Below, piece by piece: positions 1-64,000 of a DNA stretch of 64,000 bases (positions are counted from its first letter, which is position 1; each line of letters opens with the position of its first letter). The translations under genes and the position numbers were made by a program. This DNA comes from Bacteroidota bacterium (GTDB taxonomy: Bacteria; Bacteroidota; Bacteroidia; B-17B0; Aurantibacillaceae): the NCBI GenBank assembly GCA_030684395.1, contig JAUXTT010000017.1, forward strand, positions 248,001 through 312,000, read 5' to 3'. The notes under the pieces are model-generated. The model was not told the DNA's origin. It was given only the letters and a program-made list of their open reading frames with translations, and did no database searches.

Positions 1-70
1 TGGTCTAAAATTTGTACTTTAGCTACGAATCCCCACACAAAAGTAATGTTAATTTTAAATTAATTGAGCA

Positions 71-1303
71 ATGAAACGCAGTAGTGTATTTTTAATCGGG
101 GCGATTGTGTGTGCGGTAGTATTTTCTTCGTGTGATGCACTTAAGAAAATGCAAACTTCCGGGAGCGATGACGTATATCTTGATCCAAAAAAGGATCGTT
201 CAGCATTTTACAAAGCAGATGAACCAAAAGTTGCTGTAGTAGAGGAGAAAACAATGACCCCGGTTCCCGAAATGGATCCAAACAATCCGTATTACAAGGA
301 CCCAACTTATAGCCCTGATGATTATTATGATAATCAATATGCATCCCGTTTAAAACGTTTCCATAATCCTACTTATGGGTTGGGTTATTATGACAGTTAT
401 TACACCAATTCTTATTTCTACAACCAAAATCCTTATCAATATGGTGTAAGTATCTATAACGGATATAATTTTTGGGGACCCTCTTACAACAATTACATGT
501 ATGTACCTAACTACAATTGGGGCGGATGGTATGGCTACGGGTCTAATTTTGGATACAACAGTTATTGTGGAAGCGGATGGGGATGGAATTCTCCGTATTA
601 TGGATACAATAGTCCGTACTATAGCAATTGGTACAATCCTTATGGATATAACAACAATTATTACGGATATAACAGCTGGAACAATCCATACAACAACTAT
701 TACGGCAACAACTATGGATATAACAATGCTTATGATTATAACAGTAATGTTTATTATGGTCCGCGTGTATCTCACTCCGGCTCAAACTCTCGTCAGGTAA
801 TTAATCCGGGAATGGGTTTGGTTCAAAAAACCGCTTCTCCTAATACGAATTCGGAACCTAAAACCGCAGTAGCAGGACCAACAGACATCAAGCGTTTTGA
901 ACACATCACTGTTCCCAAAGAAACCTATACAAAAAATCCGCTTGGTGAATCTACTCCGAGAACACTTCATTCAAACGAAAATGTTATTGGCTCTCCGCAA
1001 CCAAAAACTGTTACTCCGGTAAAAGGTAAAGACGGGTCTCAACCTGTTAAAAGTGAAGGAAACCTTAACGGTGGTAATCAGCCTAAACCAAAAAAAGGAT
1101 CCTACAATAATCAGCCTATTTCTATTGACAACTCTAATTCAAGTCCCGGGAATAATGGAACATCTTCTCCTAAAAAGAATGATTGGTTTAAATCGGAACC
1201 AATAAAAAGTAACAGCGGTTCAGGCTCACCCGGTTATAGTTCACCAAAAAGTAATAGTAGTGGTGGGAGTTCAAAACCTTCAGGTGGTTTAAAACCGCGT
1301 TAA
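71..1303 (+). CDS. Tyr/Asn/Gly-rich lipoprotein
   Basis: The N-terminus is a lipoprotein signal (hydrophobic stretch, then FSSC with the lipidated Cys at residue 21). A short charged segment follows. Residues of about 75-235 form a low-complexity domain dominated by Tyr, Asn and Gly with recurring YGYN, NPYY and NNYY motifs. The C-terminal third is rich in Ser, Pro, Lys and Gly and looks unstructured. No catalytic domain is visible. Proteins of this type are common in Bacteroidota and usually go unnamed; this composition resembles surface-exposed, aggregation-prone or adhesive proteins, but that is inference. The OmpP1/FadL-like gene follows after 28 bases on the same strand, so the two are probably co-transcribed. 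Antisense ORFs in this region are composition shadows. Confidence 0.85.
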   Translation: MKRSSVFLIGAIVCAVVFSSCDALKKMQTSGSDDVYLDPKKDRSAFYKADEPKVAVVEEKTMTPVPEMDPNNPYYKDPTYSPDDYYDNQYASRLKRFHNPTYGLGYYDSYYTNSYFYNQNPYQYGVSIYNGYNFWGPSYNNYMYVPNYNWGGWYGYGSNFGYNSYCGSGWGWNSPYYGYNSPYYSNWYNPYGYNNNYYGYNSWNNPYNNYYGNNYGYNNAYDYNSNVYYGPRVSHSGSNSRQVINPGMGLVQKTASPNTNSEPKTAVAGPTDIKRFEHITVPKETYTKNPLGESTPRTLHSNENVIGSPQPKTVTPVKGKDGSQPVKSEGNLNGGNQPKPKKGSYNNQPISIDNSNSSPGNNGTSSPKKNDWFKSEPIKSNSGSGSPGYSSPKSNSSGGSSKPSGGLKPR

Positions 1304-1331
1304 TAATCGTATCACCTAATACAAAATTACA

Positions 1332-2846
1332 ATGAAACGATTATTTTCGATACTAGTGGTGGTTTGTTTTATCCCATTTAAATCACATTCTCAAAACGAT
1401 ATTGACATGTTGCGTTATTCGCAAACTACTTTTGGTGGCGATGCCCGCTTTTTAGCAATGGGAGGAAGTATGGGTGCTTTAGGTGCCAATTTATCTACCA
1501 TCAACTTTAATCCTGCCGGTATGGGATTATACCGAAAAGGTGAGTTTGCCCTTACTGCCGGCATGCGTTTTTCAAATGTAGAAGCCACGCATTACGGAAC
1601 ATCCACTAAAGATTTTAAAGCTAATGTTCCTTTAGGGCTTATTGGATTTGCTACTGCATGGGAAGAACCAAGTCCGTATCATGATGAGAAAAGTAAAAAA
1701 CGTTTTAAGGATTGGAGCCGCAGACATGCAATAGGTTTTACTTATAATAAAATTGCAAACTTTAATTATAACACAACTATTCAGGGCACTTCTAAAGACG
1801 AAACCATTATTGCGGATTTTCTTGGATCAGCGCAAACATTTCAACCGCAGAACCTTAGTCCTTTTTATGAAGGCCTTGCTTTTAATACTTATTTAATAGA
1901 TACTTTTCCGGGAACACTTACCGAGTATGGAACTTATTTTGACACGCACAAACCATACAATCAAAGCAAAACAATAAACACTACCGGCTCTTTAGGTGAA
2001 TATAGCTTAGCTTATAGCTATGCCATAGATAACAAAACATACTTTGGCGCCGCTATAGGAATTCCGAGTGGCAAATGGAATTACTCCAGTCAATATAGCG
2101 AAGATGATAATAAAGCAGGGCGGGTTGACTCAACTGACAATATTGCATCTTTTAACTCCCTTCTGTATAATGAAACAATTCAAACCAGAGCTATTGGTAT
2201 AAACTTAAAACTAGGAATTATTTCACGTATATCGGAGAACTTTCGTTTAGGAGCTTATTTTCATTCACCAACCAATTATGCTATGCGTGATAATTATGAA
2301 AGTTCCTTAGACGTAAAATACGATACGCTCTTTTCTTATTACAATATAGCGCTGAGCGACACGTCGGGGCCCGGAAGTTATAAGTATAAGATTAGTTCCC
2401 CAATGCGTGTTGGAGCGAGCATTGCCTATTTATATGAAAAATTACTTTCATTTAATATTGATGCGGAGTACCTCAATTACCAACAAGGAAATATTCGCGC
2501 GAATGATTTTTCTTTTGCTGATGTGAACAATGCTATCAGACAAAAATATTCTTCAACCTTCAATTTCAGAGCAGGAGTAGAATTAAACACTTCGCCAATT
2601 GTTTTACGTTTGGGCTACGCCAGCTACGGAAGTCCATTCGGAAATATGCTTAGCGGTAAAAATGTTAGAACCAGTTATTGCGGTGGAATCGGTTTTCGAA
2701 AAAATGAAAAAACATTTTTTGACATCGCTTTGGTTTTCGACAGACTTGCTGAAGAATATTATATATACGGCCCGAAATATGTAAGTCCCACTCAACTTAA
2801 ATACAAAACAACCAATATTGTTTTCACCTACGGTGTGAAGTTTTAA
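1332..2846 (+). CDS. OmpP1/FadL-like outer-membrane beta-barrel protein
   Basis: A 504-residue protein with a signal peptide ending near SHSQ. It has the characteristic start of the Bacteroidota OmpP1/FadL-related family: ARFLAMGGSMGALG followed by NFNPAGMGLY, the N-terminal hatch-like region. The remainder is alternating amphipathic strands ending in an aromatic-terminated strand (TYGVKF), as expected for an outer-membrane barrel. Family members transport hydrophobic compounds, but many Bacteroidota homologues have no known substrate, and none can be inferred here. It lies between the Tyr/Asn-rich lipoprotein and two membrane-associated proteins, all on the plus strand. Confidence 0.8.
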   Translation: MKRLFSILVVVCFIPFKSHSQNDIDMLRYSQTTFGGDARFLAMGGSMGALGANLSTINFNPAGMGLYRKGEFALTAGMRFSNVEATHYGTSTKDFKANVPLGLIGFATAWEEPSPYHDEKSKKRFKDWSRRHAIGFTYNKIANFNYNTTIQGTSKDETIIADFLGSAQTFQPQNLSPFYEGLAFNTYLIDTFPGTLTEYGTYFDTHKPYNQSKTINTTGSLGEYSLAYSYAIDNKTYFGAAIGIPSGKWNYSSQYSEDDNKAGRVDSTDNIASFNSLLYNETIQTRAIGINLKLGIISRISENFRLGAYFHSPTNYAMRDNYESSLDVKYDTLFSYYNIALSDTSGPGSYKYKISSPMRVGASIAYLYEKLLSFNIDAEYLNYQQGNIRANDFSFADVNNAIRQKYSSTFNFRAGVELNTSPIVLRLGYASYGSPFGNMLSGKNVRTSYCGGIGFRKNEKTFFDIALVFDRLAEEYYIYGPKYVSPTQLKYKTTNIVFTYGVKF

Positions 2847-2881
2847 TTTGTTTGCATCTACTAATTATTAACCTGATAGAA

Positions 2882-3499
2882 ATGAAAAAAACAGTAGCCT
2901 TATTTTTACTAATTAGTAGTCTTGGTTTTTCACAAACTAAAGAAATTGCCTTTAAAAGTCATAGTGGTAATTCAGCTAATTATGCATTCACGCTTAGAAA
3001 CAACTTATTTGACATGCATTGTTCTAACTTTGGACAAGCGCCTGACAGGTTTGTTAAAACAGCAAAGTTAGACAGTGTAATCTTTGTTTCTGATACGGAA
3101 GCTATACTGGTTACCAGCTCTACCTGCCGTGAAACAGATGATAATAGAATTACTGTTTGGAAAGAAGGAAGAGAACAGGCAAATAATCACCCTCTATTTT
3201 CAAAACAACATTCTTTAGATAGCATCAAAAAAGTAATTAAACAATACTATTACTTCAAGAATCCAATAGACAGCGTAAAATTTGTTGGCTATGACAATTT
3301 TAAAACATCTTCTTCGGGATCATCCTCTTCTGAAAGTTATAAAAAAGAAAATGCCTTTCCTGTTGCAGGTTCTAATGATCAGGAGCCACCACATTCTAAT
3401 TATCCTATTATTTTAATCAGCATTCTTGCACTCCTCTCTATTACTGTTGGATTATTCAGTTGGAAAATTCATCAATTGCGGTCAAAGGGAGAACTATAA
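2882..3499 (+). CDS. Secreted/membrane-anchored hypothetical protein
   Basis: The ORF track begins at a TTG (2852), but the ATG at 2882 gives a proper signal peptide (MKKTVALFLLISSLGFSQ), so I use that start (205 residues). The mature part (about 150 residues) has two or three cysteines and a Ser-rich linker. It is followed by one transmembrane helix near the C-terminus (YPIILISILALLSITVGLFS) and a short basic tail. The topology is therefore periplasmic domain plus inner-membrane anchor. I do not recognise the family. The next gene starts 3 bases after the stop, so the two are likely an operon and may work together. Confidence 0.7.
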   Translation: MKKTVALFLLISSLGFSQTKEIAFKSHSGNSANYAFTLRNNLFDMHCSNFGQAPDRFVKTAKLDSVIFVSDTEAILVTSSTCRETDDNRITVWKEGREQANNHPLFSKQHSLDSIKKVIKQYYYFKNPIDSVKFVGYDNFKTSSSGSSSSESYKKENAFPVAGSNDQEPPHSNYPIILISILALLSITVGLFSWKIHQLRSKGEL

Positions 3500-3502
3500 G
3501 CC

Positions 3503-4726
3503 ATGAAGAAAGCAGTTGATTTTTTATACTCTTTCGTTTATACTTTTTCTCTTCTATTTGTTTTATTCGTTCCATTCCCCTATTACCTCTTTCCATTTCA
3601 GGAACAAGTGAATGCATTTTTATTTACAAAGCCTCTAATTGCATTAAGTCCTCATTTATTTCACATCCGCTATTCAAGCAATATCATCAGTTCCGATTCT
3701 ACACTGATGTACACATTGGTGATTGTTCTATTTACGACTGCATTGATAACAGCAACATTTCTTCTCCGACTTTCTGAAACAAAAAAACTAAAGCTCTACA
3801 CTTTAATCCGAACCTTACTTATCTATTTTCTCGCAATGCAACTTTTGAAATATGGTTTTGACAAGTTGTTTAAGACGCAATTCTATTTACCTGAACCAAA
3901 CACGCTTTATACACCTTTTGGGATGCTTGACAAAGATATTTTGTACTGGAGTACAGTTGGCGTGTCTCACGGTTATAATGTATTTAGCGGTTTATTAGAA
4001 ATAATTGCAGGCTTACTCATCTTATTCAGGAGAACCAGGATTTTAGGTTTAATGTTCGCTATTGCAATCCTGCTTCACATTTGCGCTTTGAATTTCAGTT
4101 TCGATATTTCGGTCAAACTATTTTCCCTTTTCCTTTTATTTATTTCCACTGTACTTCTTTCTCCCTATATAAAAAGCATCCACACTTTTTTTATTCATAA
4201 AAAATTTGCAGGTGTTGTAGTAGAAGATAATCAAAGTTTATTTGCAAAATCAAAATCTGTGAAAACAGGGATTAAATTTTTTATTATTGGATTGATCGTT
4301 ATGGAAGCTCTTTACCCTGCAATCACTTCAGGGAATTTTAATGATGATAAAACTCCAAGACCCTTTATGCATGGTGCTTACGAGGTGAAAGAGGTATTAA
4401 TGAACGACTCCCTAATCCGTCCAGTTGATTTTCCTATCAAAAAGATTTTTATTCACCGCAACAATTATATCATCTTTCAAAACCAAAGAGATGAAATGCA
4501 GGACTACAAGTTGGAAGTTGATCAACTAAAAAGCAAACTGGTATTAACTGATTATTCTCTGAAACAAATAGATCTGACTTACTCCTACTCTGCTAAAGAC
4601 AGTATGCTTGTTTTCGACTATTATGAAAAAAAAATTAAGTTTAACGTAAGGGCCAAAACATTGAACTGGAAAAAACTACCTGCTTTAAAAAGAGGTTTTC
4701 ATTTTAGAAGTGATAGCGGGAATTAA
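3503..4726 (+). CDS. DoxX-like multi-pass membrane protein
   Basis: A 407-residue protein with about six to eight hydrophobic helices in its first two thirds. A central segment (YGFDKLFKTQF, then a helix pair with GLLEIIAGLLILF) resembles the four-helix DoxX/terminal-quinol-oxidase-subunit-like fold. After a last helix near residue 260, about 130 residues of charged, probably soluble sequence follow (ending LKRGFHFRSD). DoxX-like proteins are poorly characterised and linked to redox or small-molecule metabolism; the specific role here is unknown. It is tightly coupled to the upstream anchored protein (3-base gap) and convergent with mtgA, with a 15-base gap and no clear hairpin between them. 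Confidence 0.6.
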   Translation: MKKAVDFLYSFVYTFSLLFVLFVPFPYYLFPFQEQVNAFLFTKPLIALSPHLFHIRYSSNIISSDSTLMYTLVIVLFTTALITATFLLRLSETKKLKLYTLIRTLLIYFLAMQLLKYGFDKLFKTQFYLPEPNTLYTPFGMLDKDILYWSTVGVSHGYNVFSGLLEIIAGLLILFRRTRILGLMFAIAILLHICALNFSFDISVKLFSLFLLFISTVLLSPYIKSIHTFFIHKKFAGVVVEDNQSLFAKSKSVKTGIKFFIIGLIVMEALYPAITSGNFNDDKTPRPFMHGAYEVKEVLMNDSLIRPVDFPIKKIFIHRNNYIIFQNQRDEMQDYKLEVDQLKSKLVLTDYSLKQIDLTYSYSAKDSMLVFDYYEKKIKFNVRAKTLNWKKLPALKRGFHFRSDSGN

Positions 4727-4741
4727 GAATAGTTGAAAAGG

Positions 4742-5506
4742 CTAGTGACTTTTCTTTTTCTTTGCAGGTTCTTTCCCGCCTGAAGTACGGGCAGGTTTCT
4801 CTTCTGTATCTTCTTCATACTTGTCGTAATCCAGTTTTCCACCCCAAAAACGCATTTGCTGCAATGCCCATGCTTTCCGTTTAGTAACATATCCACCTTT
4901 TATGTTTTTACCGTATACCCTCGGATTAGGCAGTAAAACAGCTAATGTAGCGGCTTCTTCTTTTGTGAGCTTACTTGCTTTTTTATGAAAATAGTGTTGT
5001 GCTGCTGCTTCTGCTCCGTAGATACCATCTCCAAACTCAATTACGTTTAGATATGTTTCCATAATGCGTTCCTTACTCCAAATGGTTTCTATCAGTAAAG
5101 TAAAGTATGCTTCAAAAGCTTTTCGCACATAATTTCTGGCATCCCACAAAAACACATTTTTTGCTGTTTGTTGGCTGATAGTGCTTCCACCGCGCATTTT
5201 TTTACCCTTTTCGTTGTTCATCATAGCCTTTTTCAAAGCTTTGAAATCAAACCCGTAATGGAGCAAATAATTTTGATCTTCACAACAAACCACTGCCAAT
5301 TGAAGATGCGGGCTTATTTCTTCCAATGGAACCCAATCCTTCTTCAGTTTCATTTCCTGTCCGTTCCATTTTTGCTGAATACAACGTTTCAACATAAAAG
5401 GCGTTACCGGTATTGGAACCCATCTGAATACAATGGTGGAAACAATGGATATGATCAAAAACCACATTACCGATTTCCACAGTATTCTCCAAATCTTTCG
5501 TAACAT
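4742..5506 (-). CDS. mtgA: Monofunctional biosynthetic peptidoglycan transglycosylase
   Basis: A 254-residue GT51-family enzyme that polymerises lipid II into glycan strands at the outer face of the inner membrane. It has an N-terminal membrane anchor (VMWFLIISIVSTIVFRWV). Clear GT51 motifs follow: CCEDQNYLLHYGFD (catalytic Glu region), RGGSTISQQTAKNVFLW, ETYLNVIEFGDGIYGAEAAA and LAVLLPNPRVY. No transpeptidase domain follows, so it is the monofunctional form at normal length. The C-terminal tail is Lys/Glu-rich and contains KPARTSGGKEP, encoded by a palindrome (4775-4795) that recurs between two genes near 48.6 kb. A TAATTTTG box lies four bases before the start codon. Confidence 0.95.
   Translation of the reverse strand: MLRKIWRILWKSVMWFLIISIVSTIVFRWVPIPVTPFMLKRCIQQKWNGQEMKLKKDWVPLEEISPHLQLAVVCCEDQNYLLHYGFDFKALKKAMMNNEKGKKMRGGSTISQQTAKNVFLWDARNYVRKAFEAYFTLLIETIWSKERIMETYLNVIEFGDGIYGAEAAAQHYFHKKASKLTKEEAATLAVLLPNPRVYGKNIKGGYVTKRKAWALQQMRFWGGKLDYDKYEEDTEEKPARTSGGKEPAKKKKSH
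4775..4795. repeat. REP-like palindrome inside the 3' end of mtgA
   Basis: A 21-base palindromic sequence, whose reverse complement begins CCTGCCCG and ends TCAGGCGGG, closely matching the intergenic copy at 48622-48641. It encodes PARTSGG in the C-terminal tail of MtgA, outside the catalytic domain. Confidence 0.5.
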
Positions 5507-5510
5507 GCCC

Positions 5511-5518
5511 CAAAATTA
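5511..5518 (-). promoter_or_regulatory. -7 box (TAATTTTG) just before mtgA
   Basis: A perfect match to the Bacteroidota -7 consensus TAnnTTTG on the minus strand, ending four bases before the mtgA ATG. I see no TTG at 17-23 bases upstream. If used, transcription would begin at or near the start codon. Confidence 0.35.
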
Positions 5519-5520
5519 AG

Positions 5521-5528
5521 TATTTTTG
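5521..5528 (+). promoter_or_regulatory. -7 box (TATTTTTG) for thioredoxin-like gene
   Basis: A perfect TAnnTTTG match on the plus strand, 48 bases before the ATG at 5577, in the space between divergent mtgA and the thioredoxin-like gene. The -33 element is imperfect (TTTCG about 20 bases upstream). Confidence 0.4.
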
Positions 5529-5576
5529 CAAGCGTATTCTTTATTGAAAGAATCAGTAATTAACATTAAGTTTTTA

Positions 5577-6074
5577 ATGAATAGCGGAAAAAGAGTAGTT
5601 TTATTTTTAATTACAGTGGCAGTGGGCCTGGCAGGGTTGTTCCTTTACAAAAAATACAATGTTGCTCCTGATCTGCCTATCATGAAAATGGATTTGTATG
5701 ATGAAACGGGACAAAAAACAAATCTTCAATCAAAAAAAGGAAAACCAATGATTGTTTCCTATTACGCATCCTGGTGCGGAGATTGTAGAAAAGAGATGAA
5801 AGAATTAAACACCATCAAAGATACTGCCCTTGCAGGAGTTGAAATTATTTGCATTACAGATGAATCAAGCGAAGAACTCATTTCATTTAAAAATAAGCAT
5901 GCTTATTCTTATACCTATTATCGTATCAACAAACGTTTTTCTGAAATTGAGATTTACTCTATTCCTGTAACTTACTTTATTAATTCTAAGGGGGAAATGG
6001 TTTACAATAAAGTTGGCGCCATTCGCTGGAAGGACCTCTCTTTTGTTCAGTATGCAAAAAAACAATTGCAGTAA
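5577..6074 (+). CDS. Membrane-anchored thioredoxin-fold (TlpA-like) protein
   Basis: I chose the ATG at 5577 because the track start is a TTG placed inside the probable promoter; the product is then 165 residues. An N-terminal anchor (RVVLFLITVAVGLAGLFLY) is followed by a thioredoxin fold with the active-site segment YYASWCGDCRKEMKEL (CxxC = CGDC) and the cis-proline region IPVTYFINSKGEMV. It should face the periplasm and reduce or isomerise disulfides, or deliver electrons, as TlpA/ResA-type proteins do. The substrate is unknown. It is divergent from mtgA. The window encodes several Cys-rich secreted proteins, but a link to them is speculation. Confidence 0.85.
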   Translation: MNSGKRVVLFLITVAVGLAGLFLYKKYNVAPDLPIMKMDLYDETGQKTNLQSKKGKPMIVSYYASWCGDCRKEMKELNTIKDTALAGVEIICITDESSEELISFKNKHAYSYTYYRINKRFSEIEIYSIPVTYFINSKGEMVYNKVGAIRWKDLSFVQYAKKQLQ

Positions 6075-6136
6075 ACTTAGTGACTTAAGTTTAACCATTC
6101 ACCTCCTCTATTTTTCCGTTTGCCTATAACCTTATA

Positions 6137-6164
6137 TTGCATTCATTCAAATACAATACCTTTG
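6137..6164 (+). promoter_or_regulatory. Bacteroidota promoter for the MFS gene
   Basis: TTG (6137-6139), a 17-base spacer, then TACCTTTG (6157-6164): both parts match the TTG-N17-23-TAnnTTTG consensus. The MFS start codon is 14 bases downstream, so the leader would be about 8 bases. Confidence 0.6.
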
Positions 6165-6178
6165 GGCTTTGATACAAA

Positions 6179-7471
6179 ATGACCAAAGTAGCATCTCTCA
6201 ATAAAAAACCAACCTTTACCAAATATCAGGTATTCGTTATTGCTATACTTGCTATTCTTCAATTTACAGTAGTATTGGATTTCATGGTACTATCACCTTT
6301 AAGTGATATGCTTATCAAAAAATTAAGTATTACCTCAGCGCAATTTACATTGGTGGTTTCTGCTTATGGAATCAGTGCCGGAATCTCGGGACTACTCGCA
6401 GCTGGTTTTGCGGATAAATTTGATCGAAAAAAATTACTGCTTTTCTTTTATGCAGGTTTTATTTTAGGAACCTTGTTTTGTGGAGTAGCGCCCGACTATA
6501 ATTCACTAATGGCTGCTCGTATTGTTACGGGCGTTTTTGGAGGAGTACTTTCTTCCATATCCTTTGCCATTATTACCGACCTTTTTGAAATGCAGGTACG
6601 TGGTCGTGTAATGGGTTTTGTACAAATGGCTTTTGCGGTGAGCCAGGTACTGGGAATTCCTGCGGGTTTATACCTTGCTAATAAATTCGGATGGCATATT
6701 CCATTTTTAATGATCGTTGCTTTTAGTGTAATCGTTTTTACAATAATACTCGTAAAACTAAAACCCGTTGCAGAGCACCTCAAATTAAAAGGTCAATCGA
6801 ACCCGGTAAAACATTTAGTAAAAACAATTTCGAACAAACGATATATTACCGGCTTTTTAGGGACTGTGTTATTGGCAACAGGTGGTTTTATGTTAATGCC
6901 TCTTGGTGCAGCTTTCAGCATAAATAATTTAAAGATCACTAACGAACAATTGCCAGTTGTTTATCTGATCACGGGAATATTTTCGATGATCTTCGGTCCC
7001 ATCATTGGGAAACTGAGTGACTCAATTGGTAAGTTCAGAATGTTTGCAATAGGCTCAATACTTACTATGGTGATGGTTTTTGTTTACACCAATTTAGCCG
7101 CAACCCCATTATGGATGGTAATCATTTTAAATGTGTTACTATTTGTAGGTGTTACCTCACGCATGATTTCAGCCTCTGCACTAATGTCGGGAGTTCCGGC
7201 ACCTCAAGACAGGGGTTCTTTTATGGGAATCAATTCTTCCATTCAGTATTTATCAGGAGGTATGGCTTCTTTTATTGCAGGTTCACTAACCTTTCAAAAC
7301 AAAGAGGGTGTTTTTCAGCATTACGAACGAATAGGTTATGTAGTAATTGCAAGTATGGTCGTTTGTGCGATTATGATGTGGTTCATTAACCGAATGGTAA
7401 ATCGTAGCGGACTTGAAAATCCTCAAAAAGCTTTTGTAAAAGAAGTTAATAAGAAAGAATTGGCGGAGTAG
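6179..7471 (+). CDS. MFS transporter (DHA1/AraJ-like efflux)
   Basis: A 430-residue protein with twelve predicted transmembrane helices in two bundles. The loop after helix 2 has the MFS motif A (ADKFDRKKLLLF), and helices 4-5 carry the Gly/Pro-rich sequence typical of proton-coupled antiporters (VMGFVQMAFAVSQVLGIPAG). It belongs to the drug/sugar efflux DHA1 branch; the substrate cannot be read from sequence. It is transcribed alone from its own promoter and is convergent with the DUF3494 gene (42-base gap). Confidence 0.85.
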   Translation: MTKVASLNKKPTFTKYQVFVIAILAILQFTVVLDFMVLSPLSDMLIKKLSITSAQFTLVVSAYGISAGISGLLAAGFADKFDRKKLLLFFYAGFILGTLFCGVAPDYNSLMAARIVTGVFGGVLSSISFAIITDLFEMQVRGRVMGFVQMAFAVSQVLGIPAGLYLANKFGWHIPFLMIVAFSVIVFTIILVKLKPVAEHLKLKGQSNPVKHLVKTISNKRYITGFLGTVLLATGGFMLMPLGAAFSINNLKITNEQLPVVYLITGIFSMIFGPIIGKLSDSIGKFRMFAIGSILTMVMVFVYTNLAATPLWMVIILNVLLFVGVTSRMISASALMSGVPAPQDRGSFMGINSSIQYLSGGMASFIAGSLTFQNKEGVFQHYERIGYVVIASMVVCAIMMWFINRMVNRSGLENPQKAFVKEVNKKELAE

Positions 7472-7513
7472 TTGCAACTTATTTCACTTCTTATCTGTAG
7501 GTTTCAATTCGTC

Positions 7514-8779
7514 CTATTGATTTCTAATAACTACTGTTTTAGTAATATCTCCTGACACTAAGTGGAGGTGAAGAAAATAAATGCCCTCGTTTTTTTCAGA
7601 TAAATTAATTTCTTGCTGATACTTTACCGAACGATAAACCTCTTCACCAAACGAATTAAATACCGACAAAGAAACAAACTCGTTTTGATCTCCTTTAAAT
7701 AACAGATTAATTTCGCCAGTTGAGGGATTAGGATAAAACGTTAACTCTTCCTGATTTTTTCCACAGCTTTCAAAGGTCACAATGTGTTTATAGCTGTACA
7801 TTCCATCGAAGTCGGTTTGTTTTAGTCTGTAATAGGAAACCTCATCAAAAGGCTCTTCATCACTAAAAGAGTAACTTTTCATCGTATTTGAATTACCGGC
7901 AGCATCAATTGTCCCAATGTTTTCCCATCTCACTGCATCCAAACTCCTTTCAATAGTAAAAAAGTTGTTATTGGTTTCTGTTACTGTAGTCCATTTCAGA
8001 ACAGCTATTTGATTTTCACATGCCGCAGTAAATGATAACAACTCCACAGGTAAAGTAGAGCCTCCGCAACACCCTAATACAAGATTATTACTCAATAAAA
8101 TCGCTCCTGCCCTTGAAAGTCCCCTGCCATCAAGAGTTGAGCTGTCCAATAAACTAATGGCTCCATTAGCAAGTATTGTCCCGCCGAAAACAGAATGATC
8201 GCCTAAACTAAATAAACCATTAATTTGCCAATATACATTGCCCCGGGAAGCTGAATTGATAAAAACTATGTTTGCGAAAGCACCCGTTGTAAGTGCCCCA
8301 TCTATTTTAAAAACAAATAAAGCGGCGGAATTTCCTAAACCATCGAGAATCAAAGTGTTGTTTAATGTTGAAGCCGTTCCGATACAATAAACATTTGGGG
8401 TAAGAGTTTGATTATTGCCCAATACATTTCCGATAACTGAATCACAAATTACTGTCGTTATAAAGTTGTAAGCGGCCTCTACATCCACTGCGGCTTGCGC
8501 AGTAGCCGCATCTGAAACGCTCACTTGCCCGATTACAATTCCCGGAGGAAATCCAGTTATCGCGCCTGCATCAGTACCCATATCGCCTGCTATATTTGTT
8601 GTGCCCACATTATCAATAGCACCAATCGAGGTAAACAGAGCAAATGTAGAAGTTGTGCCTAATGGAGGTGCTTGTGCCAGACAAACCGTTTGAAGCAGTA
8701 ATAACAGTATAATGATTTTACCAATTAGCGAAAACTCACTATTTGTTTCAGCCGGATGTATCTTACCACTACTTCTCAT
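7514..8779 (-). CDS. DUF3494 ice-binding-like protein with T9SS type A tail
   Basis: A 421-residue protein with a signal peptide ending near CLAQ, preceded by an unusually long polar n-region of about 18 residues. Residues of about 40-235 match the DUF3494 ice-binding-like fold: a start containing STFALFTSIGAIDN and GDMGTDAGAITGFP, then beta-solenoid-type repeats (TLNNTLILDGLGNSAALFVF, NIVFINSASRGNVYWQING). A fibronectin-like segment follows (LPVELLSFTA, YYRLKQTDFDG). The last 75 residues are a T9SS type A sorting domain (FYPNPSTGEINL to GIYFLHLHL). It is thus predicted to be exported by T9SS and held on the surface or released. DUF3494 proteins bind ice in cold-adapted microbes, but the family is also found in non-psychrophiles as a possible adhesin. 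Confidence 0.85.
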   Translation of the reverse strand: MRSSGKIHPAETNSEFSLIGKIIILLLLLQTVCLAQAPPLGTTSTFALFTSIGAIDNVGTTNIAGDMGTDAGAITGFPPGIVIGQVSVSDAATAQAAVDVEAAYNFITTVICDSVIGNVLGNNQTLTPNVYCIGTASTLNNTLILDGLGNSAALFVFKIDGALTTGAFANIVFINSASRGNVYWQINGLFSLGDHSVFGGTILANGAISLLDSSTLDGRGLSRAGAILLSNNLVLGCCGGSTLPVELLSFTAACENQIAVLKWTTVTETNNNFFTIERSLDAVRWENIGTIDAAGNSNTMKSYSFSDEEPFDEVSYYRLKQTDFDGMYSYKHIVTFESCGKNQEELTFYPNPSTGEINLLFKGDQNEFVSLSVFNSFGEEVYRSVKYQQEINLSEKNEGIYFLHLHLVSGDITKTVVIRNQ

Positions 8780-8870
8780 TTCACAAAGATGCGCATCCTT
8801 AACCCGGGGGAGTTACACAACTTTATTAGAGACTTACATCATTCACACTTCTATCTTGTGCAAAATAATT

Positions 8871-9551
8871 TTATTTCAACTGACGTGAAACTTTTACCAG
8901 TGAATCGGTAAGGGCATTGTTTTTCATTTCATCCACTTGTGTTTCTACTTTATCCGAATCATTTTTTAAAACATAAAAGCTGTCATATAAATAATCCAAA
9001 GGCGGCATTTTTTCAGGATCTAAACTTGTGGAAGAGCCGGTTCCTTCAAAATAAACCGAAGGCCGCTTAATGGTATTATCGCCCGGGCTTTTCAGTTCGT
9101 TCATCTTCTGCCTGATTCCTTTACCATCTACGTAATAATAATTGATATCATCTAAGCCTGATTCAAGATGAGGCTGAATAATTAAAACTCCACTTTCCGG
9201 AATTTTTAATTCCATTCTTCCATCTACTTTCTGAGGAACTACTCCTCCCTTTTCTCCATACACAACTCTTATCTGCCCTTTAAATTGATCCGGAACCAGT
9301 AAGGTTATAGCAGTTTTTTTGTTGATCATGTATTTCAGTACTTCAAAGCCTGTCCACCACAAAATAATTGGAGTAACAATGGTAATACTTTTTACAAGGA
9401 GAGTTTTTTTTGAAAGCAATACAAGAATTACTCCCGCAAGGAAAATCGGAATTCCAACAAGCAACAAAAATAGATTAAAACAAATCAGGGTTCCAATTAA
9501 AATAAGCGCTATCCCAATACCAAATTTTAAATTGCTTGCATGCTGCGACAT
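8871..9551 (-). CDS. Hypothetical membrane protein
   Basis: A 226-residue protein with three hydrophobic helices in the first 80 residues (IGIALILIGTLICFNLFLLL, FLAGVILVLLS, SITIVTPIILWWTGFEVL). A soluble C-terminal domain of about 145 residues follows; it contains beta-strand patterns (FKGQIRVVYGEKGG, ESGVLIIQPHLESG) and ends in a charged helix. I do not recognise the family. It starts 42 bases downstream of the 1491-residue PKD gene on the same strand and may be co-transcribed with it. Confidence 0.65.
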   Translation of the reverse strand: MSQHASNLKFGIGIALILIGTLICFNLFLLLVGIPIFLAGVILVLLSKKTLLVKSITIVTPIILWWTGFEVLKYMINKKTAITLLVPDQFKGQIRVVYGEKGGVVPQKVDGRMELKIPESGVLIIQPHLESGLDDINYYYVDGKGIRQKMNELKSPGDNTIKRPSVYFEGTGSSTSLDPEKMPPLDYLYDSFYVLKNDSDKVETQVDEMKNNALTDSLVKVSRQLK

Positions 9552-9593
9552 AGTTTAGCGTTTTATCTAAAATTTTTGATTTGTCTTAGCGAC

Positions 9594-12500
9594 CTACCTG
9601 ATCAACTTAAAGCTCCCTTTAATCTCAACCGGTGCTATATCTGTATATGTTTCAGCCGAGGCCTGATAAACATATGTTTCCATGTTTTGAAGTACACCAT
9701 TGTAGTAACCATCCCATCCGGTTTCCAGATCGGTTGATTCAAATAATAATTGCCCCCAACGATTGTATATGCGGAAATAAATTAATTTTTTAATTCCCCA
9801 CCCATCCACATAAATAACATCATTAGTGCCGTCACCATCAGGAGTAAATGCGGTAGGCACATCTACTGTAGCCTTTGGTTCTACCTTAATAGTAAAGGTA
9901 TTTATTTTATTAAAACATCCGTCGGGATCGCTTACGTTTGCAATATAAACTATATCGGCTAAACTGGAAGAAACCGGGGACGGACAATTACTACAACTTA
10001 AATAATCTGTAGGATTCCAACTGTATATCATACCCGAACCTGCATAACCGGGTATCGGAATTTGTTGACCGATAATTACTGTTGTATCCCAATCGATCTG
10101 TGCAGGTTCCTGCTGAATATTAACTGTGGTTGTAATGGTATCTTTACATCCTCCTCCATTTGTTACCTCTACTGTAAAAGTGGTGGTTTGTGTAAGATTA
10201 ATTGTTTGAGGGTTTGCATTTGTTGAATCAGACCCCTGAATCAAAGTTCCGGGATGCCAGACGTAAGTATAATCCGGGTTTCCTACGGTGTATAAGAAAG
10301 TTGGTTTGCCCGCACAAGTATCTCCACCCATGGCAGTTGCATTTGGAGGAGCAATTATTTCCATTGGTTTATGAAGTGTGTCTTTGCAACCAAATTGTGT
10401 ATCTGCAATAAATAAACTAACGGTATAAGTACCGGCTGCTGCGTATGTGTATGTTGGATTTAAAACAGTACTTGTATTTCCATCACCAAAACTCCACGAA
10501 TAAGTGGTCGCATTTTGAGAAGTATTAGTAAACAAATCCTGTGTACCTAAACAGTGAATACTATCAATTTGGAGCGTCTCATTATTCCTATCGAAATCAG
10601 CTATTACCTGATAAATACTAATTGGCTTAACAACAGAGTACCTGCAGGCAGAATCCTGCGTCCAGTATATTAATGTAGCATTGGTTGTTCCTCCGGGTGG
10701 GTGATAATTATAATTATGACTTACGGGAGAAACCGCAACATCTTCTGTTCCATCTCCAAAATCCCAGTGCCAGGTAGCTACATTTACCTGACTAGTTACT
10801 GTAAATTGGATTGCGTCTCCTTTGCAAATAGCATTTTTATCCATAGAAAAATCGGCAGATGCGCCCAACACATGAATGGTGTCTAACACTGTATCACGAC
10901 AGCCAAAAGTTGTTGAAACTATCAAACTTATAGGATAATCGCCTACTGCAGTATAAGTTGTTCCAACTGTTTGACTTCCTACAATAGGACCACCTGTTCC
11001 TAAATTCCACTGGCGGGGACCGGGAGCTGAGTTAATGGAAGTATCTACAAATGCTATTCCGCAGCCCGCACAGGCAACTGCTTTAGTAGAATCACATTGA
11101 TTAATAAATTGAAAAGCTGCTTGCGGATAATCTTGTACCTGAACAGTTGATGTATTGGTCGACATTCCCTGACAACCTGCTCCGTCTATAACACCAACAC
11201 TTACCGTATATGTTCCTCCAGGCGTAAAAGGATGATTAACTGTTGGCAAAGCTGTAGTTTGCACAGGGCTGCCGTCTCCAAAGTTCCATGCATAATTAGT
11301 TGGTGTAATGCCTGCTGATGGTGTGCAACTAAAAGTTACTGAAGTGCCCGCACAAATGAAGGCTAATGAATTTGTAGTTATAGTACAACTTGGCGCATTC
11401 ACCGAAACGGTAATGGTATGATTATCCACACAACCTAAAATATTAGTAGTAGTAAGCGTAACGATGTAATTTTGACTTGGTGCTGCAGCAACTGTATAGT
11501 CATGCGTTGCAGTTGCTCCGGTAACTGTTCCGCTGCCATCACCAAAATTCCACGAATAATTTGTTATAGTAGTATCTGAAGTTGAGCCCTGAACGGTTGA
11601 AACAGGAAAGGAAGGTAAACATCCAATAGTATCATTAAGTGCAAATGCAGCGTCTACTTTACTCACTCTTACTGATCCTGTAACGGTGTCCCTACACTCA
11701 TTGGCATCCTTTACAATTAAAGTAATAGTGTGAACTCCTTGCGGAAGGGGATGATTAAGTATTGAATCTTCAGTTACAACCGGTGGGAAATTACTGAAAT
11801 ACCAGGTATAACCAACGCCACAGCCCGCCATCACATCAACAGAAGTAACAGCATTATATGGAGAAGAAACACCATCACATACAATTGGGGCATTCCCAAA
11901 TGAAGCCTGAATTTTTCTTACAGTTACTACCAGGGTATCTTTATAAGGAATACAACCGGAAGTTCCATTTACACCTGTCAATATAGCATTATAATCTCCC
12001 GACGCCGTATAGATATGATAAGTTGTATGGGATCCGTTTCCAATCACCGTTTCGGTAACTCCATCACCATAATCCCATGTTGCAGAATCTGCATCTTGCA
12101 AATACGCTTCAAACATTACTTTATAAGCAGAATCACCACACTGTGTATGAAACCTCCCTGTTGAAATTGGTCCTTTTACAGTAACCTGCAGAGGAACAGT
12201 TGTATCGTTCCTGCAACTGTGTGTGTAACCAACTAAAGTAATATCATGTACTCCTGTGTGTGTGAAATTCCAGGAAGGATTTGGATCATTTATGCAGCCT
12301 GAAAAATAGGTAGCATCGCTTATTACATGCCAATGATTTACTGAATCAGCCGGATCCGTATTATTGGTTATTACAACAGGGTCCTGCGGACAAACAACAG
12401 AAGGTGAGAATGTAAAATCAGGGTCCGGTGGAACAACTGATGTTATAGGGTAAAAGAAAGAGGTATCTGTGCATCCGTTAGCATTGTGAATTACCAAATA

Positions 12501-14069
12501 TGCTGTATCTACTCCGGGATTAAGATACGTATGAGTAACAATTGTATCAGTAGGCCCAACTACGTTAGGGGTTCCGTCTCCAAATATCCATTCATAAGAA
12601 ATAACATTGTTTGCCTGAGTAATAGGATCAACCGAAAAGCTACTATCGGTAAAAGTTATAGTTAGCGGACTACAGCCTTCTCTTCCATCTGTATAAAAAA
12701 ATGCGGTGGGGCGATGAATAGTATCTAAAGTATGTGCAACGCTATCCACACATCCAAATGCGCTGGTTGCATAAAGCGTAGCCGTTAATCCAAGGTCTTC
12801 AAAAATAGTGTATGGGTTTAAACTGTTTTGAGTAAATACTGTGCTCGGGTTTTGGAGCGATGATGTATCTCCGTTTGAAAAACTCCAGCTATAACTTGTG
12901 GCCCCGGTTGTTTGATTTATATAGCTTACGGGGCGAACAGGGTCGCATGTAAAATGTGGCGCTGCCGTCGTAAATTCCGCAACTACTTCGTCGATAACAA
13001 TTACAAATATTTCAATATCGTTACACGCACCTATACTTGATGTAGCCGTAATGGTATAAGTGCCTGCTGTTGCATAATTATGTGTTACGTTTGCCGGAAT
13101 TGTCACCGCCGGTTGTGCTCCGGTTCCATCGCCAAAATCCCAGATAGTTTGAGTAGCTTTGGAAGTATCTCTTATAGAAAGAATTGTTCCTTTACATATA
13201 GAATCAGGAACTACCACATCTACTTGTGGTTGAATAATTGAAACTGTTTTAATAGCGGTTTGCGAACAGTTATTATTATCTGTACATATCAAAGTAACCG
13301 TGTAGTTTCCTGTTGCAGTATAGGTTGTTGCAGTAGGAATCGAATCTACAGAACCGGATCCGTTCCCAAAATCCCAGGAATATGTTAATTGCCCGCCCGG
13401 TATAGGTGAGTTAGAACTTGAAAGGGACCCATCGTAATTTACAGTAAAAGGAACTGAACAAGAAGTTAAAGGATTAGGAGTATTATTAATAATAACAATA
13501 GGTTTTGGTGATATAGTAGCTACATCTGTTTTTGTAATAGCTGAATCACATCCATTGGCATCTGTAACAATTAAAGTAATATCAAACTGCCCGCCTATAG
13601 AAAAACTATAAGTTGGATTTTGTACTCCACTAATACCACCATCTCCGAAAGACCATTGCCATGCAGTGATGGCTGCCCCGCCCCCACCACTTGATTGATC
13701 TGTAAATGTTACACTCAAAGGAACACAACCATTAGCCGGGCTCGAATAAACAAAGTTAGGGGTAGGTTTACCAAAAGCCTTTATTTGAATATTCTGACTT
13801 ACCGGAGATCCGGACACTGTTGCAGTATAAGTTACATTATAAGTGCCTGCCGAAGAAAAGGTATGCACAGGGTTATTAATATTAGCAAAGGTACCATCTC
13901 CAAAAGCCCATTGTATATTAGTTGCTCCTGTAAGACCTGTAAATTGAACCCCAACCAATGGAGCACAGCCTTCCGTAGGGTTAGCTGCTATTTGCGCATT
14001 CAATGATCGAACTGCAAATAAGCTCAAAAAAATCACAAATAGAAAAAAGTTTTTCGGCTTCAGTTGCAT
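9594..14069 (-). CDS. Giant PKD-repeat protein with T9SS type B (CHU_C) domain
   Basis: A 1491-residue secreted protein. The signal peptide ends near LNAQ. It is followed by about 14 PKD domains of 80-95 residues, recognisable by their (W/Y)xFGDG cores (for example WAFGDGTF, WSFGDGGI, WIFGDGTP, WDFGDGTE, WSFGDGNT) and a Cys near the start of most units. Two Ig-like units come next, and the last 90 residues are the gliding-motility-associated C-terminal domain (VPTAFTPDGDGTNDVIY, then YNRWGQLLFES and GWDGYYNG). This architecture marks a type IX secreted surface protein, probably an adhesin or a spacer stalk; no enzymatic domain is visible. Its start codon is close to the promoter of the divergent M43 protease gene. 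The ORFs on the opposite strand are shadows. Confidence 0.92.
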   Translation of the reverse strand: MQLKPKNFFLFVIFLSLFAVRSLNAQIAANPTEGCAPLVGVQFTGLTGATNIQWAFGDGTFANINNPVHTFSSAGTYNVTYTATVSGSPVSQNIQIKAFGKPTPNFVYSSPANGCVPLSVTFTDQSSGGGGAAITAWQWSFGDGGISGVQNPTYSFSIGGQFDITLIVTDANGCDSAITKTDVATISPKPIVIINNTPNPLTSCSVPFTVNYDGSLSSSNSPIPGGQLTYSWDFGNGSGSVDSIPTATTYTATGNYTVTLICTDNNNCSQTAIKTVSIIQPQVDVVVPDSICKGTILSIRDTSKATQTIWDFGDGTGAQPAVTIPANVTHNYATAGTYTITATSSIGACNDIEIFVIVIDEVVAEFTTAAPHFTCDPVRPVSYINQTTGATSYSWSFSNGDTSSLQNPSTVFTQNSLNPYTIFEDLGLTATLYATSAFGCVDSVAHTLDTIHRPTAFFYTDGREGCSPLTITFTDSSFSVDPITQANNVISYEWIFGDGTPNVVGPTDTIVTHTYLNPGVDTAYLVIHNANGCTDTSFFYPITSVVPPDPDFTFSPSVVCPQDPVVITNNTDPADSVNHWHVISDATYFSGCINDPNPSWNFTHTGVHDITLVGYTHSCRNDTTVPLQVTVKGPISTGRFHTQCGDSAYKVMFEAYLQDADSATWDYGDGVTETVIGNGSHTTYHIYTASGDYNAILTGVNGTSGCIPYKDTLVVTVRKIQASFGNAPIVCDGVSSPYNAVTSVDVMAGCGVGYTWYFSNFPPVVTEDSILNHPLPQGVHTITLIVKDANECRDTVTGSVRVSKVDAAFALNDTIGCLPSFPVSTVQGSTSDTTITNYSWNFGDGSGTVTGATATHDYTVAAAPSQNYIVTLTTTNILGCVDNHTITVSVNAPSCTITTNSLAFICAGTSVTFSCTPSAGITPTNYAWNFGDGSPVQTTALPTVNHPFTPGGTYTVSVGVIDGAGCQGMSTNTSTVQVQDYPQAAFQFINQCDSTKAVACAGCGIAFVDTSINSAPGPRQWNLGTGGPIVGSQTVGTTYTAVGDYPISLIVSTTFGCRDTVLDTIHVLGASADFSMDKNAICKGDAIQFTVTSQVNVATWHWDFGDGTEDVAVSPVSHNYNYHPPGGTTNATLIYWTQDSACRYSVVKPISIYQVIADFDRNNETLQIDSIHCLGTQDLFTNTSQNATTYSWSFGDGNTSTVLNPTYTYAAAGTYTVSLFIADTQFGCKDTLHKPMEIIAPPNATAMGGDTCAGKPTFLYTVGNPDYTYVWHPGTLIQGSDSTNANPQTINLTQTTTFTVEVTNGGGCKDTITTTVNIQQEPAQIDWDTTVIIGQQIPIPGYAGSGMIYSWNPTDYLSCSNCPSPVSSSLADIVYIANVSDPDGCFNKINTFTIKVEPKATVDVPTAFTPDGDGTNDVIYVDGWGIKKLIYFRIYNRWGQLLFESTDLETGWDGYYNGVLQNMETYVYQASAETYTDIAPVEIKGSFKLIR

Positions 14070-14093
14070 ATTGTTATAAAAACAGTAAATTTG
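14064..14093 (+). promoter_or_regulatory. Bacteroidota promoter for the M43 protease gene
   Basis: TTG (14064-14066), 19-base spacer, TAAATTTG (14086-14093): a full consensus match. The ATG at 14140 lies about 46 bases further on. The -33 part overlaps the first codons of the divergent PKD gene. Confidence 0.6.
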
Positions 14094-14139
14094 GTTCTAT
14101 ACAAATCTAATAAATATTGTTGTTTCAACAAACAGAAGC

Positions 14140-14964
14140 ATGAAATTTAAATTGTTATTTTTTTTAGGGGTGTTCTTTTCATGTTTTGCAGTGAATGCTC
14201 AAACTTGTGGCACTCATTTTTCAGCTAAACAGATGAAATCGCACTTTGAATTAATGAGTTCGGGCTCTTATCAGGCACATGATACTTGCTTAAACAAGAA
14301 ACTTTCCATCGTTTTTCACATTGTATTAGACAGCAATAATGCCCCGGGCGTTACCCCTACTGACCTCAGCGATTGTATCGACAAACTTAATCTGTATTTC
14401 AAACGGATTTGCATTACTTTTATGAATTGCAGTACCAATTACATTCCTAACTACAACTACAACAAATGGCAGGATGTTGAACACGAGCCGCCTGTATTTG
14501 CCAATTATTATGTAGACAGTACTATAAATATTTACTTGGTTGAAGGCATTGTTACACCCGCCGGAGCTGCAGGTTACGCTTACGGTCCGGGAGGACCTGA
14601 TGCCATTGTAATTCAGAAAAGCAGTATAAGTGACATGACCCCTGTTCATGAAATGGGTCATTTTTTTGGCTTACCTCATACTTTTGAAGGAACCGGAGGA
14701 AGTATTGAATTGGTTAACGGATCCAATTGTTTAACTACCGGCGATGGCTTTTGTGATACAGAAGCTGACCCGTATCCAACAGGAGATGATGCTAATGAAC
14801 CTTGTAGCTTTAAATACGGACCGGTGGATGCCAACAGCAACTATTATACTCCTCCTGTTGACAACATTATGACTTATTTTAAAAACTGCCGCTGTCGTTT
14901 TACGCAACAGCAATACAACCATATGGCTTATACATATTATACTTCAAGGAATTATTTACATTAG
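14140..14964 (+). CDS. Secreted M43-family (pappalysin-like) zinc metalloprotease
   Basis: A 274-residue protein with a signal peptide ending near VNAQ. The extended zinc motif HEMGHFFGLPH fits HExxHxxGxxH of metzincin peptidases, and a Met-turn candidate (NIMTYF) lies about 65 residues later, as in M43. Several Cys pairs (CGTHF, CNKK, CITFMNC, CLTTGDGFCD, CRCRF) are probably disulfides of the secreted domain. Unlike many Bacteroidota M43 proteins it has no T9SS sorting domain or other tail, ending just after the catalytic domain. It could remain in the periplasm or leave by another route. It has its own promoter and precedes the PAP2-like gene by 30 bases. Confidence 0.85.
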   Translation: MKFKLLFFLGVFFSCFAVNAQTCGTHFSAKQMKSHFELMSSGSYQAHDTCLNKKLSIVFHIVLDSNNAPGVTPTDLSDCIDKLNLYFKRICITFMNCSTNYIPNYNYNKWQDVEHEPPVFANYYVDSTINIYLVEGIVTPAGAAGYAYGPGGPDAIVIQKSSISDMTPVHEMGHFFGLPHTFEGTGGSIELVNGSNCLTTGDGFCDTEADPYPTGDDANEPCSFKYGPVDANSNYYTPPVDNIMTYFKNCRCRFTQQQYNHMAYTYYTSRNYLH

Positions 14965-14980
14965 GTCTTCTTCCTTTTAG

Positions 14981-14988
14981 TATCTTTG
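14981..14988 (+). promoter_or_regulatory. -7 box (TATCTTTG) just before the PAP2-like gene
   Basis: A perfect TAnnTTTG match ending six bases before the ATG at 14995, within the 30-base gap after the M43 gene. I see no TTG at the -33 position. A start here would give a leaderless transcript. Confidence 0.35.
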
Positions 14989-14994
14989 TTCCCT

Positions 14995-15633
14995 ATGAAA
15001 AGTCCGTTTGCAACCGCTGTTTCTTATCTGTTTCATCCTTTATTTGCTGCAGCTTATGGCTTTTCCATTATTCTTTTTACAGATAATTATTTCTCCTATT
15101 TTTTTAGCCTGAAAATAAAATTGTTATTGCTGGCAATTACCATTTCTTTTACTTGTTTCCTTCCGATATTTAATCTTTATATTTTAAAGCGCTTCAAACT
15201 TATTTCATCTCTTTATCTGGAAGACGGGAAAGAAAGAACCTTTCCATATATAATTACCTCTTTGTTTTATCTGGGTATGGCATACCTGATCCAGGATTTT
15301 CAAATTCCGGGGATATTTATTTCTTTTTTACTGGCTGCTGCACTATGCATTTTTTTAACAGCTTTAATTAATTTTAAGTGGAAGATCAGTGCACACATGA
15401 TGGGCATTGGAGGCTTATCAGGATCAGTACTTGCTGTTTCACTTATATTAGGGCAAAGCTTTTTAGTTTGGTTTTGTATTTTATTAGCAGCATCGGGCCT
15501 AACAGCGTTTGCCCGTTTAAAATTATATGCCCACACTCCTGCTCAGGTATATGTAGGATTTATTGTAGGCATGCTGGCCAGTTTCTTTTTTTTAATCACC
15601 GCATATATTATAAATTTACACACTATATTTTAA
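14995..15633 (+). CDS. PAP2-like integral membrane protein, degenerate
   Basis: A 212-residue protein (ATG at 14995 preferred over the TTG three codons upstream) with about six transmembrane helices. Its C-terminal half recalls the type-2 phosphatidic acid phosphatase fold: WKISAHMMGIGG in the place of the PSGH motif, and ARLKLYAHTPAQVYVGF in the place of SRxxxxxHxxxD. The second His is present, but the Asp is replaced by Gln and the Ser of SR by Ala, so phosphatase activity is doubtful. Homologues with this degenerate pattern occur in Bacteroidota. The epimerase gene starts 9 bases after its stop. Confidence 0.65.
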   Translation: MKSPFATAVSYLFHPLFAAAYGFSIILFTDNYFSYFFSLKIKLLLLAITISFTCFLPIFNLYILKRFKLISSLYLEDGKERTFPYIITSLFYLGMAYLIQDFQIPGIFISFLLAAALCIFLTALINFKWKISAHMMGIGGLSGSVLAVSLILGQSFLVWFCILLAASGLTAFARLKLYAHTPAQVYVGFIVGMLASFFFLITAYIINLHTIF

Positions 15634-15642
15634 TCGCATCCA

Positions 15643-16668
15643 TTGAATTTTATTACAGGCGCTACCGGGTTAATCGGCTCACATCTAACAGCACACTTGC
15701 TTATGCAGGGTAAGGATGTTATTGCACTTAAACGCGTTAACAGTAATACAAAGAATATAGAAGAAATACTTTCTTTTTACACTACTGACTACAAAGAATT
15801 ATTTAAAAAAATTCGTTTTGTGGAAGGAGACATCACAGATATTTATTCATTGTTAGATGTGTTGGATAATATTGAACAGGTGTATCATTGCGCAGGGATG
15901 GTTAATTTTGAAGAGAAGAGGATAAAAGAACTTTTACTAATTAACTCCGAAGGTACGGCCAATATGGTAAATGCCTGTTTGGAAAAAGGCATTCAACAAT
16001 TCTGCCACGTGAGTTCGGTTGCTACTATGCCCAATCATGATAAAAAGGCAATTGTTGATGAAAGTGTGTTTTGGAAATCATCACCCGAAAACGGAGCGTA
16101 TGCAATTAGTAAATATAATGGTGAACGTGAGGTGTGGAGAGCTGCTGAAGAAGGGTTAAATGTATGTATAGTAAATCCGTCCGTGGTATTGGGTGCAGGT
16201 TGCTGGGGACAAAGCAGCAGTAGACTTATTGCAGAGTGCTACAAAGGAACGCGGTTTTTTACCAATGGCGTTACCGGATTTGTAGACGTGAAAGATGTGG
16301 TTCATTGTATGATTGGGTTAATGGATCAGACTGATCGGCAGACAGGTAAAAAAATTAACGGCAAGCGATTTGTAGTAAGTGGAGACAATCAAAGTTTTAA
16401 ATATGTACTTGATCAGTTTCATACAGCTTTCGGAAAAAAATTGCCAAGTATAGAAGCAGGAAAATGGATATTGAAAACAGGGGCTTTATTAGAAAAAATA
16501 TTTTCTTCTGAACCAAGAATCACTAAAACTACCATTGATGCAGCACTAAGCAAAAATTATTTTTCACATGAACGCATCTCAACAGAACTCAATTTCAACT
16601 TTACACCACTCGACCAAACTATTACGTATGTTGCAGAAAAATACAAAAATTATCGCACTAACAACTAG
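15643..16668 (+). CDS. NAD-dependent epimerase/dehydratase (extended SDR)
   Basis: A 341-residue protein with an N-terminal dinucleotide-binding Gly motif GATGLIGSH at residues 6-14. The SDR Tyr/Lys pair is in YAISKYNGE, followed by the post-catalytic CIVNPSVVLGAG. The TTG start at 15643 is the only plausible one: an in-frame stop (that of the preceding gene) lies 9 bases upstream and the Rossmann strand begins at once. Its similarity is to dihydroflavonol-reductase/3-beta-HSD-like SDRs; the substrate is unknown. It overlaps the next gene by 41 bases, suggesting translational coupling in a PAP2-like/epimerase/CapA-like operon. Confidence 0.85.
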   Translation: MNFITGATGLIGSHLTAHLLMQGKDVIALKRVNSNTKNIEEILSFYTTDYKELFKKIRFVEGDITDIYSLLDVLDNIEQVYHCAGMVNFEEKRIKELLLINSEGTANMVNACLEKGIQQFCHVSSVATMPNHDKKAIVDESVFWKSSPENGAYAISKYNGEREVWRAAEEGLNVCIVNPSVVLGAGCWGQSSSRLIAECYKGTRFFTNGVTGFVDVKDVVHCMIGLMDQTDRQTGKKINGKRFVVSGDNQSFKYVLDQFHTAFGKKLPSIEAGKWILKTGALLEKIFSSEPRITKTTIDAALSKNYFSHERISTELNFNFTPLDQTITYVAEKYKNYRTNN

Positions 16669-17821
16669 CTTACTTATAGCTTTTTGTTTTGTTGCTTTAA
16701 AAGCACAACAACCCACATTCACTATTCATAAAAGTTTGTTGCCCGCTATAAACGGCAACAACGACAGCATTGCCGAGATCTCTTTAAGTTTTGTTGGAGA
16801 TTTGATGTGCCACAAACCACAAAGTAATAATGCACTTAAAAGTGATGGCACTTATGATTTTACAGGATCCTTTACCTATGTAAAAAAATACCTTTCGGAA
16901 GCTGACATTACTATTGGTAATCTGGAAACTACTTTAGCAGGAACTTCAAGACCTTATGCGGGTTATCCAGCATTTAACTCACCTGATGCATACATCCCGG
17001 CTTTAAAAGATGCAGGATTTGATTTTTTAGTAACCGCCAATAATCATAGTATGGACACAGGTGAAGATGGCATTCAAAGAACCATTGAAGTACTCAAAAA
17101 AAATAGTTTTCCTTATGCGGGAACATACTCCAGTCAGGTGGATCATGACTCCGTTCGCATCATAAATATCCGTGGAATGAAACTCGCTATTTTAAATTAC
17201 ACTTACGGAACAAATGGATCCTATCCTAAAAAGGACCACAAGTATATGTTGAATGTTATTGACTCTACAAGTATCACTAACGAAATTAAAAAAGCAAAAC
17301 AACTAGGTAGTGATATTGTACTGGTGTTTTATCATTTCGGAATTGAAAATGTTGCTGAGCCAACTAAAGCTCAAAAAGATGCGGTTCGTTATGCCTGGCA
17401 AGCCGGGGCCAATTTAATTATTGGAGCGCACCCACATGTTGTTGGGCCAACAAAATATATAGAGCCTGCTAATGGAAATAGTGATTCTGTTTTTGTTGCT
17501 TATTCTTTAGGAAATTTTATCTCTAATCAATATTGGAGATACACAGATGCGGGTGTGATTCTAAATTTAAAAGTGAAGAAAAATTTTACTACAAATAAAG
17601 TAAGTGTAAGCAAAGCTGACATGCTTCCAACCTGGGTTTACAGAGCCGAGAACCCAAAAATGAAACAACACATTGTAATACCTGCACAACTTTATGAGCA
17701 ACCCGATTTCCTTCCCGAATTCATAAGCGACAGTATGAAAGTTAAAATGAAAGAAGCTTTTGAAGACACAAAAAGTATGATGAATAAATACGGAAATTAT
17801 GTGGAAGTAAAACCACTATAA
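16628..17821 (+). CDS. CapA-family (poly-gamma-glutamate capsule-like) metallophosphatase-fold protein
   Basis: A 397-residue protein. I use the ATG at 16628, which gives a signal peptide (MLQKNTKIIALTTSLLIAFC to LKAQ), rather than the track start 60 bases earlier. The CapA/PgsA fold shows its metal-site motifs in order: FVGDLMCHKP, IGNLETTLAG, TANNHSMDTGEDG, IIGAHPHVVGPTKYIE and YSLGNFISNQ. CapA-like proteins take part in poly-gamma-glutamate export or capsule anchoring, but many Bacteroidota homologues have no capsule operon. No pgsB/C partners are seen here, so the role stays open. The gene overlaps the 3' end of the epimerase gene. Confidence 0.85.
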   Translation: MLQKNTKIIALTTSLLIAFCFVALKAQQPTFTIHKSLLPAINGNNDSIAEISLSFVGDLMCHKPQSNNALKSDGTYDFTGSFTYVKKYLSEADITIGNLETTLAGTSRPYAGYPAFNSPDAYIPALKDAGFDFLVTANNHSMDTGEDGIQRTIEVLKKNSFPYAGTYSSQVDHDSVRIINIRGMKLAILNYTYGTNGSYPKKDHKYMLNVIDSTSITNEIKKAKQLGSDIVLVFYHFGIENVAEPTKAQKDAVRYAWQAGANLIIGAHPHVVGPTKYIEPANGNSDSVFVAYSLGNFISNQYWRYTDAGVILNLKVKKNFTTNKVSVSKADMLPTWVYRAENPKMKQHIVIPAQLYEQPDFLPEFISDSMKVKMKEAFEDTKSMMNKYGNYVEVKPL

Positions 17822-17955
17822 CATACTGTCTATTGTTATTAGATAAATTACCACAAAACTCTTCTATTTAATCCCGGTTTTAGTCGATTTTAACGCCCGA
17901 AAATTGTTATCCTATCTTTATTCTTATACATTTACTGCATTCTAAACTTTTGGTT

Positions 17956-20337
17956 ATGCGTAAATTAATTACTGTATTTGTATTGCTGATCTCTTTATCA
18001 ATATCAGCCCAAACAGAAAAATATCATCGTGTAAAAATATATACCGGCGAAAAAGGAATTACGGAACTTTCGAAAGCAGGAATTGCTGTTGATCATGGCG
18101 AATTTAAAAAAGGTTTATACATTATTACCGATCTTTCGGATACAGAAATAAAAGCGGTGAAAAAGATAAATTTACCTTATGATGTGTTGATAGAAGATGT
18201 TGGAAATTTTTACGCGCATCAAAACGATGCATTTAAAAATTACAATCCAAAAAACGAAACTATGTCTGCAGGTTCATGTAACTCCTGTCAGCAATTTGAA
18301 ACGCCACAAAACTTTAATTTGGGGAGCATGGGTGGTTTTTTTACTTATCAGGAAATGCTCGATATTTTGGATAGCATGGCAGCAAAATTTCCCAACCTCA
18401 TCACCATAAAAGATTCCATCGGGACCTATCTTACAGATGAAGGAAGACCTTTGCATTATGTAAAAATAAGCGACAACCCAACAATAAGTGAAACAGAACC
18501 ACAGGTATTGTACACAGCGCTTCATCATGCGCGTGAAGCAGAATCATTATCACAATTAATCTTTTACATGTGGTATTTACTTGAAAATTATTCTACGGAT
18601 GCTGAGGTGCAATATTTAATCAACAACACCGAAATGTATTTTATTCCCTGCGTAAACCCCGATGGATATGTTTATAACGAAAGTACCAATCCAAACGGTG
18701 GCGGTATGTGGAGAAAAAACAGGCATGATAACGGAGATGGAACTTTCGGGGTTGATTTAAACAGGAATTATGGTGAGCATTGGGGCTACGACGACAATGG
18801 TTCTTCTCCCGATCCGGTTGATGATACCTACAGAGGAACATCCGGATTCTCCGAAATTGAAACACAAGCAGTGCGTGATTTTTGCAACGACCATCAATTT
18901 AAACTTGCTTTAAACAATCATACTTACAGTAATTTACTTATTTATCCATGGGGTTATATTGCCAGTTTTCAAACACCTGATTCATTATTATTTAGTGCCT
19001 ATGCAAAACGCATGACCAAATGCAGTGGGTTTATGTACGGAACAGGTGATCAAACGGTTGGTTATTTAGTAAATGGAGATAGCGATGATTGGATGTATGG
19101 GGAGCAAACAAGTAAGCCAAAAATTCTTTCAATGACTCCCGAAGCAGGAAATTCTTCTGATGGATTTTGGCCTGTGATAACACGTATTATTGATATTGCA
19201 AAAGTTACCATGGATCAAAACTTAGGTTTGGCAAGATTTTCAGCCGCATATGCCGAAGCACAAACAACAAATGATAATTTTATTACTTCCAATAGTTCCT
19301 ATATCAACTATGATGTAACACGGCTTGGTCTTTCTCCTTCCAATGTAATTGTTTATTTCACACCGCTTACTCCAAATATTGCAACCGGAACCGGTGCCTT
19401 TGTTCACACAGGAATGACGCTGTTGGAAACAAAAACAGATTCTATTGCCCTCACATTAACGGGTAGTTTAGCACAAGGTGAGATTGTGCAATATATAATT
19501 GGTGTGAGTAATGGCTTCTATACAATCAATGATACAATTACACGGGTTTATGGTCAACCAGTAAATGCTTTTTACGACAACTGTAATTCAACGGCAGCGT
19601 TTGTTGCAGGAGGTTGGGGAGTTTCTACTTCGCAATTTGTAACTGCAATGGGAAGTATAGCGGATAGCCCGACAGGCTTTTATCAGAATAACGCGAACAA
19701 ATCCATTACAACAACCAACTTTATCGATCTCAGCAATGCACTTGCTGCTACACTCAGTTTTAATTCCAAATGGGATATTGAAAAAGGTTATGACTATGTA
19801 GAAGTATTGGTATCAACCGACGGCACTAACTTTACCCAACTTTGCGGAAAGTATACTATTGAAGGTTCCGATAATCAAAACAACGGTTTACCCTTGTATG
19901 ATGGAAGACAAACAACATGGGTAAAAGAGAGTATTAATCTTTCGGGTTATATAGGGATGAACATTAAGCTGCGTTTTAAATTGGTTTCAGACGGGTTTGC
20001 AACAGGCGATGGATTTTATATTGATGAATTATCTGTTTTAAAGATTATTAATAATATTGGATTGGAAGAGTATAAAAGCAATGTCAGCTTATTACAAAAC
20101 AGCCCAAACCCATGTAGTGACATCACTTCCATTCAATATAATTTACCCGATAACAAGGGAAATTATTCACTCGAAGTGATTGACGAATTAGGGAAAATTG
20201 TTTTAAAACAAGCTATCAATAGCACGGTTAGTCAAACTAACCTGGATATAAGTAAATTTAAGAACGGAGTATATTACTATAAAATAACTTCAGACAAAAA
20301 GAGTTCGATGGTTAAATCGCTGGTTGTTATTCACTAA
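17956..20337 (+). CDS. M14 zinc carboxypeptidase with T9SS type A tail
   Basis: A 793-residue protein (ATG at 17956; the track start is a TTG two codons earlier). The signal peptide ends at SAQ. After a propeptide-like region, the M14 domain spans about residues 110-420: zinc-ligand segment ALHHAREAES, substrate segments NPDGYVYNE and DLNRNYGEHWGYD, third zinc His in LNNHTYSNLLIYPWG and the catalytic Glu in MTPEAG. A beta-sandwich follows (about 540-700) with an immune-inhibitor-A-like segment (YDYVEVLVSTDGTNF), then a T9SS type A domain (NSPNPCSDITSI to GVYYYKI). It is predicted to be a surface or secreted carboxypeptidase. It begins 134 bases after the CapA-like gene; I find no confident promoter in that gap. 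Confidence 0.92.
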   Translation: MRKLITVFVLLISLSISAQTEKYHRVKIYTGEKGITELSKAGIAVDHGEFKKGLYIITDLSDTEIKAVKKINLPYDVLIEDVGNFYAHQNDAFKNYNPKNETMSAGSCNSCQQFETPQNFNLGSMGGFFTYQEMLDILDSMAAKFPNLITIKDSIGTYLTDEGRPLHYVKISDNPTISETEPQVLYTALHHAREAESLSQLIFYMWYLLENYSTDAEVQYLINNTEMYFIPCVNPDGYVYNESTNPNGGGMWRKNRHDNGDGTFGVDLNRNYGEHWGYDDNGSSPDPVDDTYRGTSGFSEIETQAVRDFCNDHQFKLALNNHTYSNLLIYPWGYIASFQTPDSLLFSAYAKRMTKCSGFMYGTGDQTVGYLVNGDSDDWMYGEQTSKPKILSMTPEAGNSSDGFWPVITRIIDIAKVTMDQNLGLARFSAAYAEAQTTNDNFITSNSSYINYDVTRLGLSPSNVIVYFTPLTPNIATGTGAFVHTGMTLLETKTDSIALTLTGSLAQGEIVQYIIGVSNGFYTINDTITRVYGQPVNAFYDNCNSTAAFVAGGWGVSTSQFVTAMGSIADSPTGFYQNNANKSITTTNFIDLSNALAATLSFNSKWDIEKGYDYVEVLVSTDGTNFTQLCGKYTIEGSDNQNNGLPLYDGRQTTWVKESINLSGYIGMNIKLRFKLVSDGFATGDGFYIDELSVLKIINNIGLEEYKSNVSLLQNSPNPCSDITSIQYNLPDNKGNYSLEVIDELGKIVLKQAINSTVSQTNLDISKFKNGVYYYKITSDKKSSMVKSLVVIH

Positions 20338-20377
20338 GTTTATTGAGAAACAAATTTAATTCCGTAAATTGTTCCTG

Positions 20378-21115
20378 ATGGAAGCAAGAACACTTGTTGT
20401 AGGAGACATTCACGGGGCATACATTGCGCTAATTCAAGCATTAGAACGTGCAAAGGTTTCTCCGGAAGACCATTTTATTTTTTTGGGAGATTATGTTGAT
20501 GGCTGGAGCCAATCATTTGAAGTTGTTGACTTTCTGCTTGATTTTAAAAAAACACATAAGTGCATTTTCATAAAAGGTAATCATGATGCATGGTGCGAAC
20601 AATGGCTAGCAAACAACATCATTCAGGAACGATGGTTTAATAATGGAGGAGAAGCCACTATAAAAAGCTACAGCAACATTCCTTCAGAAAAGAAAACAGA
20701 ACACATTAACTTCTTCTCGACCTTGGTTAATTATTACACCGACGATAAAAAACGCTTGTTTATTCATGCAGGATTTGCCCACACCAAAGGCCCGCGGTTC
20801 GATCGTTTTGATGCAGATTCAAATTGGGATAAAACTTTATGGGAAACTGCGGTAAGTATGGACAAAAGCATAGCTTACGATTCAGTGTTTTATCCAAAAC
20901 GTTTAAAACTGTTTCGTGAAGTTTTTATAGGGCATACGCTTACCACTGATTATGGGTTTACTATTCCCATGCAAGGCACAAACGTTTGGAACATTGACAC
21001 GGGGGCAGGTTTTAAAGGCAAATTAACGATCATGGATGCCGGCACAAAAGAATTTTGGCAAAGTGATTTTGTGGCTGAACTTTATCCAAATGAAAAAGGC
21101 AGAAACGGCTGCTAG
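20378..21115 (+). CDS. Metallophosphoesterase (PP1-type Ser/Thr phosphatase-like)
   Basis: A 245-residue cytoplasmic protein (ATG at 20378; the track start is a TTG three codons upstream). It shows the calcineurin-like metal-binding blocks VVGDIHGAY, FLGDYVDGW, IKGNHDAW, later LFIHAG, and FIGHTLT. This GDxHG/GDxxD/GNHD arrangement with an added WCEQWL fits the bacterial PrpA/lambda-phosphatase type that acts on phosphoproteins or nucleotides. The substrate is unknown. It stands 40 bases after the carboxypeptidase gene. A palindromic repeat element lies downstream. Confidence 0.85.
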   Translation: MEARTLVVGDIHGAYIALIQALERAKVSPEDHFIFLGDYVDGWSQSFEVVDFLLDFKKTHKCIFIKGNHDAWCEQWLANNIIQERWFNNGGEATIKSYSNIPSEKKTEHINFFSTLVNYYTDDKKRLFIHAGFAHTKGPRFDRFDADSNWDKTLWETAVSMDKSIAYDSVFYPKRLKLFREVFIGHTLTTDYGFTIPMQGTNVWNIDTGAGFKGKLTIMDAGTKEFWQSDFVAELYPNEKGRNGC

Positions 21116-21138
21116 CATATTTTCAAACCATCTCAATT

Positions 21139-21277
21139 TTAAACACATAGGAGTTGTTGATTATAAAGATTTAGCCAGGGAAGCTTCGCTTCTGACATAG
21201 GGTTCTCTGTGCAAAACTTGTTTTTCTATATCTCCCTTTCCGCATATATATATTTTCCTATGTTCCTATGTGTTTAA
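21139..21277. repeat. Palindrome-bounded intergenic element (MITE/REP-like)
   Basis: A perfect 14-base inverted repeat, ttaaacacatagga (21139-21152) and tcctatgtgtttaa (21264-21277), encloses about 110 bases of non-coding sequence. The right arm is preceded by a further partial copy (cctatgtt), and tatgtgtttaattt occurs again at 21340-21353. No ORF lies inside. It fills the gap between the phosphatase gene and the PorV-like gene. Confidence 0.5.
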
Positions 21278-21370
21278 TTTGCTGCTTCGCCATAGATCAG
21301 CCCATACTAACACAATAATTCCACATTCCTCCCGTTCTGTATGTGTTTAATTTTTTGTATTTTTACCTCA

Positions 21371-22477
21371 ATGCGTCAATTTCGATATTTAATTGTTTCT
21401 TTATTCCTATCGGCTACAGCCATTGCTCAAACTGTTAAATACAGTAATGAGTTTTTAGCTATTGGTGTTGGTGCAAGACAAATGGCCATGGGAAACGCGG
21501 GTATCTCCAGCACAAGAGATGTTACTGCGGGTTACTGGAATCCGGCAGGGCTTACCGGAGTTCAACCCAAATTACAATTGGCATATATGCACTCCGAATA
21601 TTTTGCGGGGATAGCAAAGTACGATTACGGTGCTTTGGCTGCTAAACTGGATAGTCAGAGTGTTGCTGCAATTAGTTTTGTACGTTTTGGTGTAGATAAT
21701 ATTCCTAATACCACTCAGCTAGTAGACGCAAACGGGAATGTGGATTACGATAAGATTTCTAAATTCAGTGCTACCGATTTTGCAGCTATATTAACTTATG
21801 CACGAAAAATAAAAGAGGTAAAAGGTTTAGAGGTTGGTGCCAATGTAAAAATAATTCGCAGGCATTTGGGCGACTTTGGTGGGTCCTGGGGATTTGGTTT
21901 AGACGCAGCAGCAAATTACACATTAAAAGGGTGGAAATTTTCTGCCGTTGGAAGAGATATTACCGGAACTTTTAATGCCTGGACTTATACTTTAGATGAT
22001 GATACTAAAAATACATTCGCTTTAACAGGAAATGATATACCAAAAAACTCAGTAGAGATAACTGTTCCGCGCTTGTTATTAGGCGTTTCGAAAAAGTATT
22101 ATGTATGGAAAGGAAAAATCTCCTTATTAGGAGAAGTATGTTTATTGAATACGTTTGATGGAAAAAGAAATGTTTTAATTAAATCGAAAGCAGTAAGTGT
22201 AGATCCACAATTTGGATTTGAAGCAGGGTATCAAAATTTATTCTTCCTTCGCTTCGGTTTAAACAACATACAGAAATATACAGATATTGATAACAAACCG
22301 CTTACAACTGTTCAGCCTAATATGGGTGCCGGAATAAAGTACAAAATATTTACTTTGGATTATGCTTTCACCAACATAGGCAATGCCTCTATTGCTCCTT
22401 ACAGCCATGTGTTTTCTTTGATTATCGACATCAACCGTACACTGGCAAAACGCAAATCATCAGGCGCTAAAGATTAA
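21371..22477 (+). CDS. PorV/PorQ-family outer-membrane protein
   Basis: A 368-residue protein. The ATG at 21371 gives the signal peptide (MRQFRYLIVSLFLSATAIAQ); the track start at 21341 lies in a repeat. The mature N-terminus has the family signature FLAIGVGARQMAMGNAG followed by TAGYWNPAGLTG, as in PorV (LptO) and PorQ, 14-strand FadL-like barrels. In T9SS, PorV picks up cargo from the translocon and delivers it to the PorU sortase; PorQ is also needed for cargo release in some species. Which of these this protein is, or whether it is an extra paralogue, cannot be decided from one sequence. Six T9SS cargos in the window make the context meaningful. Confidence 0.8.
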   Translation: MRQFRYLIVSLFLSATAIAQTVKYSNEFLAIGVGARQMAMGNAGISSTRDVTAGYWNPAGLTGVQPKLQLAYMHSEYFAGIAKYDYGALAAKLDSQSVAAISFVRFGVDNIPNTTQLVDANGNVDYDKISKFSATDFAAILTYARKIKEVKGLEVGANVKIIRRHLGDFGGSWGFGLDAAANYTLKGWKFSAVGRDITGTFNAWTYTLDDDTKNTFALTGNDIPKNSVEITVPRLLLGVSKKYYVWKGKISLLGEVCLLNTFDGKRNVLIKSKAVSVDPQFGFEAGYQNLFFLRFGLNNIQKYTDIDNKPLTTVQPNMGAGIKYKIFTLDYAFTNIGNASIAPYSHVFSLIIDINRTLAKRKSSGAKD

Positions 22478-22488
22478 GAGCTCATTTA

Positions 22489-23001
22489 ATGCCAAAAATA
22501 TTACTCCTTTCTGATACTCACAACTACCTCGATAAACGTATCGAAAAATACGCAAACACATGTGATGAAATCTGGCATGCGGGTGATGTAGGAACAATAA
22601 GCATCTGTGATGAACTAAAAAAAATAAAACCACTCAGGGCTGTTTATGGAAATATCGACGGGCAAGATGTGCGAAAAGAGTATCCGAAAGATCTCATCTT
22701 TTTTTGCGAAGAAGTAAAAATATACATTACGCATATCGGAGGTTATCCCAACAGATATAGCCTTGATGCAAAAAAAATCATTTTAGAAACTAAACCTCAA
22801 CTCTTTATTTGTGGACACTCTCATATACTGAAAGTAATGTATGATAAAACATTAAGCCTCCTTCACATCAACCCGGGAGCCTGCGGAATTCATGGTTTCC
22901 ATCAAATGAAAACAATGGTGAGATTCGAAATTACAGGTAAAGAAATAAAAAATTTAGAAGTTATTGAATTGGGCTTGAGAAGTGAGATAGTTACAGCTTA
23001 A
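22489..23001 (+). CDS. YfcE/MJ0936-type metallophosphodiesterase
   Basis: A 170-residue protein, typical length for the YfcE family. Metal-binding motifs: LLLSDTHNY (DxH), WHAGDVG, VYGNIDGQD, THIGGYP, and FICGHSHIL followed by INPGACG. Family members hydrolyse phosphodiesters in the cytoplasm; the physiological substrate is generally unknown. It starts 11 bases after the PorV-like gene and is probably co-transcribed with it. Its stop codon overlaps that of convergent manC by four bases. Confidence 0.9.
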   Translation: MPKILLLSDTHNYLDKRIEKYANTCDEIWHAGDVGTISICDELKKIKPLRAVYGNIDGQDVRKEYPKDLIFFCEEVKIYITHIGGYPNRYSLDAKKIILETKPQLFICGHSHILKVMYDKTLSLLHINPGACGIHGFHQMKTMVRFEITGKEIKNLEVIELGLRSEIVTA

Positions 23002-24086
23002 ACAAACTTATCTCCTTTTTGCACCTTCACATCATTCACAAAATTGCGGATCTGTTGCTCGTCCTGCTTTTTACAGACAAGTAAAATGCCATCGGCCTCC
23101 ACTACTATGTAATCTTCCAAGCCTTGTATTACAACCAGTTTATCTTTAGCAACATTTACAATACAGTTTTTGGTATCATACAACATTACATTTTTTCCAA
23201 CAACTGCATTGTTTCCTTCACGGTGTTTAATGTGTGTGTATAAACTTCCCCATGTTCCAAGATCGCTCCAGCCTATAATAGATTCTCTTACATAAACATT
23301 TTTTGCTTTTTCCATTACGGAATAATCGATGGAAATATTTTTGCAGGTAATATATGCCTTTTTCAAAAATGCATCTTCTTCAGGTGTGTTGTAGGCATCT
23401 AATCCTTCACGGAAAATGGCAGCCATTTCCGGATCATGTTTTTCAAATGCATTTATGATGGATTTTGTTGACCAAATAAAAATCCCTGAGTTCCACAAAA
23501 AATCGCCGCTTTGCACAAAAAATTTTGCATGTTCAATATCGGGTTTCTCTGCAAAGGTTTTTACTTTTTTAATACGTTTATCTTTTTCCTTTACCGGAGA
23601 ATCAACAAATTGAATATAACCATAACCTGTATCGGGTCTGTGTGGGGTAATACCTAAAGTAACCAAACAATCTTCATTTTCTGCCTTTGCAAAACAAGAT
23701 TTAACCGCCTTTTTAAAAGTATCTTCTTTCGTGATAAGATGGTCTGAAGGAGCAACAATGGTAATTGCTTTTGGGTTTAATTTATTTATTTTATAAGAAG
23801 CGTATGCAATACACGGAGCAGTGTTTTTTCTGGAAGGTTCAGCCAGTACATTTTCTTTCGGGATACCGGGTAGTTGCTTATAAACAAGTTCCTTATACTG
23901 ATCGCTCGTAACAATAAATATATTTTTAACCGGACAAATATCTATAAAACGGTCATACGTCTGTTGAAGTAAAGTTTTCCCTGTTCCAAGAATATCCAAA
24001 AATTGCTTAGGAAAATTACTTCTGCTCATGGGCCAAAATCTGCTTCCAACCCCACCGGCCATTATTACGCAATAATTATTCTTCAT
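22998..24086 (-). CDS. manC: Mannose-1-phosphate guanylyltransferase
   Basis: A 362-residue enzyme making GDP-mannose from mannose-1-phosphate and GTP, for LPS, capsule or glycoprotein sugars. It shows the nucleotidyltransferase signature MAGGVGSRFWPMSRSNFPKQF, then EPSRKNTAPCIAYAS, VAPSDHLI and FAEKPD. The length fits the single-domain form without the C-terminal phosphomannose isomerase domain. It is transcribed alone; a TACCTTTG box sits 16 bases before the ATG. Convergent with the YfcE gene. Confidence 0.93.
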   Translation of the reverse strand: MKNNYCVIMAGGVGSRFWPMSRSNFPKQFLDILGTGKTLLQQTYDRFIDICPVKNIFIVTSDQYKELVYKQLPGIPKENVLAEPSRKNTAPCIAYASYKINKLNPKAITIVAPSDHLITKEDTFKKAVKSCFAKAENEDCLVTLGITPHRPDTGYGYIQFVDSPVKEKDKRIKKVKTFAEKPDIEHAKFFVQSGDFLWNSGIFIWSTKSIINAFEKHDPEMAAIFREGLDAYNTPEEDAFLKKAYITCKNISIDYSVMEKAKNVYVRESIIGWSDLGTWGSLYTHIKHREGNNAVVGKNVMLYDTKNCIVNVAKDKLVVIQGLEDYIVVEADGILLVCKKQDEQQIRNFVNDVKVQKGDKFV

Positions 24087-24102
24087 AAGTAGTATTGAAG
24101 TT

Positions 24103-24110
24103 CAAAGGTA
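24103..24110 (-). promoter_or_regulatory. -7 box (TACCTTTG) for manC
   Basis: A perfect TAnnTTTG match on the minus strand, 16 bases before the manC ATG. No TTG is found at the -33 distance. The predicted leader would be about 10 bases. Confidence 0.4.
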
Positions 24111-24128
24111 CTAAAAATTGAATAAAAA

Positions 24129-24152
24129 AACAGCGCCCATTAAAGCGCTGTT
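24129..24152 (-). terminator. Terminator after the adhesin-lipoprotein operon
   Basis: An 8-base perfect stem (AACAGCGC/GCGCTGTT) with an 8-base loop, followed on the minus strand by a run of T. It lies just after the lipoprotein stop codon and before manC. Confidence 0.75.
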
Positions 24153-24171
24153 TCCTGTTTATTCGATCGGA

Positions 24172-24624
24172 TTATTTCGTAAAAGTTGCATCAACCGTGT
24201 CCTTTATAGTATTCCCATCATCAATAACATAAGTCATAGTAAACTTATTTGAATTAACCATTTTCCCTTTCCCGTCCAGAACAAATACACTTCCTACTTG
24301 CTGGCCGTCAGGTGCAATCTTAATGCTATCACCATATATAATAGCCTTAGCTTTGTTCTGAAACCCCAGTGCGTATATGTTTTCAATAAGTACGGTATCT
24401 GCAGTGCTATTGATAACATGCACCTGAAATGGCTGAGCCGGAGGATCTCTGCGACTTACTTCCGTACAAGTCCAATCAGCTATAAACCTAAGCTTCGGAT
24501 CGGTTGTTGGGGTGTTTGGAGCAGGATCTTCCTCGTCTTTTTTACAACCAACAGCCAGTATACAAATAAAGACAGTAGCCAAAGCCACTGTCTTTACGTT
24601 TTTTATATTCAAAAAAGCTCTCAT
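24172..24624 (-). CDS. Lipoprotein, last gene of the adhesin operon
   Basis: A 150-residue protein with a lipobox LAVGC (Cys 27) followed by an acidic, Pro/Thr-rich linker (KKDEEDPAPNTPTTDP). The mature domain of about 100 residues is beta-rich (DWTCTEVSRRDPPAQPF, LRFIAD, VFVLDGKGKM) and ends DTVDATFTK; it resembles lipocalin-like or Ig-like small lipoproteins of Bacteroidota, but I cannot name a family. Its start codon is four bases after the stop of the 3183-residue adhesin, so the two are translationally linked. A role at the outer membrane beside the adhesin is inferred from position only. Confidence 0.75.
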   Translation of the reverse strand: MRAFLNIKNVKTVALATVFICILAVGCKKDEEDPAPNTPTTDPKLRFIADWTCTEVSRRDPPAQPFQVHVINSTADTVLIENIYALGFQNKAKAIIYGDSIKIAPDGQQVGSVFVLDGKGKMVNSNKFTMTYVIDDGNTIKDTVDATFTK

Positions 24625-24628
24625 CTGT

Positions 24629-27600
24629 TTATCTTACAACGGTTACATGCCCGGTTAAATTATGCTTATTATTTTTAATATCATAAGCCATAATTTTCCA
24701 AATGTATACATCTTCCTGAACCGGATCTGATTTTCCGTTTACCTTTCCGTCCCAACCTTTACTTAAACTATTCGATTGGAAAATGATTTCTCCCCAACGA
24801 TCAAAAATAAACATTTGAAATCTTTCTTCATCAATGCCAATACCCTGAGGGAAGAATGATTCGTTCTTGCCATCTTCATTCGGGCTGAACGCGTTTGGAA
24901 CATATATAGCAAATTCAGGCTCAATATAAATCTGATGCGTAACATCATCTACACATCCATTAATTGAAGTAACCAGTAAATTTATATCATACAAGCCCGG
25001 TCCTTCGTAATTATGGGTCGGGTTTTGCAAAACAGAAACATTATCAAGTGAAGTTAGTTCTCCAAAATTCCATTCGTACGTTGAAGCCAATGAGCTTCTG
25101 TCGTAGAAACTAATCAGTGGGTCAAATTCAGTTGTATTTAATGGATTATAAGTGAATGCAGCAATTGGGTTAGGATAAACCGTAACGTAAGCCGGCATTG
25201 TTACAACATCCACACATCCCAACGGAGTTGTAACAGTTAATTCAACATCATAAGAAGTACTCTGCAAACCATTAGTTGTGTAAGTGTGTGAGATCAATGC
25301 TCCAAAGCCTTCTGTATTATCTCCAAACGACCACTCATAAACACAATTAGGGAATGCGGCGCCTCCTGAACCGGAAAAAGAAACATCCAGATCAGCACAA
25401 CCGGCAAGGTTGCTTCCAATTAAACTGGCAGTAGGTGTTGGGTTTATAAATATGGTATGATTTACTGAGGTATCCTTAGAACAACCATCAGATGCAGTTA
25501 CTGTAAATATTTGCTGATGATCAGGATCATCCTGAGCAGTTACTGTGGGATTAGGATCTGTCATTCCTCCCGGTGTCCAGCTATAAGTAATTGTTCCGCC
25601 AGCCGAAGTATTTCCACCTGTTGCATTTGCTGACAAGGAAACAAGATCATTGTTACAAACTGTATAACTCTGTGCTGTCATCATTATCGGCGGAAGAGCT
25701 GTTACATCAATTGTTTGACCTGCTATTGGAATACATCCGTTTACATCAACAACCATAACTCCGTAAGTATGTAATGGTGTGGTATAAGAAGGGCGAACCC
25801 AATGTGGTCCGTTTGATAAAGAGCCTGAAGTAGAAGTAAGGGCAGGAACCGGTATGGAATTATGTGTCCATGTCCATGAATAGGGTGGTGTACCGCCTCC
25901 AACGTTCGCAGAAATTTGCGTTGAGTCTCCATAGCAAATAGTTTGATCTGTTGAAGCAACCAATATAACCTGCGAAGGTTGTGCAACCACTGCTACGGAG
26001 TTAAAGAAACAACCATTCGCATCCTGCACATGCACAGCATAAGTACCGGCCATAATACCACTTATAGAATCATTTGGAACCGGGCCTGAAACCAATTGCG
26101 TTCCTCCGGCGGTTGTCCATGTATACACCAGTGGGGCTGTGCCTCCGGTAGCATCCACATCAAGGGCTCCTGTTGCCTGTCCGAAACATTTAGCTGAGTA
26201 GGTTCCCATATTCGCTTCAGTAGGGCCTGCCGCGTTTGGAACAACCACATCAATTCCTATTGCACAACCGTTTAAATCGGTTACATCACAATGATATAAA
26301 TTTGCCGATAAACTATTTGCGCTTGAAAGAACAGAATTTGGCACGTTATTCCAAAGGTATGTATAACCAGGTGTTCCTCCCGTTGCAATAACAGTTGCAC
26401 TACCGTTAGCCAAGCCACATGATGCAGTTGAAACAGTACTATCAAGCAATACCTGAGTTGGCTCGTCAATTGTCGCTATCTGGTTGTCTGTACATCCACG
26501 GAAATCGACTAACGATAAAGTATAAGAACCCGCTTCCAATCCTGAAATAGCTGGTGTTCCCGGGTTAACGAACCCTACATTAGTTGATGTCCAGTTGTAT
26601 GAATAAACAGGTGTACCTCCCGTTGCGGTAACACTAATTTCCCCATCACTTAATCCGAAACAACTGATATCTGTTTCAGTTGGGTTTGAAATCACCAAAG
26701 CCTGTGGCTGGCTAATAATAACAGTAGTAGAATCTTTACAGCCTCGCATATCGGTAACCATTACGGTATAGGTAACACTGCTTCCTATAGGACCAACTCC
26801 AAGGCCGGCAAAATTTACTGAAGTATTAGGGGCAATACCAGCCTGCGTTTGAAGTGGGTTGTATAAACTTATAGTATAAGCATTTATTTCTGAAGCATCC
26901 GAAGGATCGTAGAACCCTCCATTTGCCTGCACTACTGTAGAACCATTAAATAAATTATAACATGTTACATCCTGATAAGAAACGATTCCCGTAACTACAT
27001 CAGTAGGTTCCATAATAAAAACCTGATCACCACCAAAACATCCTGCCGAGTCATAAACTGCAATCGTTGCAAAACCACCCGGTAAGTTTGAAGCAGATAA
27101 GCCCGGCTGAGTAGTTTCTACCCATCCTAAAGATTGATAAGGTAATGTACCACCAAACACCGAAGCAAGTGCCGTACCATTATTGGCCCCAAAACAAGTG
27201 ATCATAGTTGAATCAATAACACTTACTGTTGGACCATCTATATCATTCACAACAGTAGAACTTAACACCTGGCAGCCTATAGCATCGGTTACTGCAATGG
27301 TATATTGTCCACCAACCAAACCCGGATTATATGGAGTTGCAACTCCATTACTCCATGCTATAGTGTGAGGAGTAGCCCCACCCGTAATAACAACATTAGT
27401 AGCGCCATCTGCAAAAAGACAGTGCGAAGAATCTGCTGTTAAAGCAATGGTAAATTCAGGTGGTTCATTAATAAATATAGTTGTTGAATCTTTACATCCA
27501 TTATCATCTGTAACAACAACAGTATGCGAACCTGCACAAAGTGTTACCGGATTATTCACAGTATACTGTGAAGGAGTCCAATGATACATGTATGGTCCTG

Positions 27601-30600
27601 TTCCTCCGCCTACAGTAGCAAAAGCCCCTCCATCACAAATTGGAGGATAAGGTGGTGCATAATTACAAGTGATATCTGTTTTTGTAACACTTAAAGTCAG
27701 AGCAGGCGGTGCCGTTAAAACTACTTGCTCCTGATCAGTACATCCATTATTGTCAGTAACTGTCAATGTATATGTTCCAGCATCCAAATTAATATTATTT
27801 GCTCCAACAAATGAGTTACTCCATGTATATGTATAATTAGCAGTTCCTCCGCTTGCTGACCCTTGAGCAAATGCATCATTTGTATTAAAACAACTTTCAT
27901 TTCCTGAAGTTAAAATAGCTGCAACCAATTGCGTTGGTTCCGTTATGGTTGTGCTGGAGGTTGCCGTACAATTATTAGCATCAGTAATGTTTACTGTATA
28001 AGAGCCTGCACATAATCCTGAAGCGGTTTGTGTTGTTTGTCCACCGGTCCAGGTATATTGTATGGGCAATGTAGCATTTCCTATTATTGCTGCTGCTGAG
28101 CCAATACACTGGTTAAAACAACTTAAATTAACGGTAGTAATACTTGCGGTTAAAGCAGGGGGATCTACAAGGTTTATGGATGTTGTTGCAGTACATCCAT
28201 TTGCATCTGTAACAATTACATTATATGGACCTGCACTTAAGCCCGTTGCATTCGCACTTAGCTGAGCAGGTATTGTTGTCCAGGAATATGAATAGCCTGC
28301 ACCCGGGGTTCCGCCTAATGCACCGGCTGTTCCTGTACCGTTATTTCCACCGTTACATTTTGGGTCCACACCTGAGGCATTTGCTATAAGTAAAGTCGGT
28401 TCGGTAATAGTAACACCTGTTGAGGCGACACAACCATTTTGATCTGTTGCGGATACAGTATAAATGCCAGCACATAAATTTGTAGCACTTGTTGTAACTG
28501 ATCCATTTTGCCATGCGTAGGTATAAGGGCCAATTCCTCCAACAACATTTACGGTTGCCGTTCCATCGCAACCTCCATTACAAAGAACATTTGTTGAAGC
28601 GGTTATTGTTGCAACAGGCCCTGCAAGGTCTGTTATTGTAACAGGATATGCCTGAGTACAATTATTATTATCTTTAATCGTAATTGTATAAGTACCTGCA
28701 GCTAAATTTGTGAAATCCCCCGGATTAATAAAAGCACCTGCATTTAGTGCAAAAGAATAGGTTCCTGCACCACCCGATCCCGTAACTGAAATAGATCCAT
28801 CTGATTGATTACAGTGTGAACTTGCGACAACAGGTGTTATAGTAAGAAGTGTTGGTTCGGTTATGGTTCTTGTTCCGGTAACAGTACATCCATGCGCATC
28901 TGTAACTGTTAAAGAATACGTTCCAATCGGAAGTGAACTAATATTAGCAGTTGCACCAACAAATGGTGACCAAACATAATTATAACTTAAAGTTCCTCCG
29001 TTTACTGTAGCACTAATAGTTCCATCATTACCACCATTACAACTTACATTCGTTGATACAAATGTTAATGTTAAAGGCAATGGTTCCGTAACTGCAGCAT
29101 TTGCTGTAGCTGTGCAGCCAAAGTTATCTGTAATATTAACAGTATATGTTCCCGTAGTTAATCCTGAAGCTGTAGCTGCATTGCCACCACTTGGTGTCCA
29201 GGTATAAGAATAAGAAGTTGCTGCCGTTGCACTCATTGACACCGTTATGCTTCCATCACTTCCTCCATTACAACTAACCTGAGTAACAGATGAGATTGTT
29301 GCAGTACCACCAGGGGTAATACCAATTGCAGTGTTTCCTGTGGCAGTACAATTATTGGCATCCGTTACAGTAACCGAATAATTTCCTGCAACAACACCAA
29401 TTGTTGTTGCCCCTGTGCCACCTGCAGGAGTCCAGGCATAAGTGTAACCTCCGGTTCCTCCTGCTGCTGTTGCTGTTGCTGTTCCATTAGCAGCAGTACA
29501 ATTTGCATTAACAGAAGACATTACAACTGAAACCACGGTAGGTTGACTTAAAGTAACCGGAACAGGGAAAGTACATCCATTGTTATCCCTTACTGTAACT
29601 GTATATACTCCCGCTGTTAAACCTGTAAATGCACCGCTGGCTCCAAAAGCACCACCATTTAATGAATACTGGTATGCAGGTGTTCCGTTTAAACCTCCTA
29701 CTGTTAAAGAACCATTTGTGCCGGCATTACACAACGGATCTGCTTGTGTAATGATAGACCCTGTCAAAAGTGTAGGCTGAGTAATACTTACTGTTTGAGT
29801 TGCGCTACAAGTGGCCGCATCTATTACAGTTACAGTATAGGTTCCGAGTGCAAGGTTGGTAAATATCCCCGTAAGATTTGAAGTCCCGGTATTTAATGTA
29901 TAAGTAAACCCGCCTGCACCTCCGGCAGCTGTAAAGGTTGCTGTACCATCGGAACCTCCATTGCAACTCACATTTGTTTGGGCTGTTAAGACAACCGTTG
30001 GAGCTCCAACGTTTCCAACTGTAATAGTATTAGTTACTAAACAATTGTTTGCATCCTTAACTGTAACGGTATAAGTAGCGGGCAACAATGAATTAAACGA
30101 AGTACTCGCCTGATAAGTTGTTCCACCATCAATAGAATACTGAAAAGCTGAAGTACCGCCGGTAACTGCCCCCACTGTAATCACACCGTTGGCGGCACCA
30201 CAATTTGCAGGTGTTTGTGTTAATGCAACTGCAGTTGGTCCTGCTGTATTTCCAATCACAGGATTTACAGTAAGCAAACATCCATTAGCATCTGATACTG
30301 TTATTGTATGAGTTCCCGCTGCAAGGTTGGTATAGTTTGTAGTTGTTGTAAAAGCTCCGGCTAAATCCAATTGGAAAGTAATAGTAGGTGTACCTCCTGT
30401 TGTGGCACCAACGTTTAATGATCCATTTGTATTACCGCAAGTAGAATTGGTTGGAGTAACAACCTGTGCTGTTGGGCCAGGAGTATTTGCCACTGCAACT
30501 GTTTGCGAGAACTGACATCCGTTTGCATCCTGCACTAAAACAGTATGTGTGGTTGCGGATAAATTTATAAAACCAGTTCCGGCCTGTAAAGCCCCACCAT

Positions 30601-33600
30601 CAATAGAGTATTGGAAAGAAGTTGATCCGGAAGTTGTAACCGCACCAACAGTAACAGATCCGTTGTTATTTCCACAAGTGGAATTTGTTGGAGTTAATAC
30701 AACAGCCGTTGGACCGGGTGTATCTGCAACTGTTGCGGTTGTAGTAAAAGTACAACCTTTTGAGTCTCTTACAATCACATTATAAGTACCTGCCGTAATA
30801 GTATAAGAAGTTGTTGCTGAGAAACCACCACCATTAAATGAGAATGTATATGGTCCGGTTCCGCCTGTAGTTGCTCCAATTGTTACAACACCATTTGGAT
30901 TTCCACAAGTAGAGTTTGTAGTTGAAGTGGCTTGAGCCGTTGGAGGTAAACTTGGATCAACCGTAATGGTTGTAGCAAAAACACAGCCATTAGCATCTCT
31001 CACAGATACCGGATAAGTTCCTGCTGCAATACCCGTATAATTTGTTGTTCCGGTAAATCCGCTTCCGTTAAAATCGTACACAAACGGGCCGGTTCCCCCG
31101 GTGACTACTCCAATCGTAACGGTTCCATTATTTGGAGCACAATCTGAAGGAGTGCTGGTAACCGCAAGAGCTGTTGGACCAACATTACTTGCTACTGCAA
31201 CCGTTTCTGTATATTGACAACCATTTCCATCCTGAACAATCACAGTGTGTGTTGTTGCTGTTTGACCTGTATAAAGAGTTGTTGCATTAAATGCTCCTCC
31301 ATCAAAAGAATAAGTCATTGCTCCTGCTCCACCTGTAACCGCTCCAATTGTTACAGAACCATTACTTGCACCACAATTTGCAGGCGCCGTAGTAAGTACC
31401 ACATCTGTTGGACCACTAGAAGAAGTTACAGTTGTTGTTTGAGTAAAAGTACATCCGTTTACATCTCGTACGGTCACAGTATAAGTTCCTGCAGCTAAAT
31501 TAGTAATTGGAGAAGTCGCTGTAAATGGTCCTGCGTTAAATGAAAAAGTATTTCCGCCACCGCCGCCCGTAACAGCTCCAATTGTTATTTGACCATTACT
31601 GGATCCACAATTGGCAGGTGCCGGGGTCAAAACTAAATTAGTTGGGCCGGGGTTATTTGCTACTGTAACAGTTGTGGTATATGTACATCCAAAATTATCT
31701 GTTACTCCGGCATTATAAGTACCGGGCAATAAATTAGTATAGGTGGTAGTTGAAGAGTAAGCTCCACCATTAAATGAATAAGTATATGCTGCCGAACCAC
31801 CTGTTGTAGCTCCAAAAACTATTTGACCGGTTGCTGTTCCACAATTAGCACTTGTTGGTGTGATTGTTTGAGCCGTTGGCCCACCTGCATTTGCAACTAC
31901 AATGTTTTCCGTATAAGTACAGTTATTTCCGTCGGTTACAACAATGGTATATGTGGCCGGTGCCATTGACCCAAAAGTTCCGGCAGCAGTTGCTGCTCCA
32001 TTAATTGTGTATAAATAGGTCGCAACCCCACCTGTAACAGCTCCTATTGTTACTGATCCGTCGGCCTGAGAACAATGTGCCGTTGCTGAACTCAAAGCAA
32101 GATCGGTTGGGCCCGGGATATTAGTTAACGTAAATTGAGTGGTAGTAGTACATGTGGTACCATTTCTTACAGAAACAGTATAAGTTCCGGGACCTAAATT
32201 AGTATAACTTGTAGTAGCTGAATAAGCCCCTCCGTTAAATGAATAAGTAGTTCCGGGGCCTGTAATATTAATAGCACCATTATTTAATCCGCAGGTAGGT
32301 TGAGTTAAAGTTGCAGTAGGTGTAGCAGGCATTGGATTCACAGTAATAGCTGCTGTAAAAGTATTAGAACAGGTACCTGATGTTATGGTTAATGAAACCG
32401 TATATGTTGCTGCTGCTGCGTAAGTATGTGTTTGAGCTCCGGTTGCAGTTGTAGCTGCCGGGTTTGTCCCGTCGCCAAAATCAAAATCATAAGTAGTTGT
32501 ACCGGCTACAATTGAGCCCGCTGTGGATCCTGTTGTAAGAGGTGTAAAGGAATAGTTATTTCCTGTTAAACACTGGGCTGCCGGAGGCGTGAAACTTGCC
32601 ACAACAGAACCTGTTGCCGTGAGTGTAGTTGTGAACGTTCTTGTACAATTGTTAGCATCACGAATAAAAACCGTATATGTTCCTGCTGCTTGACCCGTAT
32701 AATTTTGATTTGCCGTTACGTTTGTAGATACATAAGTTGAACCATTATCAAGAGAAATATCATATGGACTGGTTCCACCAGAAAGAGCAGTAACAGCAAT
32801 TGAACCCGCTGCAGTGCAAGTTGGATTAGTTGGAGTAACTGTTGCTGCTATTTGAGTTGGTTGTGTTACTGTAACAGTAACCGTTTGTAAACAAGATGAA
32901 ACATCAATTACATCTACAGTATACGTTCCTGCCGCCAAACCGGTAACGTTACTTGCTCCCGCAACACCCGTACTGTTGTTTGTATAACCTGCGGGACCCG
33001 ACCAATTGTATGTATAAGGTCCATTAGCCCCTACCGGAGTTGCTGTTGCAGTACCATTAGTTCCTCCAAAACAACTGACCGGAGTTGCGGCAATTGTAGG
33101 CGGACAACATGCAGTAGCTGCAATAAAATTTGTGGGAGGATCTCCACCACAACCTGCATCATCCCAACCACCTGATTCACCATCACCACTGGTATTAACA
33201 GAAACATTCAAACTTGCCCCCGGGTTACAGGCAACCGCTGTGGTAATAGACCAGCAAAAATTCCATTCGCCGGCAGGTATATTGTATACGGTTGTTGTGT
33301 TTCCGGCAGGTATTGGATCACCAAAATTATTTCCCGGATTATTAACTGCACCTGTATTATAATAAAATCCAGCGGGCCATACTACATCATCTCCTGTAGG
33401 AACAGTTCCTAATGTTGCTGTAGTTCCTCCGGGATAGTATGCCCATGCTCCGCTTCCACCATAAGATCCGGGAGCAGTAGTGGTTAAAGACCCTAAATCC
33501 CATCCATTTCCAAAAGTCATTTGAACACCATGCAACCAATTAGTAAGCGTTTGTTGCCACTGATCAATATGGAAACAAAAGCTAACTGCTGTGCCTGGTA

Positions 33601-34180
33601 CATAAGTTCCGTTTACAGGTAATGGATTTACTGTTAATGTTCCGTTTCTAAAACAGTCGTTACAATCAATATCATTATCAATATTAATGGTGAAACTATT
33701 ATCTGTTCCGGTAGCATTACTTCCACTAACCTGAAGATAGTATGTTTGCCCTGCATTCATCTGCTCCATCACAATCGAGCCATCTGTACTACAACCAACA
33801 GCTTGTAAATTATTACACGCTCCCGTCCAAACACCGAAGTTTGCACTTGCAAATCCTGTTATATTAATATTCACAATACTCCCCGTTGGAACAAAAGAGT
33901 ACCAAACATCTAACGCAGGTCCTGCCTGATCATTAAATAACGTTCCTTCACAATCTAAGATTGATTGGTATGTGTTTCCATTTCCTTGTAATGAAGGTGT
34001 GGCTCCAACTGTTGTTTGACCAGCGAATGTTAATGTAGCCCCGTCCTGCAACCCGCCAGCACAAGCGCCAGGTGTCGGTAATGTTCCCATTGCCGTAGGT
34101 GTTGCACACTCGTCGTTTGCAGGCTGCGCAAATATTTTTATTGATGATAAAAAAACGAAAATGAATATAATATTCTTCAT
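24629..34180 (-). CDS. Giant SprB-repeat adhesin (3183 aa) with T9SS type B domain
   Basis: Signal peptide (ends near FAQ), an N-terminal domain with DVWYSFVPTG of a kind seen in Bacteroidota surface proteins, then a Trp/Gly-rich domain to about residue 360. By eye I count 29 SprB-type repeats of 75-80 residues (pattern C..xNG, GGTxxYxYS, AGTYTVTVxDxNGC), with one PKD domain after unit 2. The C-terminus has two Ig-like units, two PKD domains and a CHU_C sorting domain (VPNAFSPNEDGKN, FDRWGEIIF, GWDGKVNG). SprB is the mobile gliding adhesin of Flavobacterium; surface adhesion is the best guess, gliding is unproven. It starts one base after the small secreted protein and is collinear with the 4145-residue paralogue upstream, lacking two copies of a six-unit super-repeat. 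Confidence 0.93.
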   Translation of the reverse strand: MKNIIFIFVFLSSIKIFAQPANDECATPTAMGTLPTPGACAGGLQDGATLTFAGQTTVGATPSLQGNGNTYQSILDCEGTLFNDQAGPALDVWYSFVPTGSIVNINITGFASANFGVWTGACNNLQAVGCSTDGSIVMEQMNAGQTYYLQVSGSNATGTDNSFTINIDNDIDCNDCFRNGTLTVNPLPVNGTYVPGTAVSFCFHIDQWQQTLTNWLHGVQMTFGNGWDLGSLTTTAPGSYGGSGAWAYYPGGTTATLGTVPTGDDVVWPAGFYYNTGAVNNPGNNFGDPIPAGNTTTVYNIPAGEWNFCWSITTAVACNPGASLNVSVNTSGDGESGGWDDAGCGGDPPTNFIAATACCPPTIAATPVSCFGGTNGTATATPVGANGPYTYNWSGPAGYTNNSTGVAGASNVTGLAAGTYTVDVIDVSSCLQTVTVTVTQPTQIAATVTPTNPTCTAAGSIAVTALSGGTSPYDISLDNGSTYVSTNVTANQNYTGQAAGTYTVFIRDANNCTRTFTTTLTATGSVVASFTPPAAQCLTGNNYSFTPLTTGSTAGSIVAGTTTYDFDFGDGTNPAATTATGAQTHTYAAAATYTVSLTITSGTCSNTFTAAITVNPMPATPTATLTQPTCGLNNGAINITGPGTTYSFNGGAYSATTSYTNLGPGTYTVSVRNGTTCTTTTQFTLTNIPGPTDLALSSATAHCSQADGSVTIGAVTGGVATYLYTINGAATAAGTFGSMAPATYTIVVTDGNNCTYTENIVVANAGGPTAQTITPTSANCGTATGQIVFGATTGGSAAYTYSFNGGAYSSTTTYTNLLPGTYNAGVTDNFGCTYTTTVTVANNPGPTNLVLTPAPANCGSSNGQITIGAVTGGGGGNTFSFNAGPFTATSPITNLAAGTYTVTVRDVNGCTFTQTTTVTSSSGPTDVVLTTAPANCGASNGSVTIGAVTGGAGAMTYSFDGGAFNATTLYTGQTATTHTVIVQDGNGCQYTETVAVASNVGPTALAVTSTPSDCAPNNGTVTIGVVTGGTGPFVYDFNGSGFTGTTNYTGIAAGTYPVSVRDANGCVFATTITVDPSLPPTAQATSTTNSTCGNPNGVVTIGATTGGTGPYTFSFNGGGFSATTSYTITAGTYNVIVRDSKGCTFTTTATVADTPGPTAVVLTPTNSTCGNNNGSVTVGAVTTSGSTSFQYSIDGGALQAGTGFINLSATTHTVLVQDANGCQFSQTVAVANTPGPTAQVVTPTNSTCGNTNGSLNVGATTGGTPTITFQLDLAGAFTTTTNYTNLAAGTHTITVSDANGCLLTVNPVIGNTAGPTAVALTQTPANCGAANGVITVGAVTGGTSAFQYSIDGGTTYQASTSFNSLLPATYTVTVKDANNCLVTNTITVGNVGAPTVVLTAQTNVSCNGGSDGTATFTAAGGAGGFTYTLNTGTSNLTGIFTNLALGTYTVTVIDAATCSATQTVSITQPTLLTGSIITQADPLCNAGTNGSLTVGGLNGTPAYQYSLNGGAFGASGAFTGLTAGVYTVTVRDNNGCTFPVPVTLSQPTVVSVVMSSVNANCTAANGTATATAAGGTGGYTYAWTPAGGTGATTIGVVAGNYSVTVTDANNCTATGNTAIGITPGGTATISSVTQVSCNGGSDGSITVSMSATAATSYSYTWTPSGGNAATASGLTTGTYTVNITDNFGCTATANAAVTEPLPLTLTFVSTNVSCNGGNDGTISATVNGGTLSYNYVWSPFVGATANISSLPIGTYSLTVTDAHGCTVTGTRTITEPTLLTITPVVASSHCNQSDGSISVTGSGGAGTYSFALNAGAFINPGDFTNLAAGTYTITIKDNNNCTQAYPVTITDLAGPVATITASTNVLCNGGCDGTATVNVVGGIGPYTYAWQNGSVTTSATNLCAGIYTVSATDQNGCVASTGVTITEPTLLIANASGVDPKCNGGNNGTGTAGALGGTPGAGYSYSWTTIPAQLSANATGLSAGPYNVIVTDANGCTATTSINLVDPPALTASITTVNLSCFNQCIGSAAAIIGNATLPIQYTWTGGQTTQTASGLCAGSYTVNITDANNCTATSSTTITEPTQLVAAILTSGNESCFNTNDAFAQGSASGGTANYTYTWSNSFVGANNINLDAGTYTLTVTDNNGCTDQEQVVLTAPPALTLSVTKTDITCNYAPPYPPICDGGAFATVGGGTGPYMYHWTPSQYTVNNPVTLCAGSHTVVVTDDNGCKDSTTIFINEPPEFTIALTADSSHCLFADGATNVVITGGATPHTIAWSNGVATPYNPGLVGGQYTIAVTDAIGCQVLSSTVVNDIDGPTVSVIDSTMITCFGANNGTALASVFGGTLPYQSLGWVETTQPGLSASNLPGGFATIAVYDSAGCFGGDQVFIMEPTDVVTGIVSYQDVTCYNLFNGSTVVQANGGFYDPSDASEINAYTISLYNPLQTQAGIAPNTSVNFAGLGVGPIGSSVTYTVMVTDMRGCKDSTTVIISQPQALVISNPTETDISCFGLSDGEISVTATGGTPVYSYNWTSTNVGFVNPGTPAISGLEAGSYTLSLVDFRGCTDNQIATIDEPTQVLLDSTVSTASCGLANGSATVIATGGTPGYTYLWNNVPNSVLSSANSLSANLYHCDVTDLNGCAIGIDVVVPNAAGPTEANMGTYSAKCFGQATGALDVDATGGTAPLVYTWTTAGGTQLVSGPVPNDSISGIMAGTYAVHVQDANGCFFNSVAVVAQPSQVILVASTDQTICYGDSTQISANVGGGTPPYSWTWTHNSIPVPALTSTSGSLSNGPHWVRPSYTTPLHTYGVMVVDVNGCIPIAGQTIDVTALPPIMMTAQSYTVCNNDLVSLSANATGGNTSAGGTITYSWTPGGMTDPNPTVTAQDDPDHQQIFTVTASDGCSKDTSVNHTIFINPTPTASLIGSNLAGCADLDVSFSGSGGAAFPNCVYEWSFGDNTEGFGALISHTYTTNGLQSTSYDVELTVTTPLGCVDVVTMPAYVTVYPNPIAAFTYNPLNTTEFDPLISFYDRSSLASTYEWNFGELTSLDNVSVLQNPTHNYEGPGLYDINLLVTSINGCVDDVTHQIYIEPEFAIYVPNAFSPNEDGKNESFFPQGIGIDEERFQMFIFDRWGEIIFQSNSLSKGWDGKVNGKSDPVQEDVYIWKIMAYDIKNNKHNLTGHVTVVR
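27452..28615 (-). other. SprB-like units 19-23, three with a second Cys pair
   Basis: Within the 3183-residue adhesin, units 19, 21 and 23 carry a second N-terminal Cys (CNGGCDG, CFNQCIG, PPICDG) and a matching Cys before the last strands (NLCAG, GLCAG, TLCAG). Units 20 and 22 have neither. The pattern suggests an additional disulfide in these units. Confidence 0.7.
30236..31642 (-). repeat. Single six-unit super-repeat block in the 3183-aa adhesin
   Basis: Units 6-11 (1407 bases). The order of unit types matches each of the three blocks in the 4145-residue adhesin: two units with GAVTGG cores, one with a CAPNNG start, then three with CGNxNG starts. Confidence 0.7.
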
Positions 34181-34181
34181 A

Positions 34182-34574
34182 TTACTTAACCGAATTTAGT
34201 TTAGATTGTTGCTTAGTTAATTTAGCGTGATGCATTGTCACGACGATTCCTTCATCTGAAATCTTAAATATCGGATACTTATCATCAGGCGCTGTGTCTT
34301 CAGCATATTGATACGCGTTTGCCACTATCCCCTTGCTTTTTAGGGTTTCCACAGAAATTAATTCTAATTCAAATCCATTTCTAAATTCGAGCATTACATT
34401 TTTGTTTTGCAACCTATACTTCTCAAAATCTACCTTTTCAATAGCCTTGGTATAGAATTCCAGTTTGCTATTATCCGACAGATTTTTAATAAAAAAACTT
34501 CCTTTATATGTTGTTTGAGACAATGTAATAAACGCACTTATTAAAAAGGCGCAGAGAAAAAATAATTTTTTCAT
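34182..34574 (-). CDS. Small secreted protein, first gene of adhesin module 2
   Basis: A 130-residue protein with a signal peptide (MKKLFFLCAFLISAFITLSQ). The mature part reads as strand (TYKGSFFIKN), helix (NSKLEFYTKAIEKVDF), strands (NVMLEFRNGFELELISV) and a further strand near the end (GIVVTMHH). There are no cysteines in the mature protein. I do not recognise a family. The giant adhesin begins one base after its stop codon. The other module also has a small secreted protein in this place, with a similar secondary-structure order but no clear identity by eye. A chaperone-like or surface-accessory role is inferred only from this repeated arrangement. Confidence 0.75.
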   Translation of the reverse strand: MKKLFFLCAFLISAFITLSQTTYKGSFFIKNLSDNSKLEFYTKAIEKVDFEKYRLQNKNVMLEFRNGFELELISVETLKSKGIVANAYQYAEDTAPDDKYPIFKISDEGIVVTMHHAKLTKQQSKLNSVK

Positions 34575-34628
34575 TCTTAATGTTTAGTTAACTTGTTTTC
34601 CAACTGATTTTTGAAAACACATAAGTAC

Positions 34629-34662
34629 CAAAAATAACAAAACAAATGTTAAAAACCTACAA
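34629..34662 (-). promoter_or_regulatory. Promoter of adhesin module 2
   Basis: On the minus strand: TTG (34662-34660), 23-base spacer, TATTTTTG (34636-34629), at the upper limit of the Bacteroidota spacing. The small-protein ATG is about 55 bases downstream. The 256-base gap also holds the terminator of module 1. Confidence 0.5.
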
Positions 34663-34784
34663 TATTATACATTAACTCATGTTCTTAGAACGTTTAATTT
34701 CCGATTAAAAACGGATTTTATCCGACGAACACATAATACTGATATATAAATTTCTCTTTTGCGATAACTAAATGGTAACAAAAA

Positions 34785-34808
34785 GGGCCTGCCTTTTTAG
34801 GCAAGCCC
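34785..34808 (-). terminator. Terminator after the 4145-aa adhesin
   Basis: A 9-base stem with one mismatch (GGGCTTGCC paired with GGCAGGCCC on the minus strand), a 6-base loop and a following T run, 22 bases after the stop codon. It separates the two adhesin modules. Confidence 0.75.
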
Positions 34809-34830
34809 TCATAAAAACCCTGTTTTCAAG

Positions 34831-37800
34831 TTATCTTACAACAGTAACATGCCCGGTTAAATTATGCTTATTCTTTTTTAAGTCATAAGCAAGAATCTTC
34901 CAAACATAAACATCTTCCTGCACAATAGTTGATTTTCCATTCGCTGTTCCATCCCAACCTTTGTTTAGGTCATTCGATTCGAAAATTAATTCGCCCCATC
35001 TGTTATAGATGTACATATGATATTTTTCATTACTAATACCTATTCCCTGTGGTCCGAATAACTCATTCTTAGTATCTTCGTTTGGAGTGAAGGCATTCGG
35101 CACATAGATGGCAAATTCCGGTTCTATATAGATCTGGTGTGTAACCTCGGCTGTACAGCCTTTATCAGTAGTTGTAACAAGGTTAACATCATAATATCCG
35201 GGGTTTAAATATGTATGCATAGGATCTACATCTGCTGAAGTATTGCTTAAAGAAACAAGTTCTCCAAAATTCCATGAATAAGTGTCTCCCAATAAACTCT
35301 GATTGTAGAAGTTTATAACAGGATCAAATTCCGTAGTATTTAAAGGATCAAAAGTAAATTCAGCAACCGGATTTGGATACACGGTAACGTAATTTGTCAT
35401 TGTTGCAGTATCTGAACAGCCTAATGGAGTCGTTACTGTTAATTCTACTGTATACATATCTGTTTGCAATCCCGTTGAAGTATAAGTGTGAGTCATTGCA
35501 GAATCAGAACCTGTTGTATTGTCACCAAACGACCAACCATAAGTACATCCCGGGAAGCCCAATCCACCTGAACCGGAGAAGGAAACTGCTAAATCTGCAC
35601 AGCCTTCAGTATTAATTCCGATCAGACTGGCATTAGGTGTAGGGTTTGAAGAAACGGTAATACTAATGTTTTCAGGAGTAGAACAACCATCGTCTACTGT
35701 AATATTATATACAGAAGGTAATGAACTGGTAACGGCAACCGTTGTTGAAGATGTAGCTCCGGTTTCGGTAAACACCGGTGAAGTGCCCCACGTATAGGTA
35801 TAAGGCGCTCCATCGCCTCCAACAGCAGACGCATTTAACGTTACTGATTCTCCCATACAGCCTGTTACTGCAGGTGCAGTGGCAGTAATTTTTGGAAGAA
35901 CCGTTATTGTGAATGTTTTTTGAATAGGTCCGCAATTGTTGGCATCATTAATTGATACTGTATATGGTTCAAAAATTGTTGAGCTCGTATTATTTGTAAA
36001 CGTTAAGTTGTGATTACCGCCGGTAGTAAATGTACTTGCTCCGGTTCCCGTCCAACTGTATGTGTATCCGGGTGTTCCATTTCCTCCAGTTGCAGAAACC
36101 CCGATTGTTTGTCCGTTACACACCGTTTGATCGGCACTTGTAGTTAAATACAATTGTAATGGCTGTGTGATAGTGGCAGTACCAATAACATCACATGATC
36201 CGGCAGGGTTTGTGAAAGTCTCCGTCACTACAACATTGTAGGTTCCAACACCAAGCCCGTTTACCAACTGGGTTTGCCCAACACTAGTTGATCCCTGCGT
36301 CCAATTGTAAGAAAAAGTACCGGCAGCCGAACCGGCCTTTGGATAAACAACTGCCATACCATCCAGTAAACCGAAACAAGAAATGTTTGTTACAGAAATA
36401 CTATCGATAGAAGGTGGTGGAATATCATTAACCGTTGCTGAAACAGGTTTTGTACATCCATGTGAATCGGTAATAATACAATTATAGGTTCCCGGTGCTG
36501 CTAAATTAGTTGCACTTGCACTTGTTTGCAATGGCGAAGTATTCCAGCTATAAGTGAATCCGGGCGATGCTCCTGACACAACAAGTGAAATAGAAGCGTT
36601 TGATTGTGTACAACGACTTGGTATAGTTGTAATATCAACTTTAAAAGAATCCGGTTGAGAAATATTATATGCAGAGTTAGCCAAACAACCATTTCCGTCC
36701 TCTACCTGAACAACATAAGTTGCCGGTACCAAATTTGTAACAACCGAACCAACATCTGCAGAATTAGGAGACCATGAGTATGTATAAGCCGGAGTACCAC
36801 CGGTTGGAGTTATGTTAATTGATCCATCACCTGCTCCATAACAATTTACGTTAATAGCTGAGTTTGTAATAATAACCAAAGGTAAAGGTTGAGTTATAGT
36901 TACGCTTTGTGAAGTAGGGCATCCATTTGCATCAGTTACATTACAAGTATATGTTCCGGCAGCAAGACCAACAGCCGTAGCTACTGTTTGTGCAGAAAGG
37001 TCTGTCCATTGATAAGTATAAGGTGTGGTTCCGCCATTCACTAACATGGTTGAATTACCGTTACTTAAACCGTTACATGTAACATGGTTTGTATTAGCAA
37101 TTAGTGAAACCAGTTCTGTTGGTTCTACAATTGGTACTGTAATTGAAGAAACACATCCTGCCGCATCAACCACCTGATAAACATTATTCCCGGGCCACAA
37201 TGCATTACCCGTTTGGTCCGGATTAGGCATTAATGTGGATGGCAACAACCACTCTTGTGCTGTGTAAGGTGTAGTTCCACCAACAACTCCAATCACACCG
37301 ATACCATTATTCAATCCAAAACAGGTTATATCTGTAGAGCTTGTTAAAGTTAATGTTGGAGCAGGGATGTCATTTACGTTTGCAACTGCATTTACTACAC
37401 AACCATTTCCATCTGTTACGTTAACGGAATAAACTCCACCGGCTAAATTTGTGTTAAGTGCAAAGGTTGAACCGTTGGTCCACAAATAACTAAATGGAGA
37501 TGTTCCACCAGATACCTGAACTTGAGCTGATCCGTTACTTTGACCACAGAAGTTATTTCCGTTTACAACAGTCGAAGCAATCAATTCAGACGGCTCTGTT
37601 ATAACTGTTGTTGCAGTTTGAGAACATCCATTTGCGTCGGTAATGGTTACGGTATGTGTACCATCGCATAAAGCTGTTGGATTAAATACAGAAGCTAATG
37701 ATGGTTGCCACACAAAATTATAAGGTGCAGTTCCGCCACTAAAATTAGCTGTTGCAGTTCCATCACATAAATTATAACAGGTAGCATTCGTACTCGCCAC

Positions 37801-40800
37801 ATTGATTACAAGTGGATTCGGTGTGTTTACAACCAGTGTAGACTGAGAGGTACAACCATTCGCATCAGTAACGGTTGCTGAATAACTTCCTGCACATATA
37901 TTATTGTTAACAGGTGTAGTTACGGAATTAGACCATGAATAAGCATAAGGTGTAGTACCTCCTGCAGGGCTTACGGTACCCGATCCATCACATACTCCTG
38001 AACATGAAACATCAAGCGGATTAATAATGCTTGTTGTTAACAGGGTTGGCTCAACTATGTTGGTAGCAGCAGAAGCTGTACATCCTTTGAAGTCAGTAAT
38101 ATCAAGCGTGAAGGTTCCGGCACATAATCCGGTTGCTGTTTGAGTACTTTGTGCATTAGGATCGCTCCATACATATAAGAATGGGCTTGTACCGTTATTT
38201 GTTACTGCTGATGCAGTTCCGTTGCATGCTCCATTACAGGTTACATCGGTTTCATTTATAGTAACTGTTAATAACGGCGGATTAACAAGGACAATACTAG
38301 TTGTTGCAGTACATCCATTTGCGTCTGTAACAGTAACGTTATGGTTACCGCTAGGCAGATTGGTTGCATTAGCCGTATTTTGAACAGGTAAAACTGCCCA
38401 TTGGAAAGCATAAGGTGTTGTTCCGCCAAAAGCAGCCGCACTTCCTGTTCCGGTAGATTGTCCATTACAAACAGGGTCTGTTCCGGTAGCGTTTATTTGT
38501 AATACATCAGGCTCAGTAATAATGATAGATGCGCCTGCATTACATCCGTTAGCATCTGTAACTACTACACCATAAACTCCTGCCGATAAATTGGAAGCTG
38601 TTTGAGTGGTTTGTGCAGAAGGTGTCCAAACATAATTGTATGGTGTACTTCCTCCGGTTGCGCTTACTGTTGCCGAACCATTATTACCTCCATTACAATT
38701 TACATTTGAGCTTGCGGTAATTGTAGCTGTAGGTCCTGCCAAATCAACAAGTGTTAAAGGTAAATCTGTTTGACAAAGATTGGCATCCTGAAGTGTAATA
38801 GTATAAGTAGTTGCAGATAAATTAGTAAAACTACCCGGGCCAAATGGACCACCGTTCATTGAGAAGGTATAACCACCGGCACCACCACTACCTGTAACAG
38901 TAGCACTTCCATCTGCCTGATTACAATGTGGGTCGCTGATTACAGGTGTCATAGCAAGAGCAGTTGGTTCCGTTAAAGTTCTTGTTCCTGTTACAGTACA
39001 GCCGTTTGCATCAGTTGCGGTTAAACTGTATGCTCCAACAGGTAAACCGCTAATTACAGCAGTATTGAAAGCTCCGGGACTCCAGGAGTACGTATAAGGC
39101 GCGGTTCCTCCTGTAACATTAGAGCTGATTGTACCATCACTTCCTCCGTTACAACTAACATTAGTAGATGTAAAACTAACGTTTAGTACTAAAGGTTCTG
39201 TAATAGCTGCATTTGTAGTTGCTATACACCCATGATCGTCAGTTACTGTAACAGAATATGTACCTGGCGCTAAACCTGTAACTGTTGCAGTATTTCCCAC
39301 ATTCGGAGTCCAAACATAAGAGAAAGGTGCAGTTGAACCTCCGCCCATTGATACAGTCATTGAACCATTGGCAGCAGCATTACATGTAACATTTGTAACA
39401 CCAGACATAGTTGCAGTTCCTCCCGGTGTTACTCCTATTGTAGTATTACCGGTTGCGGTACAACCATTGGCATCGGTTACTGTAACCGAGTATGTTCCTG
39501 CAACAAGTGGGATAGTAGTTGTAGCTGTTCCGCCACCACCTGTCCATGCTTGTGTATATCCTGATGTTCCCCCCGAAGGTGTAACTGTTGCAGTTCCATT
39601 ATCATCTGTACAATTCGCATTTACTGAAGAGAAGGCTAAAACTAATGCAGTTGGCTCACTAATTGTTACCGGTACATCAAACTGACATCCCAGATTATCC
39701 TCAACTGTAACAGTATAGCTTGCAGCAATCAATCCGCCAAAGGTAGCAGATGCGCCAAACGCTCCTCCGTTTAATGAATAAGTATACGGTGCTGTACCTC
39801 CGGTTTGGGTAACGGTAACTGATCCGTTGTTTCCTCCAAAACAAGAAACTTCTGTTTGTGCCTGTATGGAGCCTGCCAATACAACAGGCTCTGTAATAGT
39901 AACAGTTTCTGTTGTGATACATCCTGCCGCATCGGTAACTGTAACCGTGTATGTATTTGCAACTAAACCGCCAAATATTCCGGTACCATTAGTGGCGCCA
40001 GTATTTAAGGTATAAGTAAATCCACCTGCTCCACCTACAGCTGTAAAAGTAACACTTCCGTTGTTTCCTCCATTACAACTTACATTGGTTTGGGCACTAA
40101 CACTTGCAACGGGAGAACCAAGATTGGTCACATCAACTGTATTGGTTAAAATACAATTATTAGCATCTTTAACTGTTACCGTATAAATAGCAGGTAATAA
40201 ACCGGTGAAAGATACACTTGCCTGGAAGTTAACACCATCAATCGAATACTCATATGCAGGAGCGCCTCCTGTTACAACCCCAACCGTGATAGTTCCATTA
40301 GGGTTACCACAATTTGAAGGTGTTGCGCCCAAAGGAAGAGCTGTTGGCCCTGGTAAGTCAGTAACAATTGTTGTTACAGAATAGGTACAGTTATTTGCAT
40401 CACTTACAGTAATAGTATGTGTACCAGCTGATACAGTATAGGTTGTTGTTGCTGATAATGCACCGCCGTTTAATGAAAATTGATATGCAGGTGTTCCTCC
40501 TGTTGTTGCGCCAATAGTAATTGTTCCATTTGCACCACCACAACTTGAACTTGTATTAGTAACTGCCTGATCCGTTGGAGAAGGCGTATCAGCCACAGTA
40601 GTTGTAACGGTAAACGTACACGCATTGGCATCCTGAACAACAATAGTATAGTTAGAAGCCGTTAATCCGGTAAATGGTCCTGAAGGAACAGGAGCACCAC
40701 CATTTAATGAAAATGTATAAGGTGCCGTTCCACCAGTTGTTACGCCTAATGTGATTTCCCCATTTGCATTACTACAAGTAGAATTTACCGGAGTTATCAC

Positions 40801-43800
40801 CTGAGCAGTAGGTCCCGGTATATCATTTAATGTAGTGGTTGAAGTGAATTGACATCCGTTAACATCCTGCACAATTATATTAAACGTTCCGGCCCCACTT
40901 GTATAAGTGGTAGTTGCTGAAAAAGCACTTCCATTAAATGAATAAGTATAAGGAGCGGTTCCATCTGTCGTTGCGCCAAAAGTCACCGTTCCGTTAGCAT
41001 TTCCACAAGTTGCATCTGTTGTAGTTACAGCTTGCGCGGTTGGACTTGGTGTTATAGCAATGGTTACGTTATCAGTAAACTGACACCCGTTTCCATCACT
41101 TACTGCAACAGCATAAGTTCCCGGAGCAATTCCGGTGTAATTTGTTGTTGCAGTAAAAGGGCTTCCGTTAAATGAATAAGTAAACGGCGCAGCACCACCC
41201 GTTTGCCCGGTAATTGTAACTGTTCCGTTATCAGGAACACAAGAAGAAGGAGTTGGTGTAGCCGCAATAGCAGTTGGTCCACCGCTATTCCCAACAGCTA
41301 CAGTTGTTGTAAATGTACAAGCATTTGCATCACTCACTATAACTGTGTGTGTAGACGCTGCTAATCCTGTATAATTGATAGTGCCTGATAAAGAACCACC
41401 GTCAACCGAATATTGATATGGAGCAGTACCACCGGTAACGGCGCCAATTGTTATAGATCCGTTGCTTGCTCCACATGTTGCATCAACCGGGGTTGTTACC
41501 ACGGCTGTTGGGCCAGGAGTGTCAGAAATATTTGTTGTTGTTGAAAAAACACAACCATTCCCGTCGGTAACTTCAACTGTGTAAGTGGCTGCCGCTAATC
41601 CTGTATATGTAGTTGTTGTTGTTGATGCACCAGCATTTACAGAAAACGAATAAGTTGCTACACCACCAGTAACGGCTCCAATAGCAATTTGTCCGTTACT
41701 ATTTCCGCAGGTAGATGGCGTTGGCGTAATAGCAATTGCAGTTGGTGCAGGAGAATCAAATACATCAACAGTAACTGTGTATGTGCAGTTATTTGCATCC
41801 TGAACTCCCACTGTATGGGTTCCGGCAGCTGTAGTATAAGAAGTAGTAGCACTAAAAGCTCCACCATCAAAATTATAGGTATAAACCGCAGTTCCGCCTG
41901 TTGTTGCACCTATTGTTACAACTCCGTTTGCATTTCCACAGGTTGAATTTGTAGTTGTGTTTGCCTGTGCAGTTGGTCCCGGAGTATCGGCAACAACTGC
42001 AGTTACGGTAAACGTACAATTATTGACGTCACTTACCACAACTGTATGGGTTCCTGCCGAAGTTGTATAGGTAGTTGTTGCACCAAAAACTCCCGCATCA
42101 AAACTAAAAGTATAAGGAGATGTTCCACCTGTTGTTAATCCTGCAGTAACAACACCATTGGCATTTCCGCATGTTGAGTTAGTTGTGGAGATAGCTTGAG
42201 CTGTTGGCCCGGGTGTATCACTAATTGTAGCTGTTGAGGCAAACTGACATCCGTTGGCATCCTGAACCGCTATGTTGTATGTACCCGCAGCAACCGTATA
42301 TGTAGTAGTTGCACCAAAGGCTCCTCCATTAAAAGAATAAGTATATGGCCCTGTTCCTCCTGTTGTAGCACCAAAAGTTACTGTACCATTAGCGTTACCA
42401 CAGGTAGAATTTGTTGTTGTTGTTGCCTGTGCCGTAGGGCTTGGTGTAATAGCAATCGTTACTGAAATAGCGAACTGACAGTTATTGGCATCTTTTACAG
42501 CAACAGGATAAGTTCCGGGTGCAATACCATTATAATTCATAGTTCCTGTGAATGCACTTCCGTTAAATGAATAGGTATAAGGACCTACACCACCCGTTTG
42601 CCCTGTAATTGTAACTGTTCCGTTATCGGGAGTACAAGAAGAAGCTGTAGTAGTAGCAGTTAGCCCGGTAGGTCCGCCACTGTTACTCACTGCAACTGTT
42701 TCGGTATATTGACAACCATTTGCATCCTGAACAATTACAGCATAAGTATTAGCCACAAGCAACGGGTAATTTGTAGTTCCCGAAAAAGCACCGCCATCAA
42801 AAGAATAGGTATAAGCACCTGTTCCTCCCGTAACTGCGCCAATGGTAACGCTTCCATTAGCTGCGCCGCATGTTGCATCAGTAGGAGTAAGAACCACATC
42901 AGTAGGACCCGGTGTATTTGTTACTGCAATTGTATTCTGAAAAGTACAGCCATTTGCATCCTGAACCGCAACAGTATATGTTGATCCAGATGCTAAACCT
43001 ATGATTGGTGATGTGGCAGTGAAAGGACCTCCATTAAAGGAATAAGTATAAGCAGCAGTTCCGCCTGTTACAGCTCCAATGGTAATCTGCCCATTTGCAT
43101 TTCCACAGGTTGAAGGCGTTTGAGTAAGTGCCAAAGCTGTTGGGCCGGCAGTATTATTTACCGTTGCGGTAACAGTGAAGGTACAGCTGTTTGCATCGCT
43201 TACCACAACTGTATGAGTACCTGATGCCACAGTATAAGATGTGGTTGCACTGAAAGCACCTGCATCAAAACTATAAGTATAAGCGGCTGTTCCACCGGTT
43301 GTTGCACCAATTGTTACAACCCCGTTTGCGTTTCCACAGGTTGAATTTGTAGTGGATGTAGCCTGAGCCGTAGGACCCGGGGTATTTGTAACTACCGGAT
43401 TAACCGTGAATGTGCAGTTATTCGCATCTCTTACTATTACTGTGTGGGTACCTGCAGCAACTGTATAAGAAGTAGTTCCGGTAAAACCACTGCCATCAAA
43501 ACTATATGTGTAAGCCGCGGTTCCGCCGGTTGTTGCGCCAATATTTACAACACCATTCGTGTTTCCGCAAGTAGAGTTATTAGTTGTAGTAGCCTGTGCC
43601 GTTGGTCCCGGTGTGTTTGTTACAACAGGGTTGACCGTAAATGTACAGCCTTTTGAATCTCTCACAACAACTGTGTGGGTACCTGCTGCTACTGTATATG
43701 ATGTTGTGGCAACAAATGCGCCTCCATCAAATGAATAGGAATATGCTGCAGTACCACCCGTGGTTGCACCTATAGTAACCACGCCATTAGGGTTTCCGCA

Positions 43801-46800
43801 AGTAGAACTTGTTGTTGTGGTTGCCTGAGCTGTGGGGCTTGGGCTGATTCCAACAGTTACTGTAGTTGCAGCCTGACAACCGTTATTATCTCTAACAGAA
43901 ACATTATACGTTCCGGGAGCAATACCGGTATAATTTGTTGTTGCTGTGAAAGGACTACCATTAAATGAATAAGTGAACGGGGCAACACCTCCGGTTTGAC
44001 CGGTAATGGTAACTGTACCATCATTAGGTGTACAGGAAGACGCAGTTACTGTTGCAGTTACTGCTGTAGGACCACTACTATTGGTAATAGCAACTGTTTC
44101 AGTATAAAGACAGCCATTATTATCTCTTACTGTAACCGAATACGTTCCGGCTGCCTGACCAGTAATAGGCGAAGTAGCTGTATATGGTCCTGCCGGGTTA
44201 TTGAAAGAATAAGTATAAGCGGCAGTTCCGCCTGTTACAGCTCCTATGGTTATTTGTCCGTTACTCGCGCCGCAGGTAGCCTGGGTTGGAGTTAAAACAA
44301 CATCGGTGGGTCCTGCAGTGTTTGCTACAACTGTTGTTTGCGTAAAAACACAACCGTTAGCATCTCTAACAGTTACAGAATACGTGCCTGCCGATAAAGC
44401 AGTAATAGGAGAAGTAGCCGTAAAAGGGCCTGCGGGATTATTGAAAGAATAAGTAAACGCCGCGGTTCCACCGGTAACAGCTCCGATTACAATTTGTCCG
44501 TTTGCATTTCCACAGGTAGAAGGAGTTGGAGTAAGCGCCAATGCAGTAGGTCCGGCATTTGTCCCGACCGCTATACTTCCATTTAATGTACAGCCAAAAT
44601 TATCTCTTACAACATAATTGTAAGTTCCGGCAGCTAAGCCTGTGAAATTGGTAGTAGCCGCAAATCCTGCCCCGTTAAAATTATAGGTAAAAGGTCCGGT
44701 ACCTGTTGTTGGTGGGGCAAGTGTAACGGTTCCATTACTCGCACCACATGAAGCATTTGTGGAAGTAGCATTTGGACCTGTTGGGCCCGCCGCATTAGGA
44801 ACGTTTACTGTTGTTGTATAAGTACAATTATTTGCATCTCTCACCGTAACCGTATGTGTTCCCGTTGCCTGGCCTGTATATAATGTAGTTCCGCTAAATC
44901 CAACAGTTGGAGTTACTGAATAGGAATATGCTGCAGTTCCTCCGGTAACAGCTCCAAGCGTAATGGATCCATCCGACTGGCCACAATGAGCAGTAGCAAT
45001 AGTTGTGGCTATAGCCGTTGGACCCGGTACATTGGTTAGAGTAACTGTTGAAGTGTTTGTACATCCGTTAGCATCTCTAACATTGACTGTATAAGTTCCA
45101 GGACCTTGTCCAGTATAGTTTGTAAGTGCTGTAAAACCACCTGCGTTCAAACTGTATTGATAAGCAGGAGTTCCGCCTGTTGCTGCCGTAACGTTAATTG
45201 CGCCATTGTTTGCGCCACAAGTTGGCTGTACAGGAGTTAATGCCGGTCCATTCGGACGCGGATAAATTGTTACCTGGACAGTGTTAGTTGCTACACATGA
45301 TCCTTGTGTAACCTGATGTGTAACAGTATATGATCCTGCTACGGCCCACGTAACGCCACCCGGGCTGGTTGCTGCACTTGTTCCGGGAGTGCCACTGGGA
45401 AAAGTCCAGGCATGGGTGATCCCTCCACCGGCAGAACCGGTGTTAGTAAAAGTAAAGGTATTCCCATTCAGACACTGATTGGGTGAATTAGTAAATGTTG
45501 CTGTAACAGTACCGGTTATAGCAATAACGGCCGTTGCTGTTGCTGTACATCCTCTTGAATCCGTTACTGTAACTGTATATGTATTTGGTGAAAGACCTGT
45601 TGGATCTTGCCCCGTACCTCCAGAAGGAGCCCAGGAATAAGTGTAGCCAGGTGTTCCGCCACCCGGAGTAAGATTTATAGAGCCATTATTTCCTGCACAC
45701 GTAGCATTAGTAGGAACTGCTGTTGTTGTTATAGCCGGAGGAATTGTTATCGTAAACGTGTTTTGCCCCATACAACCACCACCATCTCTGGTTCTCACTG
45801 TATATGAACCAGCGGCAAGTCCGGTGTAATTACCTGAAGCTTGAAATGCTGCGCCGTTTAAAGAGTAGGTATATGGTGCACCTGATCCCCCTGAGCCAAC
45901 CGAAGTAACAGAACCTGTTCCGGTAGAGCAGTTTGGATTTGTTGGAGTAACTGCAACAGTAGGACCGGTTACGGTAAAGTTGAAACAGCCGGGTGCAGCT
46001 ACATTTCCGCATAAATCTGTTACAGATCCGGATGTTCCTACAAGGCACAATGAGTAAGTTCCTGAAGTTGTAATTGCAGGAGTTGTGGTTACTGTGAAGG
46101 TGTTTTCGGAAGGTGCTCCAACACTACATGCTGATCCGGTAATCCCTGTAACCGTATAAGGTCCGCCTGGTCCGGCCAAGGTAAAATCGGCAGCACTTAC
46201 CGTACTACACAAAATATTCTCCGACATGTTGAAAGAGAAACTAGTTGCACCACAAGTAGGTGTTGAAGTTAATGAATTAATTGAAGGAGCTATATTATCA
46301 AATATTGTAGCAGTGGATGCACCAAAATCAAGAGAGTAACCTGCAGTAGACGTGGTAAATTGACTTACATTGATTACATACGTTTGACCGGCTGTAACAG
46401 GAATTACGGGCTCGTTTTGTGTGCCGGGACTACCATTAGGGCCGGTAACACCAGAAAGACCACTGAAGTTACAACTCACCTCTAAAGCTGTGTTGGAATA
46501 TATATCCGAACAGTTATTACTGGTAAGATTGTATACAGCCCAATCATAATCATCTGTCATTGTATTTGGGGTAATTGAAAAGTCCAGATTACCTGAGGTT
46601 TGAACGGTAAACTGATACCACACGTCGTTTTTTTCTCCCGAACCCAGGCATGAGTTGGTTGAGTTTATCTCATTGGCAACGTTTCCTGTACCGGAATACG
46701 CTGTTCCTTGATTGTATACGTTTTGACAAACAGGAATAGCTCCTAAACAATCCTGTGTATTAGGAACAGGTGGTGGAGGTGGCGCCCCAAAGCTTACGCT

Positions 46801-47268
46801 CCAACTATTTAATGTCCCCGCATCTCCTCCAACATCATCCGTTATACATAAGCTCCACGTGCCATTTGCATTTTGTCCATTATTTGCAGTTGCCATACTT
46901 CCTTCAGGGATATAACTTCCGGTGAAAGGTGCGGTTCCGGCTGTTACACTAGTTGCTGCAGACATGCTGAAACAAGTATTTGTATAGTTGTCGCCCGAAC
47001 CGCCATTATCAGTTGTAAGCTCAACCATCGTTCCATCAGGAGCCCTTAAAAATATATCTAAATCAGACAACCAGGGGTGTGTGGCGTTAATACAAACTTG
47101 ATTAACTCCATAAGCACCATTTATAGTTCCGACACCTGTTACGTTTACTGTATAACAGGTTTGTGTAGCATTATCAGGAATGGCTCCTGTTGATCCACCG
47201 CCAAACGTTTGAGCATTTATTACTTGTGTCAAGAACAAACACAAAAATGGTAGTATGAGTTTTTTCAT
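34831..47268 (-). CDS. Giant SprB-repeat adhesin (4145 aa) with P-domain and T9SS type B domain
   Basis: The signal peptide ends near NAQ. Residues of about 25-165 are a proprotein-convertase P-domain-like sandwich (HPWLSDLDIFLRAPDGTMVEL, GTWSLCITDDVGGDAGTLNSW). A second N-terminal domain (NDVWYQFTVQTSGNLDF) and a Big-like domain follow. By eye I count 41 SprB-type repeats of about 77 residues with one PKD after unit 2, then Ig-like units, two PKD domains and a CHU_C tail (VPNAFTPNEDTKN, YNRWGELIF, GWDGTANG) nearly identical to that of the 3183-residue paralogue. At about 12.4 kb it fills a fifth of the window. T9SS export and surface attachment are predicted. A small secreted protein gene is 30 bases upstream. 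Units 6-23 are three copies of a six-unit super-repeat. Confidence 0.93.
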   Translation of the reverse strand: MKKLILPFLCLFLTQVINAQTFGGGSTGAIPDNATQTCYTVNVTGVGTINGAYGVNQVCINATHPWLSDLDIFLRAPDGTMVELTTDNGGSGDNYTNTCFSMSAATSVTAGTAPFTGSYIPEGSMATANNGQNANGTWSLCITDDVGGDAGTLNSWSVSFGAPPPPPVPNTQDCLGAIPVCQNVYNQGTAYSGTGNVANEINSTNSCLGSGEKNDVWYQFTVQTSGNLDFSITPNTMTDDYDWAVYNLTSNNCSDIYSNTALEVSCNFSGLSGVTGPNGSPGTQNEPVIPVTAGQTYVINVSQFTTSTAGYSLDFGASTATIFDNIAPSINSLTSTPTCGATSFSFNMSENILCSTVSAADFTLAGPGGPYTVTGITGSACSVGAPSENTFTVTTTPAITTSGTYSLCLVGTSGSVTDLCGNVAAPGCFNFTVTGPTVAVTPTNPNCSTGTGSVTSVGSGGSGAPYTYSLNGAAFQASGNYTGLAAGSYTVRTRDGGGCMGQNTFTITIPPAITTTAVPTNATCAGNNGSINLTPGGGTPGYTYSWAPSGGTGQDPTGLSPNTYTVTVTDSRGCTATATAVIAITGTVTATFTNSPNQCLNGNTFTFTNTGSAGGGITHAWTFPSGTPGTSAATSPGGVTWAVAGSYTVTHQVTQGSCVATNTVQVTIYPRPNGPALTPVQPTCGANNGAINVTAATGGTPAYQYSLNAGGFTALTNYTGQGPGTYTVNVRDANGCTNTSTVTLTNVPGPTAIATTIATAHCGQSDGSITLGAVTGGTAAYSYSVTPTVGFSGTTLYTGQATGTHTVTVRDANNCTYTTTVNVPNAAGPTGPNATSTNASCGASNGTVTLAPPTTGTGPFTYNFNGAGFAATTNFTGLAAGTYNYVVRDNFGCTLNGSIAVGTNAGPTALALTPTPSTCGNANGQIVIGAVTGGTAAFTYSFNNPAGPFTATSPITALSAGTYSVTVRDANGCVFTQTTVVANTAGPTDVVLTPTQATCGASNGQITIGAVTGGTAAYTYSFNNPAGPYTATSPITGQAAGTYSVTVRDNNGCLYTETVAITNSSGPTAVTATVTASSCTPNDGTVTITGQTGGVAPFTYSFNGSPFTATTNYTGIAPGTYNVSVRDNNGCQAATTVTVGISPSPTAQATTTTSSTCGNPNGVVTIGATTGGTAAYSYSFDGGAFVATTSYTVAAGTHTVVVRDSKGCTFTVNPVVTNTPGPTAQATTTNNSTCGNTNGVVNIGATTGGTAAYTYSFDGSGFTGTTSYTVAAGTHTVIVRDANNCTFTVNPVVTNTPGPTAQATSTTNSTCGNANGVVTIGATTGGTAAYTYSFDAGAFSATTSYTVASGTHTVVVSDANSCTFTVTATVNNTAGPTALALTQTPSTCGNANGQITIGAVTGGTAAYTYSFNGGPFTATSPIIGLASGSTYTVAVQDANGCTFQNTIAVTNTPGPTDVVLTPTDATCGAANGSVTIGAVTGGTGAYTYSFDGGAFSGTTNYPLLVANTYAVIVQDANGCQYTETVAVSNSGGPTGLTATTTASSCTPDNGTVTITGQTGGVGPYTYSFNGSAFTGTMNYNGIAPGTYPVAVKDANNCQFAISVTIAITPSPTAQATTTTNSTCGNANGTVTFGATTGGTGPYTYSFNGGAFGATTTYTVAAGTYNIAVQDANGCQFASTATISDTPGPTAQAISTTNSTCGNANGVVTAGLTTGGTSPYTFSFDAGVFGATTTYTTSAGTHTVVVSDVNNCTFTVTAVVADTPGPTAQANTTTNSTCGNANGVVTIGATTGGTAVYTYNFDGGAFSATTSYTTAAGTHTVGVQDANNCTYTVTVDVFDSPAPTAIAITPTPSTCGNSNGQIAIGAVTGGVATYSFSVNAGASTTTTTYTGLAAATYTVEVTDGNGCVFSTTTNISDTPGPTAVVTTPVDATCGASNGSITIGAVTGGTAPYQYSVDGGSLSGTINYTGLAASTHTVIVSDANACTFTTTVAVGNSGGPTAIAATPTPSSCVPDNGTVTITGQTGGAAPFTYSFNGSPFTATTNYTGIAPGTYAVAVSDGNGCQFTDNVTIAITPSPTAQAVTTTDATCGNANGTVTFGATTDGTAPYTYSFNGSAFSATTTYTSGAGTFNIIVQDVNGCQFTSTTTLNDIPGPTAQVITPVNSTCSNANGEITLGVTTGGTAPYTFSLNGGAPVPSGPFTGLTASNYTIVVQDANACTFTVTTTVADTPSPTDQAVTNTSSSCGGANGTITIGATTGGTPAYQFSLNGGALSATTTYTVSAGTHTITVSDANNCTYSVTTIVTDLPGPTALPLGATPSNCGNPNGTITVGVVTGGAPAYEYSIDGVNFQASVSFTGLLPAIYTVTVKDANNCILTNTVDVTNLGSPVASVSAQTNVSCNGGNNGSVTFTAVGGAGGFTYTLNTGATNGTGIFGGLVANTYTVTVTDAAGCITTETVTITEPVVLAGSIQAQTEVSCFGGNNGSVTVTQTGGTAPYTYSLNGGAFGASATFGGLIAASYTVTVEDNLGCQFDVPVTISEPTALVLAFSSVNANCTDDNGTATVTPSGGTSGYTQAWTGGGGTATTTIPLVAGTYSVTVTDANGCTATGNTTIGVTPGGTATMSGVTNVTCNAAANGSMTVSMGGGSTAPFSYVWTPNVGNTATVTGLAPGTYSVTVTDDHGCIATTNAAITEPLVLNVSFTSTNVSCNGGSDGTISSNVTGGTAPYTYSWSPGAFNTAVISGLPVGAYSLTATDANGCTVTGTRTLTEPTALAMTPVISDPHCNQADGSATVTGSGGAGGYTFSMNGGPFGPGSFTNLSATTYTITLQDANLCQTDLPLTLVDLAGPTATITASSNVNCNGGNNGSATVSATGGSTPYNYVWTPSAQTTQTASNLSAGVYGVVVTDANGCNAGASIIITEPDVLQINATGTDPVCNGQSTGTGSAAAFGGTTPYAFQWAVLPVQNTANATNLPSGNHNVTVTDANGCTATTSIVLVNPPLLTVTINETDVTCNGACNGTASAVTNNGTSPFLYVWSDPNAQSTQTATGLCAGTFTLDITDFKGCTASAATNIVEPTLLTTSIINPLDVSCSGVCDGSGTVSPAGGTTPYAYSWSNSVTTPVNNNICAGSYSATVTDANGCTSQSTLVVNTPNPLVINVASTNATCYNLCDGTATANFSGGTAPYNFVWQPSLASVFNPTALCDGTHTVTITDANGCSQTATTVITEPSELIASTVVNGNNFCGQSNGSAQVQVSGGTSPFSYLWTNGSTFALNTNLAGGVYSVNVTDGNGCVVNAVANVNDIPAPTLTLTSSTDITCFGLNNGIGVIGVVGGTTPYTAQEWLLPSTLMPNPDQTGNALWPGNNVYQVVDAAGCVSSITVPIVEPTELVSLIANTNHVTCNGLSNGNSTMLVNGGTTPYTYQWTDLSAQTVATAVGLAAGTYTCNVTDANGCPTSQSVTITQPLPLVIITNSAINVNCYGAGDGSINITPTGGTPAYTYSWSPNSADVGSVVTNLVPATYVVQVEDGNGCLANSAYNISQPDSFKVDITTIPSRCTQSNASISLVVSGASPGFTYSWNTSPLQTSASATNLAAPGTYNCIITDSHGCTKPVSATVNDIPPPSIDSISVTNISCFGLLDGMAVVYPKAGSAAGTFSYNWTQGSTSVGQTQLVNGLGVGTYNVVVTETFTNPAGSCDVIGTATITQPLQLYLTTSADQTVCNGQTIGVSATGGNGTPGYTYSWTGTGASTFTTGGNHNLTFTNNTSSTIFEPYTVSINDANNCGPIQKTFTITVLPKITATAPAVTGCMGESVTLNASAVGGDGAPYTYTWGTSPVFTETGATSSTTVAVTSSLPSVYNITVDDGCSTPENISITVSSNPTPNASLIGINTEGCADLAVSFSGSGGLGFPGCTYGWSFGDNTTGSDSAMTHTYTSTGLQTDMYTVELTVTTPLGCSDTATMTNYVTVYPNPVAEFTFDPLNTTEFDPVINFYNQSLLGDTYSWNFGELVSLSNTSADVDPMHTYLNPGYYDVNLVTTTDKGCTAEVTHQIYIEPEFAIYVPNAFTPNEDTKNELFGPQGIGISNEKYHMYIYNRWGELIFESNDLNKGWDGTANGKSTIVQEDVYVWKILAYDLKKNKHNLTGHVTVVR
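37582..38269 (-). other. SprB-like units 33-35, each with a second Cys pair
   Basis: Within the 4145-residue adhesin these three consecutive units have CNGACNG, CSGVCDG and CYNLCDG at the start, and GLCAG, NICAG and ALCDG before the last strands. All other SprB-type units have only the two standard Cys. Confidence 0.7.
40345..44547 (-). repeat. Three tandem six-unit super-repeats (about 1.4 kb each)
   Basis: Units 6-11 (43141-44547, 1407 bases), 12-17 (41743-43140, 1398 bases) and 18-23 (40345-41742, 1398 bases) repeat the same order of unit types. The third unit of each block starts uniquely with SSC(T/V)P(N/D)(D/N)G and has GQTGG in place of GAVTGG; the fourth to sixth mostly begin TAQ. 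The copies have diverged, so the expansion is not recent. Confidence 0.75.
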
Positions 47269-47298
47269 ATCTATTAAGTTCCAAAAATATTAATGAAT

Positions 47299-47646
47299 TT
47301 ATTTCTTATTTTTTCTATAGTGAATATATGCCTGTTTCTCAGCCTTTTCGCCAACTCCAAAAAAGTCTAGTGTATATTTTGGAGAAGTCCAGGATTCGAT
47401 AAGTTCTTTAGATACTTCTTTTTTGGTAACAAGTTTAAAATACATCGCAGGAAAATCCTGACAATTGAAATAAACCACCTCAGTATTTTTATTTAAAAGT
47501 TCTTCAAACTCTTTGTATTTTTCTTTGGTATCGATACTTGCTGAACAAAAGAAATAAGTATGTTCAGAGGTTTGCATAAAATTGGTTTTGTTACTAAAAC
47601 CAGAAATTATAACTATTAAAAATCCGAGTAATAAAAATTTTTTCAT
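47299..47646 (-). CDS. Small secreted protein, first gene of adhesin module 1
   Basis: A 115-residue protein with a signal peptide (MKKFLLLGFLIVIISGFSNK). The mature part reads as strand (TYFFCSASI), helix (KEKYKEFEELLNKN), strands (TEVVYFNCQDFPAMYFKLV) and a C-terminal strand before a basic tail (YIHYRKNKK). Two cysteines are present. No family is recognised. It precedes the 4145-residue adhesin by 30 bases and occupies the same place as the 130-residue protein of the other module. Confidence 0.7.
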   Translation of the reverse strand: MKKFLLLGFLIVIISGFSNKTNFMQTSEHTYFFCSASIDTKEKYKEFEELLNKNTEVVYFNCQDFPAMYFKLVTKKEVSKELIESWTSPKYTLDFFGVGEKAEKQAYIHYRKNKK

Positions 47647-47957
47647 TTATCTGTTCTCTTTTTAAATAAATCGTTATGAGTACTTTAACAATCTACCAAA
47701 GCTAATAAAACAAAGTTAAAAAAGCTAAAAAAATGAGATTAAATTTGATAATTACCGGAAAATTATAGATGAACAGTAGTAAAAAAATAATGAAGTGATC
47801 GATTTTCTCGACAAAAGAGTTATGAAAAATTTGATTCGGAGCTTTTAATAGATGATTTAGAGTATTTTACGAAAGTTATTTCCCCTTTAATCGAAATCAA
47901 TTAATGTATAATGAAAAGTTGTTAATTTATTCGATAAAGAATTTCTATCAAAAGGAT
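47647..47957. other. 311-base intergenic region
   Basis: AT-rich. On the minus strand it has two TAnnTTTG matches (TAGCTTTG at 47704-47697, TAACTTTG at 47718-47711) that could start module 1, both without a TTG at the right distance. On the plus strand it contains most of a possible broken ORF. No stable hairpin or RNA gene seen. Confidence 0.4.
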
Positions 47958-47978
47958 TTAGTCAACAGCTATAGATAA
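47794..47978 (+). pseudogene. Possible decayed ORF remnant
   Basis: Two short plus-strand reading frames look like real protein joined by a frameshift. The first (47794-47904, no start codon) contains SYEKFDSELLIDDLEYFTKV, and the second (47904-47978) reads MYNEKLLIYSIKNFYQKDL. Both have amphipathic helical patterns. A distant resemblance to RteC-type regulators crossed my mind but is too weak to assert. The second piece runs into the 3' end of the ThiE-like gene on the other strand. It could be chance. Confidence 0.2.
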
Positions 47979-48590
47979 CTCCCTGCATTTTGCAATGATC
48001 CTCATGTATTCATCCAGAGGTTCTTTGCTATTCCAAATACATGAATTTAACGCCATACCATAAAATCCCAGTTCATTTATCTTTTCTATGCGCTTAACAT
48101 CTACCCCGCCACGTGCAACTATATTTTTTCCACTTTTATTAATTGCAGCTCTAATTCCATCTTCATAAAACCCGCTTTGGAATCTTCCTGTAAGGGAATC
48201 GAAAATAGGGGAGAGAAATACATAATCAAAACTAATTTTTGGTTCATCATATAAAGTAATGAGCTTAGTATGAGATGTGGTTTTAATAAGGTCGGTTTTT
48301 GCTATTCCAAGCGTAATTTTTCTCCACCAGTTTTTAAACGATTTTTTAAGATGTGTTTTAGTGTAGTGAACACCCTTTAGATTGTATTTACGGGCCAACT
48401 GATGGTGTGAATGAATAACGATACGAGAATGGAATTGTGCGGGGATTGCTTCAATTATTTTCTTCATTTGCTTGGTAGAAAGTCTTGGCTTCCTTAAATG
48501 ATAAGTTTCCAAACCATTTTCAAAAAGTTTGGTAACAATTTCCGTTTCGGTTTCATTGAAGCCCGATCTTGAAAGCAATACTATAATCAT
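47958..48590 (-). CDS. ThiE/TenI-like thiamine phosphate synthase-family protein
   Basis: A 210-residue TIM-barrel protein, normal length for the ThiE/TenI family. Family-like segments: TYHLRKPRLSTKQM near the N-terminus, GVHYTKTHLKK, FDYVFLSPIFDS, and VARGGVDVKRIEKINELGFYGMALNS at the phosphate-binding end. The ThiE active-site pattern is only partly kept: there is no GQxD motif after GVH. It may therefore be a TenI-like tautomerase or a divergent ThiE. No other thiamine genes are in the window. It follows the GGGPS-family gene by about 100 bases, a gap that contains a palindromic repeat. Confidence 0.75.
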   Translation of the reverse strand: MIIVLLSRSGFNETETEIVTKLFENGLETYHLRKPRLSTKQMKKIIEAIPAQFHSRIVIHSHHQLARKYNLKGVHYTKTHLKKSFKNWWRKITLGIAKTDLIKTTSHTKLITLYDEPKISFDYVFLSPIFDSLTGRFQSGFYEDGIRAAINKSGKNIVARGGVDVKRIEKINELGFYGMALNSCIWNSKEPLDEYMRIIAKCRELSIAVD

Positions 48591-48621
48591 TTGTGATTTT
48601 TATTATATTAATTGCTAAATG

Positions 48622-48641
48622 CCTGCCTGACCTCGGGCAGG
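48622..48641. repeat. REP-like palindrome, intergenic copy
   Basis: CCTGCCTGACCTCGGGCAGG: 6-base perfect arms (CCTGCC/GGCAGG) in the gap between the GGGPS-family and ThiE-like genes. Its reverse complement aligns with the copy inside mtgA as CCTGCCCG-n3/4-TCAGGC(A/G)GG. Confidence 0.55.
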
Positions 48642-48689
48642 GAATGCAGCAAGCACGTTTTGGAATTGTAAAATTTACGCTTGCCTGTT

Positions 48690-49409
48690 TCATGTAAACA
48701 AATCCTTAAGTTCCTGAAGCAAATGTATATTTTTTTCCAATGCGTTACCAATTACAATAATATCTGCGCCTGCCTCCTTCACTTTTTTTGCCTTTTCTTT
48801 GCTATCAATGCCGCCACCTACAATCAGGGGTATAGAAATGTTCCTTTTTACCTTTTTAATCATATTTTTGGGAATGGTGGATTTTGCTCCGCTCCCTGCT
48901 TCCAGGTATATCAGTTTTTTACCTAGCATTTCTCCGGCTATGGCAGTCTTCACAACCATATCAATTTCTTTGGCAGCAATCGGTTTTGTTTTACTTACTT
49001 TTTCAGTTGTTGACTTACGTTCCCCTTCCACCAAAATATATCCTGTTGGTATTGCCTCCAGCTTTTTTTGTTTGATGATATGAGCCGACTCAACTTGTTT
49101 TCCAATTAAGTAGTCCGGATTTCTTCCTGAGATAAGGCTTAAAAAAAGTATAGCATCGGCATTGCCATCAATTTGGTGGCTATCACCGGGAAAAATAACA
49201 ACCGGCAAAGAGGTGATCTTTTTTATTTGTTTAACTGCATGGTTTATCTCTCCTTTTTTCAAAGTACTGCCTCCAACAAAAAACATATCTGCAATAAAAG
49301 AAGCTTCAGTTACAACCTGCTCATTAAACTTTTCAGGGTCAATGAGAACTGCTAAAAGGCAAGACTTTTTCTTGATTTTTTTTACAATTGCGGCGTAAAT
49401 CTGAGACAT
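48690..49409 (-). CDS. Geranylgeranylglyceryl phosphate synthase family (GGGPS/PcrB) protein
   Basis: A 239-residue TIM-barrel prenyltransferase of the GGGPS/PcrB family, which joins a polyprenyl diphosphate to glycerol-1-phosphate. Conserved segments in order: AVLIDPEKF, FFVGGSTL, FPGDSHQI, TGYILVEGE, LIYLEAGSGAKSTIP, LIVGGGIDS and GADIIVIGNALEK. Bacteroidota carry a known group II GGGPS whose members make ether-lipid precursors in vitro; the physiological product in bacteria is not settled. A strong Shine-Dalgarno (AAAGGAGA) sits just before the ATG, unusual in this phylum. It follows the phosphopantetheinyl transferase gene by 25 bases. Confidence 0.9.
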   Translation of the reverse strand: MSQIYAAIVKKIKKKSCLLAVLIDPEKFNEQVVTEASFIADMFFVGGSTLKKGEINHAVKQIKKITSLPVVIFPGDSHQIDGNADAILFLSLISGRNPDYLIGKQVESAHIIKQKKLEAIPTGYILVEGERKSTTEKVSKTKPIAAKEIDMVVKTAIAGEMLGKKLIYLEAGSGAKSTIPKNMIKKVKRNISIPLIVGGGIDSKEKAKKVKEAGADIIVIGNALEKNIHLLQELKDLFT

Positions 49410-49434
49410 AAATCTCCTTTATTCTTTTATTAAT

Positions 49435-50007
49435 TCAAATTGGGTATACCAATATGTAGTTACCTACTTTTTGATAGTGTAAGGTATAGTTTTTTTTGTA
49501 ATTGGGTAACACTATTTCTCCCTTTATTTCGCCACCTCTTACATTGTAATCAAAAGGGGTGATACACAAATGCTCCTTAAAATTAATATTTCGTTCACCA
49601 TGAATCTTAAAAAGGGTTTCCTTTGCTGCCCAATAAACCAAAAGCTTTTCAACGTCCGCCTCCGTCAAGTTGTTCCTTTCTTCTTCTCTTAAAAACTTAT
49701 GTGCAATTGTAAAAACCTTGTCCCTTATTAATTCAATATCAATTCCGGTAGACTCCTTTTCATTTACACAAATAGCGACTTTATCATGCGAATGTGATAT
49801 TGAAATATGTTCGGAATGACTTTTTAAATATGGCTTTCCACTTGCATGGTATGCCAAAATGCACTCTTCATTATTAAACAATTTGTTTAGCAAAAGTCGA
49901 ATGCCATTAGCTTCCAACTCGCGCTTACCTGGCGCCTCAATGGTAGAAATATCAAGCAATCCGAAACGACTGTATTGATTTATTTGTATAATTTGAATAT
50001 CTGTCAA
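49435..50007 (-). CDS. 4'-phosphopantetheinyl transferase superfamily protein
   Basis: A 190-residue Sfp/AcpT-type enzyme that transfers the phosphopantetheine arm from CoA to a carrier protein. The two signature motifs are present: GIDIELIRDKV (GxDxE) and YWAAKETLFKIHGE (WxxKE). Upstream, SISHSHDKVAICV matches the family SHS block. The ORF has no internal Met near its start and an in-frame stop close upstream, so the TTG at 50007 is the likely initiation codon. It is divergent from ahcY and forms an operon-like row with the GGGPS-family and ThiE-like genes. Confidence 0.88.
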   Translation of the reverse strand: MTDIQIIQINQYSRFGLLDISTIEAPGKRELEANGIRLLLNKLFNNEECILAYHASGKPYLKSHSEHISISHSHDKVAICVNEKESTGIDIELIRDKVFTIAHKFLREEERNNLTEADVEKLLVYWAAKETLFKIHGERNINFKEHLCITPFDYNVRGGEIKGEIVLPNYKKNYTLHYQKVGNYILVYPI

Positions 50008-50068
50008 GTTCCAACAAAATTAAGCTTATTATTGGCATTTACATCATCTGAAACTTCTTAAAATTTAA

Positions 50069-50099
50069 TTGGTAGTTAATGAGATATGCCGTATTTTTG
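50069..50099 (+). promoter_or_regulatory. Promoter of ahcY
   Basis: TTG (50069-50071), 20-base spacer, TATTTTTG (50092-50099), matching the Bacteroidota consensus; ATG at 50142. Confidence 0.65.
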
Positions 50100-50141
50100 C
50101 ATAGTTAAAAAGAAATCTTTAATACCTAAATAAAAATAAAA

Positions 50142-51461
50142 ATGGCAGCAGTTGCAACAGACAAGTACATTAAGTACAAAGTGAAAGACATCTCATTGGC
50201 AGAATGGGGCAGAAAAGAAATTAAATTGGCAGAAGAAGAAATGCCGGGATTAATGTCGTTACGTAAAGAATACGGAGCATCTCAACCTCTAAAAGGAGCG
50301 CGTATTGCAGGTTGTTTACACATGACAATTCAAACAGCGGTTTTAATTGAAACATTAACAGCATTAGGAGCAGAGGTTACCTGGTCTTCATGTAATATTT
50401 TCTCTACACAAGATCACGCAGCGGCAGCAATTGCAGCAGCAGGTATTCAAGTATACGCATGGAAAGGTATGAACGCTGAAGAGTTTGACTGGTGTATTGA
50501 ACAAACTTTATGGTTTGGAGAAGGTCGTCAGCCATTGAACATGATTTTAGATGATGGTGGTGACTTAACAAACTTAGTGTTTGATAAATTCCCTGAGTTA
50601 GCTGCAGGCATCAAAGGATTATCTGAAGAAACTACAACAGGTGTTCACCGTTTGCATGAGCGTATGGCTAAAGGAACTTTATTGGTGCCAGCTATCAACA
50701 TCAACGATTCAGTTACTAAATCTAAATTCGATAACAAATACGGTTGCCGTGAGTCATTGGTTGATGCGATCCGTCGTGCTACTGATGTTATGATGGCAGG
50801 TAAAGTTGCTGTTGTTGCAGGATACGGTGATGTTGGAAAAGGTTCTGCTGAGTCTTTATCCTCTCAAGGTGTTCGTGTTATCGTTACTGAGATCGATCCT
50901 ATTTGTGCTTTACAAGCTGCAATGGATGGTTACCAGGTTCTTAAAATGGACAATGTTGTTGGCATCGCTGATATCATTGTTACTACTACAGGAAATAAAG
51001 ACATCGTAGTTGGTCGTCATTTCGAAAAAATGAAACATGGTGCTATCGTTTGTAACATTGGTCACTTCGATACTGAAATTGATATGGCTTGGTTAAACAA
51101 AACTTACGGAGCTACTAAAGATGTTATTAAGCCACAGGTTGACAAATATACTATCAACGGTAAAGACATCATTGTATTGGCCGAAGGTCGTTTGGTTAAC
51201 TTAGGTTGTGCTACAGGTCATCCAAGTTTTGTAATGAGTAATTCATTTACTAACCAAACTTTGGCTCAATTAGAATTATGGACAAACACAGCTGCTTATG
51301 AGAAAAAAGTATATGTGTTACCTAAAATTTTAGATGAGAAAGTAGCTCGTTTACACTTAGCTAAAATTGGTGTTGAATTAGATACATTAAATCAGGAACA
51401 AGCTGATTATATTGGTGTAAAAGTGGAAGGTCCTTTCAAAAGTGATGCTTACCGTTATTAA
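50142..51461 (+). CDS. ahcY: Adenosylhomocysteinase (S-adenosylhomocysteine hydrolase)
   Basis: A 439-residue cytoplasmic enzyme, full length for the family. It splits S-adenosylhomocysteine into adenosine and homocysteine, clearing the inhibitory product of methylation. Signatures: [32 protein letters not shown], the NAD-binding [37 protein letters not shown] and the C-terminal [13 protein letters not shown]. Its codon use is markedly biased (GGT, CGT and GTT frequent), as expected for a highly expressed gene. It has its own promoter and a strong downstream hairpin. Confidence 0.98.
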
Positions 51462-51510
51462 TTTATGATATATGATGTTTGATTTTAGAATTAAAACATC
51501 GTGATGACAA

Positions 51511-51539
51511 AAAACCCGTTTCGAAATGAAACGGGTTTT
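51511..51539. terminator. Bidirectional terminator between ahcY and the glycosyltransferase
   Basis: An 11-base perfect stem (AAAACCCGTTT/AAACGGGTTTT) with a 7-base loop, flanked by A-tracts on the left and T-tracts on the right, so it can stop transcripts from both convergent genes. Confidence 0.85.
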
Positions 51540-51541
51540 TT

Positions 51542-52732
51542 TTATAATGTCTTATAGAACGCAATTAACTCTGCTATGAGTTTGGTATTATCAAATTTCT
51601 CCTCAATAAATTTTCGGGCATTATGAGAAATTTTTTCTTTGAGCTCTTTGTTGTTTATCAATAGTTTTATAGCATCAGCAAATTCCTTTGGAGAGTCCGC
51701 AATTAAAATATTTTCTCCATGCTTTACCTGAATTCCTTCTGCACCAATACTCGTAGAAATTATTACTTTCCCAAGCGCTAACCCTTCTACAATTTTTATG
51801 CGCATCCCACTACCCGATTGCAGGGGAACTATCATTACTTCATGTTGGTTATAAAAATCAATGTTATTATCAATGGCTCCCTGAACTTCTAAATTACCTT
51901 CCGCAAACTCAATGTACTTATCGGGCATAAAACGTCCTGCCAATTTAAATTCTACTTTTTCGTTTTTCAAATAGGGCCCCCACACTTCATCTAAAAACCA
52001 ATCCACCGCTTCTATATTTGGCATCCAATCCATAGAGGCTAAATGAAAAAAAGTGTTTGAACGAATATTGCTTTTATCAACCTTATATCGGTTCAATAAA
52101 ATTCCTGTTGGCGAAACACAATACTTTTTTTTAAGTCCCAATCCTTTCATGAGATGCATATCATAAGAAGTGATAGGAACGATACCATCAACCTGATCAA
52201 GTATTGCCAGCTCTAATTTTTTCAGCCTTTTATTTTGCAAGCTTAAATACCACTTTTTTAAAGTACTCTTTTCGTTTTTTATCAAACGATCCCAAATAAG
52301 ATGTTCTACATTGTGAGCGCGAAGTGTAATCTTTGCTTTGCTGTGTTTTTTTATCAGACTCATATAAGGCGCCATAAACAAGCCTTCTATATGAATAATG
52401 TCAAATGCATTTTCCTGTAATTTTTTTATGACCGCTTCTTCAAACTCTTTGAAAAGAAAACGTGAAACAAAAAAAGATTGAGAACTGAATAAATTAAGTA
52501 ATGCTCCTATCGGCTTTACATCAGTATCGCGGTACACTGAAACATAATTGCTTTGTTTCTTAAATTCTTCCGGAACCAGTTCATCATCTTTGAAATGCTT
52601 TTTTGTGTTAACCGTAAGTAAATGCAACTCTACTCCATTATCAATAAACCCTTTTGCCATATTATAAACAGCAATTGAACTTCCATCATTTGGAGGATAG
52701 GGTGCTTTGTTGCTTATCTGTAAAATATGCAT
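51542..52732 (-). CDS. Glycosyltransferase family 4-like protein
   Basis: A 396-residue GT-B fold enzyme. I use the ATG at 52732 (MHILQISNKAPYPPNDG) rather than the TTG nine bases upstream. The N-terminal half has the acceptor-side strand and loop; the C-terminal half has the donor-binding part: FFHLASMDWMPNIEAVDWF, FKLAGRFMP, VMIVPLQSGSGMRIKIVEGLALGK and ISTSIGAEGI, matching family 4 (PF13692-type). It probably adds a sugar to LPS, capsule or a glycoprotein. The first 25 codons are closely related to a fragment at 57389-57535. It shares a bidirectional terminator with ahcY. Confidence 0.9.
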   Translation of the reverse strand: MHILQISNKAPYPPNDGSSIAVYNMAKGFIDNGVELHLLTVNTKKHFKDDELVPEEFKKQSNYVSVYRDTDVKPIGALLNLFSSQSFFVSRFLFKEFEEAVIKKLQENAFDIIHIEGLFMAPYMSLIKKHSKAKITLRAHNVEHLIWDRLIKNEKSTLKKWYLSLQNKRLKKLELAILDQVDGIVPITSYDMHLMKGLGLKKKYCVSPTGILLNRYKVDKSNIRSNTFFHLASMDWMPNIEAVDWFLDEVWGPYLKNEKVEFKLAGRFMPDKYIEFAEGNLEVQGAIDNNIDFYNQHEVMIVPLQSGSGMRIKIVEGLALGKVIISTSIGAEGIQVKHGENILIADSPKEFADAIKLLINNKELKEKISHNARKFIEEKFDNTKLIAELIAFYKTL

Positions 52733-52849
52733 TGAGGTCAAAAGTAAGAAGTAAAAAGGAGAAAGCCAATCGAAGTCTTCCTTTCGGGCAAGAACTTTTC
52801 AATGCAATAATCCGATTCACTTGTAGATATGACAAAATCTTAAAGCAAA

Positions 52850-52880
52850 AATTCCCCGAAGCTATAAACAACGGGGAATT
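52850..52880 (-). terminator. Terminator after the 535-aa T9SS protein
   Basis: A 9-base perfect stem (AATTCCCCG/CGGGGAATT) with a 13-base loop and a T run on the minus strand, 23 bases after the stop codon. Confidence 0.7.
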
Positions 52881-52903
52881 GAGCTTATGTTTCGACAACA
52901 AAA

Positions 52904-54511
52904 TTAATAGTTACCCAAAATAATCACTTTTTGAACGTTAACCTCATTCCCATTAACAATTCTCAAAGTATACGTTCCATCGGACTGGCCTTGTAAATCG
53001 ATTGTTTCGGTTACTGAAGTTGCATTTTGCTTCTTCACCAATCGTCCTGTCATATCGTATACTTCCATAAACATGTTATTTGAATTATTAAATTCGTTTA
53101 GCTGAACCGTAAAAATTCCTTTATTAGGGTTTGGAAATACCACCAGGTTTTCCCTGCTTCCCATGTCAAAAGTTCCTAATTTGGCCGGGCTAACTTCTTC
53201 GTTACCTCTTATTTCCTTCTGTAACATTCTCTGTACAATATCGTAATGAATTCCTATAGTTAAACTTTTCACTTCATTACATGGACTTTTGCTGATGTTA
53301 TGTTTTAATAAATAATACCCTTCCAATGCCAAGGTAGTCGTAAAGCTTGATGTAATGTAAGTAGCAATTAATGTTCCCTGATTGAAATTCGCATCAGAAT
53401 TGTAAAGATACCATACGTGATTGCCTGACACAGAAGAAGAAGGAGAAATTGTTAAGGTACCAGCGCTTGTGTTTGCAATGTCACTCGTAACAAAGCCAGC
53501 ATCCATGTTAGCCGCAGCACTTGGGTCTGATACTACGTTTGCCGTCAGCGAAGTAATACAACCGGTGAAATTATCGGTTACCAATACATGATATGAACCA
53601 AATCCATATGCACTTGTATTAAGATTAGATGTAGTAACAGGTAAAACTGTATACATTCCATTAACTGGAGCATACGACCATTGGTAGCTGAACGATCCTG
53701 TTCCGGCATAAGCATTTAAATTTGGGAAAACAGCTCCTGTACAAAGTGAATAGTGGTTTGTCCACCCTTTAACTTTTGGGTTTGGTAATATAGTTATGTT
53801 TACATTATCAGACTTGGTACAAGTCAAAGTTTGAGTCATAGATGTGCTCGCAGTATTGTAAACTACACTGCCAGTAAGTGTATAAGTTGAATTTGCAGTT
53901 GGTGTTACCACTACTGATGACTGTGTGCCTCCACCAGGATTCCATGAATAAGTTGAAGCACCAGAGCCAGTTAGTTGAACAGAACCTCCCTGACAAACAG
54001 ATTGATCTGCACCGGCATTTACATTAGGAAGAGGTCTCGTATATAAGTAATTCGAACGCTGTCTGATACCGGTTGCTACGTCCGAACCAACGTAATAAAT
54101 ACGGATGTTTAGCCCCTGCGAATAATTAAATGAAGCGCCCAAAGCTCCTGGTGCCGGCAGTTGAACTGCATACACACCGTTATATGGCCAATTTGCTGCA
54201 GGAATCGAAGCAATTAAAATACCGTTTGAATTTCCTACCGCATTGTATACTTTATAGGTGCCAGTGAGAGTATTTGGAATAGGCCACGCATTTCCATTGT
54301 TTATTCCGTATATCGACTTGTTTTTGACGTAAACCACTCCACCCATACATACATCATTCCAAGCCCATTCACCAATACTGCCTGACGAATTTGTGAATCC
54401 CCAAACCATTGAGAAACCTACCAGGTCTGCCATAGGGGCAGCAGAGGCCTTTACTGCTTTGGTGCTTACTAAAATCACCAGTAAAAAAAGAGCTAATTTG
54501 ATTTTTTTCAT
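52904..54511 (-). CDS. T9SS type A secreted protein with Ig/PKD-like domains
   Basis: A 535-residue protein with a signal peptide ending near KASA. The N-terminal domain of about 150 residues (MADLVGFSMVWGFTNSSG, WNDVCMGGVVYV) is not recognised. Ig/PKD-like domains follow (NAGADQSVCQGGSVQLTGSG, YSWNPGGGTQSSVVVTP, FSYQWSYAPVNGMYTV). The last 75 residues are a T9SS type A sorting domain (VVFPNPNKGIFTVQLNEF, MTGRLVKKQNA, GTYTLRIVNGNE). A surface or secreted fate is predicted; no enzyme motif is seen. It is a single gene with its own terminator. I found no convincing promoter in the 168 bases upstream. Confidence 0.88.
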   Translation of the reverse strand: MKKIKLALFLLVILVSTKAVKASAAPMADLVGFSMVWGFTNSSGSIGEWAWNDVCMGGVVYVKNKSIYGINNGNAWPIPNTLTGTYKVYNAVGNSNGILIASIPAANWPYNGVYAVQLPAPGALGASFNYSQGLNIRIYYVGSDVATGIRQRSNYLYTRPLPNVNAGADQSVCQGGSVQLTGSGASTYSWNPGGGTQSSVVVTPTANSTYTLTGSVVYNTASTSMTQTLTCTKSDNVNITILPNPKVKGWTNHYSLCTGAVFPNLNAYAGTGSFSYQWSYAPVNGMYTVLPVTTSNLNTSAYGFGSYHVLVTDNFTGCITSLTANVVSDPSAAANMDAGFVTSDIANTSAGTLTISPSSSVSGNHVWYLYNSDANFNQGTLIATYITSSFTTTLALEGYYLLKHNISKSPCNEVKSLTIGIHYDIVQRMLQKEIRGNEEVSPAKLGTFDMGSRENLVVFPNPNKGIFTVQLNEFNNSNNMFMEVYDMTGRLVKKQNATSVTETIDLQGQSDGTYTLRIVNGNEVNVQKVIILGNY

Positions 54512-54679
54512 TGCATTTATTTTTTATTCACCTACTCTATTAACGCTTTTCGGCTTCCGCGTTTCGGCGGTGAAATTGAAAAATAAATACGCAGAAAATT
54601 TACCGATTGATATACGAACGAAAGTAATTTATATTCGTAGCGACAATAAAAAAATACGTAAGGGTGATCTGGAAATTAG

Positions 54680-55426
54680 TTAAAGACCGGTAAGCAAATC
54701 TACTACCAGATCCCTTTTTCTTGTCGCCACAGGGACTTTTGAACCATCTTTCATTACTACCATATTATCCAGTTTTTCGTAGCAAAATAAATAGTTCGTG
54801 TTTACAAGATGGGATTGGTGAATTCTTATAAACCCGTGTCCTGCTAACATCTCATCAAATTCCTTAATAAGTCTGGAAACCATTATTACTTTACCATCCT
54901 TAAGAATAGCTTTAGTGTAACTTCCTTCTGATTCAAAACGCAACACATCTTCTGTGTCTAATGAATATATTCGTTCAACCGTTTTTAACACGATTTTTTG
55001 TTTACCTTTCTGTGATAGAACAAGATTTTCGAGTAAAGCCTTAATCTGAATTCCATGTTGACTCCGGTCATTGATCCGGCTTGCTTTTTTTACAGCACTA
55101 ATCAATAGCTCCATTGATACTGGTTTCAACAAATAATCAACAGCGCTCCAACGGATAGCATCAATTGCGAATTCCTCATGAGCTGTGGTAAATACCACAT
55201 TAAAATCAATTTCAATGAATCGTTTCAAAAGATCAAAGCCGCTACCGTCCTGCATTTCCACGTCCAAAAAAACCAAATCAGGAGATAGCCTTTGGATAAG
55301 TTCCATACCTCCTTCAACAGAAGATGCTTCAGCAACCACTTCAACATCTTCCTTAATTACATTAAGCATCTCTTTCAATAAAATGCGGCAATTTTCCTCA
55401 TCATCAATAATAATACATCTTAGCAT
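54680..55426 (-). CDS. LytTR-family response regulator
   Basis: A 248-residue regulator. The ATG at 55426 starts directly at the receiver domain (MLRCIIIDDEENCRILL); the track extends 17 codons into the kinase gene from a weaker start. Receiver features: acidic pair DD near residue 8, phosphorylation Asp in PDLVFLDVEMQDGSG, Thr in VVFTTAHEEF and Lys in YLLKPVSME. The C-terminal 100 residues are the LytTR DNA-binding domain (DTEDVLRFESEGSYTKAIL, GHGFIRIHQSHLVNTNYL). It is the partner of the kinase that ends 7 bases upstream. Target genes are unknown; no repeated LytTR site was identified. Confidence 0.93.
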   Translation of the reverse strand: MLRCIIIDDEENCRILLKEMLNVIKEDVEVVAEASSVEGGMELIQRLSPDLVFLDVEMQDGSGFDLLKRFIEIDFNVVFTTAHEEFAIDAIRWSAVDYLLKPVSMELLISAVKKASRINDRSQHGIQIKALLENLVLSQKGKQKIVLKTVERIYSLDTEDVLRFESEGSYTKAILKDGKVIMVSRLIKEFDEMLAGHGFIRIHQSHLVNTNYLFCYEKLDNMVVMKDGSKVPVATRKRDLVVDLLTGL

Positions 55427-55433
55427 AATAAAT

Positions 55434-57392
55434 TTAGGTTTCTTTACAAGGGATAACAAATCGAACTTTAACACCACTATTACCTCCGTTCAATTCTGAC
55501 TTATCAACTATTTCAATTTTTCCAATTCCTTCATAACGCTTGCCAAATGCCAACATTCGTTCTCTTGCTATTTTGGTAGCATGAGACACATGTTCTTTCT
55601 TGGTACCTATCTTATAAGCAGCTGCGGTCTTCATCCCTACTCCATTATCCTCAATTTCATATATTAATTCCTTCGAATTAGACCCTTGCAACAACCTTAT
55701 CTCTATTTTTCCTTCACCTTCTTTATAAAACAAACCATGTTCAATTGCATTCTCCACAAAGGGTTGAGCTAGCATAGGAGGGATAAATGTTGCCTCCCTA
55801 ATAATGTCGACATCAATACTAATGGTAGAAATAAATTTATCTTTAAATCGTAATTGCTGCAATATTATGTAGTTCTCTAACAATTTTACCTCCGATTCAA
55901 CAGATATAAAATCCTTTCGCGAATAATTTAATATCATTCTCATAAGATCAGAAAATTTGGAAAGGTAAACTCCTGCCTGAATCGGATCATTCCTATAAAT
56001 GTAACTTTGAATCGCTCCAAGTGAATTAAAAATGAAATGCGGATTCATTTGTGACACTAAAAATTTTTGTTGTATAATATTATTTTTCTGGCTTTCAATG
56101 ACGTTTTTTTGCTTCAAATAATTATACAAAAACATTGAGCCAACAATCAGCAACACAATAAGTGAAATAAAAATTGTATACCAATTATTTCTGGATGCCC
56201 GATCGATTCCGGCTTGGTTTTGCAATTGAATTAATTTGCTTTCGCTTTCTATTTTTGTTTTCAATTCCTTCTTTTCAAACTCGTACTTTAGTTTTTCCCT
56301 ATATGCAGCATCCTTGCTTTCTTCCATCTTAATACTATCATCTGCCTCTTCAAAAATTTTATAATTTTCAAGCGCACGTTTATAATCTCCTGTTTTAAAG
56401 TAAATATCGCTCAATCGTTCTCCGCTATACTTTTTCACAGACAAAACATTGTGCTTTTTCGCCAAAACCATAGCCTCTTCCCCATAAAGAACTGATTTAG
56501 CATTATTATAGAACTGATAATAAATATCACTCAATTCATTTAAACATTTCGACTCATTTACAGGATTTTTCATTTCTCTGCTAATTTTCAGTGCCTCGTT
56601 TTGATAATATATTGCGCTATCAAAATCCTTCGTTTGAGAATACAATATTGATAGGTTTCCATAACATACCGACAGATACAGTTTATTATTTTGCTCACTG
56701 AAGTTACTCATCGCTTTATACATATATGGTAGCGCAAGTTTTTCCTTTTTTTTATTAATATAGACAATCCCAAAGTTAAGATCGTTAACCCCAAGCCCAA
56801 CAGAATCTCCCAGCTCGTTTTTGATTTTCATACTTTTACTTATAAAAAGCAACGCATTATCATAGTCTCTTTGCCACATGTACACGGTAGCAATATTATC
56901 GCAGACAAGGGCGGAATTCTGTTTGGCGTCAAGCAAATCACAGAGTTTTAAACTTTCGAAAAAATAAATCAATGCGTTTTCATCATCATTCTGCTTATTA
57001 CACAAATTTCCTAAATTCATGTAAACACTAGCCATTCCTTTCTTGTTGTTTAATTTTTTCTCAATGGCTAAGCGTTTAAAAAGGTATTCCCTTGCTTTAA
57101 CAAAATCGCCCTTTATTGAAAATGCATTTGATTGCATATTCAGGGCTAATGCAGCATACTTTAAGTTATTGGTGACCATTGCCAACTTGTATTGCTGAGA
57201 AGCCAAATATATAACGCTATCCGGTTGCGACTGCATGTAACCAAACCATATTAAATCATCAATTGCCTTTAACCTGATAGTATCAGGCTTCGAATGATTG
57301 CTCCAAATGCTACGTAAAGAGTCGATATTAATTTGTGCTGTACAGAGAAGAGAAGAGATCGAAAAGAAAAATAAAAGAAGTAGTCTTTTCAT
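55434..57392 (-). CDS. TPR-containing LytS/YehU-type sensor histidine kinase
   Basis: A 652-residue membrane kinase. A signal peptide (ends near CTAQ) is followed by a periplasmic region of about 350 residues made of tetratricopeptide repeats (for example ALIYFFESLKLCDLL, SAIYYQNEALKISREM), a coiled-coil stretch and one transmembrane helix (WYTIFISLIVLLIVGSMFLY). The cytoplasmic part has the His_kinase domain with phospho-acceptor segment QMNPHFIFNSLGAIQSYI and the ATPase boxes FVENAIEHGLF and YEIEDNGVGMK. It pairs with the LytTR regulator downstream. The start codon overlaps the stop of a truncated glycosyltransferase ORF (TTATGA). Confidence 0.93.
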   Translation of the reverse strand: MKRLLLLFFFSISSLLCTAQINIDSLRSIWSNHSKPDTIRLKAIDDLIWFGYMQSQPDSVIYLASQQYKLAMVTNNLKYAALALNMQSNAFSIKGDFVKAREYLFKRLAIEKKLNNKKGMASVYMNLGNLCNKQNDDENALIYFFESLKLCDLLDAKQNSALVCDNIATVYMWQRDYDNALLFISKSMKIKNELGDSVGLGVNDLNFGIVYINKKKEKLALPYMYKAMSNFSEQNNKLYLSVCYGNLSILYSQTKDFDSAIYYQNEALKISREMKNPVNESKCLNELSDIYYQFYNNAKSVLYGEEAMVLAKKHNVLSVKKYSGERLSDIYFKTGDYKRALENYKIFEEADDSIKMEESKDAAYREKLKYEFEKKELKTKIESESKLIQLQNQAGIDRASRNNWYTIFISLIVLLIVGSMFLYNYLKQKNVIESQKNNIIQQKFLVSQMNPHFIFNSLGAIQSYIYRNDPIQAGVYLSKFSDLMRMILNYSRKDFISVESEVKLLENYIILQQLRFKDKFISTISIDVDIIREATFIPPMLAQPFVENAIEHGLFYKEGEGKIEIRLLQGSNSKELIYEIEDNGVGMKTAAAYKIGTKKEHVSHATKIARERMLAFGKRYEGIGKIEIVDKSELNGGNSGVKVRFVIPCKET

Positions 57393-57535
57393 AACATGTT
57401 TTTTACCAATAAAAGCTTACTTAATACATCATATCCAAAGTGAAGGTCAGACCAGTTTGCAACCTTGTAAACGGCTGTGGTACCGCCATCATTTGGAGGA
57501 TAGGGGGCTTTATTACTTATTTGAAGAATCTTCAT
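57389..57535 (-). pseudogene. 5' fragment of a family 4 glycosyltransferase gene
   Basis: A 48-codon ORF missing from the ORF track. Its first 26 residues (beginning MKILQISNKAPYPPNDGG) closely match the start of the intact glycosyltransferase at 52732 (MHILQISNKAPYPPNDGS), with a 20-base identical stretch (57486-57505 and 52683-52702). After AVYKVAN the similarity stops; a short unrelated tail ends at TGA overlapping the kinase ATG. It starts 3 bases after the LptF/G stop codon, where a full downstream gene would be expected. It is most likely a truncated paralogue, with the two-component genes now occupying the place of its remainder. Confidence 0.8.
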
Positions 57536-57538
57536 AAA

Positions 57539-58975
57539 CTAAACTTCTTGCTTTTTAAAACGCTTAAAGAATTTTACAATGGGCTGCACGTAAACACCCA
57601 TATCAAATAAGGCGGAATCCTTCGCTGCTTTATAGGATAACCAAATTCCAAACGGCAAAAACAAGAGCGGACCAACCCACATTGCAAGCGCCGGATCCAT
57701 CTTGCCTTCCAATGCCATTTTTTCACAAGTAATACTGATAACATGGTAGATCAAAAACAAAATCACCGAAATAACAACAGGCATTCCCAAGCCCCCTTTA
57801 CGTACAATAGCTCCAAGCGGAGCGCCGACAAAAAATAAGACAAGGCAAGCAAACGATAAAGTAAATTTTTTATGCCAGTTTACTTCAAATTTGGCTTTGT
57901 CTTTTATGTCATCTTCTTCTTCCGACATTTTTCCCTCCAAAAAAGCCTGCGAGCTCTTTGCAGCATTCCAGGCGTTATCAATCAACTGTATTCTTTCGGC
58001 CTGATTTCTTGATTCTACATATTGCTTAATACTCACATCAAATTTGTTTAATGAATCATTTTTTTTAGAATTGGCAATTGCTTTGGCATTAAAGTACTTC
58101 TCAAAATTCTCTTTTGTGTTTTGTATCCGTTGCTCTCTCTCAACCCTAATGGTATCAATATAATCATCCAACTGAGAAACATTCATCATCTCGGCATTAT
58201 TCCTAAATAACTCTTCATCTGTGCGTTTCATTTGAAAGCCACTAAGATCAAAGGTTACTATTTGTTTTTGAAAAGAAGCCGAAAGCATAGGCCTGCCTTG
58301 CACGTCACTATTATCATTCAACATTTGCTGATAGCGGTTCCCATTGTACAAGGTCATCACCATTGCATTTTTATCTCCGCTGGTTTGCAGTTTACCTGAG
58401 TCAGCATACATCTGAATGGTATTACCTCTTTTATCCTGATGATCGTAAATAAGAATATTACGAATTGTTTGCCCGTCATTTTCCTTTTTTCCAACCCGGA
58501 TACTGTATCCTTCTATCCCATTATAAAACACAGACTCTTTGATATTAAGTGTTGGCTTTGCTCCTCTCACATCATACAACATGGATGATTGTTTTAGATG
58601 AATATAAGGCATGGTGTAATTACTGAAAGAAAAACAAAACACTGCCAGAAACAAAATGAAGAGTAATATCGGGCGCATAATACGAAGCAAGGACAAGCCA
58701 GACGACTTCATTGCTGCAAGCTCATAATTTTCTCCAAGGTTCCCAAAGGTCATGATAGCCGAAAGCAACACCGCTAAAGGCATGGAGCTTGGAATGAACA
58801 TTAAAAAAGTAAAGGAAAACATTTTTACCAGTGTTATCGAATCAATTCCTTTTCCTGCAATTTCATCGATGTAGGTAAATACAAATACCATAAAAAAAAC
58901 AAACACTGCAATAAACAGTGTACCCAAAAAGGGTGGGATGTACTTTTTAATGAGGTATAAATAGAGGGTTTTCAA
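57539..58975 (-). CDS. LptF/LptG-family permease (YjgP/YjgQ)
   Basis: A 478-residue inner-membrane component of the ABC machine that lifts LPS toward the Lpt bridge. It starts with the family signature LYLYLIKKYIPPFLGTLF and has three N-terminal and three C-terminal helices (LSFACLVLFFVGAPLGAIVRKGGLGMPV is diagnostic) around a periplasmic beta-jellyroll (GYSIRVGKKENDGQTIRN). Bacteroidota commonly encode one protein for both LptF and LptG roles, so I leave the symbol open. A TATTTTTG box is 6 bases before the start codon. A truncated glycosyltransferase ORF follows directly. Confidence 0.92.
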   Translation of the reverse strand: MKTLYLYLIKKYIPPFLGTLFIAVFVFFMVFVFTYIDEIAGKGIDSITLVKMFSFTFLMFIPSSMPLAVLLSAIMTFGNLGENYELAAMKSSGLSLLRIMRPILLFILFLAVFCFSFSNYTMPYIHLKQSSMLYDVRGAKPTLNIKESVFYNGIEGYSIRVGKKENDGQTIRNILIYDHQDKRGNTIQMYADSGKLQTSGDKNAMVMTLYNGNRYQQMLNDNSDVQGRPMLSASFQKQIVTFDLSGFQMKRTDEELFRNNAEMMNVSQLDDYIDTIRVEREQRIQNTKENFEKYFNAKAIANSKKNDSLNKFDVSIKQYVESRNQAERIQLIDNAWNAAKSSQAFLEGKMSEEEDDIKDKAKFEVNWHKKFTLSFACLVLFFVGAPLGAIVRKGGLGMPVVISVILFLIYHVISITCEKMALEGKMDPALAMWVGPLLFLPFGIWLSYKAAKDSALFDMGVYVQPIVKFFKRFKKQEV

Positions 58976-58981
58976 GCGTTA

Positions 58982-58989
58982 CAAAAATA
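58982..58989 (-). promoter_or_regulatory. -7 box (TATTTTTG) just before the LptF/G gene
   Basis: A perfect TAnnTTTG match on the minus strand ending six bases before the ATG; no TTG at the -33 distance. It would give a leaderless transcript. Confidence 0.35.
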
Positions 58990-59064
58990 GCAATTTATCC
59001 AAGTACTTCATTACTCTTTGTATGGCTTAACATTGTTTGGATTTTTCAAAATGCGGGGCAGGGT

Positions 59065-60450
59065 TTATCTATACAACCAGTCCTCGGGATTCAGGATCTT
59101 TTGCCCTTTCCAGATCTGCAGGTTCATAACGGTCCTGTTCTCATCATCATTAAATGTAACAATTCCTATGCTTTGTTTTATTGTGATCTTATCGCCTTGT
59201 TTAACGCTCACATCTTCCAGATTAGTATATACACTCAGATATTCGCCGTGCCTGATAATCACAACCTTTCCTGAGCCCGGAACATTAACTACTCCGGTTA
59301 CTTCTCCCGCAAACAATGATCTGCAGACCGATGATTTAGTAGTTGAAATATCTACTCCATTATTATTTACAACAAAGCCTTTGATACTGGCATGTTCATG
59401 TTGGCCAAATCCATCGGTTATTACGCCCTTTAATACGGGCCATGGCAATTTCCCTTTATTAGATGCAAAGTCAGCTGAAAGTTCTTCCGCTTCTTTTGTA
59501 AGCTCTAACGTAACAGGTTTGTTTGTATTATCCTCAGGACTTTTCGGATCATCCTTCACATCATCCTTTTTTACAATAACATTATTTTTGTTCTTGTTTT
59601 TTGCCTCTTTGGTCTTTTTAGCCAACTCTTCTTTTTTCTTTTTAGCTTTGGCCTTTGCAATAGCATCCTGATTGGCTTTCTCCTGTTGACGTTTTATTTC
59701 ATCATTGATCAATTTCTTAATAGCTGCTGTTAGTGCCTCGCTATCCTTTTTCTTCTTCTCCAATTCTTCCTTCAATTGCTTTTCCTTGTCCTGCAACTGT
59801 GCTAACATTCCTTCCTGCTCTGTTTTTTCTTTCGCAAGATTTAGCTTTTCTTGCTCTTCACCTGTCAGTAATTGCTTTTTCTCGTTCTTTTTTTCTTCCA
59901 GTTCCGCGATCTTTTGTGTAATCTCGGTTTGCGTGCTCACAATAGTAGTTGCCTGCTTGCGTCGATACTCATTATACTGTTGAATGTATTTTAATCGTTG
60001 ATAAGCCTGGTTAAAATCTCCGGCAGCAAACATGAACATAAGTTTATTATACGAATCTTTATTTCTGTAACCGTAATAAATCATACGGGCATATTCCTGT
60101 TTCAGTTTTGCAAGATTCATTTTTAATCCGTCAACTTCTTTTTGATTTGAATTGATCTGCGAATTAATCTGTTTTATCTCTCCGCTGATAGTAGCAATAA
60201 GCTCTTGCCGGATGCTGATCTTGGTATTAAGAATGGCTACTTCTCCCATCGACTTTTTCTTGCTGTTCTTTGTTTCATGCAACAATTCGTTGATGGTATT
60301 GATCTCTTGTTTTAGTTTGTTTTTTTTGTTCTCTAATTCCTTTTTATTTTGCTTGCCTTGTGCAAAAGTACTATCCGCACTCGCAAGAACAAGCAAAAGA
60401 ACCAATCCAAAAATGGGACGGCTATTTTTTATTGATCTGAATAGGCTCAT
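59065..60450 (-). CDS. EnvC-like murein hydrolase activator with degenerate LytM domain
   Basis: A 461-residue exported protein: signal peptide (ends near TFAQ), long coiled coil (residues of about 30-290, Lys/Glu/Gln-rich with heptads) and a C-terminal LytM/M23-like domain of about 120 residues. Active M23 peptidases have HxxxD and HxH zinc ligands; here the corresponding segments are VVNNNGVDIST and VMNLQIWKG, so the His residues are replaced by Asn and the protein is unlikely to cut peptidoglycan itself. This matches EnvC, which activates amidases at division. It overlaps the DUF4292 gene by 29 bases and is the last gene of that operon. Confidence 0.9.
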   Translation of the reverse strand: MSLFRSIKNSRPIFGLVLLLVLASADSTFAQGKQNKKELENKKNKLKQEINTINELLHETKNSKKKSMGEVAILNTKISIRQELIATISGEIKQINSQINSNQKEVDGLKMNLAKLKQEYARMIYYGYRNKDSYNKLMFMFAAGDFNQAYQRLKYIQQYNEYRRKQATTIVSTQTEITQKIAELEEKKNEKKQLLTGEEQEKLNLAKEKTEQEGMLAQLQDKEKQLKEELEKKKKDSEALTAAIKKLINDEIKRQQEKANQDAIAKAKAKKKKEELAKKTKEAKNKNKNNVIVKKDDVKDDPKSPEDNTNKPVTLELTKEAEELSADFASNKGKLPWPVLKGVITDGFGQHEHASIKGFVVNNNGVDISTTKSSVCRSLFAGEVTGVVNVPGSGKVVIIRHGEYLSVYTNLEDVSVKQGDKITIKQSIGIVTFNDDENRTVMNLQIWKGQKILNPEDWLYR

Positions 60451-61309
60451 AGCTGGCAGGTATTTTGAACGGAAAAGTTTGAACTTCGTTCAGGGTTATT
60501 CTGTTATAACGTATGTCTGCTTTAATTATTTTCTCAGAAGTAATACTATAAACAAGTTTAAAAGGCGCCAGGTAATTATCTACCTGCTTAAATTCGTCGT
60601 AACAGGCATTAAACTTACGGTTGGTTTTAACATCTTCAAACTCCAACATTACAATTTTATAGGTAAGCGGGCTTAACCACATGGTTTGATAGTTTTCTTC
60701 AGGCTGAATTTGCCCACTATTGATCCGTTTTGCGGTGCGTTTTTTTACAGTGCTCAAAAAATAATTACAGTTCGCTTTGTCTTTTCCGGGTTTAAGACGT
60801 GTAGAATCTGAATAAAAAGCGGCACTATTTCCAAACAATAAAGCCTGTATCATATCGTAATCCAGGTCGGCTTGCAACAACTCATTGATATAGGTAAAAT
60901 CACCAACAAAATATTCTTTTGTAGTTAATCCCATCATAATCTTTACGCTGTCTTTGGTTATTAATGCTCTGGCTGCGTCTATTCCCAATTTCGAAATGGA
61001 CATCCAAATCACGCTATCTTTTCTACAACGTACGCTTACATTAAACGAATGATCTTCATTATCCAAAGTAAGTTCACAATTAAATTTTGCTGTTGCATAT
61101 GTAAAATCCAGCTCATTTTCCTGAATATGCTTAGCCAATACTTTACCACTTTTAAAATCGAGTTTGCACTTATCACTTGCGGTACTATCCGGAGCCACTA
61201 CAACCGGCGTGTCTTGCTTTTGCACTTTCTTTTTCCCTTTACAAGCAACAAAGAAAATAGTAAGCGCAATTATCCCAATACACTTCACGGTACATGAAAA
61301 CCTATTCAT
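60422..61309 (-). CDS. DUF4292 lipoprotein
   Basis: A 295-residue lipoprotein (lipobox FVAC, Cys 23 from the ATG at 61309; an ATG five codons upstream is also possible). The DUF4292 domain, a LolA/LolB-like half-barrel, is seen in VIWMSISKLGIDAARALITKD, YFVGDFTYINELLQADLDY and the closing YDEFKQVDNYLAPFKL with a strand-rich end. It probably faces the periplasm at the outer membrane and may carry or sense lipid, by fold analogy only. It is translationally coupled on both sides: it overlaps the TPR gene upstream by a few bases and EnvC-like gene downstream by 29, an order common in Bacteroidota. Confidence 0.88.
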   Translation of the reverse strand: MNRFSCTVKCIGIIALTIFFVACKGKKKVQKQDTPVVVAPDSTASDKCKLDFKSGKVLAKHIQENELDFTYATAKFNCELTLDNEDHSFNVSVRCRKDSVIWMSISKLGIDAARALITKDSVKIMMGLTTKEYFVGDFTYINELLQADLDYDMIQALLFGNSAAFYSDSTRLKPGKDKANCNYFLSTVKKRTAKRINSGQIQPEENYQTMWLSPLTYKIVMLEFEDVKTNRKFNACYDEFKQVDNYLAPFKLVYSITSEKIIKADIRYNRITLNEVQTFPFKIPASYEPIQINKK

Positions 61310-63059
61310 ATAATTTTCCTTCATTAATTTTTTTATTCAGCAACTCAGAGTTTCCTCCTTTTTCCTTTGCTTTTTTCCAGTATTCCAATGCCTTTGCGGT
61401 ATCATTTAATTTATACATCACATCACCATAATGTTCTAATATAGCAGAGCGCGAATCAGCACCTTTTGCAAGTGCCTTATCTAACCATTCTTTTGCCTCC
61501 ATGTACTTACCTTGTTGGTACAGAATCCACGCATAAGTGTCGATATATGAAATACTGTTTGGTTGAATTTCCAATGTACGCCCTGATAAATGTTCAGCTC
61601 TCTCCAGCTTTTCCTTCCTCAGGGAAAGATAATAAGCGTAATTATTCATCATCGTCGCATCATTCGGATCCAACAGTAAAGCATCTTCAAAAGCTTTATC
61701 CGATTTTTCGTACTGCTTATCTGCATTGTATGCTTCGGCAAGATTTGCTAAAAAAAGTAATTGAAGTGGTGCATTATCATAAACAAACTCTTGTCCATCC
61801 AGAAAGGATTGAATAGCAGTTTTGTAATCCTTCGTTTTTGAGTTTGCCAATCCATTAAAAAAGTAAGAGGAAGGCTGATTGGGAAAAAGATCGATTGCCT
61901 CCAAACTGTGTATTTTTAATGCAGCGTAATCATTCAGGTCCTGATCACAGATCATCAGCTGATTCCAAATCGGGAATTTACTTTTATCGTTTTCCAATAC
62001 TTTTTCAAATGACTCTTTTGCTTCCTTGTATTTTTTGTCGCGATATAAAAAATCACCGTTCACACTCCATGCCCTTTCATCTTTTGGATGTGCTTTTATC
62101 ATAATGTCTAATAATTCATATGCTTCGGGTTTGTATTTTGGATAAACTTCCGTCATTTCATAATATGAAACCATGATCTTGACTTTATTCTCCACATCCA
62201 GTTCTTCACTTTTAAAGGCAGTTTTTACCTCCATAAAAAAGAGGCTGTCTTGTTTTTGTCGCCTGTAATAATCAGCCAAGGCAAGATGAATGTATGGATT
62301 GTTTGGCTCTGTCTTTAAAATTTCATTATAGGTAGAAAGCGCTTTTTCGGGCTGTCCGCTATCCTGATAAATCTCTGCTAAAAAACTATAATACTGAGGC
62401 TCTTCAGGAAAATCTTTAATAAGCTCTTTCAATGCAATTTCTGCTTCCCCGTATTTTTTTTGCTGGCGATAGATATTAATCCGCTTTATAGCAATTTCCT
62501 CGTCCCTTCCGAAGATTTTCTCATAGTCTTGTAAAGTCTTTGCTGCTTTATCCGGCTTATTTGCAAAAAGATATTCTTCTGCTAATCCTTGATAATATTC
62601 TGGTTTGGCGGGGCTATTCTTTATCAGTTTTTCATAAACCATTGCTGCCTCATTGAATTGACGTTTGTTATGCAAACATTCTACATACAATAACTGGAAC
62701 CAGGGATTTTTCGGATCAGTAGTCGCTGCTTCTTTTGCGTATTTCAGAGCCTCGTCGTATAAACCGGTGAACTTATAAAGATTGGCTATTTCATATTTCG
62801 CAGGTGCACTGGTGGGATCAATTTTAAGGCATTCTTTAAAAATATTTTCCGCAATTTCAATATTGCCCTTCATCTTTTCCTTGCAACCATTATAAAAAGC
62901 TGATTGAAACTTTACCCTATCCGCTTCTGAAAGACCTTTTCCCTTGTCTGCAAAAGTTGTGGTTGTTTGAGATGATGAAGATTGTTTTGATTTGCAGGCA
63001 AAGCCCAACAATATCAAACCGGTTGAAAGTATAAGTAAATATGTTGTTTTCGCCTTCAT
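61302..63059 (-). CDS. TPR-repeat lipoprotein
   Basis: A 585-residue lipoprotein (lipobox GFAC, Cys 22). The rest is a solenoid of about 14 tetratricopeptide repeats (for example EIAENIFKECLKIDPTSAPAKYEIANLY, DKAFEDALLLDPNDATMMNNYAYYL). It has no catalytic domain and is expected to scaffold protein contacts in the periplasm. It stands between the nucleotidyltransferase (33 bases upstream) and the DUF4292 lipoprotein (overlapping), an arrangement widespread in Bacteroidota. Confidence 0.9.
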   Translation of the reverse strand: MKAKTTYLLILSTGLILLGFACKSKQSSSSQTTTTFADKGKGLSEADRVKFQSAFYNGCKEKMKGNIEIAENIFKECLKIDPTSAPAKYEIANLYKFTGLYDEALKYAKEAATTDPKNPWFQLLYVECLHNKRQFNEAAMVYEKLIKNSPAKPEYYQGLAEEYLFANKPDKAAKTLQDYEKIFGRDEEIAIKRINIYRQQKKYGEAEIALKELIKDFPEEPQYYSFLAEIYQDSGQPEKALSTYNEILKTEPNNPYIHLALADYYRRQKQDSLFFMEVKTAFKSEELDVENKVKIMVSYYEMTEVYPKYKPEAYELLDIMIKAHPKDERAWSVNGDFLYRDKKYKEAKESFEKVLENDKSKFPIWNQLMICDQDLNDYAALKIHSLEAIDLFPNQPSSYFFNGLANSKTKDYKTAIQSFLDGQEFVYDNAPLQLLFLANLAEAYNADKQYEKSDKAFEDALLLDPNDATMMNNYAYYLSLRKEKLERAEHLSGRTLEIQPNSISYIDTYAWILYQQGKYMEAKEWLDKALAKGADSRSAILEHYGDVMYKLNDTAKALEYWKKAKEKGGNSELLNKKINEGKLYE

Positions 63060-63092
63060 GTGTTTGCGAAGGCTGCGTTGCCAATGCTGCCT

Positions 63093-64000
63093 TTAGCTGT
63101 AAATGTTGTAATCACCAACGCTCAGATCCAAAGCTTTGCTTCTGATCTCTGCATGGTTACCTACCATTGAATTAACAATATTAGCCGAAATCAGCTTCGC
63201 ATTTGTTTGAACAATGGAGTTTCTGATAACAGAGTTTTCAACAATTGTGCCCTTACCCAAAGATACGTGAGGACCAACTATAGAATTAACGATTTTTACA
63301 TTTTCCCCGATATAACAAGGTTCAATAATAACTGAATTCTCCATTGTTGCCGAAGATGATTTTTGTGATGGCCTTCCTTTATCAAACTCCAAAATACGCT
63401 GATTAGTATAAACAGTGGCATCTTTATTTCCACAATCTAACCACTCGGTAACTTTGCCCGGAACAAACTTGGTTCCTTTGGCTTTCATGTTTTCTAAAGC
63501 ATTTGTTAATTGATATTCGCCTTTTTCTTTGATGTCGTTATCCAATAAATATTTTAATTCGCTTTTCAGATAATCTCCATCTTTGAAGTAATAAATTCCA
63601 ATGATGGCCAAGTCACTAACAAAATGTTCCGGTTTTTCAACGAAGTCGGTAATAATTCCATCTTTATCAACTTTTACAACTCCAAACTGGCGTGGATCTT
63701 CAATTTTTTGAACCCAGATCACGCCTTCCTGGTTAGTATCCATAGTGAAATCGGCTTTGAACAATGTATCTGCAAAAGCAACAACTGTTTTTCCGGCAAT
63801 TGATTTTTCAGCACACATGATAGCATGAGCCGTACCTAAAGCAAGATCCTGATAATAAATACTTCCTTTGGCTCCCTCCGTTCTAGCAATAGCCAGAAGA
63901 TCTGCTTCCACTTCTTTCCCAAATGTTGGCCCAATAATGAAGGCGATCTCATCAACCTTCTCACCACAAACTTTGGTAATATCTTCAACTAAACGCTGTA
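63093..64000 (-). CDS. Sugar-phosphate nucleotidyltransferase, partial at window end
   Basis: The reading frame is open to the right edge of the window (in frame from about 63998); the ORF-track start at 63911 is an internal GTG. The visible part lacks the N-terminal nucleotide-binding signature but shows VQKIEDPRQFGVVKVD, FVEKPEHFVSDLAIIGIYYF and WLDCGNKDATVYTN. A left-handed beta-helix tail with hexapeptide pattern follows (SVIIEPCYIGENVKIVNSIV, ENSVIRNSIVQ). This fits the glucose-1-phosphate thymidylyl/uridylyltransferase-like family with an acyltransferase-like C-terminus. The sugar is unknown; LPS or surface glycan precursor supply is likely from the neighbours. Confidence 0.9.
   Translation of the reverse strand, partial: QRLVEDITKVCGEKVDEIAFIIGPTFGKEVEADLLAIARTEGAKGSIYYQDLALGTAHAIMCAEKSIAGKTVVAFADTLFKADFTMDTNQEGVIWVQKIEDPRQFGVVKVDKDGIITDFVEKPEHFVSDLAIIGIYYFKDGDYLKSELKYLLDNDIKEKGEYQLTNALENMKAKGTKFVPGKVTEWLDCGNKDATVYTNQRILEFDKGRPSQKSSSATMENSVIIEPCYIGENVKIVNSIVGPHVSLGKGTIVENSVIRNSIVQTNAKLISANIVNSMVGNHAEIRSKALDLSVGDYNIYS

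Follow-up and report, generated by a model that had tools for sequence, protein, structure and literature searches.

Our analysis suggests that two small proteins, A and B, encoded directly in front of two giant T9SS type B adhesins in a Bacteroidota bacterium, are cognate partners of the N-terminal domain of the downstream cargo, each acting as a domain-specific escort or cap made just before the protein that it serves (a reading to which we give a probability of about 0.55). The basis of this cognate partnership is a family-wide pairing in which the small gene comes first and lies close to the cargo gene, the match between partner and type of N-terminal domain, purifying selection and two natural fusions. 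On a wider scale, we lean towards the view that the pairs belong to a general, undescribed layer of T9SS in Bacteroidia, in which unrelated small exported families would each serve one class of cargo N-terminal domain as escorts or caps, irrespective of the length of the cargo and of whether its tail is type A or type B.

In the window (the whole stretch of 64,000 nucleotides that was analysed), the two pairs form consecutive modules on the (-) strand. The first opens with the ORF of small protein A (115 aa, 47299-47646), which has a signal-peptide-like N-terminus and no CTD, followed after 30 nt by its candidate cargo, adhesin 1 (4145 aa, 34831-47268). The second opens with the ORF of small protein B (130 aa, 34182-34574), also with a signal-peptide-like N-terminus and a member of a class-wide family, followed after 1 nt by adhesin 2 (3183 aa, 24629-34180). 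Coordinates, lengths and gaps are those given by an earlier sequence-only reading of this DNA, which had also called the giant proteins T9SS type B adhesins. Pfam and NCBIfam searches bear this out: both contain SprB repeats (PF13573) and the type B sorting domain TIGR04131/CHU_C, with TIGR04131 over cut-off in each. Adhesin 1 has a P-domain near its N-terminus, 41 SprB-repeat stretches, PKD and a T9SS type B CTD, and adhesin 2 has a galactose-binding-like N-terminus (GBD_T9SS_assoc; the match is just under cut-off here and over cut-off in relatives), 27 SprB-repeat stretches, PKD and the same type of CTD. A third type B sorted protein lies in the window at 9594-14069 (1491 aa, PKD repeats, CHU_C); a screen by length and signal segment recognised no partner for it.

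A terminator and a promoter had been proposed between the modules, and the terminator is the half that stands. A strong terminator-like hairpin with a 12-pair stem and a T run occupies 34783-34810 (-), and two terminator-like sites were found in the region where 0.2 were expected. The promoter was not confirmed, as the sigma-70-type site in the gap lies on the opposite strand and does not exceed chance expectation, and the sole exact match to the Bacteroidota-type promoter consensus is located elsewhere than in this gap. A second terminator-like hairpin (24125-24156 (-), 14-pair stem) ends the second unit. Just ahead of it, 4 nt downstream of adhesin 2, is the lipoprotein-like ORF thought to close that module (24172-24624 (-), 150 aa, lipobox-like VGC), for which no family was found. 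Its position is as described and it may be co-transcribed with the second module, but we rejected it as a recurrent component, because the genes that follow adhesins at other loci are unrelated.

Neither small protein resembles a known family. A had no Pfam, NCBIfam or PADLOC match and no convincing PDB relative; B belonged to no Pfam or NCBIfam family, and none of 23 B members scanned had a Pfam match. No match to TIGR04131, CHU_C or Por_Secre_tail was found in A or B, so that they are without a T9SS sorting domain of their own. Nor do they fall in a recognisable PorP/SprF sequence family (Pfam, NCBIfam), and we infer that proteins of 115-130 aa are not long enough to form such an outer-membrane barrel. 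Comparison of A with B yielded no significant similarity (hhalign 12.8%; BLASTP E 2), in agreement with the lack of clear identity noted by eye. The AF2 model of B (12 sequences; mean pLDDT 79, core about 92) predicts the order strand-helix-strand-strand-helix-strand-strand; a Foldseek search found no convincing match for it in the PDB (best E 1.3, probability under 0.1) and the viral structure library gave none. The model of A, made from a single sequence, has a pLDDT of 49 and is unusable for a fold comparison with B. By sequence, A is confined to its genus, with one relative only, which likewise stands in front of a P-domain adhesin; between the two, dN/dS is about 0.13, which indicates purifying selection, and values for the partners range from 0.08 to 0.15 where measurable. 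Two weak A-like matches in other genera were discarded, one (G078) being an unrelated glyoxalase-like ORF and the other (G063) lying inside an unrelated ORF of 428 residues, and the isolated weak PDB and Pfam matches of the small proteins were judged to be due to chance.

Small partners of this kind make up at least five unrelated, unannotated families (A, B, C, D and F) whose members are about 110-150 aa long and begin with a signal-peptide-like segment, signal peptides being called by eye and with a crude hydrophobicity rule rather than with a dedicated predictor. C, D and F emerged from inspection of the genes upstream of adhesins and from subsequent searches with the small proteins seen there or with cargo N-termini. 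Members of B, C and D had no convincing Pfam family, and none of the four F members scanned had a match over cut-off. Profile comparison among the five families gave weak matches alone, several of them in the signal-peptide region, and a common origin is not supported by them. By eye, the order of strands and helices in A, D and F may recall a ferredoxin-like fold, a suspicion on which we base no claim. Family B was found in 25 of 87 host-family genomes by single-sequence search (E <= 0.01; a few of these matches are weak or due to chance) and a profile search across 247 genomes of the class placed it in 30. Pairs were seen in several of the bacterial families sampled across the class, the genomes being a sample that includes many metagenome assemblies.

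Our results show that these proteins lie directly upstream of T9SS-type cargo at 2/2 non-redundant loci for A, 50/52 for B, 39/40 for C, 7/7 for D and 11/11 for F; these counts are of loci, some closely related, and not of independent origins, and one further F match, which runs off its locus, stands outside the 11. The expectation that homologues would recur in front of T9SS adhesins in close coupling is thus upheld. Within family B, a cargo ORF begins at -47 to +102 nt (median 6) in 48 of 52 non-redundant loci, and in two more the cargo is present but obscured by an ORF-calling problem (L023) or a frameshift (L168). The order is reversed in two related genomes, where the adhesin comes first and its tail is followed 18 nt later by a B homologue (L161 1319-1693 (+); L162 1318-1692 (+)), and at one family C locus (L187) no cargo follows. 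Almost every complete cargo carries a CTD, with TIGR04131 in all seven complete B cargoes scanned. Cargo length runs from about 640 to 4145 aa. It follows that the link to giant SprB-repeat adhesins, as first drawn, was too narrow, F in particular preceding CUB cargo with type A tails, and a need for the partner in giant cargo alone was rejected on the same range of lengths. In the host genome, two proteins of 142 and 133 aa with a signal segment also stand right in front of type B proteins whose N-terminus was recognised as neither CUB nor galactose-binding (GBD) (L115 and L120), and possibly represent more partner families.

The cargo N-terminus differs with the partner. It is a P-domain with A, galactose-binding-like in 42 loci and CUB in 6 with B, CUB in 37 and other in 2 with C, a second galactose-binding type with D (7 loci), and CUB with F (11 loci). 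In the mechanism that we propose, the partner, encoded and made first, would cross the inner membrane by Sec. The cargo N-terminal domain would be the first part to enter the periplasm, long before the tail read by the T9SS is made, and on entry its P-domain, galactose-binding-like or CUB domain would be bound by the partner. Such an escort could hold the domain folded, unliganded and non-aggregating until export, after which it would be released or retained as a cap. Counted against an escort is that many T9SS proteins do without such a partner.

The best evidence that partner and cargo N-terminus may form one physical unit comes from two natural fusions. Two genomes belonging to one genus carry, right after a B-adhesin pair, an ORF in which a B domain is joined to the front of a CUB adhesin (L211 2130-5606 (-); L212 6317-9778 (+)). 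Along this ORF come a signal segment, a B-family domain, a CUB domain, repeats and a CHU_C tail, with no second signal segment, and the L212 copy of the fused domain shares 36-39% identity with stand-alone partners that precede CUB cargo (L296 and L029). As judged from the sequences, this suggests that the partner can be exported together with its cargo, in cis, which a purely periplasmic chaperone does not predict. Given the fusions, the main rival to the escort is a co-secreted cap, a subunit that would ride on the cargo N-terminal domain and remain permanently on the surface fibre as its tip or as a ligand-binding subunit. In the fusions the B domain stands at the very front of an exported-type CUB adhesin, behind a single signal segment, which favours such a subunit, as does matching to a domain that would be surface-distal. 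On the other hand, a fusion fits an intramolecular chaperone equally well, and we consider the permanent subunit a possible reading that is clearly less probable than the escort.

The spacing of the pairs bears on a different explanation, in which the small unit or its product would set or sense cargo expression, by translational coupling or periplasmic feedback, and would not bind cargo at all. Nearly all gaps between partner and cargo are within 60 nt (family medians 6-27 nt; -50 to +60 nt for A, C, D and F), and 22 pairs overlap, many of them by -4. Together with the upstream order, this favours a regulatory role. Purifying selection on the partner, its matching to an N-terminal domain and its fusion to cargo would, however, be unexpected of a mere coupling device, and a regulatory role is in our view unlikely.

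Comparison of tails with N-termini addresses whether the partner could be a translocon- or tail-related accessory that targets the C-terminal sorting domain, in analogy to the SprF-like shuttle. SprF serves type B tails as their shuttle in the outer membrane, and in F. johnsoniae 9 of the 12 genes for type B cargo have a SprF-like gene next to them (PMC12618676); the small proteins likewise adjoin type B cargo. The last 300 residues of adhesins 1 and 2 are 65% identical and their repeats about 46%, whereas their first 420 residues are unrelated, as are partners A and B. A second tandem occurs in the same genome (L229 2799-19814 in reverse-strand numbering; contig G000:C16, about 271-291 kb), pairing a 146 aa protein with one of 2176 aa and a 145 aa protein with one of 3126 aa; its tails are 45% identical, and its N-termini and partners differ. 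The F cargoes scanned have a type A tail (Por_Secre_tail). Because F cargo has type A tails, and because partners differ where tails are 65% identical, the pairing is independent of the tail: by these alignments and domain assignments, the partner follows the cargo N-terminal domain and not the sorting tail. A mirror-tree comparison was non-discriminating, distances in family B correlating at 0.47 with the N-terminal domain and 0.51 with the CTD. As the partners also have no Pfam similarity to known families, we hold an accessory of the tail to be very improbable. No PorP/SprF-like gene was found near the window adhesins in ten neighbouring genes scanned. This is no defining failure for membership of the SprB-like type B adhesin class, since 3 of the 12 F. 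johnsoniae type B cargo genes are also without a SprF-like neighbour (PMC12618676).

The pairing was also recovered from the side of the cargo. Searching with the N-terminus of a B cargo gave 18 places at E <= 1e-58, and B was directly upstream in 18/18, including 12 places absent from the query. The corresponding CUB search gave 13 places at E <= 4e-65 with C at 13/13, a largely circular result with 10 of them in the query; among the next 18 CUB-cargo loci, picked by N-terminal similarity alone, 17 had a small coding partner upstream. Among the type B proteins examined in the host genome, a partner accompanied 5/5 of those with a GBD or CUB N-terminus and 4/38 others (Fisher p = 1.3e-4), under criteria that were set after the first examples had been seen (85-200 aa, -90 to +160 nt, signal segment); four partnered proteins are thus without a recognised CUB/GBD N-terminus. 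In forward and reverse tests alike, the partner genes adjoin a single class of cargo and are conserved along with it, as is expected of a cargo-specific chaperone. Coincidental pairing was rejected on the reverse search (18/18), the host-genome test and the forward counts. Passive linkage of unrelated genes inherited together with no functional tie could draw on the close relationship of some counted loci, but we give it almost no credence, as neighbours beyond the pair vary between loci and the pairing recurs across several unrelated small families and many genera and in the whole of the reverse search.

If the escort or cap reading is true, it suggests a function for many hypothetical genes and provides a rule for prediction, in which a CUB or galactose-binding-like N-terminus announces a small gene in front. 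It would also make testable how a very large cargo is kept competent for export while in the periplasm, and which component is found at the tip of a gliding or adhesive fibre. Research on T9SS has so far focused on C-terminal signals and their shuttles, and the partners described here follow the other end of the cargo.

One of the closest known systems is SprB of F. johnsoniae, whose operon neighbours SprC, SprD and SprF have been connected with its function at the surface (Rhodes et al. 2011, cited in PMC12635249). Common to both is that the genes adjoin an adhesin with a type B CTD. Unlike SprF, the partners here are small and soluble-looking, have their genes right in front of the cargo gene, and go with the N-terminal domain of the cargo whatever the type of tail. 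The open-licence literature on T9SS describes SprF-like shuttles, PorE-like proteins, and SprC and SprD as neighbours, and in it we found no small upstream partner matched to an N-terminal domain, which agrees with the proposal that the accessory is not known from the SprB system. With PorP/SprF-like shuttles, the pairs share the association of a cognate accessory gene with a T9SS cargo; there the pairing goes through the C-terminal signal, whereas here C-termini are shared and partners differ. Other secretion systems have dedicated chaperone-cargo gene pairs, in which a small gene beside one cargo is tightly coupled to it and its product is cargo-specific. The pairs described here have in common with these the small gene beside one cargo, the tight coupling and the cargo specificity. 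No relation in sequence or structure to those chaperones was found and, in contrast to them, the partner here carries a signal-peptide-like N-terminus and is proposed to act outside the cytoplasm.

Follow-up and report, generated by a model that had tools for sequence, protein, structure and literature searches.

A probable relic of a glycosyltransferase start between an LptF/LptG-family permease and a histidine kinase in a Bacteroidota genome

How did a 48-codon open reading frame (ORF) come to lie between a permease gene and a sensor kinase gene? This question is raised by one locus of the 64,000-nucleotide stretch of Bacteroidota DNA analysed here, which we call the window. The locus lies entirely on the minus strand, where the genes follow one another in the order LptF/LptG permease, stub ORF, TPR histidine kinase, LytTR regulator, T9SS protein and GT4 glycosyltransferase (Table 1). 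The first-pass annotation had described an ORF directly behind the LptF/G gene that starts like the intact glycosyltransferase about 5 kb away and then breaks off, with a stop that overlaps the kinase start. It had offered two accounts of this arrangement, namely an original permease-glycosyltransferase order that was later interrupted, or the trace of a duplication in which kinase, regulator and T9SS gene were placed between two related copies.

Table 1. Features of the locus, with positions in the window.
Feature	Coordinates	Strand	Basis
LptF/LptG-family permease, conserved upstream neighbour	57539..58975	-	
48-codon stub ORF: codons 1-27, glycosyltransferase 5′ stub; rest, unmatched tail	57389..57535	-	
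85-nt copy of the glycosyltransferase 5′ end, 75% identity	57451..57535	-	repeat search
Stub ORF tail, without detectable relative; TGA overlaps kinase ATG	57389..57457	-	
TPR sensor histidine kinase (His_kinase/HATPase), part of intervening block	55434..57392	-	
LytTR response regulator, part of intervening block	54680..55429	-	
Secreted protein with T9SS C-terminal sorting domain, 535 aa, intervening block	52904..54511	-	Por_Secre_tail
Terminator-like hairpin followed by T run, 3′ of T9SS gene	52852..52880	-	fold
Promoter-like TTG-N20-TACTTTTG right before intact glycosyltransferase	52738..52768	-	consensus after PMC7366714
85 nt at intact glycosyltransferase start, counterpart of stub copy	52648..52732	-	repeat search
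Intact GT4 glycosyltransferase, 396 aa	51542..52732	-	Pfam Glyco_trans_1_4 + Glyco_transf_4

The ORF is as had been described. It translates into 48 codons (MKILQISNKAPYPPNDGGTTAVYKVANWSDLHFGYDVLSKLLLVKNML), and its ATG (57535) adjoins the permease gene, the stop TAG of which (57541-57539) is followed by a 3-nt gap reading TTT. At its other end the stub TGA (57391-57389) overlaps the kinase ATG (57392-57390). The annotated kinase start appears credible, because the resulting N-terminus looks signal-peptide-like.

Over codons 1 to 26 the stub agrees with the start of the intact glycosyltransferase (52732), 4.8 kb off, at 59 of 78 nucleotides and 20 of 26 amino acids, and the longest uninterrupted identity is the run of 20 bases noted before. 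For this 78-mer, scored at all 127,846 window positions, the background mean is 20.9 (sd 4.0) and no other place exceeds 40/78. Ungapped extension of the match yields an 85-nt direct repeat with 75% identity (57451-57535 / 52648-52732), which is by far the longest in the 5.2-kb region, the other repeats found by the repeat search being nowhere near it. Genome-wide, the stub matches only one other place, the intact glycosyltransferase. The likeness ends at about codon 27, in agreement with the view that the ORF breaks off after a glycosyltransferase-like start. Within the matching part, the stub reads DGGTTAVYKVA where nearly all permease-linked orthologs have DGSSIA.

The last 21 or so codons of the stub match neither glycosyltransferases nor the other sequences tested; in comparisons with complete glycosyltransferases, with the loci of G001 and of the G003 kinase and with the remainder of the window, this tail scored no better than shuffles. 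The idea that the tail is the C-terminus of a lost glycosyltransferase, brought close by an in-frame internal deletion and hinted at by the pattern HF.Y...LL...K..L, was rejected, with a profile score of 7.9 against 7.6 (sd 1.7) for shuffles (p = 0.34).

Both the permease and the glycosyltransferase were sought in 87 genomes of the family, 69 of which have the two on one contig and strand. In 68 of these 69 a full glycosyltransferase lies directly behind the permease, with no kinase or regulator between them, and starts -1 to 136 nt from the aligned permease end. The sole exception is the window's genome, with 4,810 nt between the two genes. Nothing separates the pair in G001, of the same genus (permease 77%, glycosyltransferase 67%), or in G008. 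The congeners compared were two, G001 and G002, the contig of the latter ending 38 nt before the glycosyltransferase, and the nearest relatives with uninterrupted order and data have 67-77% protein identity. The intact glycosyltransferase of the window is the ortholog of the permease-linked glycosyltransferase of the relatives, present as a single copy and 67-69% identical to those of the congeners. Among the 87 family genomes, no relative carries a stub behind the permease, and all stub matches are the starts of full genes, in long open frames except for one that is cut by a contig edge (G086).

Permease-glycosyltransferase is thus the ancestral gene order of the family. With the pair adjacent in 68 of 69 relatives and the short ORF in no relative, it is strongly supported that the fragment is a relic which marks the ancestral glycosyltransferase start, and that the kinase-regulator-T9SS block interrupted the order later, as the first of the two proposed accounts had it. 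The short ORF conserved in relatives, which according to the first-pass annotation would have made it a real small gene, was not found.

In nine further family genomes the two genes lie on separate contigs or the glycosyltransferase has no match, and these may include some real separations of the pair as well as some contig ends. G003 (L024) and G018 (L025) have the permease without an adjoining glycosyltransferase, the latter being on another contig; in these genomes the pair may have come apart independently, leaving no stub.

We then asked how long the two starts have been apart. The 26 codons hold 19 differences between stub and intact gene, and third positions account for 13 of these (p = 0.002 against one third); pS is 0.64 and pN 0.14. 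A pS of 0.63 was obtained for the same stretch between the genome's own gene and G002, which is like that between own gene and stub. Codons 1 to 17 of the stub are identical at 42/51 positions to the own gene, at 42/51 to G002 and at 41/51 to G001. In codons 18 to 26, residues that almost all orthologs conserve have changed (SSI to GTT, N to K and M to V). The stub has 13 derived changes, the intact copy 6. A stub without constraint from the outset should show fewer silent changes, or more protein changes, than observed. In a neutrality test under a simple two-class model, for which the constraint on the intact copy was taken to be 0.05, such a stub fits worse, both with equal branches (p = 0.003) and with a stub branch of half length (p = 0.017); with a stub branch one quarter of the other copy's, neutrality is not rejected (p = 0.09). 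The selection history of the stub over the 26 codons appears mostly purifying, with codons 18 to 26 relaxed. A recent copying of 85 bp is unlikely, because the silent divergence is at the level between species, the changes are mostly silent, and the promoter-like leader of the intact gene resembles that of a congener. The duplication account consequently stands in part: there are indeed two glycosyltransferase starts, yet their silent sites have diverged too far for the duplication to be recent. On the best reading, the stub spent most of its time as a separate copy within a working gene and was severed from it later, although 26 codons fall short of proof.

Next we examined the regions flanking the two starts. 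The leaders differ and the repeat begins exactly at the ATG. The leader of the intact glycosyltransferase agrees with the G001 leader, at the same distance, at 25 of 42 nt (p = 0.0006; 0.06% of dinucleotide shuffles), a match that is short and T-rich. Both leaders contain TTG-N20-TAnnTTTG ending 6 nt before the ATG, a motif that occurs 15 times in 128,000 window positions and fits the Bacteroidetes primary-sigma consensus (PMC7366714). The hairpin 3′ of the T9SS gene was seen by folding, and a simple terminator scan did not report it. Because of this hairpin with its T run upstream and the promoter-like leader, the intact glycosyltransferase is probably now its own transcription unit. The stub junction presents the normal state of the family, with tight spacing and a permease C-terminus, PIVKFFKRFKK, as in other genera. 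Two tandem copies in the ancestor of the genus would be the simplest account of this normal junction together with the G001-like leader; two full glycosyltransferase copies in tandem were found in no genome. In G001 the permease C-terminus (L004:1423-1500) is itself unlike that of every other relative read (FKFINYLVIPPIVRVLFAKKLKEDIEE), and a leader of some 40 nt comes after it. Neither this odd C-terminus nor the leader gave a significant match when examined as what might be left of a lost copy or of the block.

The intervening block is accessory. It measures 4.66 kb, has a G+C content like that of its surroundings, and contains no integrase or recombinase; only short or weak pairs of terminal inverted repeats were detected, none of them at the block ends. 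In the congener G001 no kinase block is found next to the permease. Among 87 family and 295 class genomes the best relative of the kinase, in G003, has 41% identity, and it is likewise trailed by a LytTR regulator and a T9SS-tailed protein; in this genome, which belongs to another genus, the kinase-LytTR pair (L078:5200-9980) is 41-49% identical to that of the window. For the T9SS secreted protein the other 86 family genomes yielded no relative at E<=1e-15, and the class sample yielded a single one, at 31%. We considered the kinase, regulator and T9SS protein as a mobile module and rejected the idea, since of three loci read only that of G003 has a T9SS-tailed follower, none being seen in the two others, and there is no recombinase.

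Taken together, the probable explanation of the locus is that the start of a glycosyltransferase copy was left as a relic in its ancestral place, that the body of this copy was lost, and that the block lies behind the stub. The stub would represent the first 27 or so glycosyltransferase codons, still at the ancestral spot 3 nt behind the LptG-type permease, and the histidine kinase, LytTR regulator and T9SS protein would have come to sit behind it in the lineage of the window. The intact gene would now be read 4.8 kb downstream, past the terminator-like hairpin, from a promoter-like element of its own, the function of which is predicted. As for the route, we lean, by a narrower measure, towards two glycosyltransferase copies that existed side by side for a time, until the sensor block displaced the body of the permease-coupled one, whose part was taken over by the copy with a leader of its own. 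The first tandem copy would then have been lost differently in the two lineages, in G001 with an altered permease end and in the window's genome with the stub left behind, and the stub itself is probably a relic without function.

The strongest competitor, although rather unlikely, is an insertion with long target duplication, in which the 4.66-kb block entered the glycosyltransferase start and copied about 85 bp in one event, so that an intact gene came to lie at one side and a stub, decaying afterwards, at the other. It would explain why a single 85-nt direct repeat flanks the block and why the stub has more derived changes than the intact copy, and such a pattern is described for restriction-modification genes of H. 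pylori (Nobusato et al. 2000, as reported in PMC1643837 and PMC4978471). However, it has to accommodate silent divergence at the level seen between species, combined with few protein changes, a repeat that starts exactly at the ATG although the leaders before it differ, and an intact copy with a leader like that of G001. The silent divergence and this leader favour an older second copy that lost its body over such an insertion, while the 13 against 6 derived changes would fit decay since a more recent duplication as well.

The arrival of a foreign segment with its own glycosyltransferase start, by site-specific or homologous means, which would make one of the two starts foreign, is improbable. 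Such an origin is suggested by the DGGTTAVYKVA of the stub and by the high silent divergence, but the block has neither a recombination gene nor a deviating G+C content, and the intact start looks more native. Moreover, a search of 395 class genomes for a donor glycosyltransferase with a DGGTTAVYK-like start gave no closer match to the stub than the genome's own gene, and this candidate was rejected. We give slightly less credit still to a real small gene or translational relay, that is, to a 48-codon peptide, or its mere reading, kept for translational coupling of permease and kinase. The 3-nt gap, the ATGA overlap, the lack of a promoter-like TAnnTTTG before the kinase and the mostly silent divergence of codons 1 to 17 speak for it, as does the coupling seen at overlapping stop/start pairs in other organisms (PMC6728339), whereas the ORF occurs in no relative, its codons 18 to 26 are altered at conserved residues and its tail has no relative. 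Finally, a chance likeness of two gene starts would suit a match limited to 26 codons, but against a window maximum of 40/78, and with the stub exactly at the ancestral glycosyltransferase start, its probability is negligible.

Even for a relic, a present role can be imagined. In the 148 nt before the kinase no TAnnTTTG was found, so the kinase may be expressed from the permease transcript, bridged by the stub. Ribosomes leaving the permease could read the stub and end on the kinase start (ATGA); in other organisms, overlapping stop/start pairs were translationally coupled in 13 of 14 tested cases (PMC6728339). That the stub has been kept as such a relay, in a chain of permease stop, stub and kinase start, is very doubtful and would be the only functional idea left for it. 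If true, a newly arrived sensor kinase would be expressed in step with a lipopolysaccharide-export gene.

Among known systems, the locus resembles truncated-pseudogene remnants at operon interruptions, with a 5′ stub in the ancestral place, the intact copy elsewhere and conserved neighbours. The similarity covers part of a gene, relatives have the full-length gene at this position, and the stub is not conserved in them. Unlike such remnants, the stub frame is still open and its stop overlaps the start of the next gene. Some integrative elements, for example SXT in prfC, insert into the beginning of a gene and provide it with a replacement 5′ end. The locus shares with these elements a split 5′ end at one flank and the complete gene at the other, but the block is without a recombinase and the intact start looks native. 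A literature search on partial duplications at insertions turned up nothing. The long target duplication reported for H. pylori restriction-modification genes (Nobusato et al. 2000, as reported in PMC1643837 and PMC4978471) likewise has an accessory block bordered on both sides by a direct repeat containing a portion of a gene. It differs in that the window block has no restriction-modification genes, that the copies here are 25% different, their changes in the first 17 codons being mostly silent, and that no near relative has the empty site at high identity. The locus is an ordinary, clearly readable genome scar and no new kind of system.

The scar indicates that an accessory sensor and secretion block can settle within a strongly conserved pair of envelope genes, and that the displaced glycosyltransferase survives with its own promoter-like element. 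It also illustrates how a comparison of gene order can explain a small unlisted ORF, and advises caution against annotating such stubs as small genes. The permease-GT4 pair suggests an unnamed envelope or lipopolysaccharide function; the intact glycosyltransferase is nearest to TIGR03087, yet far below its cutoff. Adjacency of permease and GT4 glycosyltransferase is also seen in some other families of the class.
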